A DNA stretch of 64,000 nt from NCBI GenBank assembly GCA_903813345.2, contig CAIIXF020000012.1, forward strand, positions 27,852,684 to 27,916,683, written 5' to 3'. A model generated the notes under the pieces. The model was given only the letters and a program-made list of their open reading frames with translations, searched no databases and was not told the origin of the DNA. This DNA comes from Owenia fusiformis (Eukaryota; Annelida; Polychaeta; Sabellida; Oweniidae). The translations under genes and the position numbers were made by a program. This document shows, piece after piece, positions 1 through 64,000 of the stretch. Within the stretch, counting starts at the first letter, position 1, and the number at the start of each line of letters is the position of its first letter.

Positions 1-582
1 ATTAGGGTTAAACATTACCTCGGTCATGACAAGCCTTACAATACAATACAACATTGTCAAGGTTATACCAGGCTTTCACAATACCACTACTATGGTCATG
101 GCAGGATCCTTGCGCAACATAAAAATACTTAATAACACGGTGACGGTTTTGCCAGGCATAAGTCTTGCATCAGATAGGGTCTCAAGAAGCATCAAAATAT
201 AAGAGGCCACACACTTTATTAGCCAAACTAGAACCAATTCAAGATAAAAGAAAGTCATTTATGTACAATAGGAATATATTTTCCATATATTATTGCATAA
301 TGATCTTTTGAATTTCTTTTTTTAGGTTTTACTGACGCATAAAACAGTGAAAATCAAAATCAGTGGGCGATAATTCATAAAACTCACTTTACGGAAAAAT
401 TACTAGTTTAATGTGGAATTTATGAGTCAAAAACATTACCCTGTTTGATCCTCGCTTAGTCTTGTTTACTTTGAGCAACTTCTTACCTTCAAATCGGCTA
501 TATTGATTACAAACTATACAGTACAAAACTTCCAGTTGGATATTTCCGCGTGAGGGCCATGATTAATCCCCAAAATAGCAAT

Positions 583-667
583 TGTTAGGAGCGCTCTGAT
601 TGGTTGGATTTATAGCACGGGTTAGGAGCGCCCTGATTGGTTGGATTTATAGCACGTGTTAGGAGCG
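583..667. repeat. 37-bp tandem repeat, about 2.3 copies
   Basis: Two consecutive 37-bp units, each starting GTTAGGAGCGC and ending in ATAGCACG, lie at 583-619 and 620-656, with a partial third copy after them. Each unit contains GATTGGTTGG. No gene is associated with it. Confidence 0.8.
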
Positions 668-2106
668 CCTCGTTATCGTTTGGATTTCGAACCTCAAACC
701 CGGGTTCAATAGAAATTCAAGCACGTGCTAGATTTCAGCACGTATGGCACGGGTGCAATGTGAATCCGGCATGGAGTGCTTCTGGGATTTTTGGCGTAGT
801 GTTGAATTTACACCCTCCTACGCCCCTGCATTACTAATCGAAAAAGCGCACGGTATGGCAAGGTAAAATATGTTACGTTTTCCATGAGGATACGCTTCTA
901 AAATATGTGATGTATTATAAGGTGTCGTTACCAACGTGCAAAAGTCAATGTTATTGCTACAAATCAAGAAACAATGCCCGCACGACCTGTACCAAATACT
1001 TATAAGTGACGGTATCATCACAAAACTAATGCCATCGCTGGCTTTTTAAGAAATGCTAATGAGACTCCGTGGCATTGTTTTTTCATTTTTGTTTTGAATT
1101 TTTTACACCTTAACATTAACTACTAAATTAACTACTCAATATGCAACTTTTCACCACGTACAATTTTAAAATATTAAGTTTGAAAATTCCATTTTTATAA
1201 TGGAGCTCAATGGGAAAAGGACATACTTTTAATCATTTTCAAATGTAGCGGCGCGATTTGACAGATATAATGGATATTGGTAAGACGAAAATGAAGAAAA
1301 CTCAATGTCCTGGTTACGCAGAATATAGGAAAATGTGAAATAATCATAAAAACCTTTAAAATATATTGAAGGGGTGATATTCATTTTTAATGTGCCTTTC
1401 ACTACTACAGGGTAACCTTAGCTTTGGTAATGGTTTACTAATTTTAAAAGCATATCTTCCAGCATGTGTATCAAGCCAAGTAATACAATAAGTGAGTTAT
1501 AATTGGAATGGTATAATTGTATTTCTAAGCAATGATGACAAAAAGGTAAAATATCACATACTAGTTCTCACCATCAAATCGATCTATTATAATGCATATT
1601 AAACAATATAGCAGTAGATCTTCAAATTCACGAATTGAGTTAAATTGTAAAATAATAAATAAATTGTTAATCCCTTACTGGATAATCCCCTTCTCTGAAT
1701 CAAACTGAATTATGATATTTCGGTATGCTTATTTTAGCGGCTGTAGTCAGGTAGTTTAGATCACTTGTTGAGATATTCAGTAACATGTTGTCACTAGAGA
1801 CAAAACTTGATACTAAATAATCACTCGTGTTACGTTCGAAAATAACAGAAAGTAAAAACAGCAATTAAAATATAACAATGTACAGTACTATATTTTTGAA
1901 AAACTAAATGATATAACAATAATATATAAAATATAATGTAATACTTAAAGGACAACTGAAATAGCTTTTCTCAACTTGCAGCTACAAAAATGCGGTTTTC
2001 TCCATTGTAAGCCCAACGTAGAGTTCTTGCGATAGTCATTATAAAATAAATGTTAGATAACTGCTAACGGTCATAAATAACGAAATAAAACTAACTGATC
2101 AATCAA

Positions 2107-2284
2107 ATTGGCCCCCACGTGATAAGTAACGTCATATACAAAATATAGATTTGGTTTATTGGTTCCTTAGTAATCACAACGTCACGGCAACCATAGTATT
2201 GTTGTGTAAATGTAAACAAAACATTTTGGCATTATGACGTTATGGGCCATGTGGGGACCAGTGAGAGATCACGTGGGGGCCAAT
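2107..2284. mobile_element. Short inverted-repeat element (MITE-like)
   Basis: A 17-bp sequence, ATTGGCCCCCACGTGAT, at 2107-2123 is repeated as its exact reverse complement at 2268-2284, bounding about 178 bp with no coding potential. No target duplication is clear. It lies directly upstream of another MITE. Confidence 0.55.
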
Positions 2285-2318
2285 AACGTCACAACCAATT
2301 CGAATATTGCTTATTAAG

Positions 2319-2506
2319 CAAGGAGGATTGGAAGCCAGGGTTCCAACTCGATATTCTTTAATCTCCACGCATGCGTCATTTGCTATTCGTGTCTGTATAA
2401 TTTGTACGACTGCATGGAGAATGACCCGATACTCTCCAACAAAGCTATCGCTAGTTGATTGTTTTGCAGAATATCGGTGTTGCATTCTGGGAGCCAATCC
2501 TCCTTG
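2319..2506. mobile_element. hAT-type MITE with 8-bp target duplication
   Basis: The element is 188 bp. Its ends are CAAGGAGGATTGG and the exact reverse complement, and imperfect similarity continues inward about 45 bp on each side. It is flanked by a perfect direct repeat TTATTAAG at 2311-2318 and 2507-2514. An 8-bp duplication with CA-starting inverted ends is characteristic of the hAT superfamily. It has no transposase and so would need one supplied in trans. The open frames crossing it on both strands are chance products of its symmetry. Confidence 0.85.
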
Positions 2507-2734
2507 TTATTAAGCAGCTATTAACGATCGTTAGAGTGAAATAGTTTTCGCACTACTGATGAGAAAACATGTCCTAATACATTTATCAAAAAATTATATT
2601 GATTCCTTTAGGTTAAAAAACACCATTTCATATCTGCTTTAAGTTCAATTGGCAATACCCCTTATTGTCTCTCGATGTTGGTAAATATCCTTGATGATCC
2701 TTGAGAATGTTCCAGATCACGAAACGTTAGTTCC

Positions 2735-2870
2735 CCAATGTTTGTTATAATCCAATAATGTTCGTAGTAATCCTATAATGTTCATATCCAATAATGTTTG
2801 ATGATAATCCACAAATAGTTGATAATCCACGAATGTTTATACAATAATCCACGAATGTTTATGATAATCC
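2735..2870. repeat. Short degenerate tandem repeat
   Basis: A motif close to ATAATCCACGAATGTTT recurs at irregular spacing about six times. It looks like a decayed minisatellite. Confidence 0.5.
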
Positions 2871-3254
2871 GTACATATTTCTGTGTTGGTAACCTGTCCC
2901 TTACCTGTTGAATGGTTAAAACTGCTTCAAAGTGGTCAATGAAATTGTGAAATGTGTTTTCTGCGCAAATAATGTCCCATTTGTCATATGGTATAGTTTA
3001 AACTCATATCCCCCATTGACCTTTTCCAGATCATCCAATATGTTTCAACAATTTCCATGCATCACATTTGTAAAGTATTGCACAATATCTAATTTAAGAT
3101 ATGTTTTTGTAAGTCTTGTAGTTTCAAAATTCAAGGCTGCGAATAAATTAGGGCATCAACAAAAATTTAGATCTTTCTCCACAAGATGTGATGATATGGG
3201 CTAATGCATGCATGTATGAAGGAAAATATAGCCTTGCAGATGATTTAAAAAATA

Positions 3255-3650
3255 GGTGAATTAAAAGCAAGTTGAAAAAGACGTTTTTGAGAAAGTTATT
3301 GAAGGTCAAATCTCAAATCTAAAGTCAGATTTAAGCTTCTTAGAACTTAGATGATAATTCATAAAAATTGGTCAATTTGAAGCAAGTTGAAAATACTTTT
3401 TGACCTTGGTTTCCTAAAAAAGCACTATATCAATGATTTTTGACAAAATTGGGTCAAATTAAAGTTGAAAATATCTTTTCGACCTTTTTATCTTGAGAAG
3501 GTCATTGCAGGTCAAAACACAAATCTAAAGTCATATTTGGACTTCTAAGAACTTTAGCTTGTAGATGATTTTGAAAAAATTGGTCAATTTGAAGCAAGTT
3601 GAAAAATACTTTTTTTCACCTTGTTTTGTTTAGAAGCATATCGATTCAGA
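3255..3650. repeat. Degenerate tandem repeat, unit about 130-150 bp
   Basis: Phrases such as TTGGTCAATTTGAAGCAAG, GGTCAAATCTCAAATCTAAA and ACTTTTTGACCTTG recur in the same order about three times with many substitutions. It directly precedes the inverted-repeat element at 3684. Confidence 0.5.
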
Positions 3651-3683
3651 AATAATTCTAGAAGAAAAAAAGAAGTTTGACAT

Positions 3684-4513
3684 CCTTAGCTCCCCTATTG
3701 AGCTACGTGTTAAAGCCTCTTTACGTTTGAATTTTTATTTACTTAACCGGCGATGAAATAACTTATAATATTGATGAAAACGTATCTTGACTTTATTTCC
3801 AATACCTCCAAATTTTTTCAATTTTTTCCTTAATTACAATAGGTCGAAATTTGATAGTAAATTTAATGAATTTTTGAAAATCGTCATTCCCATGTAATCC
3901 AAAGGGAAATGTAGGGTTCGGGGCAAATCAGAAATCATGATATCTTTTCAGTAAAAGATTCAGCAAAAAAATATTTTTATATAGAAAATTGAATTGTCTC
4001 TAACTTTTTGGTGGACTAAGTGTTTAGTTTATTTGATGAATACTAAAGTTACAGCACTTCAAAGTCATGTTTGAAAATAATTTTTCGCCACCTTTGTTAT
4101 TTCAATGGGAGAGTTTTTATGAAAAACAATTTTGACTTTAAAGCCCTATAACTTTGTTGAACCTGAAGAAACATATCAATTTTTTGTTAAATCAAGTTAG
4201 CAAATTCAATTGCCTGCCTAATTCTTATTTTTTGCAAGGACTCGGATGGATAAATTTTCTGTGATATGACTTGCAGCAAACCTACCATTTCCCATTGGTT
4301 AACATGGGAATGTCGATTTTCAAAAATTCATCAAATTTATCATCAATTTTTGACTTATTGTAATTGAGGAAAAAATTGAGAAAATTTGAAGGTATTGGAA
4401 ATAAAATCAAATTACGTTTCCATTTAGTAGTATAAGTATTTTCATCGCAGATTAAGTAAATAAAAATCAAATGTAAAGAGGCTTTAACACGTAGTTCAAT
4501 GGGGGAGCTAAGG
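3684..4513. mobile_element. Inverted-repeat element with about 240-bp arms
   Basis: The left arm (3684 to about 3930) begins CCTTAGCTCCCC and the right arm (about 4280 to 4513) ends GGGGGAGCTAAGG. Both carry GTTAAAGCCTCTTTAC or its complement and stay similar for about 240 bp. The 350-bp centre is AT-rich and non-coding. The layout fits a non-autonomous DNA transposon or foldback element. No target duplication was found, so the superfamily is unknown. Confidence 0.65.
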
Positions 4514-5337
4514 TTGCATAACTTATGGAGGGGAGTGTAACTATACCGTGAGTCTATTCATTTATCAATTCAATCAATAGTAAACTTTCTCCTGAAAAAA
4601 GAAATGTTTCTAATTTGTTGAATTTTCTAGCTGAAATCGCCTGCTCCCCCTCCATTCAATTTGTCCGACCAACGGTCGCTGGAATTATCGAAAGTAATTC
4701 GATTGAGATTCGATTCGATTGAGAATACATGGAATAGCTACATTGTGAGTGCGAAGAAAATAAATTTAGATTAGTGTTTTGATGGATTTCATAATTCAAG
4801 TTCAGTCATCCTTGTGTTGGCGGTAGATCTTCGATAATAATTGTTCAGTATCAAGCGGAAGTTACGGTTCTTACATTCGCATTTAAACGGAAAGAGTCGA
4901 TTTCGATATTATCAGTTTTCATCGAATTAAACTATTTTATAGTTGAAATTATGCTTTGATATTATTTGAACTAGATCAGGCTTATTACATGACGTAGAAA
5001 CTCTGGAGTATGATCATTTGTTCATATACGATGCGTAAAAAAATCTTGCATGATCACTGAATAACGTTGATGTTTTGCTCTCATTATGACATGTATATGA
5101 AAGCATTAAGGATATTTTGGAACAGAAACGGAATGCGATCAAATTAGTAGCAAATTTTGCCTCTAATTGATTATAAAGAGTTATTAATATGTATCTTGTA
5201 GTTTACTTTTGAACATTACTAGGATTGCTGATTGTTCAAACAAATGTATATAATATGTTGATTCATTTATTCTAGATACAATAGTATTTTAAGATGACCT
5301 TCTGTATTAATGTATAAATTGGGCAATAGTTGTTAGA

Positions 5338-5365
5338 CAGGGTGAGTCAAAAAACGTAACACAAA
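5338..5365 (+). repeat. Solo mariner-like inverted-repeat end
   Basis: ACAGGGTGAGTCAAAAAAC resembles the CAGGGTG(N)CAAAA ends of the Tc1/mariner elements found elsewhere in this window. No matching opposite end or clear transposase was seen in the next 1 kb. Confidence 0.35.
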
Positions 5366-6244
5366 CAAATGTTAATAACTCAGTCATCCACCATGAATTT
5401 AGGCCTTAGTCATGATCCATACAGTTAGTTTCAGTATTTTGGTGTGTCTAGAATTAGTAGTAGTAGTAGTTATTCCTCGCTATCAATTCGAATGAAACAT
5501 GACAGAACATGATGCCCGACTGCTATCGTCTTAACGTAGCACGTCACTTACTAGTAGGATCGAAGTGCGAAGTGCGTTTCATCCATCCGAATATGGAGTA
5601 AGACCGTTCTGTCATGTTTCCAAGAACGTGAGTGAAGGTGAAAACTACCTTCGTGTGGTGTATCTCAGTAATCTGGGTTATGAAAACTTTCCGTCTTTCC
5701 TTTCATCATCTAAATCCATGTCACATGGTATCCGAAAGAAGGAACATCACGTAAATCCACAATTACTGTTTTTAAACAATAAAAGCTTGCACAAATTTAT
5801 CCAACAACAAGCCCTTTTACAAGACACAGTTTCCTGAGGTCATATCGACGCTACAATTACGAAATGTTTTGGAGTGGTCCATCTTCAGTAGTTTTGAATT
5901 GAAGTTGATTTATTGAGTAAGTAAGCCGTTCCCCTGGCCGTTTCTTGGGTATCAAAGTGAGGATGTCGTATCCGATCAAATCTACACTGGTCGCAATAGT
6001 ACGATGACGTTCAAAGCAAATCTCACTGAGATTATTTTGTCTGGCGTTAATGAGCACAGTGTTCCAGGGAAACCATTTTACCCTTTATATTTGTGCATCA
6101 GCAGACGGATTTTTCAAAGGAGTTGGACTACATGTATAAGCTTGCTTGATTTCTTTTTTTGTAGACATGTTTTGTTGCTTTTCCATCTTGCTAATTCATC
6201 AGATGGATCTGGAAATAAAAACTGAAATTAAAAAATTGATCATA

Positions 6245-6650
6245 CACAGAGAATATAATCTTTATTGATAATGCACGCAAATGTCCTTTCGATTTTTACA
6301 TAATTTCCTAAACATGACATAAACGGGGCATTTTATTTGCCAACTTTTTCTGATTTGCGGACAACTGGAATTGATGGTGCGTGCAAAGAGGTTACAGCAG
6401 ATTTTACCTTATTTTCCTAAATATGACATAAATAGATTCATTTTCTTTCCAAAATTCTAAGCAAGTTTCGTAATTGCGGAAAACTTGAATCGGAAAAACA
6501 CTTTTCGCATATAAAAACACATAATTGATATATAAAAGAACATATACAGAGACTATGATTGATGGTGCGTGCAAAGAGGATACTGTTTTTCCTTATTTGT
6601 CCATATATGACATATAAAAAGACATTTTCTTACCAAATTCAAAGCACGTA
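6245..6650. repeat. Degenerate tandem repeat, unit about 160-185 bp
   Basis: GATGGTGCGTGCAAAGAGG occurs at about 6374 and 6561. A second motif, ATGACATAAA followed by CATTTT, occurs three times (near 6317, 6425 and 6608). Together they define about 2.5 diverged copies. The 171-residue frame on the minus strand that ends here is not supported as a gene. Confidence 0.5.
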
Positions 6651-7879
6651 GAGATGAATATGAATCCAATATGGCGCCGTAGTGTTGTAACGATGTGACG
6701 TCACAGGAAATTTTTTGGTAGTTACAGCTGTGACGTTTTTCAATTATCGGAGACAGACATAGAACAATAGGAGACATGAGTTGCCATTCCCGTGGTTTAG
6801 TATTCCCAGTGTGATCCCAGACCATATAAAGTCCGCTCGATGAAGAAAAATACAAGGAGTTGGGCTTAGCAACTGCACATGCAATGAGATAGGACCATGC
6901 TCCATAAGAAATAAGAATATGAAAAAAAACCATAAACATCCTTAGCACACAGACGCTGAAAACTGAAAAATCATTCGGAAAAATGGACCAAAAATAACCC
7001 ACAAAATTATTGATAAATTTTACAGATTGAATGCAATATTGATCAAATTTTGACATTTGTTCAACCATACCATGGTCCTAACATAGACGAAAGGATATCT
7101 TCCAAAACCAAAGGGACGCTGGTATAATTCAACGAACGCTTGCGGTAAGAAAACACGTGTACATATTTTGATCAACTTAAAGTGGATTTTTTATAAAGAA
7201 TATCCAGAAATGTCCATATAATCTGATATCATTCTAAAGCTATTGATCCCAGGAATACAAATAATTAGTTCATTTGAATCTTACCTCAATACAACTGAAG
7301 ATATTGGGAGAAATGTGCGGAGCGTGCACATTCCGGTTTCCATTTTAGGAAGTGTCGTGGCGTCTCATTTCTTGTTATATCCGGGTCAATACGTTGCATA
7401 GCAACTCTCATTGTACGTGCGTCTCTGACGTGAATATGATAGCTTTCGCGCACCACATAAAGTTTGCGCTTCTACAGCGTATTTAAGAACCTATAGATCA
7501 TTTTCCAATGAGTAAGCTCTCAACCATTTCAAACTGGCAAGAGACATGGCCGAAAGGGTTCCGCGGAGTAATTCTTCCCCTGATTGGGATTTAACAATAC
7601 GTAACCCTTGGGTAGTCGATCGTTACGCTAGAGCAGATACTTATTGTAGCCATTGTCGTAAAATGCAATATTGTTTTCAACCTTTGTACCTGTCATTCTG
7701 TCAATATCGTATCGACTCGGAAAATTGCGTTGAGCATTTAACATTAGAACGCCGAGCATCTCTGAAAATACTTCATACCCGGAGAAAGCACATTCATTAG
7801 TGTGAATTGACTCACATTATGCATTCGGATGTCATTGAATGTATACAAATGAATGAATGTGGATTTGTGTATGAAAAAT

Positions 7880-7928
7880 AGCAGACGAACAACAACAACA
7901 ATAACAACAACACCGTCGACGACAACAA
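7880..7928. repeat. (AAC)n microsatellite
   Basis: A run of AAC/AAT triplets, interrupted by a CCGTCGACG stretch. Confidence 0.7.
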
Positions 7929-8172
7929 ACGTGCATAATTCAAATACTATTTAGCGTTGACCTACTAGAGGATTTAATCCACAATTGGGATAACGACAGT
8001 GAAAAAACTATTTCATTGGAAAGACAACAATGGTTATAGAATAGTCTAAATAATACTAATGGAAAACACAGTTACTTTTAAACACGGTGTATTTTATATG
8101 TGAGTCGTCTAAAGCGCTAGGCATTTAAAAATGGCGTCACTTTCGTTTTGATGAAGCATATTAACTTACCAC

Positions 8173-8182
8173 TTATATATAG
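8173..8182 (+). promoter_or_regulatory. Candidate TATA box of the VWA-SRCR-ZP gene
   Basis: TTATATATAGG lies about 55-60 bp upstream of the ATG at 8235. This spacing suits a TATA box about 30 bp before a transcription start with a short 5' UTR. It is inferred from motif and position only. Confidence 0.45.
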
Positions 8183-8234
8183 GACATTAATGCAATTGAT
8201 TGATCTAGCATTGGTAAGAGATTGATAATACAAC

Positions 8235-8304
8235 ATGAAGTGGATAATTCTAACTTTATCTATACTATTAATGGGAAAGAGCCATTGTAATGGCCTATCG
8301 ATAG
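8235..8304 (+). CDS. Exon 1: signal peptide
   Basis: The exon encodes MKWIILTLSILLMGKSHCNG and three more residues, then stops at a strong donor (ATAG|GTGAGT) in phase 1. A basic residue after Met, a hydrophobic core (IILTLSILLM) and a small-residue exit are typical of a secretory signal. The phase matches exon 2, giving an Asp-Cys at the junction that opens the first VWA module. The 2.2-kb intron 1 contains a G-rich inverted-repeat element. Confidence 0.75.
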
Positions 8305-11300
8305 GTGAGTGTACGTTGTGTTGTTTTAAAAGGGGTGTGATTGATATTTTGGATCTTGTTATTACTGCATTTGCATTCATCATGTTTTGCAATTGCTATT
8401 TAGATGTTTTCAGAGGTCCGGATTTGGACGACCCTATATCTGTCACTAGTTCTTGTTATATGTTTTAAGTATAAACGTGGGCTTTCAAGAGAAAATCATA
8501 AATGAATTTGAACTGATTTGTATTTTACACCTAGACCTCTATAGTCAAGGTCCATGCTTACACTCACAATGAAAACCTAAATACTATAGATAATAAGGAA
8601 TAGCACACATCTTATATAACTAGTAGTGTAAGGATCATTCGTGCGTGCTTGAGTTTTGTCATGTTACATCCTTGAACCAGGGTCGCTGTTTCATGCTTAC
8701 ACATTCCCGGAATGAGCCCTACTCCTAGATATCTTTGCGGATCAAACGCCGATCATCAATTTGCATTGCAATGCATTTAAGACAAGACCGCCTGTGGTAA
8801 TATAATTCGATATCATTAACTGCATGCTAATTTGGCCAAGTATAACACTATAATACAAGAAATACAATTTCATTATTACCTGGGCATATTTAATAATCAA
8901 TGCATCCTTGTTGCGAAGACCCCTTATAATAAATACTATTTATATCAGATTCGTGTGATAAAATGTGAGGCATAGCTATTTGGATATTTGATTGTGATCC
9001 GTTTTCCCTCGCGTGTATTTATGAATAATAGACTAAAACGATACAAATTGCTTCCCTCATCGAGGTAATCAATTATTTAGGAAGCGATATATTGTTCTAT
9101 GATTAAGTCATATCACCGTTTGAAGTACAAATAGCAAAATAGAGGGCTACCCAAGAGGGGGCAGTGAGGTCGCTTTTGTCACTTTTAAAATTTCAAAACT
9201 TTCACTTTGTCACATTTAAAATTTACTTGTCAGATTTTGTCAGTATCATTTTTTTAGTCAGTCAAAGTATTTAATGCAACAAATAGTCTGTTATGTTCCA
9301 TTGTTTGATTACTGGTTAGAATAGGTCATCTTAACTTGCATCTATTTATATTCAGAATGAATAGTCTATTTTTGTCACTTTCAAAACACTTGTCAGCCAG
9401 ATAAATGTACAAAATTGTCACTTGTAAGCATTTATTTATCAAATTTGTTCGTTTTTAAATATCCCAAAGTCCCATTTAGTCCCGTTTTAGAGGCCAGGTC
9501 ACCTTATCACAAACCCCTTGGGGAGTCCCAAATTGTGTTAACCTCTTACATAATACCCTGGTTCTTTCATCTGCATCTACAATGCAAAATGCAAATGAAC
9601 TCTCTATTACTCATGATTGATTTTTGTCCCCCTCTCGACTCTCGTCTTATATGCTAAGTAAAGAATAATATTTTATGTTATATGGTCAGAAATTGCTCAG
9701 ACAACTGGTATGAGAAGTAGAAATTACATATTCGGCATCGGGACGGATTGTATACAGGTAGGTCTAGCTACAAGCCTCTGTGACCCCCTCCCCTCTACTT
9801 GACTAAACACCTTCCCACACAGAGTGCGCAAGAGGTCTTGTAGATATAGGCTAGGATTGCATTTGCATCAACTCAATCCATCCCGATATTTCAGTGGTTG
9901 TAGCTGTACAGCGAAATGTTTTAAACGTGTAATTGTACCCCGGGAATTGTATGCACTTTGCATCACTTATCATTGCATGTTTATGTTTGGCGATTTAAAA
10001 AAATCATCAAATGTGTAAATTCATTCCCGAAATTTACTATGTAATTAAGAAACACGTCAATAAGTATTCAAAACATTTAAATTCTTTGATATGCTATCAA
10101 ATGAAAATATCCGGTTGCCAAACTTATGGAGGAAGAGGCACATTGGCGGGTCCAGAAGCTAACAGGGGGGGGGGGGCACATTTCAAATCAGTAGAAAAGT
10201 TTCTGCCCAAAATAGACCCAAATAGGCCAAATAATGCCCAGAAAGGCCCACTGATTGAGGCCCCACAAATTTTTTCTTGGCCCACCTGGGGGAGGGGGCG
10301 GCCTCCTGGATCCGCCTTTAGATTTATCCTGATATGACTCTTTATGAACCTACGGCATAATAAAAGAGTCACCTGTAGGGATGATATGGGGAATATTTCT
10401 CAAAAGATATTGTGGTTTTACCCATTTTAAACCCCTCTTTATCTTGGCATTATAGCCTGATAACATTAGATACTATCTTAGATACTACCGATGCACTTGT
10501 ATGCGTTTATTTCAGATTGTACACTTGGAAAGGCAGATCTTATAATAGCCATAGACACGTCATCGAGTATGACACAAACGATATTCACGTTTGATGACGT
10601 CACGACATTTGTTAAGGAGCTTCTTGCAACGATAAACATCGGTCCTGATAACATCAGGGTTGGTTTGATTACGTACAGTGATAGCGTTGACGTCATTCTT
10701 AACCTCAACGACTACCGTTCTCTCAACCAACTGGAGGAAGTCGTCGATGACCTTAGGTAAATTTTAATCTTTAATTAACCTAATACTGATTTTAGGCAAA
10801 AACCATAGATCCCAATCGTGTCCCGTCCCCCTTTTATGACATAATATTTTGAACATTCAGTTTGGCCTAGAATGTTGTAAACACGTTGGACTATAAAATT
10901 ATTATACCACTTCCAAGTTTGTAATTGTATAATATATAATTTCACTGTAAATATTCACAGCTTCTGCAAATACATTTATTTTCGCCGTGTATATCAAGAT
11001 TTTAACCATGTTTTTAACAAAATAAGCATATTAGGTATTTGTCAATATCAATGCATATGTATCAATAATGTTGAGGATAAGGAACTTGACATTAGTATAA
11101 TAAAACATGTCAATTAAACCCCATATCCAGTAGTAAGTAAAATAAATGCTCCAACTGTCAAAACTGGAGGACATTTTTATGGTTTTAGTCTCGGTGGAAG
11201 TTCAACTAATGCAAATTCGGCGATGACCCAAATCGAAAGAATGCTATCCAATCAGAGAGGTGATCGAAATGACGTACGCAATTACGTCATCATTATAACT

Positions 11301-14300
11301 GACGGGGAGTCACGTGACGGAAGTCCGATTGAGAAAGCTAGAGAAATAAGGCGCATGGGGACGACCATTATGGCGGTTGGACTCGGTGATGGAGTTAATG
11401 AGGGTCAACTACTTGCTATGGCTAGCCCACCAGATGATAGCCATGTTGTGAAGATCACATCTCTGGATAGATTGGACATCAAAAATCAAGAATTAAAATT
11501 TATCACAACTACGCTTTGCTCGGCACGTCAAGGTAATTTTTACATTTTGTTATAGAGGTACATAATCAAGGATTTTGGAATACTACCATGATTTTGATGG
11601 GTCTAAATGTACAAATGGACGTCATTGTCATTTTGATAACACGTGGTCTAAACCCTCGGGGTTACATACATAATAGTATCAGACTTTTATTGATAGGAAA
11701 AAATGCAATCAGTGATGACTACTCAATTTTATTTTAATGGTTGATAGTAAAATGATGTTTAGAAAAATACAGTCACAAAAGTAGACACGAAAACTGAATG
11801 CATATCAACGCCATACTGCACTCCATAGCCATATATGTTTGACCAGGCCTCTGCTTCCCATGTGTTTACCATCGTGTACTCTCCGTTGAAATACTTGGCA
11901 GGGTGGACATCAAGCGAACGGGTTGTTATGATATGTGGTTCAGAGTTAAAGTTGCATTCCTCACTGTCGTCTATCAAAGCGACTTCAAGAAAGATTGCTG
12001 AATTTTTCGGCATCAGTCCTGTCCATGTTCCTAATTATAAATGTGAAAACGTGGAGCAATATGAAAAAAAGTGAAATGTGAAAATACTTTTTTAGCTTTT
12101 ACATGAAAACGGAAGGGGAAGAGAAAAATAAGTATCAACTCTTCGAGAATATTTATAACGCTTGGTCGTAACCACCAAAGCAGAAGAAAACAATTCCATT
12201 TTTACTTTTTTCATAGCCTATTATTTTAGGTGACCCTTGCCGAAACTTTTGCGGGATGACTAAAAATCCTTCAGCTTTAACCTTTTATTCTTACTATGAA
12301 CATATTCATTTAAGGATAAAAATATCAAAATATAAATTTTGCCGCCAGCGATATATTAGGATTACATTTTGAAGAAAACGTCAATGCCATCGAGAGGCCT
12401 GTGAAACCGTGTCGTGACGCAATAATTACATATAAATAGGCCTATAACTTACCACCCGTTAGATTTGTATCCGCACCTGACGCAATGATATATCCAACGC
12501 CTTTGTATTTTGTATTTCGGTAATAGTTGACTTCTTGATAAGGTGTTGTTTTTGTAACCAATCTCAGATCAGCGTCCACAAGGTATCCCAAAAATGTTAA
12601 ATCTCCGAAATGAACAGCCGATCCCATATATATTTGCTTATCCGTTAGTGTGCTTATATCGATGTTGAACCTCTCTTTGACATAAGTAACAAATTCTCTG
12701 CCTAAAAAGTGCAATGGATAAGTGTATCATCAACGTCAAAATTGTTCCAGCTCTGAGTTTGATGAATTCAGTTTTAAGAAACAATAATTCTTATTGTTAC
12801 CTTTATTGACGACGTCTGCATAAGACAGTACATTTGGATCGACCTCTTTCCAGTGGTCCGTTAACCCTCCTTTTGGCGCAAGCTGAAATGCACTGCCTTT
12901 CAAATCCATAATCCCCGAATACGTCACCTTGGACGTGTAATTTCTCTGCGGTTTTCGACCACTCCTTGTTTTAGGTTTACATTTTTGACAACCCTTCTTT
13001 CCACAATCAATAGTTTGAATAAAACATAAAATAAAAATAAAAAATAGTTTCAGAAAGTTGAAACCCGTTGTTCTACTCATGACTGTACGTGACGGCTGAT
13101 CCAGCAAACGATGACACATAATATCGATAACGCCATAAATAGTAGATATACAGGGTGTTAAAAAGTATGGAATACTTCAACCGATATATGTGCATTTTTA
13201 GATGATTTACTGCTTGTAATTTACCATTTTTCAGTGACAGGGTACTGAATAAAATATACACAATTTAAGTACTTGAAGAGATTGGACGTGACATAACACC
13301 TTTTCACTACATCAATTATATTCAGGAGGGACGATAGGCGATTGTTTTCCTTGACGATAAATTTTAACTCATAACGTTGTTTCAACTATTCTTAATTAAC
13401 AAAAAACGACGTTGCTATATTTGTGAAAAATCAATTTGCATTAAAATTATCATGAATGGTTCACGGCAATTGTCTTCTACATACTTAAACTGCAACTGAT
13501 TCTATGTTACGGTTTAAAAATATACTTTTTAGACACCCCCTATTATCAACAATCAGTGCAAACGAAACAGAACAAAGAAAAGTGCTAAATTATGTTACAT
13601 CTAGCTAACGTGATGTCTTGCTGATTTGTGAATATAAAATCAGACAGACCAATTACATAAATTTTAATAAAGCCTTTTGATATAAAATATCCGTCGTAAA
13701 ATAGGCATTTAAACACAGGTAAATAAATACAACGTACGTTTGCTCTTACAATTATTCAAATAAAGGTGAAAATAATGACAATTGAGTTGCTAAATGTAAA
13801 TTATTTTAATACGTTATAACTTAATTAAAAATATCATTAAAACAGAATATTACCAAGTCGATCATATTGCATTGACAAACTTTTAAATGCGCGTAATTTA
13901 CCAAACTAGTGAAGAAGCTGAAACTTTTGGACCGTGTGTAAAGATATGTGTGAAATAGGCCCCTCTTTATTTTGAAACCATTCAAACGCATTCCGAGTCA
14001 AAATTACAAAACATTGGATGTTGAAATTTGTCGGATAGCAAACTAAAATGGCTTTAACACCCCCCCCTCTTCTAGATTTACTTAGTTTTATATCAGACAT
14101 TGAGCGTTTGGTGCCTCCCCTAATGCCTGACGATGTTTTTTGGCACGATCGAGAGTATCCAATACGCACACCGTACTATACAACGAAAGCTGTGACTTCC
14201 GGATAACCTGCTTTCTGGGATTAACCTGAAGTAGATTTAAAGACGAAAAGATTTGAACATTTTGCATCAATGTACCACTGTTTTATTGAAAGAAACAAAT

Positions 14301-17300
14301 GCAACAATTAACATCCTCCGATCACAGGGCCTCAAAATCCAGAATATATTCTTTCTTTTTACCCCCTGCGATAATTAGTTAGCATTTCCCCGATTAAGAA
14401 CTCGCAATCTGATTGGCTGTCGCAACACGGCGACAGAAATCTTGTATAAGTCATTGCGCATAATTAGATCAGGTGATTCAGTTTAATCGGGCGCTTCCAA
14501 ATTGGTTATAGCAGGGGGAAGAAGGAGGTACGGATTCTGGATACTGCTTAGGAGGATGAACAATTAATAGCTACTTAATATTCTATTTTAAACGAAAAAC
14601 AGTAAACTATTTCATCGGATGTTTAGAAAAAGACGGTAACAAAAGTAGAAATGAAAACTGAATGCATATCAACGCCATACTGCACTCCGTAGCCATATAT
14701 GTTTGACCAGGCCTCCGCTTCCCATGTGTTTACCATCGTGTACTCTCCGTTGAAATACTTGGCAGGATGGACATCAAGCGAACGGGTTGTTATGATATGT
14801 GGTACAGAGTTAAAGTTGCATTCCTCACTGTCGTCTATCAAAGCGACTTCAAAGAAGATTGCTGAATTTTTCTTCATTAACCCAGCCCATGTTCCTAAAA
14901 TGTTAAATCATGTGAATGATAACTTATTTAGCTACTACACGATTAAGAAAGAGGATGGGGAAAATTACGTAAGCATAAGCCCTTCGAGAATATTTATAAC
15001 GCCTGGTCGTAACCACCAAAGCAGAAGACAAAACTTCCATTTTGAATTGTAAAGTACACTTTTCAACACCTTTCATAGCATATTAATCAATTAACCATTA
15101 AATTGACAATGTGTAAACTTTTCAGAATTTTTGATGACTGGTTTTAGAGAAACGTGTGTTCAAAAAGTTCGCCATATCGATACACATCCTTTCAGCACAC
15201 ATAACCTCGAGGCAATTTCCAACATTGGGAATGTTTTGTTTTTAAATTCCTTCAATAACAATAAAATCACAAGCAACTGAACCAAAGAAGTTATTAATGC
15301 GTTTTAATCAATTTGACGTCATAAAACCAAATTAAGAATTGCTGATTTTAACAATTTCATTTACTTATCACTTATTTGAACAATAATACTCCGTCAAAAG
15401 TAGGCCTATGGTATTTTTGAATAGTATATGGGTAATGATTTTTAAGACAGGTCCATTTTATTTTGCAAATATACTTGCTTTAGGTATCTAGTTATCAGGT
15501 TGTCATGATTAAATCATATAAATGTTAACGTCATATTCATTGAAACAATGTAGCAATTTGGTAAAACATTGGCCACTGTGGAGCATTTTGAAACTACTAT
15601 ACTGCCATTTAACCATTATTAAACATATAACTCAATAAAAATTGCCAATGTTGGCAATTGCCTCTGGATTATTTGTGCTAAATTTATTGACACATAGTAT
15701 AGGGGAGAGTGTTCAAATCACGGGTCAAAGTTTTTATCAAAAACTTGTGTGAGGTACTACAGGGTGGGCCAAAAAAAACAATACCCAACTTTAAATCCGA
15801 ATGAAAATAGCTATGTTCAACATCATACATTGATTTATATATCATTTTAAAGGTAATCCATTTTTGAACAATTTGGTATATAACACTATGTCATGAAATC
15901 AATATTAAAGTTTTATTATGCTTATTTGGGAGGCCGGGTCGGTATTTAAGGTATCCAGATTTTAGGGAGAAAATAGTAAATCTGCGGAATAATGTTAATT
16001 TTTTATTTATAGAATATCATTTTGTTAGGTGAAAAAATGCTTGTATATTCGCATATTGTATGACTATACTTATTGTTAATGAATTTTAGTGTTGTTTATT
16101 ATCAATAAGTACTCAAAGGGGTCTGTTAAAAGACATTAAACGTATATGTGATGAGGATTATATTTTCAAACAAGATATTGCCTCATACCATAGATCTCAG
16201 GAGACATTGGCATTCCTTTGCAAACAAGGTGTCCATTTGATTGATTTCGATGCTTGGCCACCCAACAGTCCCGATGCCACATGTAATGTGTTTGATTACC
16301 ATACATGGAGCCATCTCGAGGAAATGGTACAATCAAATGCATCAAATAAACAGCATTGATGAGCTTAAACAGAATCTTAAAGTGCTGAAATGAATAGCCA
16401 CAGAAATCTCTCAATAAGGGTATTGATAGATTACGCTACCACTTGAAGCTTATTGTTGATGCATAGGGGAGGGGATGGGGGTATATTGAGCAATTGTTAA
16501 AATTGTTTAAATAAATAAAGTGTTAAATGTTATTTAACAGCACTGAATCATAAACAATAAGTTTAGCCACACAATATGCAAATATACAAGCATGTATTCA
16601 CCTAACAAAATGGTATTCTATTAATAGAAAATTAACATTATTCCGCAGATTCACTATTTTCTCCCTTAAATCTGGAGACCTTAAATAGCAACCCGGCCTC
16701 CCAAATAAGTATAATAAAACTTTACTATTGATTTCATGACATAGTGTTATATACCAAATTGTTTGAAATTGTATAACCTTTAAAATGATATGTAAGTCAA
16801 TGTACCATGATGAATGTAACTAATTTAATCCTGATTTGAAGTTGGGTATTGTTTTTTTTGGCCCACCCTGTATATATATGCTTTTGAAAAAAATTGAAAG
16901 AAAATTTGAATTTTTTTTTATTATTTTAGGAAAATTAGAAACCATCGAATATCACTTTTGAAACCATTGAATATCACTTTTTTAAATGAATATCGAATAT
17001 CACTTTTGGAACCATTGAATATCACTTTTTTAAATGACTTACCACCTGTAAGATTTGTATCTGCATCCGCTACAACGATATATCCGACGCTTTTGAATTT
17101 TGGATTTCGGTAATAATTGACTTCTTGACAAGGTGTTGTTTTTGTAACCAATCTCATATCAGCGACTCCGAGGTATCCCCAAAATGTTAAATCTTCAAAA
17201 TGAACGGCCGATCCCATGTATAATTGCTCGTCCGTTAGTGTGCTTATATTGATGTTAAACCTTTCCTTGACGTATGCAACAAATTCTCTTCCTTGAAAGT

Positions 17301-20300
17301 GCAATGCATAAGTATTTATTCATCAACGTCAATGTGTTTTCCCTTCTGGTTTTAAGAATTTAATTTCAAGAAACATTAGAGAGATTTTGCAACTCACTTG
17401 TAGCATGTTTATTATTCCCGTATAACTTCTGAAGCGTTTGCTTACATGTACGTCATCATTAATTGCGCAGCTCTATACGCCCATAAGTGTGATATTTTTA
17501 CAATTGTCATTTGGACGTATTGAGCTGCGCAATAAATGATGACGTATTCAAACACTTGATAAATTATACGTTACACGGGAATAATAAACATGCTACAAGT
17601 GAGTTGCGAAATCTCTACTAATTCCAATTATTACCTTTATTGACGACGTCCGCATTAGACAGCACACCTGGATCGACCTCTTTCCAGTGGTTCGTTAACC
17701 CTCCTTCTGGCGCAACTCGATATACACTGCCCTTGAAATCCATAATTCTCGAATACGTCACCTTGGACGTGTAGTTTCCCTGCGGTTTTCGATCACTCCT
17801 TGTTTTAGGTCTACATTTTTGACAGGCCTTCTTCCCACAATCCATAGTTTGTATAAAACATAGAAGTAAAATTGTGGATAGTTTCAGAAAGTTGAAACCC
17901 GTTGCTCTATTCATGACTGCGCTGATCCAAGGAACATGGCTGATCCAGGGAACGCTTGCAGATAATTTCGATAACGCCATAAATAGTAGTAATATACAGG
18001 GTATTAAAAAGTATGGAATACTTCAACCGATATATGATTGTGCATTTTTAGATGACTTACTGCTTGTAATTTACCATTTTACAGTGACAGGGTACTGAAA
18101 AATATATACACAATTTAAATACTTGAAGAGATTAGACGCGACATGACATGTTTTTGACTACAAACTGCATACTTGTTTGCCAACTCTGTGTTATGGTTGG
18201 ATAATATACTTTTTAGACACCCTTTGTTATGAACAATCAAACGAAACTAAACAAATCTTGTTACATCTAACTAACGTGATTTTTTGCTGATTTGTAAATA
18301 TAAAACCGGACAGACCTTTTGACATTGAATAACGACTTTTGATTAAATCATCCTTCGTAAAATACGCATTTAAACACAAAGTCATATAAATAAATACAAC
18401 GTTCGTTTGCTCTTACAATTATTCAAATAAGAAAATGAAAAATTTATATTTAATGTGCTAAACTTAAATAATTTTAAATATGTGAGTACTTAATTAAAAA
18501 CACCACTAAAAGAATATTACACCGTCTATTCATTGACCAACTTTTAAATGCGCATATACGTAATCAAAATGATCTAAGAAACTGGAACTTTTGAACCGTT
18601 TGTAAAAATATGTGTAACATAGATCCGACTTATGTGATCCACCAGATCATTGATTGTTTATTTTTATACTTTATATTTTCAGCTTGTAATAATAACCTCG
18701 ATCTGATTTTTGCATTAGACGGTCATTCCTCTACCACCGAACAAAACTTCAACAAAATGAAGAAATTTGTTATAGATGTGGTTCGCAACTTTCCTATATC
18801 CAGTACGCATGCGCGGGTGGGTGTTATGACATATGGACGGGGAACTGCAATTAATTTCTATTTGAACAACTATAGCGATCAAGAAAAGATCACAGAAGAG
18901 ATAGACAAGATACAATATCCTGGAAGTGGAAGTCGGGACCTCGTAGACGGTGAGTGCTTAAATAAAACCAAACTTTTCCATTTTTTCCTTCCCAAGGTTT
19001 GCAATATTGTATGTCTTCGCACTTCGTTATTTGGCCTTAAATATTTGTATAAGTGGTTATTTTACATCAAATCTCGATCATAAGATTAAGATGATTTAAT
19101 AATCAGGTTATACTGTTTTTTACTTGTAACATTGAAGGTTTGAGGCGTATTCGAACCGAGATGTTTTCCAATACTCGCGGAAATCGAGATGACGCCATCT
19201 ACAAAAACGTCGGCGTTTTTATTACAACAGGATTGGCTGATGATGGCGACACATCCGACCAAGCTAATGAAGCATTACAGGCCGGTATAACACTGCTTCA
19301 TGTGGACATTAGTGTTGGTAGGTACTTTGTTGATGACACCGTGCAAAGTGATTTGGACACTTGGCAGTATACATTTTAGCTTGAACTAGAAAATAAAGCA
19401 CAATTTTGGGAATGTCAAATTACTTAGAAATGTAGTCAAATTTATGACACCAAAATACAACATTTCAAACTACAAGTTTGGCTCTCCAAGTATTTTTTCT
19501 CGTGACATCAGTGTGAATGCCCCTATTTATGTATAATATTAAAATTTAATCACTTCGAATAACCCATTCTCCCATTCTGTTCAGCCAAGCTACCCTATGG
19601 ACACGGTATAATATGTTCAGAGTAAAATATCAAACAATTTACTTTTTGGACATTTGTTGAAATAGCAGTTCATATTGATAGAAAAAATGACAAATTAAAG
19701 TTTGAAATTATCAAAAAAGATATTTTGATAGGGAACCCAAGGCTGACTATCAATCCATTAGCGAAGAAACCTTTCTATAGATACATGTACAATGTGACTG
19801 GGTATGATGCCTTAAATACTATCGTAGCCTCATTAGCTGGTGAAATATGCAGTGCTTACCAAGGTGAGTTACAATTGTTGCAATCTTTGATCTTCTCAAA
19901 GACGTCTGATATCGGTCAATATGTTACAGTGTTATGCTTCATAATGCGAAAGATTCTCACAAAGACAACATCTTGAGTGGCACCATCTTTCTTATTTTCT
20001 TGTTCAAATTAGTTTGGTTTAAATGATTTGGTACCATGTATTTGTGCGTTTGTGTATGTGGAACTTCAGATGTACTTGGGTCACCAAAATATTCTGACTC
20101 CTACCAATATATTCTAATTTGCATTAGGTCCAAATACTTTAATTTGGTAGCGCAGAGCAGTTGAATTACCATATGCGTCAAATTAGAACACCATATTTAA
20201 ACAGTACTTAACTGGTTATCTTATCTTGTATGTTATCCTGACAGGCTGCTCCACCACGGCCTACCACATTACCCCCTACAATAGGAACGGCATTGTCTCT

Positions 20301-23300
20301 CCAAGGGTGGGGCGACTGGCGGTTAACATGAACGGACAGTGGAACTCTGTATGTGACGATAGATGGGACAATAAAGAAGCGAGCATAGTTTGTAAATGCT
20401 TGTATCCTGGAGAAACGTAAGCAGGCACTAATTATTTGTCAAATGGAAAAATAAGTAAGAGAATTTGAAATGAGCATTTTAAAAGCACCACTACTCCTAA
20501 GAGCATTAAATGTCAGTTGTAAAATAATTTTAGTATTCAAGTAATTCGACTAAATCAATTTCACGAAGTCATAAATAGCATTAAGATACTAAACGATGGC
20601 CCAGCTCATTTCAATTAATTGACATTTTAGAGCAGACGAGTGGAAATTTCTTGCTTACAAATACCATGATCCAACTATTAATAATACTGAACTGGCTATT
20701 GGATTGGATGAGCTTAGTTGCACAGATAGTGACGTAGACATCCGGGGATGTAGTCACGTGGACAGTTTATCTCAGAACTGCAACCAAGACGAGGCTGCCG
20801 GTATAGATTGTAACGGAAATGACGCACACATTCCAGAAGGTAAGTACGGGTTTCTACGGATGTAGTACCACCCCCTGATAATAGCAGACATCCAAAGGAC
20901 AGACTCATGACGTAGTAAATTTACGGTACTTATGATCCGTGTATGTTTTCTGACTCTTAACACTAATCTTAGGGTAATGCATAATGCTTTAGCAAATTGA
21001 ACACTCGTTATTGGTGTTGCCCACCGTTTATGGTAAAGGGTATACAGGTTGAGCGTTTGGTAAAGGGTATACAGGTTGAGCGTTTATGGTAAAGGGTATA
21101 CAGGTTGAGCGTTTATGGTAAAGGGTATACAGGTTGAGCGTTTATGGTAAAGGGTATACAGGCTGAGCGTTTATGGTAAAGGGTACACAGGTTGAGCTGT
21201 AAAGTGTCTGTCTGTTTATGTAGCAATAGTGTAGTATAACTCACATTTGTAAAAAGGAATTTTTATTTTGACAAATTAAGTTTACCCTTTATTGGGAAAG
21301 TTTCGGGATCTTCTATTAATCTATTAGTTAATGGAGAAATGCATTACATGCATACTCAAATCATTCGGTTGAATGAACAACATTGTTTTGTATTTGGATT
21401 ACCTCGGTCAAGTATAAGCATGGTCTTATAAAATGTCCTGTAAATGAAACAAACCATTTTGGACTCATACATGCGATAAGCGTGAATATTAGTAAATCTA
21501 TCTAAAGAATAAGTTATTGAAAAACAATATCAAAAAGTCATCTTGCTTTTTCAGTTCCAAACCCAGAAATTGTATGTAACTCTTCTGCGATGGAGGTGTG
21601 TTTCAATATCAATGACGTCATACCAAGTGTCATAGCGATGGTAAAACAATGCAGCAGTGTTGTTCGAATTGATAACGCAACCCACGCATGCTTCAAAGTC
21701 CCACTTGGGAAGTGCGACCCTTTTATGACAGTAGGTTTATTTACATGTGATCTAATAATATATAATTTAGTTTTTACGCATTATGTTAGCATTAATCACT
21801 AAGAAATGATGATTGCATTTTTACCGTTTCTTGTGAACAACTATGACATCTTTGTATCTTAATTCCCTGCTATTAAGCGATTGTAATAATTTACTAGAAA
21901 AATATAAGCCTGCAACCATGCATAGTTTTAATTTAGATTGAATCTTTTCTTCAAACAAGGATTTCATGATATAATTTATTCAACAGACGGATTCAGTAAG
22001 CAAGAGGTACTGCTACACTATTGGTCAAAGTTCTGACCAACCAGTGGGTTCGCCGATTCTTTTCGAACAATGGAACGTCACTTCCTGTTGTACAGTGGCT
22101 AAAAACGGAAGTGTCTCCCAGGGTTACGGTACATATATCGAAGAAAAAATATTCAACGTTTCTGCAAATTATTCGTTTGATATGAACTGTTATTTCAACA
22201 ATACGTTCGAAGGGGACCCGATTCAGTTTCCAATTACTATTTTAACCGGCCAGGACATCTACTGCAAGGTTTGCGTCGAGAGTCAAGACAATTCGATAAT
22301 GATTGTAGTTCCCGGATGTCAGTTACTAGGCACTGCAACAGGGCCACCAACTTACCCATTCTTGGCTGACAAGTTAGTAAATTTTTGAAATTTTAAATAT
22401 TCGTTTGCAGACAGCATGCGTATCCAATTTTTTATATGCGTATATGCGTTCTGCGTCATATTGTAAGTTAGAATATTCCTACTAAACCGCTTGTTCTTGC
22501 GTTCCAGGTGCCCTATTTCCTCTGCATTGAACGTTGTTTATTATCCCATGGCAGAGACGTGCTGGGGCTTCAAGTTTAAGTCAATCAAGTTCCAAGGCTT
22601 TGACGAGCTTTTTGTTAATTGTGACACATACGCGTGTGATAGATTTCTTGATAGCAAAGACTATTGTGACAGAACGTGTCAAAGCTCTGGTTCACTTGGT
22701 CGGAAAAAACGAGATACTATTGAGCGCTTTAAAAGTGATGATGATCGTCGTTTGAAACGAGATGTTGATCAAGATGGCGATATCTTTACACCGTCTAGAT
22801 TCGTTAGCTTAGAGAAGGGTCCTCTATATGTGAAAGATGATGGCCTTGGAAATATAATAAAAGCAGACCTCGATGGAATTCCTTTACAAATTACAGGAAG
22901 GGAGCTTACAGGTTAGACTAAATTACTTTTTTACCATTGAGTTATTTTTTCAAAAAATAGTATTATTGTATATAGTACATATGGCTACATAGGAATGAGA
23001 GGTCGTTAAAAAAATTAGCGCATAGATGGTTGCATATTCTCTAATGTTAGGAATTGTGACCATGATAACAAGCACGATGCAGTATGAAAAAACGAACTTA
23101 CGAATTCTTAACGTAACGAAGGTTCTGTTAAAGACTAATGCTTCTAAATTGGTTAACGTATTCATTTGTAGAACAAGAAAGACTTGACTGGTTTGGTAAA
23201 CAGAATATGTCTGATAAGGACAGCGATGGGCTTCAGCATAATACAGGTGATAACCATACTCCTCCTTTCCATAATTAATAAATGATGCAATAGAATCGTA

Positions 23301-26300
23301 ATCCATTCGTATTAGAAAAATACGCTAAGAATATTTAATTGTTATGAATATAATTTTATCATGCATGCGACAAATGGATTATTTGTGATAAAGATGCACC
23401 TTTCATCATGAAATGAGTGATTCGTAATTTATTCCCTACCGTCATAACACCCCACCCATTAGTTTGAAACCGGAGTTCTCTGTTGGATCGCATTTTGGAG
23501 CCTTTATATTCGTCGATGCAAATGCATGAATTTCTTACACATTACTCCACAGATAACAGAAAACAATATTACTTATTGTTGAAACACATAATTAAAATAA
23601 ATAAACGAGTATTCTTATTGATGGGAGTTCAGAACTCAATTGATCGCTATCTAGTTGCACAAATGATGCCATTACATACTTTCAGATAATCAAACAAGTA
23701 GATCAAGTACAGTGATTGGAAATGCTGTTCTGCTCTTTGGTGCACTACTATTGATATTACACATTTAGCGGAATGGAGGACAGATTAATGTACAATGTAC
23801 GCGACCAAACTGAAAGCGTTTACAAAATGCCCCTTCAAAATGAGTAAAGGTATATGTGATCTTATCCACCGAACGCAGGGTTCCAGATGTGATCTAAATT
23901 ATACTGTATTTAGTGACATTTGCATTGCTTAATTTATGGCGGATAATTTGTGGTCAATGGAGCTCGAGCTAGGTTGTGATTATAACATTTTTAGTGAGGA
24001 ACAACTGAACAATTCAGTAGGTATGAATACAGAAACGTTTTTAATTTTTTTATATCCCATCCGGAATGTCTTATTAGGCATGTATACAGGGTGGACCAAA
24101 TATGTTATGCATTCTAATTGTGCACTCAAATAATAAAGGTAACATTTTTGCCCACCGTGTAATTTGCTTTTCGCATAATTCAAAGATGTGCAGTCGTGAT
24201 AAGGCCTATCAATATTGAGCTCTCGAACTCACGATGACGATACACATTGTAACATATATGTAGACTCAATGAATCATGTCAGTGTCATCAAGTTATGAGT
24301 AGGCTTATACTCCGTCCTAAAACCTGTAAATGTAAGTTTAAGAATCACCAAAAACAAATGTACACAAAACCGTCCAAAATGTAAACAAACCGGTCCAAGA
24401 TATATTATTCAAACCGTCCAATTATTTTCAAAAATACGTTGTATATATAGAGCTTAGTTATGTAACAAAAAGTCCTGACAAACAGTCTTAACATTGTCAA
24501 TGATTGGTATTGATATGGAGAACTGAATTCAGCAATGATTTTCTCTTAAATCAATTATTGAAAAATATCTGTAAAAAACACGGCCCTTTATGTAATGTTG
24601 ACTGATTGACAATAATCTAATGCGAAAATAATTTATATATATTTTATATAACTATTTTTGTTAACTTTTTTGTTTGTTTTTTAGTACAAGTGTTTTTTGT
24701 TCCTTTTTACCATTTCTTGAGAATGAAATAAAATATCTTTCCGAAGCTTGTTTGAACAAAATAGCATATACAACATTTTCTTAGACTTCCCAATATTAAA
24801 GTTGTACAAAGGAGGTTTTGGTTGATTTAACAAAAAGTATTCAAAAAATTAAAACAAAAAAAACGAAATGGATAAAAACTAAGATAAACCTTTAATTTCA
24901 TCAACATTATACTTTTTTTAAATCAACCAAACTTTCCTTTGTATAATTACAATATTGAGAGACATAAACACGTTGTGTTTATATCATTTTGTTCCAATGA
25001 GGTTCGGATAGATGTTTCATTTCATTCCGAACATATGATACCAAGAACAAAAGAAGTGTCCGATGTGTTTTCTAAAACAATATAGAGAAAGGTATATATA
25101 TCTATTTCAAATTATTGTGTTACCATTCAAAAGATGACCATGCACGACAATGTGTAAAATTTTCAGAATTTTTTGATGACTGGTTTAAGAGAAACGTGTG
25201 TTCAAAAAGTTCGCCATATCGATACCCATCCTTTGTAATTTTTGTGTAACCAGGTAGAAGATGTATTTAGTTTTTCTATACATGTAATTTAGTCAGTAGC
25301 ATGATCTATAGATGGCCGTTACCGTATCTTACCAAAGAACGGGTAGTCAACTATGATCTCGATTCTCGATGTTTATACATGTATTTCAATTGATTTTTGA
25401 GCTACTATAGACTTTATGATTCGTTTGTAATGTGAGAACACCAAGATCATATTAACTCTGTTGCCGCAATCGGTTTATACTGTAATGAGGTAGTAGAGTG
25501 CATGGTACGTTTACCGAAGGAAAGTGTTGTAAGTGTATGGTTATACCACTAAAATGTTATTCAAACATGATAAAATGGATTGCTTTATAAAGCCATTTTA
25601 GAAGTTTATTTTATATATTAGTACTGGATTTGTTTCGTTCCGTTAAATGTGTTAGAATAAAGAATTTGTAATATTACTGGGCTTCATTACGATGTTGAAT
25701 AATAGTTACATGTAGCGTAGCGACACAGGAATACTTTGGTGACATATATATGGTATCTCGATGGCAAATCATTGGTAAATGGTGAATGTTCCCAGTTGAA
25801 GTCAATTGGCGAAGAATACAAGTTCGTCGAGTCTCAACAAGTAGATTCTTAAACAGGATATCGGGCTTGCTTTTTAGTACCTTTTGTTGGTACTATGAAT
25901 ACTACTTCAGCAAAACAACATCAATAAGGTGACCTGAGAACTCATCCCCGGAGATATCGAGTAAACAGCTGATTTCACTATTTCAGTTTTAGCCCATGAC
26001 ACCAGTATTAGACCAGCCAGGCGGCTTTTGAAAGAGGTATTTAAGGGAGATTACCACAAAACAACAACTTAAATGTTTTTCTATGAATTTGTCAAAAAAA
26101 AAATTGTATATTAGTATTCAATTGTAATGTCATATGAGAAATACAATAACGTGTTTATAAACATCGATTTAACATACTTACGATGTCTACATATTGTGTT
26201 AGTTATTTATTAATTAAAAAAACTGAAATAACATTGCATAAAGTAGACCTAAAATAAGCATCGCTTGCTCTTGTCCAGGTGGTCATCGGACGAAGCGGAA

Positions 26301-26349
26301 ATTAAGCTCATTGGACAATCTGATGGATGACATTGGATTACTTGGATGA
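8235..26349 (+). CDS. Secreted VWA-VWA-SRCR-ZP protein (13 exons)
   Basis: Exons, joined by hand: 8235-8304, 10516-10756, 11189-11532, 18683-18949, 19138-19317, 19732-19863, 20245-20416, 20631-20839, 21555-21730, 21987-22372, 22508-22911, 23172-23246, 26279-26349. All have GT-AG borders and total 2727 nt (908 codons plus stop) in one frame. Order: signal peptide (1-23), VWA1 (about 24-218), VWA2 (about 219-411), SRCR (about 412-538), ZP domain (about 539-790), then a furin-type site and an acidic tail. Module borders are all phase 1, as in shuffled extracellular genes. ZP domains polymerise into extracellular filaments, SRCR domains bind ligands and VWA domains mediate metal-dependent adhesion. 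The combination recalls DMBT1-like scavenger or egg-coat proteins but is not identical to one I know. VWA1 and VWA2 could belong to separate genes, but VWA2 has no signal exon of its own. Two minus-strand genes lie in intron 3. Confidence 0.82.
10143..10317. mobile_element. Short MITE-like repeat in intron 1
   Basis: GGCGGGTCCAG near the left end faces CTGGATCCGCC at the right end. The interior carries an 11-base G run and repeated AGGCCCA motifs. Its composition is GC-rich against an AT-rich background, which suggests an inserted element. No target duplication was found. Confidence 0.4.
10516..11532 (+). CDS. Exons 2-3: first VWA domain with intact MIDAS
   Basis: Two exons (10516-10756 and 11189-11532) meet in phase 2 and encode about 195 residues. 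The metal-ion-dependent adhesion site is complete: D-T-S-S-S after the first strand (DxSxS), the Thr of GGSSTNANSAM in the second loop, and Asp in IITDGES in the third. The usual VWA core phrases are present (ADLIIAIDTS, VRVGLITYSD-like, NYVIIITDG, IMAVGLGDG). The module opens with Cys and closes with Cys (TTLCSARQ), as in matrilin- or collagen-type VWA modules. Confidence 0.88.
11759..13080 (-). CDS. Secreted family protein, member A
   Basis: Exons in coding order: 13080-12801, 12701-12453, 12030-11759 (280+249+272 nt), giving 266 residues plus stop, with both introns in phase 1. A signal peptide (MSRTTGFNFLKLFFIFILCF, cut near QTIDCG) is followed by a Cys-Lys-rich stretch (C-G-K-K-G-C-Q-K-C), an N-Y-T glycosylation sequon, a V-T-Y-S-G-I-M-D motif, an 84-residue middle exon and a last exon with E-C-N-F, H-I-I-T-T-R, H-P-A-K and N-T-W-E-A-E-A-W. 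I do not recognise the family. It is secreted, with no membrane span after the signal. It lies antisense in intron 3 of the VWA-SRCR-ZP gene. Intron 1 is only 99 bp. A reversed AATAAA lies at 11728-11733, just past the stop. The ATG at 13080 was chosen because the conserved MxRxTGFNFLKL begins there in both A and B. Confidence 0.85.
13133..13142 (-). promoter_or_regulatory. Candidate TATA-like element of member A
   Basis: On the minus strand CTATTTATGG lies about 53 bp upstream of the ATG. The same motif and the following GCGTTATCGA are kept upstream of member B at about 17977-17986, which supports a shared core promoter. Confidence 0.4.
13151..13542. mobile_element. Decayed mariner-type MITE upstream of member A
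   Basis: The left end (TA)CAGGGTGTTAAAAAGTATG is matched by a worn opposite end, ATACTTTTTAGACACCCCC, near 13523-13542. Tc1/mariner ends of this kind insert at TA. It begins 70 bp upstream of the start codon of A. The same relic, shortened, lies upstream of member B, so it pre-dates the A/B duplication. Confidence 0.5.
13960..14622. other. Spacer between members A and B
   Basis: This 0.66-kb stretch is the junction between the two duplicated units. It contains one MITE (listed separately), a C-rich run near 14060-14070 and no supported exon. Confidence 0.5.
14339..14540. mobile_element. Inverted-repeat MITE between members A and B
   Basis: CCAGAATATATTCTTTCTTT at the left is matched by the reverse complement of the right end (CCAGAATCCGTACCTCCTTC). 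A further shared core (ACCCCCTGC / CCCCCTGC) and an AATCGGG / CCCGATT pair lie inside. It is about 200 bp and non-coding. Confidence 0.5.
14623..17914 (-). CDS. Secreted family protein, member B
   Basis: Exons in coding order: 17914-17635, 17291-17043, 14894-14623 (280+249+272 nt), the same sizes as member A, giving 266 residues. The same landmarks are present: a signal peptide starting MNRATGFNFLKLS, C-G-K-K-A-C-Q-K-C, N-Y-T, the middle exon opening G-R-E-F-V-A-Y-V-K-E-R-F, and a last exon ending T-F-V-T-V-F-F. About 22% of exon 1 and 20% of exon 2 residues differ from A, against about 6% in exon 3. Intron 1 holds a MITE and the 2.1-kb intron 2 holds a mariner element. The upstream in-frame ATG at 17980 is less likely than 17914, because it precedes a duplicated CTGATCCA(A/G)GGAAC motif in what would be the 5' UTR. 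Function unknown. Confidence 0.85.
15104..15192 (+). repeat. Dispersed repeat, about 89 bp, copy 1
   Basis: It runs from GACAATGTGTAAA through GAAACGTGTGTTCAAAAAG to CGATACACATCCTTT and is about 95% identical to 25145-25233. It lies in intron 2 of member B. The family is unknown. Confidence 0.7.
15760..16870 (+). mobile_element. Tc1/mariner element with transposase remnant
   Basis: The ends CAGGGTGGGCCAAAAAAAAC and its reverse complement are flanked by TA (15758-15759 and 16871-16872). The terminal inverted repeats extend about 300 bp. The centre retains only the C-terminal catalytic part of a mariner-type transposase. The element is about 1.1 kb and internally deleted. It sits in intron 2 of member B and is absent from A, so it inserted after the duplication or was lost from A. 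Confidence 0.9.
16160..16359 (+). pseudogene. Mariner transposase fragment
   Basis: A short open stretch reads ...Q-D-I-A-S-Y-H-R-S-Q-E-T..., then W-P-P-N-S-P-D and F-D-Y-H-T-W before a stop. These match the second catalytic Asp block (QDxAxxH) and the third (SPD...DYxxW) of mariner transposases. The N-terminal DNA-binding half and first catalytic block are missing, so no active enzyme is expected. Confidence 0.8.
16938..17040. repeat. Short tandem repeat next to the member B donor site
   Basis: GAAACCATTGAATATCACTT-like units occur four times, arranged as a doubled block of about 55-60 bp each, ending within a few bases of the exon 2 donor (17038-17042). The array lies inside intron 2. Confidence 0.65.
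17378..17617. mobile_element. MITE in intron 1 of member B
   Basis: GCAACTCACTTGTAGCATGT near the left end is repeated as its reverse complement near 17591-17607, with about 40-bp arms ending GAGATTT / AAATCTC. A second inner pair around TGCGCAGCTC / GAGCTGCGCA makes the whole insert strongly foldback. It fills most of the 343-bp intron. Member A, without it, has a 99-bp intron here. Confidence 0.8.
17997..18226. mobile_element. Shortened mariner-type MITE upstream of member B
   Basis: It is the copy of the relic at 13151-13542, starting CAGGGTATTAAAAAGTATGG and ending in ATACTTTTTAGACACCC, with about 160 bp lost from the middle. Similarity to the A flank continues beyond it to about 18640. 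Confidence 0.5.
18226..18682. other. Rest of intron 3, duplicated A/B flank
   Basis: This stretch is similar to 13545-13950, including TAAATACAACG(T)TCGTTTGCTC and TTTGCTCTTACAATTATTCA. It therefore marks the far end of the duplicated unit, which stops about 40 bp before the acceptor of exon 4. Confidence 0.6.
18683..19863 (+). CDS. Exons 4-6: second VWA domain with degenerate MIDAS
   Basis: Three exons (18683-18949, 19138-19317, 19732-19863), all phase 1, encode about 193 residues that align along their length with VWA1 (NLDLIFALD, ARVGVMTYG, NVGVFITTG, ITLLHVDISVG). The metal site is altered: DxSxS is D-G-H-S-S (third position His) and the T-D-G block reads T-T-G-L, losing the Asp. The second-loop Thr is also not evident. 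Like VWA1 it opens with Cys and closes with a Cys-containing motif (EICSAYQ). It is therefore probably structural or metal-independent. Confidence 0.82.
20245..20839 (+). CDS. Exons 7-8: SRCR domain
   Basis: Two exons (20245-20416 and 20631-20839) joined in phase 2 give about 127 residues. SRCR landmarks in order: G-R-L-A-V-N-M-N-G-Q-W-N-S-V-C-D-D-R-W, then A-S-I-V-C, L-D-E-L-S-C, I-R-G-C-S-H-V-D, N-C-N-Q-D-E-A-A-G-I-D-C. The Cys pattern fits one scavenger-receptor Cys-rich domain. It lies between the VWA pair and the ZP domain. Confidence 0.9.
21027..21196. repeat. 29-bp tandem repeat, 6 copies, in intron 8
   Basis: Units read GTTTATGGTAAAGGGTATAC then AGGTTGAGC, nearly identical, with one unit lacking AT in TATGG. 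It is a recent minisatellite between the SRCR and ZP exons with no coding effect. Confidence 0.9.
21555..22911 (+). CDS. Exons 9-11: ZP domain and furin-type site
   Basis: Exons 21555-21730, 21987-22372 and 22508-22911 give about 322 residues. The ZP-N part opens I-V-C-N-S-S-A-M-E-V-C-F-N-I; the linker and ZP-C parts carry many Cys (SCCTVAKNG, NCYF, YCKVCVES, PGCQLL, ETCWGF, NCDTYACDRF, YCDRTCQ) and several N-glycosylation sequons (NVT, NGS, NVS, NYS, NNT). A G-R-K-K-R-D-T motif at about residues 790-796 is the expected consensus cleavage site of ZP proteins. Beyond it R-R-L-K-R-D offers a second basic site. No C-terminal membrane span follows in this exon. Confidence 0.87.
23172..26349 (+). 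CDS. Exons 12-13: C-terminal propeptide, two possible ends
   Basis: Exon 12 (acceptor at 23170-23171) continues in phase 1 with E-Q-E-R-L-D-W-F-G-K. If read through, it stops at 23276-23278, where AATAAA overlaps the stop; the protein would be 895 residues. Alternatively an in-frame donor at 23247 (ACAG|GTGATA) joins exon 13 (26279-26349), which encodes a 23-residue basic tail with R-T-K-R and L-S-S-L-D-N-L-M-D-D-I and then a stop (908 residues). Both endings lack the usual ZP transmembrane segment. Exon 13 rests only on its splice site and frame. Confidence 0.5.
24085..24162. mobile_element. Very short mariner-type MITE
   Basis: TACAGGGTGGACCAAATATG faces a worn reverse complement (CCCACCGTGTAA) only about 80 bp away. 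The motif matches the Tc1/mariner ends elsewhere in the window. Confidence 0.5.
24791..24957. mobile_element. Inverted-repeat element, about 167 bp
   Basis: CAATATTAAAGTTGTACAAA at the left corresponds to the reverse complement of the right end (CAATATTGTAATTATACAAA). GGTTGATTTAA / TTAAATCAACC pairs further in. The centre is A-rich and non-coding. Confidence 0.65.
25145..25233 (+). repeat. Dispersed repeat, about 89 bp, copy 2
   Basis: Near-identical to 15104-15192 and in the same orientation. The flanks differ, so this is a dispersed family rather than part of a larger duplication. Confidence 0.7.
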
Positions 26350-29300
26350 GCACTCTTCAATTAATCATTGATATTGTTTGGTTTAAAACATCTCATATTT
26401 ACAGGAAACTAATTAATTCACTAAAACTGATCGATTTTGTACTGACTTGGGGTCAACATGACCGGTGAGTCGAATGAGAATGATGTCAGAAAGACTTGCA
26501 GATATGTCAAGCGTTTGATCTAAAAGTGAGGCAAAACATGACTAAATGCTCGTCTATTCTATGAACTGTTGATTATTCTTAATTAGGTCAAGAATGGACA
26601 ATCTTGCATATCTTGTATTATTTTGCGAGTACTGTAATCTAACATGAAATTCGAAATTTGTGAACAATACTTTGCACATATCGTCCCATTATTTCCACAT
26701 TGTTATAACTCACTCTTTGCAGGTCTTAAGATAAGTATACTATCTTTCTCAATTTATCACGAGGAATTCATTTCTGAGGACCATTTTAATGGATCTCATC
26801 TCCTTTTGGAGATATCCAGTGCCACATTATTATAAGGGCAAAATGAGGAAAAAACTTTAGGCCCACCTTGTCATATCCGCAGCAGAGCCAATCAGATTAC
26901 ATAATTTTGATCATGTGACTTATAGCTATGATCAGGTGGCTAATAGTTATAACAATGCGGAAATAATGGGACAATCACTTACTAGTATACTTTGTAGGTA
27001 ATTAACAAAGGAGATCATAAATCATGACACTGTGTACATGTAGTACAAACAAAAGAAAGCAGATTTGCACATTATTTGTAAATAAAATAAAAGTTCATTC
27101 AGTGAACTTAATCAATTAGTGACCTGTTATACATTTACCAGTCAAAATGGAACATGAGTAATATTCTGTATAATTAGATGGACAGACTAATGGTATACGG
27201 ACAAAAACAAAATGGAAGTGATTAAAAATTCAGTTTTCAAGGTTATTTTGTTATTTCAAAAACAAGAAACCATAAAAAGAGATGTGTTATATTAATTGTC
27301 CATCAGTTATTTTTGCTCTGCAAGGCTTACATATATACATGATTACCAAAACGAAAAAAGAAGTTTCTAAAAATTACTACTTAGAGTCAGAAGTTATGAA
27401 GCCCCGAGTCTTCAACCTCTAATTTCTCAATATCAGCAAAAATGCAATTATGGCAATGTGGAAATATGGGGACGATATGGCGTTCATGATCAACTATGAA
27501 ACGCTTACTCCCATGGTACTATATATCAAAATGTACCTGTTCATTTTGGGGTTCGATTGATCTAAATCAAATTATGTGGACTCGGGTTACTTTAAGATAT
27601 CAGCGTCCATTAATTGTAACTCGTATTTGCTACCTTTTGGTCACTTCGGAGATGACGGGTACATGTCGACGTTGGAACTATTTTTTACATACATCGCTAT
27701 TTTCGTTATTAAATGAACTCTTCTACTTTATTTTGATACCAAATAATGGCATAATTTGTACCCTAGAAGCAAACCATGGCGTTATTTAGAACAAGTTTAA
27801 CTGTACTAGATGGGGCGGATGGATATTGAACCTTACACCTTTGCACAACTAACTTATAAAAACTTCAACTTTGACAACAATGACATATATTGTTGAAAAT
27901 GCCTGGGATGGGTACGCATGACAATAAAGCTCCATTGTAATGACACCACAGCTAGTTCAGGTGAAAACGTATGGTAATAGTAATAATTGTTACTGTTTGT
28001 TGTTGTTTATAACTCATCTGGTACGTGTGACTTTTTCCCTTGTGTTAAGATGGCTGTTAGTTAGCTGTTAAAGGCCATAAAGGATTGAGTTGATCAAGGG
28101 TTGAGACGACTTGGGTTCAAGTTGACTAAGGGTTGAGATGACTTGGGGTTAACTTGACTAAGGGTTGACTTGACTTGGGGTCGAGTTGACTAAGGGGTGA
28201 GTTGACTTGGGGTCGAGTTGACTAAGGGGTGAGTTGACTTGGGGTCGAGTTGACTAAGGGGTGAGTTGACTTGGGGTCGAGTTGACTAAGGGGTGAGTTG
28301 ACTTGGGGCCGAGTTGACTAAGGGGTGAGTTGACTTGGGTTGAGTTGACTTGGGGTTGAGTTGACCAGCAAGCAATATAACGATGTGATATAAATAAGGT
28401 TGCAGAATATCTTAATATCATATTTATGGTACAATACCATTATTTCTTCTTGATTTCTTGATTGAAATGGCATCACGTGTTTATCTAGTATAAAGATCAT
28501 CTTTAAACCTAGTTCAAGTATTTTGTTTCATTTATCTTTTTTTTATCTATGCTCATACGAAATAACTAATCACTGGGAAATGGTTCGCGAATAAGTGCAA
28601 ACGTTAAATATTTAAGTAAAATATTGCCTTTTCGTGTACATTACTTTTTGATTACATCATTGTAAGATCTCATTAAGATTATCTAGTACTAAGTAAGTTC
28701 GTGTATCGAAGACTGTCAATAAACAGCACACTATTCTCGAACCTCATTTCATTTCATAATAGCATGTGCATACCCACTTTTGCAGATCCCCCGTTGATTT
28801 GCATCACATTTATACCATATCATATTATATGTCTTAGCTTATAATGCTCTTTGAGCCTAGCCAAATTGTATTGTATTGTGCTAACAAATTAATATCATAA
28901 TATACCGTATAATATGGCATTTTTTTATTAATGATTTATTTCCATGTATAACAAACATATAACATACACATGTCTGAGGCTTTTCAGAACTGCATTAAAA
29001 GCCACGAGATGATATAGCATCATATCATGTTTCATATTCTCATCATATATCATATCATGTATTTATCTATCTAAAAACTCAAAACTGTCATCTGACATGT
29101 TCCAATGTCTGGTTATATTCATCTCATCTTCATATTCATCACTGGAATTTGTTTTGCTTACAAATAATTTTTATTTATTACATAAATGAATTTTATCATG
29201 TTTTATTATATTTTTCATTCCTAGACAACGCCGTTAAACGGCAGTAAACCGTATCAATAATTAACTGAAATATCGGGAACAAAAAACCTGTGAAGAAAAA

Positions 29301-30000
29301 CACGAAGATTAACAGTAATATATTGCATTTGATACAAAGTTAAATGTCGTTATAAAAACTATCATAGTGTATTATTTGGAATGTATTTACACACTGTAGT
29401 AATTATATATTATTATTACCACCTTGCCGGGCCAGTTCTAGGGGTTTTAGTGCTAGTTTAGAAGGCATTCATTTTACTATATCGACCTGAGTAGTATGTG
29501 ACCTCAAAGTGGAGGTCAATATTGCCGGTCAAGAATGTAATTAATGACCGGCAATTTCCCCGGGAAATTAGATATCGTTCAGTGCGTAAGATGTTCTTGC
29601 TGTTTCAGTCGTGGTCATTAATGGTGGTGATAATACAAATAACGTTATTTCTTCGCCCCTCGGTCCAATATTTCACTATATTGCCTTTCAAAATGACGTA
29701 ATTGTACTATCAATTACGCTACACGTTTCTTGGCTATCGTTAGGCATCCAGGATGTCAATCCTCAGGCAAGTTGAAACTTTTGAATGATATATAAGTGAA
29801 ACGTGCAACTTGTTTTTGGACGTATTTTTCTTAAGACATTATCATTATGAATGCATTTTCTAGATTATTTTCTTTTATTTATATATATTATCTTATTTGT
29901 TACATGGTCAAATATGTTTATATACCAATAAATGGAATGATTTTGCTTCGTTTTTTTAACATGCAAAATGCAGTATAATGATATAAAATAAGCAGATATG
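26350..30000. other. Intergenic stretch between the ZP gene and member C
   Basis: I see no supported exon. It holds a 32-bp minisatellite and a repeated module around CCACATTGTTATAAC (near 26690, in reverse near 26950, and diverged near 27450). The remainder is AT-rich simple sequence. Confidence 0.5.
28085..28363. repeat. 32-bp GTTGACT minisatellite, about 8 copies
   Basis: The unit GTTGACTAAGGGGTGA-GTTGACTTGGGGTCGA is repeated head to tail. The core copies are almost identical and the left edge is degenerate. It is not a CRISPR: there are no unique spacers and the context is eukaryotic. Confidence 0.9.
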
Positions 30001-30058
30001 ATTGGCTATAAACAAATTGTATATACCACATGATAACATCGGCTTTATATGATTGGCT
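30001..30058 (+). promoter_or_regulatory. Candidate promoter region of member C
   Basis: Two copies of GATTGGCT (inverted CCAAT box) at about 30000 and 30051 flank a TATATA at 30020-30025. The start codon follows at 30139. Motif and position only. Confidence 0.3.
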
Positions 30059-30138
30059 GCATGGTTGTCCCATATTCTTGGCTAGTGTTATTAATATAAC
30101 CATTTGCATATGCATCGTTGGCATATCATCTAGGCATC

Positions 30139-32979
30139 ATGAGGGGAGCAACACTTTACGAACAGTTGTGGTTAATCACAATACTGATAATTTGTATTCT
30201 ACAAGCGTTCGATTGTGGTAAGCCTGTAGGGTGTAGCAGTTGTACAAAAAAGAAGAACAGTCGTGGTAAATTGTTGAATCTTGGTACAGGACGGGTAACG
30301 TTTTCCGCGATAATGGATTCCAATGCTGATGCTATTCACCGAGAGCCAAAAGAGAATTTGGCGAAGGTTTGGAAGAGCATTGATCGAGATGTAAGGACCG
30401 ATGAAGACGTCATTCAGAAAGGTGATATACGTTCTGATCTGTCGACGTCTTATTTTCTAACAATTTCTATAGTCGATCTTGCATTATTTAGCCGATTAAA
30501 TCAAAGCAATTGCTTCAATATACAAAATTAGTTCGAACCCAATTAAGGAAAACATTTTGTTATATAAAGTACAACGTGTATTATTACAAATGTTAAAGGT
30601 CCATGTGCAGTATGGCAAGTGATTTTAGACAGCCATATCTTTCACCATGAGTACTTTCTGGATATAAATACAGTGGTTTTTTTTATCAAAACAATATGTT
30701 TTCTTCAAAGTGAAGTCCTCTTCAAAACTAGACTTTCAATACCATTCTACTTTTAAAAATATTTTAGACCCCTTGTTGAACAATCTCTTCATGCAATAAA
30801 AATTACAAAAATAATATCATCTTTTGAGCAAATAAGTTTAACATTTTGAAATTTTTTTGACTATTTATATTTTTTTCGAATTGTTCGAGTGATATTTTTT
30901 ATCATCATGGGGACTTCAATTTGAAATAAAACATATTATTTTAATGAACACCACTGTATTTATGCCCAGAAAATACTCATTGTGATAGATATGACCGTCT
31001 AAAATCACTTACTGCACGTGGAGCTTTTCATGAAGTTTTGTTTTCTAGTTTTAAGGTCAGACTTGGCTTTGGAATTTGTTTACAATTTTTAAAAGTAGAC
31101 TTCTTAATATTTTGATTGATAATCTAGGTACACTATGCATCTGTTGTGCAAAAATGAATGATTTAGACCACGCGTGGAATGAGTTATGTTTATCTGAAAA
31201 AAGCACATGGTCATGAAATTCCCCAAAAATTACAGACGACCCTTAAATCAAAACAACCGAGAAAAAATTATTGCATCACAAATCCATTTGGAATAGAGGA
31301 ATTCCATCAGTCACGTGTTTGCCTTATACGTACTACTGTAATTGCAAAGTATAGCAAAAATGCTCATTCCTAATTCATTTAGATAGATTTAGTTTTCGAT
31401 ACGAATGAATTACAAGACTTTATAACTGAAGCAATTGATATGTTTAAATATATATATCATTGTTAACAATTCATCCCGTAGACGATGGAGTCACGTTTTC
31501 AACAAATTGGTCATCGCGACGAGGACTTGTATTCTTGGAAATCGCCCCGAGTGATTTTAATGTACTGTACATGAGTTGAAAATAACTTGTTGTTCTAATG
31601 TAAAACGAGAAATACTTGGTCCAAAAATACCCCAGTCAAATGACGCTGTCCAAAATTGTTTGCAATAGTATACTGGGTCATTAATAATTGGTTTTAATTT
31701 GTAGGGAGAGAATTCATTGCATATGTCAAAGATAGGTTCGATGTCGATATGACTATAATAACTGATGAACAGTTGCAGCTTGGTTTATATGTACACTTTG
31801 GGAATTTGACGTTCATGGGGTTCGTTATTGATTTTGACCTTCGAGTCGTTACAGAAACAACACCACTACAACACGTCACCCATTACCGGAACACAAAATA
31901 CATATCAACTGGATATGTTATTGTTGCAAACAAGAATACAATACTCGAAGGTGGTAAGTTATTTTAATAGGCCATATTCTCCCCTTCAATGCCGGTATAA
32001 AATTAGATAATACAAGGGGCATCTTATAAAGTTTAAGATGCTGAATTTGATGTTTTAATGTCTGTAACATAAACGCTGTTGCTAGGGGTTATAGTTTCCC
32101 TGGCAACCATATTTTTTGCCTAGTGATTGGCCTAAAATATATTTATGATCATATGTTTCAATATTTTTGGTAATTTATATTGTTTAACACCTTGAATTCT
32201 GAAATATTGCATATCCACTGATTAGATAATATTCAGAAACGTTACAAAGAGAATGATCAAGGAACTTAGAGGCTCGCGGTAAAACTATGCAATCTAAAAT
32301 GAAATATCTAATACTCAGGCTGTGCTATTACATAATAACATTTATTATTTCTCCGAGTGATAATCAGCATTCGAATGGTCAGTCATGTATCATGTGACTT
32401 AAAATACCGCAGGGTATTTCATTTATCTGTAAATCATATATATGAAGGGTGTATTTTTTCAAAAATGAATACAGGTAACGAATGTGACGTTGACTATTGG
32501 AATGTAGAAAATATACCAATGGAAAGATAAACGTGTCTTCGCATCGATAGACTGGAATATTTGGTAATCCAAGGGATACACCCTCAGAAATTCAAATACA
32601 GGTATTGCACTCAATAAAATTCAATATTTGTTATATATTCCATGGTTACGGTCAATACAGAAAATGTACCGCATTCTTTAATTTTTTCTCGTGTATTTAT
32701 ATTTCAGGTAAATATACAGGATTCATGGCGAAGAATTCGGCAATATATACAGAAACAGCTATGATAGACAGTAATGAATGCGATTTTGAGGAAGAGCCCC
32801 ACATTCTCATAACGCGCACACTCGACGCTCATCCCGCCAATTTCTATGACGGCAAATATACTGAGGTCAATACATGGGAAGGAGAAGTATGGTCTAGCAA
32901 GTACGGACACGGATTGCAATACGGCATTGATATGCACCCAATGTATGTCATGACTATCGTGAATGTATTTCCTAAATAA
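30139..32979 (+). CDS. Secreted family protein, member C
   Basis: Exons 30139-30421, 31705-31953 and 32708-32979 (283+249+272 nt), both introns phase 1, give 267 residues. A signal peptide (M-R-G-A-T-L-Y-E-Q-L-W-L-I-T-I-L-I-I-C) precedes A-F-D-C-G-K, a C-S-S-C-T-K pair and V-T-F-S-A-I-M-D. The middle exon opens G-R-E-F-I-A-Y-V-K-D-R-F and keeps the 84-residue length; the last exon has N-E-C-D-F, T-R-T-L-D-A-H-P-A and N-T-W-E-G-E-V-W. It is clearly more diverged from A and B than they are from each other. Intron 1 carries an inverted-repeat element. AATAAA overlaps the stop codon region. The start was set at the ATG just before the hydrophobic core. Function unknown. Confidence 0.85.
30596..31028. 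mobile_element. Inverted-repeat element in intron 1 of member C
   Basis: Arms of about 80 bp: the left runs from CATGTGCAGTA through GTGATTTTAGACAGCCATAT to AATACAGTGGT, and the right is its reverse complement at about 30945-31022. It is about 430 bp and non-coding. Confidence 0.75.
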
Positions 32980-33560
32980 AAACGATTTACCATTTTACTC
33001 AAAAGTTACCATAAAATTATATTATGGTTGAAGTAATGAAACATAATAGCAGTTTGATAAAGATGTTATTTCAATCCCGATCCAAAACCATGTTAACATG
33101 AGGACTTCGATGCTGATTTGTATGACTGTATGATCTTAAAAAGTCTGGCTCTTGTTTATAAGTATTTGTATTTGGAACTTGGACATATGTTAGTCTTCTT
33201 TTAATCATTTGTTTAAACTCCTGGGTAGTAGAATTTGCAATAATAAAAATAAATAGTAAAATAATATTTATCTAGTACGTTCGTGTGTGGTAAACAAGCA
33301 ATAACCAACGAAAAACTATAAAATGCTAGGTATCTAATATGTTGATTTGTATAATGCGAAACGACATTACAAGTTAAGACGTAAAGACAGAAATAAAGTA
33401 TGGTCATAACCCTATCCAACATGAACTTCTCCTGATCTCCGTTTTAATGTTATTCTGAAGTAAATCATTGTTTTGGAATTGTTAGCATGGGGCCTGTCTA
33501 ATAGGTATCCCAACATATAATCTGAAGAGAATAGGTCTTGAGAATATGCAGGCCATGTGT
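32980..33560. other. Spacer downstream of member C
   Basis: AT-rich sequence with no feature I can support. Confidence 0.5.
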
Positions 33561-34670
33561 GGTAAGTATCTTACGATGGAAGATGAAACTATCTCACAAT
33601 GCCTGGATTTGAAGATTTTGTAAATGAGATGTACCCTTCCGAGTTAAAAAAGACCAATGAATCAAACATAAATGCGCCTTATCTTGACCTTCTCATTAAC
33701 ATTGAACAAGACAACAATATACATTGTAAGTTGTATGATAAACGAGATGATTTCAACTTTGATATTGTGAATTTTCCCCATTTAGACAGTAATATTCCAT
33801 TTAACCCAGCATATGGGGTCTATGTATCCCAGCTTATTAGATATGGCAGGGCATGCTCTAAATATTTAGATTTTAAGTCAAGACACAATATTTTAGTGAT
33901 CAAACTGCTAGGTCAAGGTTATACTTGTATAAAGCTTAAGAAATACTTTCTGGGCTTTGCTGAAAAATACAAATCATTAATTTCAAAGTTTCAAGTTTTA
34001 CCACTTGAGATGCTGAAGGATGTAGGAATCGTTTAAGACATTGGCACTGAACTCACAATATTTTCACTTTTCACCTTTCGAGGTGGATCCCGGCTATGGC
34101 ATTAATGAAAAATAGGGATCGAAACCAGTCATAGTTTTCTCCTGATGACCATTGTGAATTATTGTGTTTTATGGATTATGGCGAAGGCTTTTGTGAATGG
34201 ATGTTGACCCTTTGAAACGCCTATGGACTTGGACACTGGATTTTATCTATCCCGCATCATTTGAGACTGATTGCTGTATCTTGTATGAGTGCTTGTATCT
34301 GCAACTATTTTTGAGGTTATGAGTATTGGCTATCAATTTCTAATTTTTTCTTCAACATGTATTGTAATGACTTCAGCATGAATGAAATTTCCCTTGGTCT
34401 TCTGGTCTTGGATTGTGATATTGGTTCTTGAATGGTGGGGGAAAGGGAATATTAGACATTGTTTCTTTTCACGTTAGATCATGGTTTTGGGCTATATCAT
34501 GTATGGGGTTTGTTTTTCTTTACTGGTATGCACTTAAAGATTGCCTTTTCTTGCTATGTTCCATTACAACGTTTGGTCCTTTCCCTTTGGCACTCGTGCT
34601 TATATATTCGAGAGAAGTAACATTAGCATTTGAACAGGGCAATGTTGCTCAATCATTCTGATGGATGAGA
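33561..34670 (+). mobile_element. 5'-truncated retroelement with RT C-terminus
   Basis: An open frame at 33599-34036 encodes about 145 residues with L-Y-D-K-R-D-D-F-N-F-D-I-V-N-F-P and P-A-Y-G-V-Y-V-S-Q-L-I-R-Y-G-R-A-C. I recognise this as the conserved C-terminal part of a reverse-transcriptase protein repeated in many animal genomes; its exact class (LINE-like or Penelope-like) is uncertain. The catalytic part upstream is missing. The following 0.6 kb is repeat sequence, as its inverted copy at 59215-59580 shows. Confidence 0.75.
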
Positions 34671-35576
34671 TTATCGATTTCAACTCACTACTTTCACCTC
34701 GGTGTCAGGATGAATTTTCGTCTCACTAGTTCAATGTATAGCTCCATCAGTTCATGTTCACAGATAATGAACTTCTCACACCTATTCTAAGACCTATTCC
34801 CTTTAGATTCTTTTTGGGGATACCTTTAAGACAAAGCTTAGACAAAGAATGTGAGGAAAGTGCTAAGAGGATTATGCAATAATACACCAATATCTGAATT
34901 TTTATTGAAATCATATCTATCCAGGTAAGTTGCTGTTTGAGAAGCAACTGGTGGTCATACCAACTACTAAGAATCAGCTGTAAATCTGTAATATTATATG
35001 ATATAACGCTGAAATTTCTCAGGTAACTCCAGAATTAAATTGTCTTTAAGATGAGATATGGCACACTATGTAATATTAAGTACTTTTTGCCGTGGAGGGG
35101 AGTGCCGTTGTTTTTTGACATCCTTTACTTAAGAAAATCACTAAAACAGAGATCGGGAGATGTTCATGTTGGGGAGGGTTATTACGTACCATGGCCAACT
35201 CAAGTGTTTCGATATCCACAGTGATTTAGCACCACTAAAGCAGCTTGAATCAATCTCATCACACCTTGGAATTTCCTTAACACGTCCTAAAAGTGGTAGA
35301 CTTCCAGTTGTAGACTTCCATATAAAAAGTATCCTTAAATTACAGTGATCAATCCATCTATCATTTATACAAAAACATCCTTGATCACTTCAGATTGCTC
35401 GATGAAACGATTAAGCTGAAAATGTGTAAACAAGATTTGACACAAGATGTTGGACGGAAAATCCAATATGACTGCTTTAAAATCTACCAAAATAATCAGT
35501 TGTAACTTATGATATAAAGAAACGTCCATCAGAATCGCAGATCAATCAATCAAACTATTTTGTTTGAAATATGTAG
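34671..35576. other. Stretch between retroelement and inverted repeat
   Basis: No supported gene. It may include more decayed retroelement tail, but I could not match it elsewhere in the window. Confidence 0.4.
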
Positions 35577-36760
35577 ACAAATCATAACATGATGATATTT
35601 TTTCATAAAATATTTCTTCAAGAAATTCAATTGAAGGCTCAAGATAAAACGAGCTAATTTAGGTGAAAACCCTTACATGATGATGTGTTTTCATGACTTC
35701 TTTCATAAAATTCCATCAAGGGGTGAAAATAAAATGATCGAATTTAAGTGATTTAAGGACCACGAGGATAGGTTTTCTTGGATATTTTCTATGAAATCCC
35801 ATCCAGTGGTCAAGGTAAAATTTTTATTTGGTATATTTGGTCACGTGTTCGAACCCATAGAACCATATAGGAACGTCATTTTGAATGTTACGTGATAAAT
35901 CCATATAAGGCTTTTAGAACAATGTGGGGAAAGATGAGGGGAAACCCCTGACACCTGTTCACGATTTTATCCGAACGTTCATCGGATCATTTCGGTTTTT
36001 ATGCACTTCATTATTTTACCGAAGTTTGCCGATTCGATTCGTCGTATTTCGGAATATTGGGGACAATTTTATACTCCATTGGGAGTATTTTTAATCTACT
36101 TCTTATTACGAAGATTCCCGAACCTTGTTCGGATTAATCCGGATTTTCTGACCTACTTCATCTACCGAGATTTAACGAGTTTACATTCGGCTCATTTCGG
36201 AATCCTGGTGACAATTTTATACTCCATTGGAGTATTTTTGATCTACTTCTCTGGATTTTTGATCTACTTCTTATGACGAAGATTCCCGAATCAGTTCGGA
36301 TTAATCCGGATTTTCTGACCTACTTTATCTACCGAGATTTAACGAGTTAACATTCGTCTCATTTCGGAATCCTGGTGACAATTTTATACTCCATTGGAGT
36401 ATTTTTGATCTACTTTTTCTGGATTTTGCCCTACTTATTATAAGTTGACAGCAAGCAAATCAAAAAGTTCGCCATGAACGGGTTTCGATCGACTAACCTA
36501 GAGAGCGGAAGCTAAACACGCTAGCCATGAGGCTAACGTTCACCTGTGTGAGATGATAAAAGTATCATATATTTATACCGAGCGTCAATTTAGAATGATC
36601 TTCGCTTTTGACTCCACTTAGATACAACTCGTCAGTTGTATCCAGAATAGGTGAACGCCTATGGTGTTAGTGAATAACCAAATCCCAGGCAAGTTCGTAT
36701 CCCACCGTGATATGTTATTTTTGCTTTATTAATACGACAGAAAGGAGCAAGGTGTAGGTT
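35577..36760 (+). repeat. Left arm of a large inverted repeat
   Basis: It starts ACAAATCATAACATGATGAT and contains, in order: a degenerate minisatellite built on TTTTATGAAA motifs (to about 35840); a block around ACTCCATTGGAGTATTTTTG that is itself repeated in tandem (about 36070-36430); a segment with AACGGGTTTCGATCGAC and CCATGAGGCTAAC (36440-36600); and TAATACGACAGAAAGGAGCA at its end. All parts recur in reverse orientation between 43.2 and 49.5 kb. The frame at 36001-36276 is a by-product of this repeat, because the same frame recurs at 48869-49117 in reverse. Confidence 0.75.
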
Positions 36761-38700
36761 TGAAAACAAGACGTACGTTTATTTCAATACAGTTGTAGAA
36801 ACATTAACCTCTGATAATTGAAGGATTTCCACTTCTGAAGCGCGACTAGATCTAAGAAGTTCATTAATCAAGACAGTGTAAACCTTTTAGATATATGTTA
36901 GACAATGTACACGCCCCGTGTGGAATCAACTAAATGTTACATTTTGGATTTCATTGAGATCCTGTCATAGTCCTAAAATTTATTTTTCTGGAACATCATT
37001 TTTTCAACACTGATACAAATTTCCCTGACATTTCCATGACATGTCTACAGTTTCAAAATTCCCGGACTCTTTGGCCCTTTTTGACCTTATTTTAAAAATT
37101 CTCTGACATTTCAGGCACTTGGAAAATTAAATCAAAACCCTGACATTTCCAGGTGTGTACGAACGCTGGAATTATTCTTAAAATATCCTTCAAACAAAAG
37201 GGGAAAATGCTATGCACAAATACTCTAATTTAGTTTGTATTGTAATGCGTTGTATTACATTGCATTGCATTGTATTGTGTATTTATTTGAGTGTCCGTTG
37301 ACGGTAAAGAAGGCATTTAAAAGTTATTTGTGAAACTTAATAAACTTAATAAACAATACTTTAACAGTATTCTGTTATGGCAAAGTATATTTCATTTTTT
37401 CTCTTGTTCTCTACAATCTGCGTTGAGGACACTGAAGCATATGTCTGTATTTTGTTGGTGGGGAACAGCGTATCCTATCGTTCACGGAGCAAATTCAACT
37501 CTCGTTCACGAGTACCTTGTTTTTGGGCTCTTGTCCCAAAGATAACGATTGTATAAGTTTGCATAATCAGGATTATGAGCTTTCATGTTCTCATAGTTAC
37601 ATCTGTTGTAAAACGAATCTTGTCGCAACCTCTGCGAATCACGACAGCATAACATTTGAATCACGTTGACATCATTGCAAAATTAGGCTAAATATGCTAA
37701 GTCAAGACGTTAATTAGCCCACGAAAGTTCATGGGTAACTTGAGAACTACAAAAACAACCAAATACTTTTCGAACGTACAATAGCAATATTTCTCACCTA
37801 ACGTCTTCATAGTTTTAGGAACGTATTTTAAACGCATGATAGCCAAATATATCAAGATACTATATCTGCCTAAATGAAGTTATCTAGTGTTTACAAAGTT
37901 TTGAAATATATTATATCCAGATACATCAGAAATTAACTTATCCATTTACATTACTTTACTAGTTCTAGTATCTTGCATGACTCGTTCATAAGAATTCTTT
38001 AATTCTACCTCGTTCCCAATACGTCCTCAGACAGACAAGAAATTGAAGTCACACCCGTTTGTTTGCGTGGCATATTTATACGTATACGCACTTTCTCTGA
38101 TTATTGTCAAACAAATACATTTCAGGAGAAGAACATAAAAACCAAATGCCTGAAACGAATGCCGAAACATAAATCCCAAGTGATTAAGTATAGAATGTTT
38201 TATTCTTTTACGATTTGATAAGAGACCGAGACTAAGAAATTAAATGCGACGAAATATTTTGACAACGTAATTTGTATACTGTTTTATTCTTAAAGTTCTA
38301 TGCGATAAATTATTTTATCTGTTTCAAAATGTTTCATTTTATTTTGCCTATATAAAAGCGATTGAAGAAGATAAGATAAACTGTTCCGTAATATATATTG
38401 TGTTTTAATAACCTTTTTTTAGAATCACAATGTAAAATAAATCTCCCGTTCCTGCCATTCTGGTAACGCCATGCAATGGATGCAATTCAAAGTGAGAGAG
38501 AGATCTATGAATAACAGAATGCGTCCATGCCATTAATTTGGCCAAATACATGGCATGAAACTGACGTAAGTTTAAGTAAGCTACGCCCCCCGCTTTCTCT
38601 GGTAAATTATGACTTTATTTTTCGGAGTAATGGGTTTCGGACAACTGGGTTTCGGAGAACTGGGGTGTACCCGATTACGCTTTGCACGCCGCTTTAAAAT
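36761..38700. other. Interior of the inverted repeat pair, left part
   Basis: No supported gene. There is a short TTGCATTGCATTGTATTG simple repeat near 37230-37280. Confidence 0.5.
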
Positions 38701-38721
38701 CCCGATGTCTCCAGAGGTAGT

Positions 38722-39140
38722 TTAATCCGGTAGCCGACAGGCGTTTCTTGCATTATTGAATACAAGCTAACCTTATATTCGCGAATGCAACTAACGCCTT
38801 CCGGCTACCTGATTAACCCAGTATAATATGACCAAGTCATTTAAATATGAATGGAATAGTGGCAGGTACTATTCGTATTGACATGAGTTTCCAGTAAAAT
38901 AATAGGTTAATCCGGTAGCCGACAGGCGTTAGTTGCATTTGCGAATACAAGCTAAGACTATGATTTGGGAATGGAAGATTTCAGCTTCCGGATTAACCTA
39001 CCATTCTATGGGCGACTCATTTAAATATGAAAAGAACCTGACAATATTCCATTAATATTTTAATGAATTGCCCATAAAATAGTAAAGTAGGTTTATCCGG
39101 TAGCCGACAGGCGTTAGCGGCATTCGCGAATACAAGCTCC
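38722..39140. repeat. 185-bp satellite-like repeat, 2.3 copies
   Basis: T(T/A)ATCCGGTAGCCGACAGGCG starts at 38722, 38907 and 39092, an exact 185-bp period. Each unit then has CGAATACAAGCT. In the first unit the segment folds back on itself: GCCGACAGGCGTT...TTCGCGAATGCAACTAACGCC...GGCTACCTGATTAA. The shared part of each unit is about 60-100 bp, and the rest (CATTTAAATATGAA) is also conserved. Confidence 0.8.
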
Positions 39141-42100
39141 TTTATTTCATAATTTGGGAAATATATATTTTCACAATATTGAAATAGATGGTGGTTCAAA
39201 GTGGAATACATATCATACAAGTGTCACAGATATTTTTAGTGCATATATGGTCTGTCTTTGCATGACTTTGTAGAACATATCAAAACCCTGGGATCCACAG
39301 GGTAACAGTAAGTACATTTCGTTAGATCTTCCGAAGTTCATGCTTCAAAGTTGTCAAAGTTGTAAAAGGGTAATCCTTTTTTGAGTACGAAAGCGTACTT
39401 TTTGTTCAATAGCCTTTCCCAGCTGCTAATCTTTTGAGTGCATCGTGCATTCAACGAATTGTATTCACTTATTAACCAATCAGTGCCAGGAACAAAATGC
39501 ACGCTTACTTTTTGGGCTAAGTTTAGTGTTTTATGAAGCATGCTACATACAAATGTTATGCTTTTGCTCATTTACTTTGAGAACTATCTATAGGTACACA
39601 TTACCAATTGACTCCTAGATTTGAGTGAACAAGTACCTCGTATTTTTCATTTTTCGATATTTTGAGATTTGTTGGCTGATGAGTAACTTGATATTTTATG
39701 TCTAAATATATTAAAGTGGTTAATAGTAATAGTTTTATTGTACACCATAAACTGTTAACGTTTTAGAATTGGGACACAATATATGATTTGATAATAGAAC
39801 AATACATGTATATGTCTTACTCTAAACTCGGTGGTTTGTTTAGTAGTATGTTTTCTTAACAGCTCAATAACTGTTGTATTAATAAGGCGTTATACTATGA
39901 AAAAAAGATTGAACGATGTAGGCATAGGCAGAGGGAGTATCACACTACCCTACCACGTGAACACATTTAAAAAGAATACAGGGTACAGTTAAGTTGCAAA
40001 TAGAGCGGGTATTCTTTGTCCTTTTCCATAGGACTTTTCTGGTGATAGTGCGTTGCAAACTGCTCGATGAATCTATACAATGTAAAATCTAGTATTCCTC
40101 CAGAACTATGGAAATAAACAAAGGTCCTCCATTTGCAACTTCACTGTAGCCTGTATTCCTTTTAAAGAAATACGGGCTACAGTATTGGGGTATAGTAGTT
40201 TGATTTTTCAATATATCACTAATCTAGCTTCTTTCCTTGAAAAAACATGAGTTTTGATGTACGTATATCAAACATGGGCCACTGCACTATATTGAACCAG
40301 GGTGCCGGTGTTACATAATGTGATTTTATGGGCCATCATACAACCACCTCTTGCCCACTTTATTCATGTTTTGGATTACAGTTTATACACAATGCATAAA
40401 CAGCATGAAACAATCATTTCTACTTGTGGATTAGATTTGTATACATCTCTTTGTGAACTGAGTGTTATGTTCAATATGTGAAAATATCATGGACTTAAAT
40501 TGTACTTATATTTATAACCTGACCACATTTGCATATGTTCAACAACTGACTGAGTGCTCGAGTTCATCAAACAATGTTCGTAATATAGGTCATGAACTTT
40601 GCTTTATTCATAATCCTATTTCTGCAACTGACTCATATTATGCATCTTATTATATAATATTATATGATTTATTTTGATTAGCAGTGTCTCACAAGCCACT
40701 GGTGGCTCGAGGCTTTTTGGATGATTGTACAGATGTATATGTATGAAATTAAGCATGCGACACTTAAATAAAAAACAATACAATATTAAGCTTATAAACT
40801 TGCTGATCATATGATTTTAATATTTTAATACTACATGATACTCATATCAAAATACCAATGTATTTGTGAACAACTCTTACGTTTGATATTGTACGAATTT
40901 TCTGATTTATTTAGCAACATATAACAATGTTATGTTACTTTGTGTCATATGAAAAATAAATTCGTACAAAGATGAGTTTTATTTCGTTTGTTATTCAATG
41001 TAGAATACACGTTGTACATTATTTCATGTATAGGATATTGACAATAATCAGACTATCGTATTACAATACAGAAGAATAAAAGAGATAATGATAGATGCAT
41101 TCTAATTTGAGATTGACATGCGTAAAGGTATCAATATTTTATCTAGTATTTCATTTTATCCCTCCCATCCCATCCCACCCGCTCATCAGCAATCCCCAGA
41201 AAATTCGTTCGGTGCTTTTAAATGTTAATAGTTCGGTTGAGTTTTAAAAATAAATCTTAAGCACTTTAAATCTAGATAAAATATTCATGATTTGATTGTG
41301 ATTATCATTTCTAATTATTACATGACGGTTCCATTACATTCAATGCGTATCTAATCCTCATAGTTTATACTCGATTTTCGACAGGTAAAGGTAATATATC
41401 AACCCTCGGTCCCTACTATTTCTCGTGTAGATATATTGCATAACTTTCTCAGATATATCCTGTATATTAAATACATTAAATAACATTATATATGTTAGTC
41501 TCAGCCTAGACAGTATATATATCAATTTTATTGGATAATGCCATGGGCTTTCCCACGATAATGCGTAAATTCGAATGAACTTGAAATGAAATTCAACATC
41601 CAAAATGTGTTAATTTGATCATCCACCGTGTAACTAAAAGCATATTCATGGCCTATTTGCCTTAAAATACGATTGTGATTATGATTTCGAATTCTGTTCT
41701 CCATATGTAAAATCTAGAAACATAACAGAGTTAAGTTACACGAAATTCAGCCAACTTGAACATGAAGTCTTGTCAATTTACTTAATCGTTGATTGATTTC
41801 TAGGTTTATTAGAATTAAAAGAACGAACGTTTCATCAAACGAGTCCTATATTCAATATCTATTCGTTGGGCCCATTCTTTAAATGTAACTATATTCTTTT
41901 AACTTTAAAAGTATCTGTTTAGTGCTACTTTAACATATATTCATTATTTTTATCCGCACAACAGTATCAAACGTTAATGCACAACTAGCCATGCCAAGAC
42001 ATGGCCACTACCCTCGTCCAAAGTAAAATACAAGGTCCTCATTCTTTAATGATTATGTTTCAATTGATTTAGTTTAGTGATTTAAATGTAGGAAAATGAG

Positions 42101-43190
42101 TCGCTGTGATGTCATATCTGGCGCAGCAATTTCAGAGTCACTGCAAAAAATTGAAACATCAGTCGGATCATAAGACTAAATAAAAAAGCTATTTAGGGAT
42201 GAATAACATTCGGTGAAATCCGTGATATCGTTATATCATTCGTTAATTGTCAAAGCTGCGCCCATTTCTCGGTGCAGGCAGATATAAGGCGGCCAGACTG
42301 GGCATACACAAAATGTATTGTATGTGCTCCTTAGGTTGCACTCGGGTGCTATCAACATCGAACACACACACGTTTAAGATACTCAGAGATAATTAAGGGA
42401 TGAGTGACAAAGGGATGTTAAAAACAGGTGGCTATTGCAATTGATATTTTAATGTAACTTTAGTATGTAAGAATCTTTTCATCAATAAAAATAACATCTT
42501 AGATATTACAGCTACATGTACAATGTGAGTGTATTTAAAAATGTAGTACATAGCTAGTTCCATCTATAAAGATGTCTGATGACAAAAAGCTCAATTTTCC
42601 TTGATGTCGTGGTCAATGGGACTTTAACACGTGAACTAATGTTTTTTATTTTTTTGTTTTAAAGTCACTTATAGCAAACCTAATCTAACAATTATCTCAC
42701 TATATGCTTATGACATATTCATGTATACGTTGTTCGTCTTTTTTTCAAATCAACTTACGGAAATATGCAATACACCAAGTTAAAAAAGTGGTACGAATAA
42801 TAAAAGCGACGTTGGGTGTTTCACTAGTAATTTTTATATGAAAAATCTAGAAATATTACCCAAATTAAACTATGACTATTCAAAAGAAGACATTCAAATC
42901 TATATTATGTAAAAAAATCAAATTTGTCCGAAGCAGGGATAACGCTCAATTAGAGTGACGAACTTTGTTCTCCAAACCGAGAATGGTCTTTTATGAAAAA
43001 AGTTATGAAAACACATCACCAGATCATGTAAAGCTGTTTTACCTAAAAGATCGTTTTATCTTCACCCTTCGATTGGATTTCATGAAAAAATATTTTTATG
43101 AAAAAATAGGATTTGTAGGATATCGACGCTCTAACATGTAGTTTTAATCACACGCAGGTATCTGGTTTTATTGCGTGTAGAATGTATCGA
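39141..43190. other. Gene-free interior
   Basis: 4 kb of AT-rich DNA with only chance frames. A degenerate minisatellite of the same type as at 35.6 kb (TTTTATGAAAA, GTTTTATCTTCACCC) reappears at 42970-43110. Confidence 0.5.
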
Positions 43191-43606
43191 TATCAGGACC
43201 GCTACATGCCAGTGACCTTGCTCCTTTCTGTCGTATTAAAGGAATCCAACACCTTGCAAAACTTCTTAACGGAGAGGAATAAGGGAAAATGATTGCCGGA
43301 TTCTGAATCTGTGTATTTTTTAATGATTTTTCACCGTCTTAGAATTTCAATTTTTTTCCTTTGAAGAAATGAGATTTGCATTGTTTTCCAATTAGACAAA
43401 TGAGTAAACATGAATAGCCCGAAATCTAACGGTGAGATTTTGTTTTAAAAAATCATGGATATCAAGGCTCAATATAGCTATACAATAAACATAAAAAAGC
43501 AATGCTTGGACTCTTCATATTCACACAAAAAATTAATTAGTAAATGAGATTTGATATTTGTGAGAATAAGTTGTACGAGTCGCAATGCTCTACAAACACC
43601 AGACTA

Positions 43607-43849
43607 CAGGGTGGATTAGGATCAATGACACACATAAAAATTGATTTAAAAACATTTCATGATAATTATCTCAAACAAAAGCAGTTAGCGAAGGATACAT
43701 TTCATTACACTCAATAAATAGTTATCACTTTTGACTATATATACATATCTCATGGGAATGTATTTCCATCTGCTCAAGATATCATATTTTAGCTTCGAAA
43801 ATCACAATCGTTGGATAATACATTTGTCTCAAAATGATAGGCCACCCTG
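43607..43849. mobile_element. Mariner-type MITE
   Basis: CAGGGTGGATTAGGATCAAT faces the reverse complement of GCCACCCTG (ATTTTGAGACA side), flanked by TA at 43605-43606 and 43850-43851. It is 243 bp and non-coding. Confidence 0.7.
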
Positions 43850-44699
43850 TAGCAATGTAGCTTTCACTTGAAGTGTACCCTTGAGAATAATGAACTTACT
43901 TTCAAATTGGTCTTGCTTTTGTGGTGTATGTGGCATTTTAGCAAATCTGCCACGCTCATTTCTTTCCAGAACCATCTTGTTCACATGTAACACTAGGCTA
44001 TACGCGCATGTATAGACAGATGACATAGATATACATATAAATAATATATTGCACCTGTATTTACTTACATGGGAATATTCCCTTTGGAAAAATGCAAATG
44101 CATGAACATATATTTTCATCTTATATATGACTTCAAGCTAACATATTATTTCATATTTATATTTTCATAGTTAGTCTAACATAAATAATAGATCCATGAG
44201 AACAATATTCTTTGTTTTCTTAAAAATTGATGGGTTTACTGTGAATTCAATAAATTACAATTTGCAAGGGGTTAGTATACTATATGACCTTAGTTGCAAA
44301 GTACTGTTTATATATGCAGCTCAATAGCATAAAATATGTTAAATGAAGCATATGGTGGGGATTAGTCGTGTGACACACAAACTGACCAATACATGAGGGT
44401 ATTAGCTACTTTTCACAGAAACCAAAGGAGGACAGTGATTTTATTTCAACTGGGAGCTTACCTCCACACGACTGATCATGTGACCATGGTGTTGGGTCCC
44501 TTTAAAAAAGCAAAAATAACATATCACGGTGGGGTGCGAACCACTCGCCTGGGACTTGGTTATTCACTAGTACCATAGGCGTTCATCTATTCTGGATACA
44601 ACTGACGAGTTGTATTTACGTGCAGTCAAAAGTGAAGATCATTTTGAATTGACGCTCGGTATATATATATGATACTTTTATCCTTTCGTATCGGTTGCA

Positions 44700-44775
44700 C
44701 GTTAGCCTCATGGCTAACGTGCCTAGCTTCCATGCTCTAGGTTAGTCGATCGAGACCCGTTCATGGCGAATTTTT
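44700..44775 (+). repeat. Candidate tRNA-derived (SINE-like) segment
   Basis: TGGCTAACGTG fits the Pol III A box (TRGYNNANNNG) and GATCGAGACCC, about 26 bp later, resembles a B box. The matching segment in the left arm, read on minus, has TGGCTAGCGTG and GATCGAAACCC. The A-to-B spacing is a little shorter than in tRNAs. It could be a SINE head captured in the larger repeat, or chance. Confidence 0.35.
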
Positions 44776-46015
44776 TGATTTGCTTGTTGTAAAGATATAA
44801 TAAGTAGGGCAAAATCCAGAAAAAGTAGATCAAAAATACTCCAATGGAGTATAAAATTGTCACCAGGATTCCGAAATGAGACGAATGTAAACTCGTTAAA
44901 TCTCGGTAGATGAAGTAGGTCAGAAAATCCGGATTAATCCGAACAAGGTTCGGAAATCTTCGTCATAAGAAGTAGATCAAAAATACTCCAATTACTGGAT
45001 GAGCATAATGTAAAAGTGGTTTTGAAAAGTAGCAAATTTCTCTTTATGTAGGTTTTTTGTGGTTTATTATTCTACATCGATTCTGAAACTATTGGTGTCT
45101 AGTTTTTCAGCGTTTTGGAAATATGCAGATTTATACCCCCCTGGTGTTATTTTAAGAGGGGTCCTAGGAAAGCCATGTATAATTCCTAGAGTATCCAACC
45201 AATCATCTTGAAATTTACAGGTAACCATCTTCTTATCATGTCCTATCATTGTGAGCAGTTTCATCAATATTGGTCAACTGGTTACTATGGTAACAGAAAT
45301 CACTTGTTAAAAAAGTACACATTTTCGTAAAAATTTAAGACCTACCCTGAGACAAAGCACATAATATTTTCCTGGAATTGGTAGGAATAAGCATGAAAAC
45401 GTATTAGAAAACTTATTTAGAGTATGGTTGATAATACTAAATCAATTGATGTTTTATTTTAGCCATACAATTAATTATATTTGCCGATGATAATATGGCT
45501 ATGCAAAAAATGTGTAAAAGGGGGCGTGGCACTTTTCCCAAGAAAACTTTATTTGTACCCAAGTTTGTGAATAAATATATGACTATTCATTCTGATATTA
45601 ACAGATATTAGTATAGTTATGATGTTTAACCATCATGGGAAGTTTCGCTATTGTTGGTCTGCTGGTTGTTATGGTAACAGAAATCATTTGTTAAAAAAGA
45701 TTGTATTTTCTTAAAAATCTAAGACATACCTTGACACAAAACACATAATATTTTTATGACAGTCAGGATGAGAACATTTTAGAAAATTTATTTAGAGTAT
45801 GTTTCATAAAATTAAATCAATTGATGCTTTATCTTAGCCATACAAAGAATTCTACTTGCTGATGGTAAACTGGCTTTGCAAAAAAAATAGAAAGGGGCCA
45901 TGGCATAATTTCCTAAGAATTCTTTATTTGTGTTCAAAGTGAAAAAATAATGTCAGTTTTCCTTGATATCTACATTATTATCCCAACGAACGAAGTTCGG
46001 TAGGGATATAGTTAA

Positions 46016-46046
46016 GCCCTCCGTCCATCCGTCCGTCCGTCCGTCC

Positions 46047-46081
<35 letters not shown>

Positions 46082-46088
46082 CGTCCGG
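46016..46088. repeat. (CCGT)n-(CAGT)n microsatellite
   Basis: A run of CCGT tetranucleotides passes into CAGT tetranucleotides and back. It is preceded by CGAACGAAGTTCGG, itself nearly palindromic. It is inside the transposon. Confidence 0.9.
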
Positions 46089-46375
46089 AAGATAACTCAA
46101 ATATTAGTTGACGGATTTTCTTCATATTTGGTGGAAAGATGTATATTGATGAATAGTTTTATGCAAAAAAAAATTTTTCAAGATGGCCGGCGCTTTAAAA
46201 ATGACGGGACTTTTTCGCAAAAATTATAAATTTTTCATTCTAAACCAAAGTAATAATTAATATTATTGTTTGAAATTTATATTATTATATATAATTTATA
46301 TATTTATATTCGCAACATCCATCTATTTCACATATATTCTGTGTTTTTCAGGAAAACAGAAATTTTCGCTAATTT

Positions 46376-46963
46376 TTAGATCTTTCTGAAGTATAGCTTT
46401 ATTATACTCAAATGAAAGGCAATTAAGAGTAGATTGCAACAAAGGTCATCTTTATAGCGAACAGAAAGTTTGTTCTTCAGGAAGAGCTGTTTATATTTGG
46501 GGTTATAGTCACTCAGATTGTTTTCCTTCATATGTGCCTGATACAGCTCATGGACATGTTCAAGTGTTTCAACTCCATCGGTTTGAAGGACATGTTCATC
46601 TTTATGCTTACATATGACGTCAAATGATGTTATTAAAACCTTTTCCTCTTCATTTATCGTTCGTACTTTCTTGCACAAGTAATTTCTTCTACAGGTATTA
46701 TGGTACCAAGCTTCTGCTGATATCAAACAGCGTCCTCCTATTTTTGCATGTAAAGTCCAGTCTTCTTGGGCTTTCACTGCATTTATTATTGATGTTGATT
46801 TTGTTAATGATTCTTTTGTGTTTCCTTTGAGATATTTCAGATCTTTTTCACAAAAGAGGCACTTGTTTTGTTCAAAAAGGTTGCTTTGGCGTAATTTCTT
46901 ACTATGACATTCTTCACCAATTGCTAGAGCAGAGGATCTTTTCCTCAAACTTCTCTCGGACAT
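46376..46963 (-). CDS. Transposon-encoded Cys/His protein, 195 residues
   Basis: The only sizeable frame in the 3.9-kb element. It starts M-S-E-R-S-L-R-K-R-S-S and has a basic N-terminus, then C-L-F-C-E-K-D, D-W-T-L-H-A-K-I-G-G-R-C-L-I-S-A-E-A-W-Y-H-N-T-C-R-R-N-Y. The spacing C-x2-C ... E-A-x-Y-H-x2-C recalls the N-terminal zinc-binding region of repeat-associated proteins found in many invertebrate and fish genomes, whose family name I cannot give with certainty. No catalytic domain follows: the frame ends in a hydrophobic 15-residue tail, so it is probably a truncated transposase or accessory protein. A further exon is possible. Confidence 0.6.
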   Translation of the reverse strand: MSERSLRKRSSALAIGEECHSKKLRQSNLFEQNKCLFCEKDLKYLKGNTKESLTKSTSIINAVKAQEDWTLHAKIGGRCLISAEAWYHNTCRRNYLCKKVRTINEEEKVLITSFDVICKHKDEHVLQTDGVETLEHVHELYQAHMKENNLSDYNPKYKQLFLKNKLSVRYKDDLCCNLLLIAFHLSIIKLYFRKI

Positions 46964-47164
46964 GATATATACGTAACAACACTAATACATTGATTTACAG
47001 GGTTCTACTCAGTTGCATGATATATGGAAAAAAGTATATATATTGGAAGGGCAACACTCCACGATGCAATAATGGAAACTAAACGATGGTGTATTAAATC
47101 ACCTACCTTAACTGAAACGTAAAAGTAAAAAATAAGGAATAACTGTGTATATAGCACAACTGCA

Positions 47165-47560
47165 ACCGCAGCACACTATCTGGAACCACTGTCCAAAATC
47201 ACTCACAACCGCACCGCACTGTCTGGAACCACTGTCCAAAATCACTCAATCTATTAACACAGAGTCACTAAACTTTATCTGTATGCAGCACACATAAACA
47301 ATGTGTATTAGATCACCTACCTTGACTTCACCCTAAAATTATAAAATAAAGAAAATAAAGAAAGCCTCTGCATCTACACAGTTACGCAACCGCACCGCAC
47401 TGTCTGGAACCACTGTCCAAAATCACTCGCAACTGACCGTAATCAGTTAGGCAACCGCACCGCACTGTTTGGAACCACTGTCCAAAATCACTCTCCTGAC
47501 TAAAATCACTCACCTGTCCAAAATCACTCACTGTATTTACCCACAATCACTCACCTCTAT
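47165..47560. repeat. Irregular repeat array inside the transposon
   Basis: CTGGAACCACTGTCCAAAAT followed by CACTC recurs four times, three of them preceded by AACCGCACCGCACTG, with extra half-units (CCTGTCCAAAATCACTCAC) at the right edge. It lies about 200-600 bp upstream of the 195-residue frame. It could be transposase-binding or promoter repeats. Confidence 0.75.
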
Positions 47561-49542
47561 CTAGATGTAGCACAGCTTAACCGCACAACGTATATCTATT
47601 TCATCAGGTCTGCACAGCTAATCAAGAAGGCATGAACTGTGGTAATTGAAGCATAACATTGACAACAAAAGCTCATATCAACAACTGATTTATCATTGCA
47701 TATACAACTTATTCCTAGGAATGCAGATTTAATTTGCCATCACATTAATGAAGTCTAAATTCTAATTGCAACATTTAAATAATGCTCTAAATTTGGTATT
47801 ATTGTTATATCAAATAGGAATTATTAACTATTTTTATGAATAACATTATTTTCTATCTGGATATTAAGCATGACGGGAATCACTCAAACATGTATTTCAT
47901 AAAGATATCAGGTTGATTTAAAAAGAAACAAATATATAGGTAAGCATGTGAGTGAGTGATAAATTAGTATCATCCAGAATGAGATAAATGAATTTATTTA
48001 ATATAAACAATAATTTATTTGATTTTGTTAAAATGCGTTTTCCTCAAAACTTCATTCCAAGATGCAAATTAAGCACACATAAATAAAATCACATTGATGA
48101 CCTCACAAAGCCATGAATGTATATTTGAAGACAAAGTTTATATCCTTAATTAGATAAAATACCCCATACCCCTTTAATGGTCAACTGTTTTAACAAATGA
48201 TTTCTGTTACCATAACAACCAGCAGACCAACAATAGCGAAACTTCCCATGATGGTTAAACATCATAACTATACTAATATCTGTTAATATCAGAATGAATA
48301 GTCATATATTTATTCACAAACTTGGGTACAAATAAAGTTTTCTTGGGAAAAGTGCCACGTCCCCTTTTACACATTTTTGCATAGTCATATTATCATCGGC
48401 AAATATAATTAATTGTATGGCTAAAATAAAACATCAATTGATTTAGTATTATCAACCATACTCTAAATAAGTTTTCTAATATGTTTTCATGCTAATTCCT
48501 CCCAATTCCAGGAAAATATTATGTGCTTTGTCTCAGGGTAGGTCTTAAATTTTTACGAAAATGTGTACTTTTTTAACAAGCGATTTCTGTTACCATAGCA
48601 ACCAGCTAACCAATATTGATGAAACTGCTCACAATGATAGGACATGATAAGAAGATGATTACCTGTAAATTTCAAGATGATTGGTTGGATACTCTAGGAA
48701 TTATACATGGCTTTCCTAGGACCCCCCTTAAAATAACACCAGGGGGTATAAATCTGCATATTTCCAAAACGCTGAAAAACTAGACACCAATAGTTTCAGA
48801 ATCAATGTAGAATAATAAACCACAAAAAACCTACATAAAGAGAAATTTGCTACTTTTCAAAACCACTTTTACATTATGCTCATCCAGTAAATGGAGTATA
48901 AAATTGTCACCAGGATTCCGAAATGAGCCGAATGTGAACTCGTTAAATCTCGGTAGATGAAGTAGGTCAGAAAATCCGGATTAATCCGAACAAGGTTCGG
49001 GAATCTTCGTAATAAGAAGTAGATTAAAAATACTCCCAATGGAGTATAAAATTGTCCCCAATATTCCGAAATACGACGAATCGAATCGGCAAACTTCGGT
49101 AAAATAATGAAGTGCATAAAAACCGAAATGATCCGATGAACGTTCGGATAAAATCGTGAACAGGTGTCAGGGGTTTCCCCTCATCTTTCCCCACATTGTT
49201 CTAAAAGCCTTATATGGATTTATCACGTAACATTCAAAATGACGTTCCTATATGGTTCTATGGGTTCGAACACGTGACCAAATATACCAAATAAAAATTT
49301 TACCTTGACCACTGGATGGGATTTCATAGAAAATATCCAAGAAAACCTATCCTCGTGATCCTTAAATCACTTAAATTCGATCATTTTATTTTCACCCCTT
49401 GATGGAATTTTATGAAAGAAGTCATGAAAACACATCATCATGTAAGGGTTTTCACCTAAATTAGCTCGTTTTATCTTGAGCCTTCAATTGAATTTCTTGA
49501 AGAAATATTTTATGAAAAAATATCATCATGTTATGATTTGTA

Positions 49543-49982
49543 TTTAAATAAGACCGTTTCATCTAAATACTTGGATAATATTTCATAAAAAATGCACTTT
49601 AAAATTTTTCAGAATTTGCCTTAATTTATCAATGTAATGAAAGTATAAGATTAACTCTCAAATAGCGTTCTATTTTAACCTTTTTATTGAAATCAATACA
49701 GGACTCGCTCTCTAAATATCCAATAAAAATTCAACCCTTGGATGTGATTTCGTTGGAAAAAAAATATGTCAAGTCCAGAATCAAATGATTTGTCCAGAAC
49801 CTCTTAAGATGCTGTTTATTTTAACAGTGACCTGCGTATTAACAATAGAAAGTATTATGGTTGGCTGACTCTTTTTCAGATACTGTTTATTTTAAACAAC
49901 GGACAAAGAAACACAATGATAAGTTACAGTTGTAACATTTATTGTTGCAAATGACGTTGAACAAGTACATCATAACATACAA
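49543..49982. other. 3' flank of member D
   Basis: It includes more of the degenerate TTTCATGAAA-type repeat (to about 49790) and then unique sequence. AATAAA on the minus strand (49938-49943) is a likely polyadenylation signal for member D, about 40 bp past its stop. Confidence 0.5.
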
Positions 49983-52900
49983 TCATGGGTTGCTGAATAT
50001 GTTAACGAAGGCATAAACGTAAACTCCATGCATATCGACGGAGTATTGCACACCATGACCATAAATACTAGACCAGACTTCCGCCTCCCATGTGTTGGCT
50101 CCAACGTATACACCATTTACCATTTTAGCAGGGTGACTGCCCAGTGGGCGTGTTTTAATTATGTGTAGCTGCTCATCAAAGTCACATTCATTGCTGTCTA
50201 TTCTTGCAATTTCCGCATAGATTACTGACTGATTTGGCATAAGTCCAGTATATTCTCCTGAAAACAATTGAAGACGATTAAGGCTTAGTAATTTTTAAGT
50301 ATAATTGGGAATCCGATCTTTAATTTGCAGCGTATTATGTTTCGCACTTAGCTTATATTTTATCAGATACAATATGTTTCTATAGTATCAACCGATTTTT
50401 AGAGTGCAACGTATGATTCGCATTTAGCCCATACCTTGTCAGAAAAAGTTAATATAATTCAACCTTTCTCTAGTGTGCAAATTATCCTATTATGCGTTAT
50501 ATACGTCCATATAATTATGTGAACTCAGTCCATATTTTGTCAGACAAAGGGTAAAAAGCAATAGATTATAATACAAAATTAACCTCCTGTGAGAAAAACA
50601 TCATCGACTGCAAAAAGAGCATATCCAAGACCTTTGTATTTTGTATTGCTGTAGTAATTCACTTGTTGCGAAGGGGTTGTTTTGGAAATGAGTCTTACAT
50701 CAGCATCTATCAGGTATCCAAAAAAGGATAATTTTCCAAAGGTCCTTTGCGATCCCATAAGTAGTTCATCGTCAGTTAGTGTGCTTATATCGACGTTAAA
50801 CCTTTGTTTAACATACGCAACAAATTCCCGACCTAAATGTGAAAGGGAAAACTGAAATCACAATTCTAAATTTTGATACTGTAGAATTGAAATACATAGA
50901 ATACTGTGCCCGAAATAACATTTTCAAGATTTTGATTTAATAACACTCTATGTATATGATGATGTTAAATTATTACATCAACAACGAAATGGTGACTACT
51001 ACTTTTTTCAAGGCCCGACTGCGTCGCTAACATGCTAAATATAAGAGTTAGCTGACGTTTGGGAGTCTGACTTACCTTCTAAAGGTTAGAACCCGAATCT
51101 TAATGAAACCATATCACCTTTGTTCCGTCAACCATGGAGCATTTGCCACAACATCCAAGAGGTAAATCATGGATCGAGAAAATGAATGATTTCCTTGTAA
51201 GTTCCGGAAGTTTCAATACGAAAAATTACCGAACATATGTGAAAACCGAATATTTGTTCGTTGTTTTCACGATTTACAGGTTCGTTTGTTCTTCAATGTT
51301 TTGGTCTAAATTATAAAGCATCACCAACAGGTCTTACTCTATTCATCGGCTAATACAGCAGACGGCTCATATTTCTACGTAGCATTTCATTCAGACCAAT
51401 AGTGGGAGTGTAGATCACGCAGTTTCGTTCGTTGCGTACTTCACTTGAAATTAGTAATTTAAATATTGACTACTTCACCCAGCTTGGCGGATGTAGAACA
51501 TTGCTTAATATTCTTTTAATTTTCACACCAGACATGCTTGGTTGACACGTCAACAAAGTAAAGTTCAAGGGTCAATGCGTTATTTCGTGATAACTACAAC
51601 GCCTTCCCGGAAGTCAACATTGATGAAAAATGAAAAAGTCGGAAAAGCATTTACGCTAATTTCTATCAAATGCTATGTTTATGCATCATCATCGACGCAA
51701 CAAAGGTGATATGGTTTCATTAAGATTCGGGTTCTAACCTTTAGAAGGTAAGTCAGACTCCCAAACGTCAGCTAACTCTTATATTTAGCATGTTAGCGAC
51801 GCAGTCAGGCCTTGAAAAAAGTAGTACATGTTAATACGTGTGATGTCAGAATATAAAACGAATACTGCGTCCCATGGCGTGACACAAAGAGTATATTTAC
51901 ACTCTACTATACCTAACCCCTAAAAATGCTACTGATACTCTGCTTGTCTAATTGTATTGTTTAGTATATTTTTAAAATTACCTTATAAACAGTTAACAGT
52001 CGTCCGATAAACCATTCATAAGGAAAGGACACATAAAAACAAATAATATAATCATTGCTAATAAGCCAAATGGGTTGCTCATGAACACCAAATGCAAGGT
52101 ATGGTAGGGTGATTTAGGTCGCGTGTGGAAATCAGATCGCTATAAAGGATACATACCCATTACCAAACTAACAGCAAAAGAGTGCAATAGAATTCTAGAA
52201 GTACTCGTATGATATCTCTAAGATGATTTCTATCTTTATCATTTAGTCTAGACACTCTAATTGCAAAATTTGTTTCTAGTTTTTAGTTTATTTTGATAAA
52301 AAATATCAATCAATCTTGTTATTGTTGTTACTTTAAGATATACACTATTTTAAGATTAAACTGATCTAGGATTACATGTATTCTATATATGAACATTACA
52401 GCTATTATCCTTTGACCTCAGAGCATACATGAAGCAAAAGTTCCATTGCTATTTACCTAGCTATATAAAATAGTTATTTTGAAAAACACTGCTAATAAGG
52501 TTAGAGTCAATCACATTTCATTCATATGTTATTCTTTGATTAATGCCAAATACAAATAATGTGAATTGGAAAATGGCTAGATTATTAACAAATTATATAT
52601 TGAATACTCTGTGTACCAACGAGTGTTGTCATGGTCGTTGTCATGTTCTTATTATGAAAGAAATGTTCCATTGTCTTGCGGCCTTGGTATGATGTGATAA
52701 TGTTCCTGAACTACGAGGGAATGGATATAACTTTGTTTTCTTTATGTGTTAGATCATAGTTCTAGATAATTGTGGTTTGCTGTCCTCATGACTCGTTGCA
52801 TCCGTAAAATGTCAACACTGAAAGTGGTGATAATGTATTGCTATAGTCTGCAACTTTTTTTGGACGATGTTCTGAGTTCGGCGTCTGTAAAGGTTTTCTT

Positions 52901-54336
52901 TCGGCGTCTGCAGCAATTTCCATTCGGCGTCTGTAACAGTTTGCGATTAACGTACACGAGAGTAATATTTTGTCAAAATGTATGGCTAATTGAAACTCAC
53001 CTTCTGCGATAACATCTGCCTCAGTCTTGACATCTGGATCTACCATCTTCCAGGGTTCTAGTAGGCCTTGTTCAAGTGTAAAGTTATATGGAGAGCCTTT
53101 AGAATCAACAATCCCTGAAAACGTCACCTGCGATGTGAAGTTACCCTGTGTGCTTTCTCTTCGATTTCTTGGAATACATTTCTCTGTAATGGCATGGTAA
53201 ACATGTGTACTATTCAAACTATTCTAAATATGTTTCAACTCCAAGAACTTTTTAGATTCTGAATACTTTTTTTGGTTTTCTATTACTGTTCTAACTCTGC
53301 GCTATATATGGCTATCCAATACTATATGTTTAAAGTGAAGTATTTAGAGGTACCATGTATGTTACTATAAGTTGACATATGTCCTGGTATATACCTAACG
53401 TGTGCCAAAATAAGCTGACCTTGTAATGTCCCTTATCAGGTATTGGAAACGCATAGAGTATTTCGTAGAGGACACAGGAAATACAAATATCGCCATCTTC
53501 TTTGAAAAATAGGTAGGAATATTCTTATTTGGCGGTTAACGTATTTTTAATATTTCCTAATCTGACATTTAGATTCATTCCAATCCAAACACACCGAGGA
53601 TACACTCAACTGTCATAAAGCTCCAATTGTTCAATACTCACGGGATATCATCGACTTATTTGATCAATGTTGCGGATCAGGTCGTTTCGACAAGTAATTT
53701 TAATACTTTCACACAATATTTTTTACTGAAAATATAGTACTTATTTGTTGCGATAAATGAACCAATACATGCAATGACAATGTCAATCATGCTTCCGTTC
53801 AAAATTTGTCGGAAATCTTTTATGATCCATTACGAAGTTACAAAAAAGGCTCTCCCACACTGACCATAGTTAATCTTTATTAAATAAGGGAATGTGTACC
53901 TTTTTGAAGTAAGAACTATTTCAACTTGTAAAAACGAACTGCTCCTCCACATCGATCAAATTAGTTATGACATCCCGTGATAATATTGGGTTAACCAAGG
54001 CATTTTTGTTCAAAATCGAAATGTTTATTTGGGTATCCCCAAATTTTAAAAGATCTAGGTGGGTAAATGTCAATTAATGACAATGGGATGTTACCCCACC
54101 GTACTGGGAACGTAATGGGCGTATCAATGGCAGGTTATTTTGAGTTTTAGATATCTAACATATCAAATAATTTGGCATTTGAGAAATTGCATTCGTGATT
54201 ATATCACAATATTACCCTCTTCACTTGAACTCCCACTGTGCCTGCTACCCTTCCCTTTACTACGGCTGCTAGTTTCCCCGGCACACATACAGACGTCTAA
54301 CAGTACCAGTAGTAATAACGCTGTGAATACTTTCAT
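49983..54336 (-). CDS. Secreted family protein, member D
   Basis: Exons in coding order: 54336-54216, 53183-53001, 50832-50584, 50257-49983 (121+183+249+275 nt), giving 275 residues. A signal peptide (M-K-V-F-T-A-L-L-L-L-V-L-L-D-V-C-M-C-A-G) and a Ser/Lys-rich linker sit on a separate first exon not seen in A-C. It joins in phase 1 to E-K-C-I-P-R-N-R-R, then Q-G-N-F-T-S-Q-V-T-F-S-G. The 84-residue middle exon (G-R-E-F-V-A-Y-V-K-Q-R-F) and the last exon (N-E-C-D-F, N-T-W-E-A-E-V-W-S-S-I-Y-G-H-G) match the family. It is the most diverged member. A mariner element begins 32 bp upstream of the ATG. The intron before the middle exon holds an inverted-repeat element. The first exon is assigned from signal, phase and position. 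Function unknown. Confidence 0.78.
50997..51826. mobile_element. Inverted-repeat transposon in an intron of member D
   Basis: Arms of about 130 bp: TACTACTTTTTTCAAGGCC to AACCATATCACCTTTGTT at left, and the reverse complement (51695-51826) at right. The 570-bp centre has a 60-residue frame with no recognised domain. It is non-autonomous. No target duplication is clear. Confidence 0.8.
52872..52945. repeat. Short TTCGGCGTCTG tandem repeat
   Basis: Three copies of a 24-26 bp unit beginning TTCGGCGTCTG, about 60 bp inside the intron from the donor of exon 2 of member D. Confidence 0.65.
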
Positions 54337-54368
54337 CCTGTTTTCTATCAGCAATAAAAAAGAAACTA

Positions 54369-55403
54369 CAGGGTGTTCCAAAAGTAACAGGACTGGTGCT
54401 GGCATTTTGTCAATTTTGCACTGAGTGTCTTCAAATTTTCACAAATTGTACTTTGAAGTATTGCAACTAAAATTGTAAAGTTTCAGAAAAAAAGATGAAA
54501 TGCGGTTAGAGTTATGGTTGCTATAGAAACATGACATCACAATACCCGGGGCAACTTTTCCGTGAAAATATGATATCTCACATTTTTGTATTACTGAACA
54601 TCTCTTGTTTATTGTATCAGTTCCTTTGTTGTAAAGGTGTTGCATATACAACTCAGATTCAAGTATAATTTCATAATGATAATAATATTTATTCAATTTC
54701 CTGGAATATCACTATGTATAAGGGTCTGGACAATTCACGGTTGAGTTTTTGAAAAGACCCAATTTGAAGCCAGTCATCTACCTTGATAGCGCGCCTGCCC
54801 GCAGGTCACCATTTAAGACCATGCAGCTATAGAGGAGCTAGGTCTTGAGTCTAAAACCATGCACCATACTCTGATCATGCAATATCTAATGTTTACTTAT
54901 ATTGAGAATGGAATGCTAATCAGTGCTGTAGGACCTTTAAAGATGGGAATGACCTTCTCCAAATTGTCCAATTGGCCCTGCGTGACATGTCATCAAATGG
55001 GTTCACTCGTGTGTTTGAGTCATGGATACAGAGTAATACTCTTGTACTCACCAAAGAGGAGCCTATTTTTCAAAGTAGAGGATACATAGGAATATCAAAT
55101 GATGTAAAACAAATGTAATTCCCACCAGTTGCTGCATTTCAACTTTGATATGGCATGTACAAAATGATATGGCATGTACAAAATGTTTAATGTCTCTGTA
55201 ACTTTTTGCGTGGAATATTGCCCCGGGTATTGTGATGTCATGTTACTATAGCAACCATAACTCTACCCGAGTTTCATATATTTTGTCGAAACTTTGCAGT
55301 CTTAGTAACGATACATGAAAGTACATTATGTAAAATTTTGAAGACGATTGGTGCATATTAAACAAAATGCCAGCACCAGTCCTGTTACTTTTGGAACACC
55401 CTG
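54369..55403 (+). mobile_element. Tc1/mariner element with decayed transposase
   Basis: The ends CAGGGTGTTCCAAAAGTAAC and the exact complement are flanked by TA (54367-54368 and 55404-55405), with inverted repeats extending about 200 bp (including ACATGACATCACAATACCCG and its complement). The 1.03-kb element is immediately upstream of member D on the other strand. Confidence 0.88.
54770..55090 (+). pseudogene. Mariner transposase C-terminal remnant
   Basis: In shifting frames one reads L-D-S-A-P-A-R-R-S (second catalytic block, canonical DNAPAH), then a broken third-block region, then A-L-R-D-M-S-S-N-G-F-T-R-V-F-E-S-W-I-Q and S-R-G-Y-I-G-I, the usual mariner C-terminal motif. Stops and frameshifts make it inactive. 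Confidence 0.65.
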
Positions 55404-55409
55404 TATATA

Positions 55410-58400
55410 GAAAAGCTAGTAAAACTTGTAACCAGTTTAGGCTCTAAGGGCCGATCTGCTGGTCATTACCAGGTAACTTTTGATACGGGGACCAGTTGAT
55501 TTTTCACAAGGTATAGGACAAAAATTACTGCAACTGTTCCGTAATGCCATTTTGACCAACAGGTTTCAGATCCATATGCCTACACTGCCTATACACTACG
55601 TTTCATGATCTTTGTAGGTGAAAGGCCATTTGGTACTTTCAAATAGAGTACCTGAAAAAAACTGGATTGCGTTTGTCCAAAATCATTTAAATACAAACTT
55701 GGTCCACTGTTTAAGATATAAAGAGTATTGGATACCGCTTGAACTTATTTTTAGAACACATAAAAGGTTAGAATAGTATAAATGAAATGCGTTTTTTGTG
55801 ATTTATTGGGAGATTGTTAATTGACGAATTGGTCATTAGATTTTATTTTGGATATTGTAGGTTTTTCCAAGCGATTCACAAATTGCATTTATTTTTAAAT
55901 TCACTTCAATAATCTACCAGCGTAATAATGAAAAATTAGAGGCTTTAACGTACACAATATACATGTATTCTATTGTTGATAAACTAATGTTTTCCTCAAA
56001 TTGAGCATATATATATTAATATGGTAGTTAATAGTTATTACTTGCAATTTAGAGTTTAATTTCACATTTTAAACAATTGAATAATATTTAGTTCTAATAA
56101 CTTCTAAATGCAAGACTACTCAAGGTAATATTTTAATGATTAGTTGGTCTTATGATGTCATAGTTAACGCACTTACCTGTATTTCAAGCTCAGTAAACTT
56201 CTTTAAATTCTTTCGTTGTCAATCGCTCTTTCCCCCACTTCAGATATCGTGGACTGATCGACAGATAAATACAATTTATAGTGTATTTCGGTCCTCTGAT
56301 CCATACGTCCCAAGTTACCTCATTGATCTTTTAAATCCTCAACAGATGTGAAATACTAATGCGTCATCGGTGTCAGGCAGTTTAAGACTCTTACCACTTT
56401 AGGCTTTATAATTAATGCCAACTCTTTTTGTGAGCAAGTTTTATATGGACTAACCAAATTGCGGCAAATAATGTACCGGTGTAAAAGGGTAGGAGGTCCT
56501 ATCAAATTATGGTCCTACTCTCCATTAATTTATATGGTGACCTAAATACAACTCTTTCCCTCATTATCTTATACGCAATCAGGGCCAGTAAGGGCCGTAT
56601 AGAAAGGGGACCATAATCCCTGGGGTTATTTGAATATCGCATGCAACAAAACACATTTCAGTGATACTAACTATGTAAGCTCAAATTCAAAGAGGTTGAA
56701 GCTTGAAGAGATTAGAAACACAATTTGAAAGACACGAGGAAGGCAACTCCAAACAAAATCATTAAGAAAGGCGCTGAAATCAAGGCAACTCTATACTATC
56801 CAGTAATCACCATCTCATTGAAAAACACACGATTATGTCGCATAACTACGACCCCGGTTACTAGATTAGTACATCCTTAGAATTGTTCTTGTATTATTCA
56901 TTTCCATTTCATTTTGCTCTTTGTTAGAGCTACCAGTACGAGAACTCATTATGAAATTGTAACCACACATTTAAAAATAAATAAATGTATATTTAGCCTT
57001 GCAAGTGTAACACCTGGATCTGGTTACGTCAACAGAACGTTTTCAAGGAAACTTAATCAATGATTTTATTCTAAACATACATGTAACCCCCGTTATATTA
57101 AAAGCAATGAGCTTAAAATACAAAAAATGTGTGTTCGTAAAAAAACGCCACCTTTCAAGATATATAAACTCAGAACGTGTCTATTTCACAATTATTTAGG
57201 AAAAGCCCAAACATAAATGCCTCATTATTTAGGAAAAGCCCAAACATAAATGCCTCTTAAGGTGAAGCCATTTAATTTGAAATGGTCAGATATGATTCAT
57301 TCGCTTGTCATGTTTACAATTAAACATTACAAATGAATGATGCTCAGACATAGAGTAAAATGCATTGTTGCTATATCTTATTTGTTTCAAATCAATTAAA
57401 TTTGACACAAAGCTAAAATGATAATAGATTAACAAAGTCATTCTCACGTTCCAAGAATTTATCGATATAACCTGTAATCTGACTTTGGATCGAACAATGC
57501 ATTAAAATGTTTTTATATCTTTTGTCATATCTAACATATTAAATTTCAAGCATGCATCACTTTAAATCTCTCTCGATTTTTACACGGTTTTGGGAAAGGG
57601 AATTAAAACTTGAAGCTAAGGAGTCAATAATTAGACTTTAATGCCATCTATATTTCTAGTCATTAAATCTTTACGTAAAACGTATTATAGGAACTAAGAT
57701 GATAGCTTATAAGGTCTACCTATAGTTTATGTGACTATGTAAAGTAAGAAACTAAAATGAAAGAACCATCAATTTACGTAAAATGTAATTGAACCTATAC
57801 GTGAAGTATGAAACTAAAATTAAACAACCATATGTTGAAGCAGAATACATATCGTTGTGAAACTTCGATTATCGTATACTCCTTGTTAAGGTTTTTGCAA
57901 ACTTGCCATAGTTATAGGCAAGCTTTGCATTCCAAACTATGATGCCATGACCATTTAATTTGCGAATAAACATATTTTGTCTTTCAAGATTTTATGGCCA
58001 ATTTAAAAATCATGCTCTGGAGGCAAACTCTGGATGAGTGCATGACAATTAAGAATAGACAAAAGAAAATAATGAGGGGATTCCAAATGAATTGAACAAG
58101 GCCCAATTGTACTAAATATTTATTAAGGCCACGATGGGTGACCGAGTCATGATATTTGTTTGGGTACCCTTTCTTGGCTTACCCTGTATGTGCATGGTCG
58201 AATCCGGAAAGGGCGGAAAGAGGACATCAATGGAGATGAATGATCGTGAACGAAACGAGTAAATAATGGCATCGATACAGCACAATACAAAGTGATCTGT
58301 GAAGTATAAAAGCTGCAAAATTTAGGTTATTGGAACAGGGTCGATTGACGAGTGAATTTACCAATCTGAATAATTAAAAAGCATTGATCTATCTTCTTAA

Positions 58401-58660
58401 TAAAGATAATACATTTGATGTAAGATCCATATGCTAAATAAAAAAGCAATATATAGCAGTTAAATGACAATTGTCGATGCATTACTGTAATGAATTCTAA
58501 AGCAATTTCTTGTGTTTCATGTATCGATATTTTCCAATGATGTTCAATACAGAACAATAGGGGCAATTAGAAAATTAAACAACCGTGTTCAGGTCTGTGA
58601 TAGCAACAAACAATTGCTCTGTTGTACCGCAGACTTTGGCTGTACAGTGTTGTCAGCAAA
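55410..58660. other. Intergenic stretch
   Basis: No supported gene. It has a 33-bp direct repeat (ATTTAGGAAAAGCCCAAACA...) at 57193-57258. The frame at 56136-56351 has no recognisable domain or splice context. Confidence 0.5.
57193..57258. repeat. 33-bp direct duplication
   Basis: Two adjacent copies of a 33-bp unit beginning TTATTTAGGAAAAGCCCAAA, identical by eye. Confidence 0.8.
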
Positions 58661-58668
58661 TAAAAGAG

Positions 58669-58675
58669 TATATAA
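58669..58675 (+). promoter_or_regulatory. Candidate TATA box of the PAN-lectin gene
   Basis: TATATAA lies 77 bp upstream of the ATG at 58752, compatible with a 5' UTR of about 45 nt. Confidence 0.4.
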
Positions 58676-58751
58676 TTATGTTTTATATTTAACACAATTA
58701 ACAACGAATAGACTCAATATAATTTTGGCAAACATTGCACACGGGAAGAAA

Positions 58752-61700
58752 ATGAATATGAATGTCATTTTCAAAGCTTTAATTCTATGTATCTTCATGG
58801 AGAGAATTAACGCTGAACTTGACATATTTTCGACACAAACGACAATTTATGAGATAATATTAAACGGGAAGGTTTTACCAAACGCTGAAATTAAGACAGT
58901 AACGGTTACGGATGTACTAGAGTGTCTTAGAGAGTGTAAAAAAGTGAACACATGCGTCTCCGTGAACTTCAAGATAATGGACACGAGTTCCAATGACAAG
59001 GATTGCGTACTCAATAACGAGCTGATGGATGAAACTTCGCCTCTTCAAGATGACGCCTCCTATCAGTATATACAGATGACCAAACAACATGCTGCAAATT
59101 CTAAAGTAACTATTCATATTTACTAAAATCTTCAATCTACATGCACTTTTTCTCAAATTAATTGTAAATTGAGTAATACTAAAAAGATTAACTCCAAAGT
59201 AACATTTTAAGAGAATAATCATATCTCACCACGAGTGCCAAAGGGAAAGGACCAAAAGTTCTAAATGCATACCAGTCAAGGAAAACAAACCCAAGATATC
59301 CCAAAACCATGATCTAACGTTAAAAGAAACAATGTCTAATACCCCTTTCCCCACCATTCAAGAACCGATATCACAATCAAAGACCAGAACACCTAGGGAC
59401 ATTTCATTCATACTGAAGTAATTACAATACATGTTGAAGAAAAAATTAGAAATTGGTAGCCAATACTCATAAAATCCCAAAAATAGTTGTAGATACAAGT
59501 ACGTACACAAGATAGAGCATTCAGTCTCAAATGATGTGGGATGGATAAAATCCATTCTCCAAGTCCATAGGCGTTTCAATTCATAATTCTTGAAATATTT
59601 CAATATGTTTTTTTCAGACGACATGTTCCAGAGATGTTTCTACAAGAAAGCTAAAATGCAAATGTACGTTCATAGTTACAGTTTCTAATTTTTCTAAGCT
59701 TAAGCTCGGTTTAGTCAATATTGGCTAGAAAAACATTTGCAACATGCTAAACACATATTGACGCCATGTTTTTTATAGCAATAATCATATATAATAGGAT
59801 ATACAAAATGTATTGCAGCTGCTTTCCCCTTTTCCCTTTTTATGATATCTCTTTCTACAAATTAAAATACCATTTTGAAAGTGACTTTTCGAACATCTAA
59901 TATTGAGCACTGTCAACCGAAAGCTGTGCAATTGAGGAAAATTCCTTGTATTGTTCTGTATGATTTATATATCGCGTATAATAACATGGTTTACTTGTTT
60001 GGCATGCTTAAAATGATATCTATTAGTTTTATAGATTATTTCGAAGTAAGAATGGTTTTAATCACAGGCTGGTATCGAAATATCTGTCCGCTGTGACGGA
60101 GCATGCTATTTTTTTTATAAAAACACTAAGAATACTTCACGATTTATTTTTTAACTCATATGTTTCGTTATACCATACAAAATTACTTACCCCGTGCAAT
60201 AGGTAAATCATTTGCGGGTAACTTTCACTTCTGTTTGAAGTCCAATTACGCTAGGAAGAAAAGCTATTGAAAATGGCGCCGGAGTATCATACTTCAAAAT
60301 GTACCATTTCTTGTTTAACTTTCTAATGGCACGATATAGTGACACGATAATATTTACACATGGTTTCAGCATAACTATGAAAGTATAAATGAGATGTTGA
60401 TGTATTTGGTTTTTTTAATTCGTTTATAAAAAATAATGTTTATTTTTTTTGTCCGCTGTGACGGAGCAGTTGCAAATGTGAACTGTGAAAATGCTCCGTC
60501 ACAGCGGACAAAAAATATTAATATTATTTTTTATAAAAAAATTAAAAAGACCCAATGCATTAATATCTCATTAATACATTCAGAGTTATGCTGAAAACAC
60601 ATGTTAATATTATCGTGTCACTATACCATGCCATTAAAAAGTTAAAAAAGAAATGGTACATTTTAGAGTTTGATACTCTGGCGCCGTTTTCAATAGATTT
60701 TACTTCTAGCGTTATTGGACTTCAAACAGAAGTGAAGGTTACACGCAAATGATATATCCATTGCATGGAGTAAGTGATTATCTTTGATATAACGAAACAT
60801 ATGAGTTAAAAAATAAATCGTGAAGCATTCTTAGTGTTTTTATAAAAAATAACATGCTCCGTCACAGCGGACAAATCTTTCGATACCAGCCTGTGTTAAT
60901 ATGATATAAAATATAAAAGAATAAATGTCCAATATACAGGCATGACGTAGATACCAAACTATTCAAATTAAAAAGTGTGATATGTATATATGTGATTATT
61001 TAGCATTTTCTGGATATCTGACCAATTCTCCAAACACCTACAACTACAATGGACACTGCTACGAGTTTGTAGAGCAACCCATGGTTCAATCAGATGCCCG
61101 GTTATACTGTCAGGCATTTAATGGCGACCTAGTCTCCGTTAATGACGAGTCCGAGCATGACTTTCTGGCGAACACAGCATTAACTTTACCTATCAGCTCT
61201 ATATATATAGGTATACTTCTTATTGTAGCCTAATTATATGCAAGCTATACTCTAGGACCATGCTAAAAGGTCTGTAATTTGAAAAAAGTAATGAAAAAGC
61301 AAAGGTGCCTTATTAAAGACAACTTGAAGTATTATTCAGATGCAAATAAGGTACTTTTTAAAATAGGCAAATGATTGCATAAGGCCGCCTGTGTGTGTTT
61401 AAGCATAATAGCACATTGCTTCTCCAACTGCGCAAGTAATAGAGCTGAATGTATTTTTCAAAATCAGATAGTATCGCATCGTATTAATCCATGACATGGC
61501 TCAGGGAATTGGGGATTCCGTAGCACACTATAATGCAGCAACATTTGAACCAGTATTTAAGGAGTTGCATACGTCTTGATTGTTACATATAAATTGCTAA
61601 AAAACTTTCAGCTTCCGGGTCAAAATATGCCTGCCATCACAAGGGGTGAAAAAAAGTTAACATTTCATAAAACAAAATGCTGGATATATGTAGGTAACTA

Positions 61701-62942
61701 TGCAAATATAAGTTCACATATTGCTGCACCATATTGTTCCACCAGCTCCTTCGTCAAATCCAGAGGTGCAATAAAAGATTTCCAAGCAAATGGTTATTTG
61801 GTCATTTTAGGTTTAGCAGGCTCTGGAAACATTTATGACACGTGGTATGATGGAACTCCAGTTGGGTTTACAAGGTAATGCTTTTGTAATGTACTGCTGT
61901 TGATTTTTTCTTTGGTACTTGTGCAGGGATACACCCCGAGCATGTAACTGTAGATTAACCGAAAGTTGAATGCAAATCTGTGTTACTTGGGCTTTCTCCA
62001 TTCTCTGTTACAGATGGAGGAGTGGTGAACCTAATAACATTGCAGAGGAGTGCGTATTCCACCGAACATCATCTAAAGACTGGATTGACACGAGTTGTAA
62101 TAGGGCATTGGCTTTCATTTGCGAATCAGAATCGAGAAAGGGTAGGTACCGTACTAGGTAGGGTAGGTAACTTAGACAAACGGCAGTTAAAATAGCAAGA
62201 ACACAAAAATACCAAAAGGGTGATAAAACTCAAGCAAAGTGTACTACTGAACATCTCTTTTAAAAACGCCTTTTCTGAATAATCGTGGCTTTGTTAATAG
62301 ATAGACTTTAATACTTGCTATTCTAAAACGGGTTGCAATAAGAATATTGTTTTGAAATCCCCATTAGACCCATCTTCAAAATATGAGATATTTTACATTA
62401 CCGATGTTTTTTTTGGAATGCAATATGCTTGTTTTGCATAGTACTTGGTAAGTTGGTATATGTTTAGTAATTTAATGTTTATACAATGTATTTCTTTACA
62501 TTCAGAACTCATACTTGATGGACCATATCTTCTTAAGCCGAACATCAATTCCGCTTACTATGTCGGTGTACATAACACCAATCAACTCTGGCTTTTCAAC
62601 CAGTCAACCAGCTCAAATGCCTTCTATGTCCAGTCACCTGGAATTACTTGGCAAAATAGCTCAGTATCTTTCTTCTCCGCTGATAAGACAAGGAACGTGA
62701 TGCACATCGTTGGCGAAAATGTTTTGCTTCAGAGCTTGTATGACAATACCCATAATGTGGACTTTGCGCAAGAATCAACATTTACTATGGTTGAAGGTGA
62801 ATTCCTCCAAGGTTTTGTCACGTTGCGAACATCTACCGGGGAGTACCTGAGGGTATCGGGAGGGCAGCTGATGGCGCATGCGTATGAAAACACAACTGCG
62901 TTTGAAAGCAGTGCAAGCTTTCAAATGTTCCCCTTTCTTTGA
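58752..62942 (+). CDS. Secreted PAN-C-type lectin-AbfB protein
   Basis: Exons 58752-59105, 59618-59663, 61004-61210, 61811-61874, 62014-62141 and 62506-62942 total 1236 nt (411 residues plus stop) in one frame. Order: a signal peptide (M-N-M-N-V-I-F-K-A-L-I-L-C-I-F-M), a PAN/apple-like domain with C-L-R-E-C, N-T-C-V-S and D-C-V-L-N (about 22-118), a C-type lectin domain (about 135-285) with G-H-C-Y-E-F, Y-D-G-T-P-V-G-F, G-E-P-N-N, D-W-I-D and F-I-C-E, then an AbfB-like beta-trefoil (about 290-411) ending G-E-Y-L-R-V-S-G-G and S-A-S-F-Q-M-F-P. EPN is the mannose-type sugar-binding motif; AbfB domains bind arabinose-type sugars in microbial enzymes. It is probably a secreted multivalent lectin. 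The 46-nt exon 2 is supported only by splice sites and phase. AATAAA lies at 63301-63306. Confidence 0.8.
59215..59580 (-). mobile_element. Retroelement 3' fragment in intron 1 of the lectin gene
   Basis: Read on minus, this segment is similar to 34207-34640, the non-RT tail of the retroelement fragment: shared phrases are CGCCTATGGACTTGG, CATCATTTGAGACTGA and ATTTCTAATTTTTTCTTCAA. It starts soon after exon 1 and ends about 40 bp before the proposed exon 2. Confidence 0.7.
60058..60899. mobile_element. Foldback element flanked by TTAA, intron 2 of the lectin gene
   Basis: Two arms of about 400 bp are near-perfect reverse complements. The outer ends are TTAA(T)CACAGGCTGGTATCG and its complement. 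The 18-mer GTCCGCTGTGACGGAGCA occurs at both ends of both arms (near 60087 and 60451, and in reverse near 60495 and 60856), with a centre of about 25 bp. TTAA on both sides fits piggyBac-type insertion, although TTAA is itself palindromic. Confidence 0.85.
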
Positions 62943-63870
62943 AACGAAAATGAACTGATAGATTGTAGATTAGTTGTTTTGCCTGTTTTATATAATGACT
63001 GCTTGCTTATTCTCCCTAAAAGAAGAAAGAATACAATTGTGGCATATTTTGTAATATCAATTTTATAACGACGATTCGAACATGACTGTATTCATGCCTT
63101 CTATAAACTGTGAACGAAGTCAATGCTTCAGCTGGGTTATATTCGAGATCAATTCCCCGGCTCTGTACTATTAAGTGCTTCGTTCAGTGCACTCATTGGT
63201 CAGTTTAGGCCGTTCCGTTCTTTTCGCATCCCCCTCTCGTCTGCAAAATTCAAAATGGCAGGGATTAAATGTATATTCGCCGTGATTTTTGTTTCTGGGC
63301 AATAAAGAATTAATTTCATTAATTATCAATGTAGTAGATATGCGTGAAACCAATAAAATATGCTGAAATGTCAAAAAAAACTTAAAGAGAGGGGTCTCCT
63401 AAAAACACAATTAGAGTGACCCCCTGATTTTTTCGTGTTATTTGTTGTAAAACAAGTTTGTTTATCAACTTATCAATTCTGAGGCTTGAATTAATTCGTT
63501 AACTGTATCAATTCGATGATTGTTTCTAGCCATGAATCTCCACTTACATCAATAGAAATTCAAATTAAATTTAAAAAGCCCGCTCAAATTTGTTCCAGTC
63601 TGATTGGCTTTTTCCTTTAGATAATTCTGGCTTAGAGAAGCCATATTTATTACTTCTAAGGGGTTACAATATAGATAAATCCCCAAAAAACATTGTATTC
63701 TGTTTTCTACTTATTGCCTTCAATTCTGACAGTTGGTTGTTCTTTTGGTTGTCCTGTTGATATCCTCAATATATTGTCGATATCGTGCTTATGGTTTGGT
63801 CGTAAATTGACAATTTTGCAATATTCTGGTGAGCTTTCATGATCGAATCGTAATATAGACCTCAGAGCAG
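62943..63870. other. 3' flank of the lectin gene
   Basis: A likely polyadenylation signal AATAAA is at 63301-63306. A short frame starting at the ATG at 63255 (M-A-G-I-K-C-I-F-A-V-I-F) looks signal-like but stops after 16 codons. No gene is supported. Confidence 0.45.
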
Positions 63871-64000
63871 GGCTACTAGTTTCGAATACACCCCTTAGGT
63901 CTTGGCAAAAAAGCTTTCGAACCCCTCACTCCCTTCGGTCGTTCGGGGTACAGAAAACGTTTGTGCCTAGACCTGCAAAGTGCATTCGAAACTAGTAGCC
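63871..64000. mobile_element. Inverted-repeat element at the window edge
   Basis: GGCTACTAGTTTCGAAT at 63871 is repeated as its reverse complement ending at base 64000. Inner pairs AGGTCTTGGCA / TGCCTAGACCT and AAGCTTTCGAACCCC / TTCGGGGT add to the fold. It may be complete (130 bp), but the right flank is cut off. Confidence 0.7.

Follow-up and report, generated by a model that had tools for sequence, protein, structure and literature searches.

Introduction

Orphan secreted families expanded by lineage occur in marine invertebrates. The closest described systems are the shell-matrix and the tube or mucus secretomes, which hold small proteins with a signal peptide, diverged paralogues and no named domain, and the cement of the sandcastle worm, a tube-building annelid that secretes basic and acidic proteins of opposite charge. 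The genome of the annelid Owenia fusiformis is given as 505.8 Mb in 12 chromosome-scale scaffolds (PMC9977687), in a paper that also describes transcriptomes of the life cycle.

The present analysis concerns one 64,000-nt stretch of Owenia fusiformis DNA (C12:27852684-27916683), referred to throughout as the window, and the genome that contains it (498,259,871 bases in 525 contigs). The window carries four genes, A to D, and the comparisons given below support well the view that they are members of a large, diverged and unnamed secreted family in this genome. Among the papers listed in literature searches on Owenia and annelids, no description of such a family was found.

Gene structure and predicted proteins

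The rebuilt models place four related genes in the window (Table 1), in agreement with a preliminary description of this DNA, and have GT-AG introns and open frames throughout. The predicted proteins comprise 266 (A), 266 (B), 267 (C) and 275 (D) amino acids, encoded by exons of 280-249-272 nt in A and B, 283-249-272 nt in C and 121-183-249-275 nt in D. The constant length of the middle exon, which the preliminary description had also reported, was recovered in 4/4 genes, and this exon is flanked by phase-1 introns; it holds 83 codons' worth of sequence, and the split codons at both ends account for the 84 residues counted earlier. Exon 1 of D is divided in two, and its first part is the least certain of the exons because it shows little likeness to A-C beyond the signal peptide.

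Table 1. Exons of the four genes, in window coordinates
Gene	Exon	Position	Strand	Content	Source
A	1	12801..13080	-	signal peptide, basic Cys tail, VTYSGIMD	from DNA
A	2	12453..12701	-	249 nt, phase 1-1	from DNA
A	3	11759..12030	-	ends with stop	from DNA
B	1	17635..17914	-		from DNA
B	2	17043..17291	-	249 nt	from DNA
B	3	14623..14894	-		from DNA
C	1	30139..30421	+		from DNA
C	2	31705..31953	+	249 nt	from DNA
C	3	32708..32979	+		from DNA
D	1a	54216..54336	-	signal peptide, Ser/Lys-rich tail; least certain exon	from DNA
D	1b	53001..53183	-	resembles exon 1 of A-C, 3' part	from DNA
D	2	50584..50832	-	249 nt; weak donor GTTAAT	from DNA
D	3	49983..50257	-		from DNA

Identity to A is 84% for B, 51% for C and 54% for D. 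For exons 2 and 3, single-exon tblastn between different members gave E values from 9e-24 to 6e-55, and for exon 1 from 5e-7 to 4e-47; with values so low, the similarity is not due to chance. In a profile scan of all open reading frames of at least 25 amino acids in the window, every exon of A-D (13 in all) was recovered and, apart from one chance match (E 0.98), nothing else, so that no fifth member was found.

The proteins share one anatomy. Exon 1 provides a hydrophobic start, a basic tail that contains either one Cys or two, and the block VTYSGIMD; GREF opens exon 2, and exon 3 closes the protein. The core of about 215 residues extends across the three coding blocks. The hydrophobic start has a best 12-residue Kyte-Doolittle mean of 2.3-3.2, and nowhere else in A-D was a stretch of strong hydrophobicity found (best 19-residue mean 0.87-1.32). 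By hydropathy, all four proteins therefore have a signal-peptide-like N-terminus and no further membrane span, and with this secretion-like start they are predicted to be secreted. With tail and core borders and cleavage sites placed by eye, without SignalP, the net charge of the tail is +10 in A, +8 in B, +7 in C and +3 in D, and that of the core is -9, -8, -12 and -11, respectively.

These results uphold the signal peptide and the VTYSGIMD-like motif of the preliminary description and qualify three of its other features. The Cys/Lys-rich N-terminus stands as a basic tail with at least one Cys in every member, but this tail is weak in D, where it has a single Cys and the lowest charge. The HPAK motif is present in A, B and D, but C reads HPAN, and NTWEAEVW is exact only in D, with NTWEAEAW in A and B and NTWEGEVW in C.

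A dispersed multigene family

The four genes had been presented as a four-member family, a count that searches of the whole genome overturned. Member A as the query gave 77 exon matches, a relative on contig C8 gave 39, and three further searches gave 46, 22 and 74 matches, which overlap. At least 56 exon-2-type places are present in 28 clusters on 10 contigs, spread across most of the chromosomes, where clusters allow a gap of at most 250 kb and the places were sorted by hand and include some that are partial or contain internal stops. Contig C3 was added by exon-3 matches alone. Exon-1 relatives lie upstream of the distant members L012, L018 and L020 (E ~1e-22 with an iterated profile) and, more weakly, upstream of L025 (E 0.003) and L011 (E 0.05); the hydrophobic starts of distant members were judged by eye.

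A tree of 24 genes, which are those of the at least 56 places with both parts in the fetched loci, comprises about five diverged groups. A and B form a tandem duplicate (support 0.99), D joins three copies on C7 (support 0.97), and C joins copies on C5 and C4 (support 0.94). The placement of D and C indicates that the window cluster is not the product of one local burst: the local expansion proposed earlier applies to A and B, but C and D group with copies on other chromosomes. Either an old cluster seeded the other chromosomes or copies gathered in the window. The positions and the tree together show that the family grew through both tandem and dispersed duplication, and a local expansion to four members is ruled out by the tree and by the number and spread of the places.

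Exon boundaries across the family

In the fetched loci, the exon 2 and exon 3 blocks keep the same start phase across the superfamily. AG is found at the expected site in 37/37 distinct complete exon-2 starts and in 24/24 complete exon-3 starts (27 exon-3 rows in all). Of the 34 complete exon-2 domains, 23 have GT where the donor is expected, and the rest are mostly of a one-frame type; L031, counted among the 23, is itself of this type, and its GT is therefore attributed to chance.

In the one-frame subfamily, the exon-2 and exon-3 parts are joined in a single open frame, with no intron between them. This subfamily is represented by 16 near full-length matches, nine on C8, two each on C1, C5 and C10 and one on C12. 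Such an uninterrupted arrangement suggests exon 2 to be a portion of a larger domain and not a domain alone.

The length of exon 2 ranges from 81 to 95 amino acids over 34 distinct complete domains in the fetched loci, with 84 amino acids, including split codons, in the A-type genes. The indel-free 84-residue exon of the preliminary description is thus a property of the A-type subfamily, and given this range it does not characterise the family in general. A short protein repeat, GRNTRAEIIRA, is present in L043 (2874-3406, +) and in L029 (191-406). In a one-frame member on C1 (60.24 Mb), it lies directly downstream of an exon-1-like block, and it is perhaps a tandem repeat of the end of exon 1.

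Relation to named families

The preliminary description had recognised no named domain in these proteins, and the profile searches against Pfam, NCBIfam and PDB sequences, which could have revealed a strong match to a named family, gave no significant one. In Pfam, the four window proteins matched no family up to E 10, nine distant open reading frames gave a best match to DUF6140 (E 0.13, under its cut-off), and 12 two-exon domains gave two chance-level matches (E 0.14 and 0.23). NCBIfam gave no match for 4/4 window proteins. In profile searches of the PDB, the best E values were 0.86 for the four full proteins, 0.55 for 21 exon-2 domains and 0.099 for the 12 two-exon domains, the last to 37 residues of an alanine racemase (3co8), and all three were taken as chance. 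Outside animals, searches with two short peptide patterns each in prokaryote and viral contigs gave 88 and 28 matches, of which tblastn confirmed 0, and no relative was found in plasmids and phages with one query, the 170-aa C8 relative.

Structure prediction, a check suggested earlier, was carried out with AlphaFold2 on the window exons singly, with four related rows each, and gave models of too low quality to set against known folds such as the jelly-roll, C1q/TNF or lectin folds. Exon 2 (mean pLDDT 55.8) was modelled with helices at 2-12 and 21-26 followed by strands, and exon 3 (mean pLDDT 42.8) mostly as strands with one helix. The poor models would fit each exon being a partial domain, but an alignment of four related rows often yields poor models in any case.

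A-D could be a divergent branch of a named extracellular domain, such as a jelly-roll or another beta-sandwich, that lies beyond the reach of sequence profiles, which we consider unlikely, if not strongly so. Small animal domains frequently lose sequence similarity, and the size of the proteins, their secretion-like start and their conserved Gly and Tyr suit a beta-rich domain, as do the strands that follow the helices in the weak exon-2 model and dominate the weak exon-3 model. Against this stands the lack of a significant match in all three collections, for the window proteins, the distant open reading frames and the two-exon domains in Pfam, for the window proteins in NCBIfam and for every query set in the PDB.

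Constraint on the recent duplicate

A and B align in four blocks with 75-86% DNA identity, which cover the exons and parts of the introns, and the similar DNA reaches about 0.85 kb upstream of A; a fifth row of this comparison, at 100%, is the same DNA present in both of the compared stretches. Exon identity is 87.5% for exon 1, 85.5% for exon 2 and 93.3% for exon 3, and dN/dS, as ratios of computed values, is 0.51, 0.20 and 0.13 for the same exons. These ratios are below 1 in all exons, indicating purifying selection on the pair, which is least on exon 1. In other pairs, dS is at least 1 or not computable, with synonymous change near or past saturation, so that dN/dS there says little. Intron 2 of A measures only 422 nt, and intron 2 of B carries an element with 325-nt inverted arms of 89% identity (window 15758-16872).

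Many clustered, diverged and secreted-looking paralogues would also be expected of innate-immune recognition proteins or effectors multiplied against many microbes. This role is improbable for A-D, as the recent pair has a dN/dS below 1 in all three exons, with no excess of amino-acid change, and Pfam found no known immune domain in these proteins.

Invariant residues

Alignment of the 24 genes revealed few columns that are invariant in 24/24: G1, R2, D22, R51 and Y66, and Y-G-x-G in exon 3. HPAK and NTWEAEVW are not conserved beyond the A-type group and mark one subfamily. A Cys in exon 3 is present in 22 of the 23 aligned genes with a residue at that column. The stretch that contains it is deleted in L030 (C5, 3.54 Mb), and in L040 (C5, 13.74 Mb) the Cys of exon 3 is missing although three Cys remain close to the tail, for which reason a disulphide between the tail and exon 3 was rejected as an established fact.

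The invariant columns include R, D, R and Y, which could have a catalytic role, but it is very improbable that A-D are secreted enzymes whose active site is unusual, as the invariant set is small for an enzyme and largely Gly and Tyr, no family match was found, and HPAK and NTWEAEVW are not conserved outside the A-type group.

Genomic setting

The plus strand of the window carries, at 10518-22912, an RKKR site and exons that encode two vWA domains, an SRCR domain and a ZP-C domain; these exons probably form one gene, judging from their order and strand. If they do, A and B sit antisense in its intron (~11534-18684). A PAN-domain open reading frame is present near the right end of the window, and an AbfB-like (arabinofuranosidase sugar-binding) domain, here in an animal genome, lies at 62445-62942 (+) and has at least 25 matches in the same genome. 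These neighbours of A-D are also of extracellular kinds, which does not prove a common job. Separately, the haemoglobin-linker family Eryth_link_C, which is typical of annelids, gave three matches above its cut-off.

The window further contains a 652-nt inverted repeat (35577-36228 and 48890-49541), whose arms are 100% complementary and lie 12.7 kb apart, with additional inverted repeats between them, and which is perhaps a young mobile element. A tandem array at 28050-28369 has a 16-nt period with an apparent 32-nt alternation. No tRNA or Rfam family was found in scans of the window.

Discussion

Any function given to A-D is a guess at present. The reading we tentatively favour, while holding it short of probable, is that of a secreted, non-enzymatic protein with two binding parts, a tail for polyanionic glycans or for partner proteins and a core for a ligand, whose paralogues vary the properties of mucus, tube or surface. 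Once secreted, the protein would lie on the body surface, in mucus or in the tube wall, where the basic tail would anchor it to its polyanionic or protein partners. A disulphide linking a Cys of the tail to that of exon 3 may stabilise the fold, the acidic core would act as a folded module that binds a ligand, and binding specificities or material properties could differ among the many paralogues. Against this reading, the basic tail is weak in D, and between A and B exons 2 and 3, which form most of the core, are under stronger constraint than exon 1, which gives no support for a fast-changing binding face. The alternatives weighed above partly overlap with this proposal, since a known fold could also act in mucus.

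A bolder form, to which we give only a slim chance, is that A-D represent a novel extracellular domain of animals that has a fold of its own and extends over the phase-1 junctions, and that more than 50 genes for it in a tube-building annelid supply a dipolar glue or matrix for tube and mucus. If the proteins do prove to be tube or mucus matrix components, genes would be assigned to such material.

Orphan families of such a sort are common in animal genomes, and the evidence on A-D is therefore of moderate interest. It adds a sizeable unnamed secreted family whose gene anatomy is clear and in which subfamilies and invariant residues can be told, and this family can become a family model and be looked up in expression data.

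Compared with known systems, A-D resemble the families of Pfam-A, NCBIfam and the PDB only at chance level, with DUF6140 and 3co8 as the nearest cases. They are like the shell-matrix and the tube or mucus secretomes in the signal peptide, small size, diverged paralogues and absence of a named domain, and differ from them in a core that is not of low complexity. With the sandcastle worm cement proteins, as these are described, A-D share secretion, the presence of opposite charges and an origin in a tube-building annelid, but A-D differ in carrying both charges on one chain with a non-repeat core.
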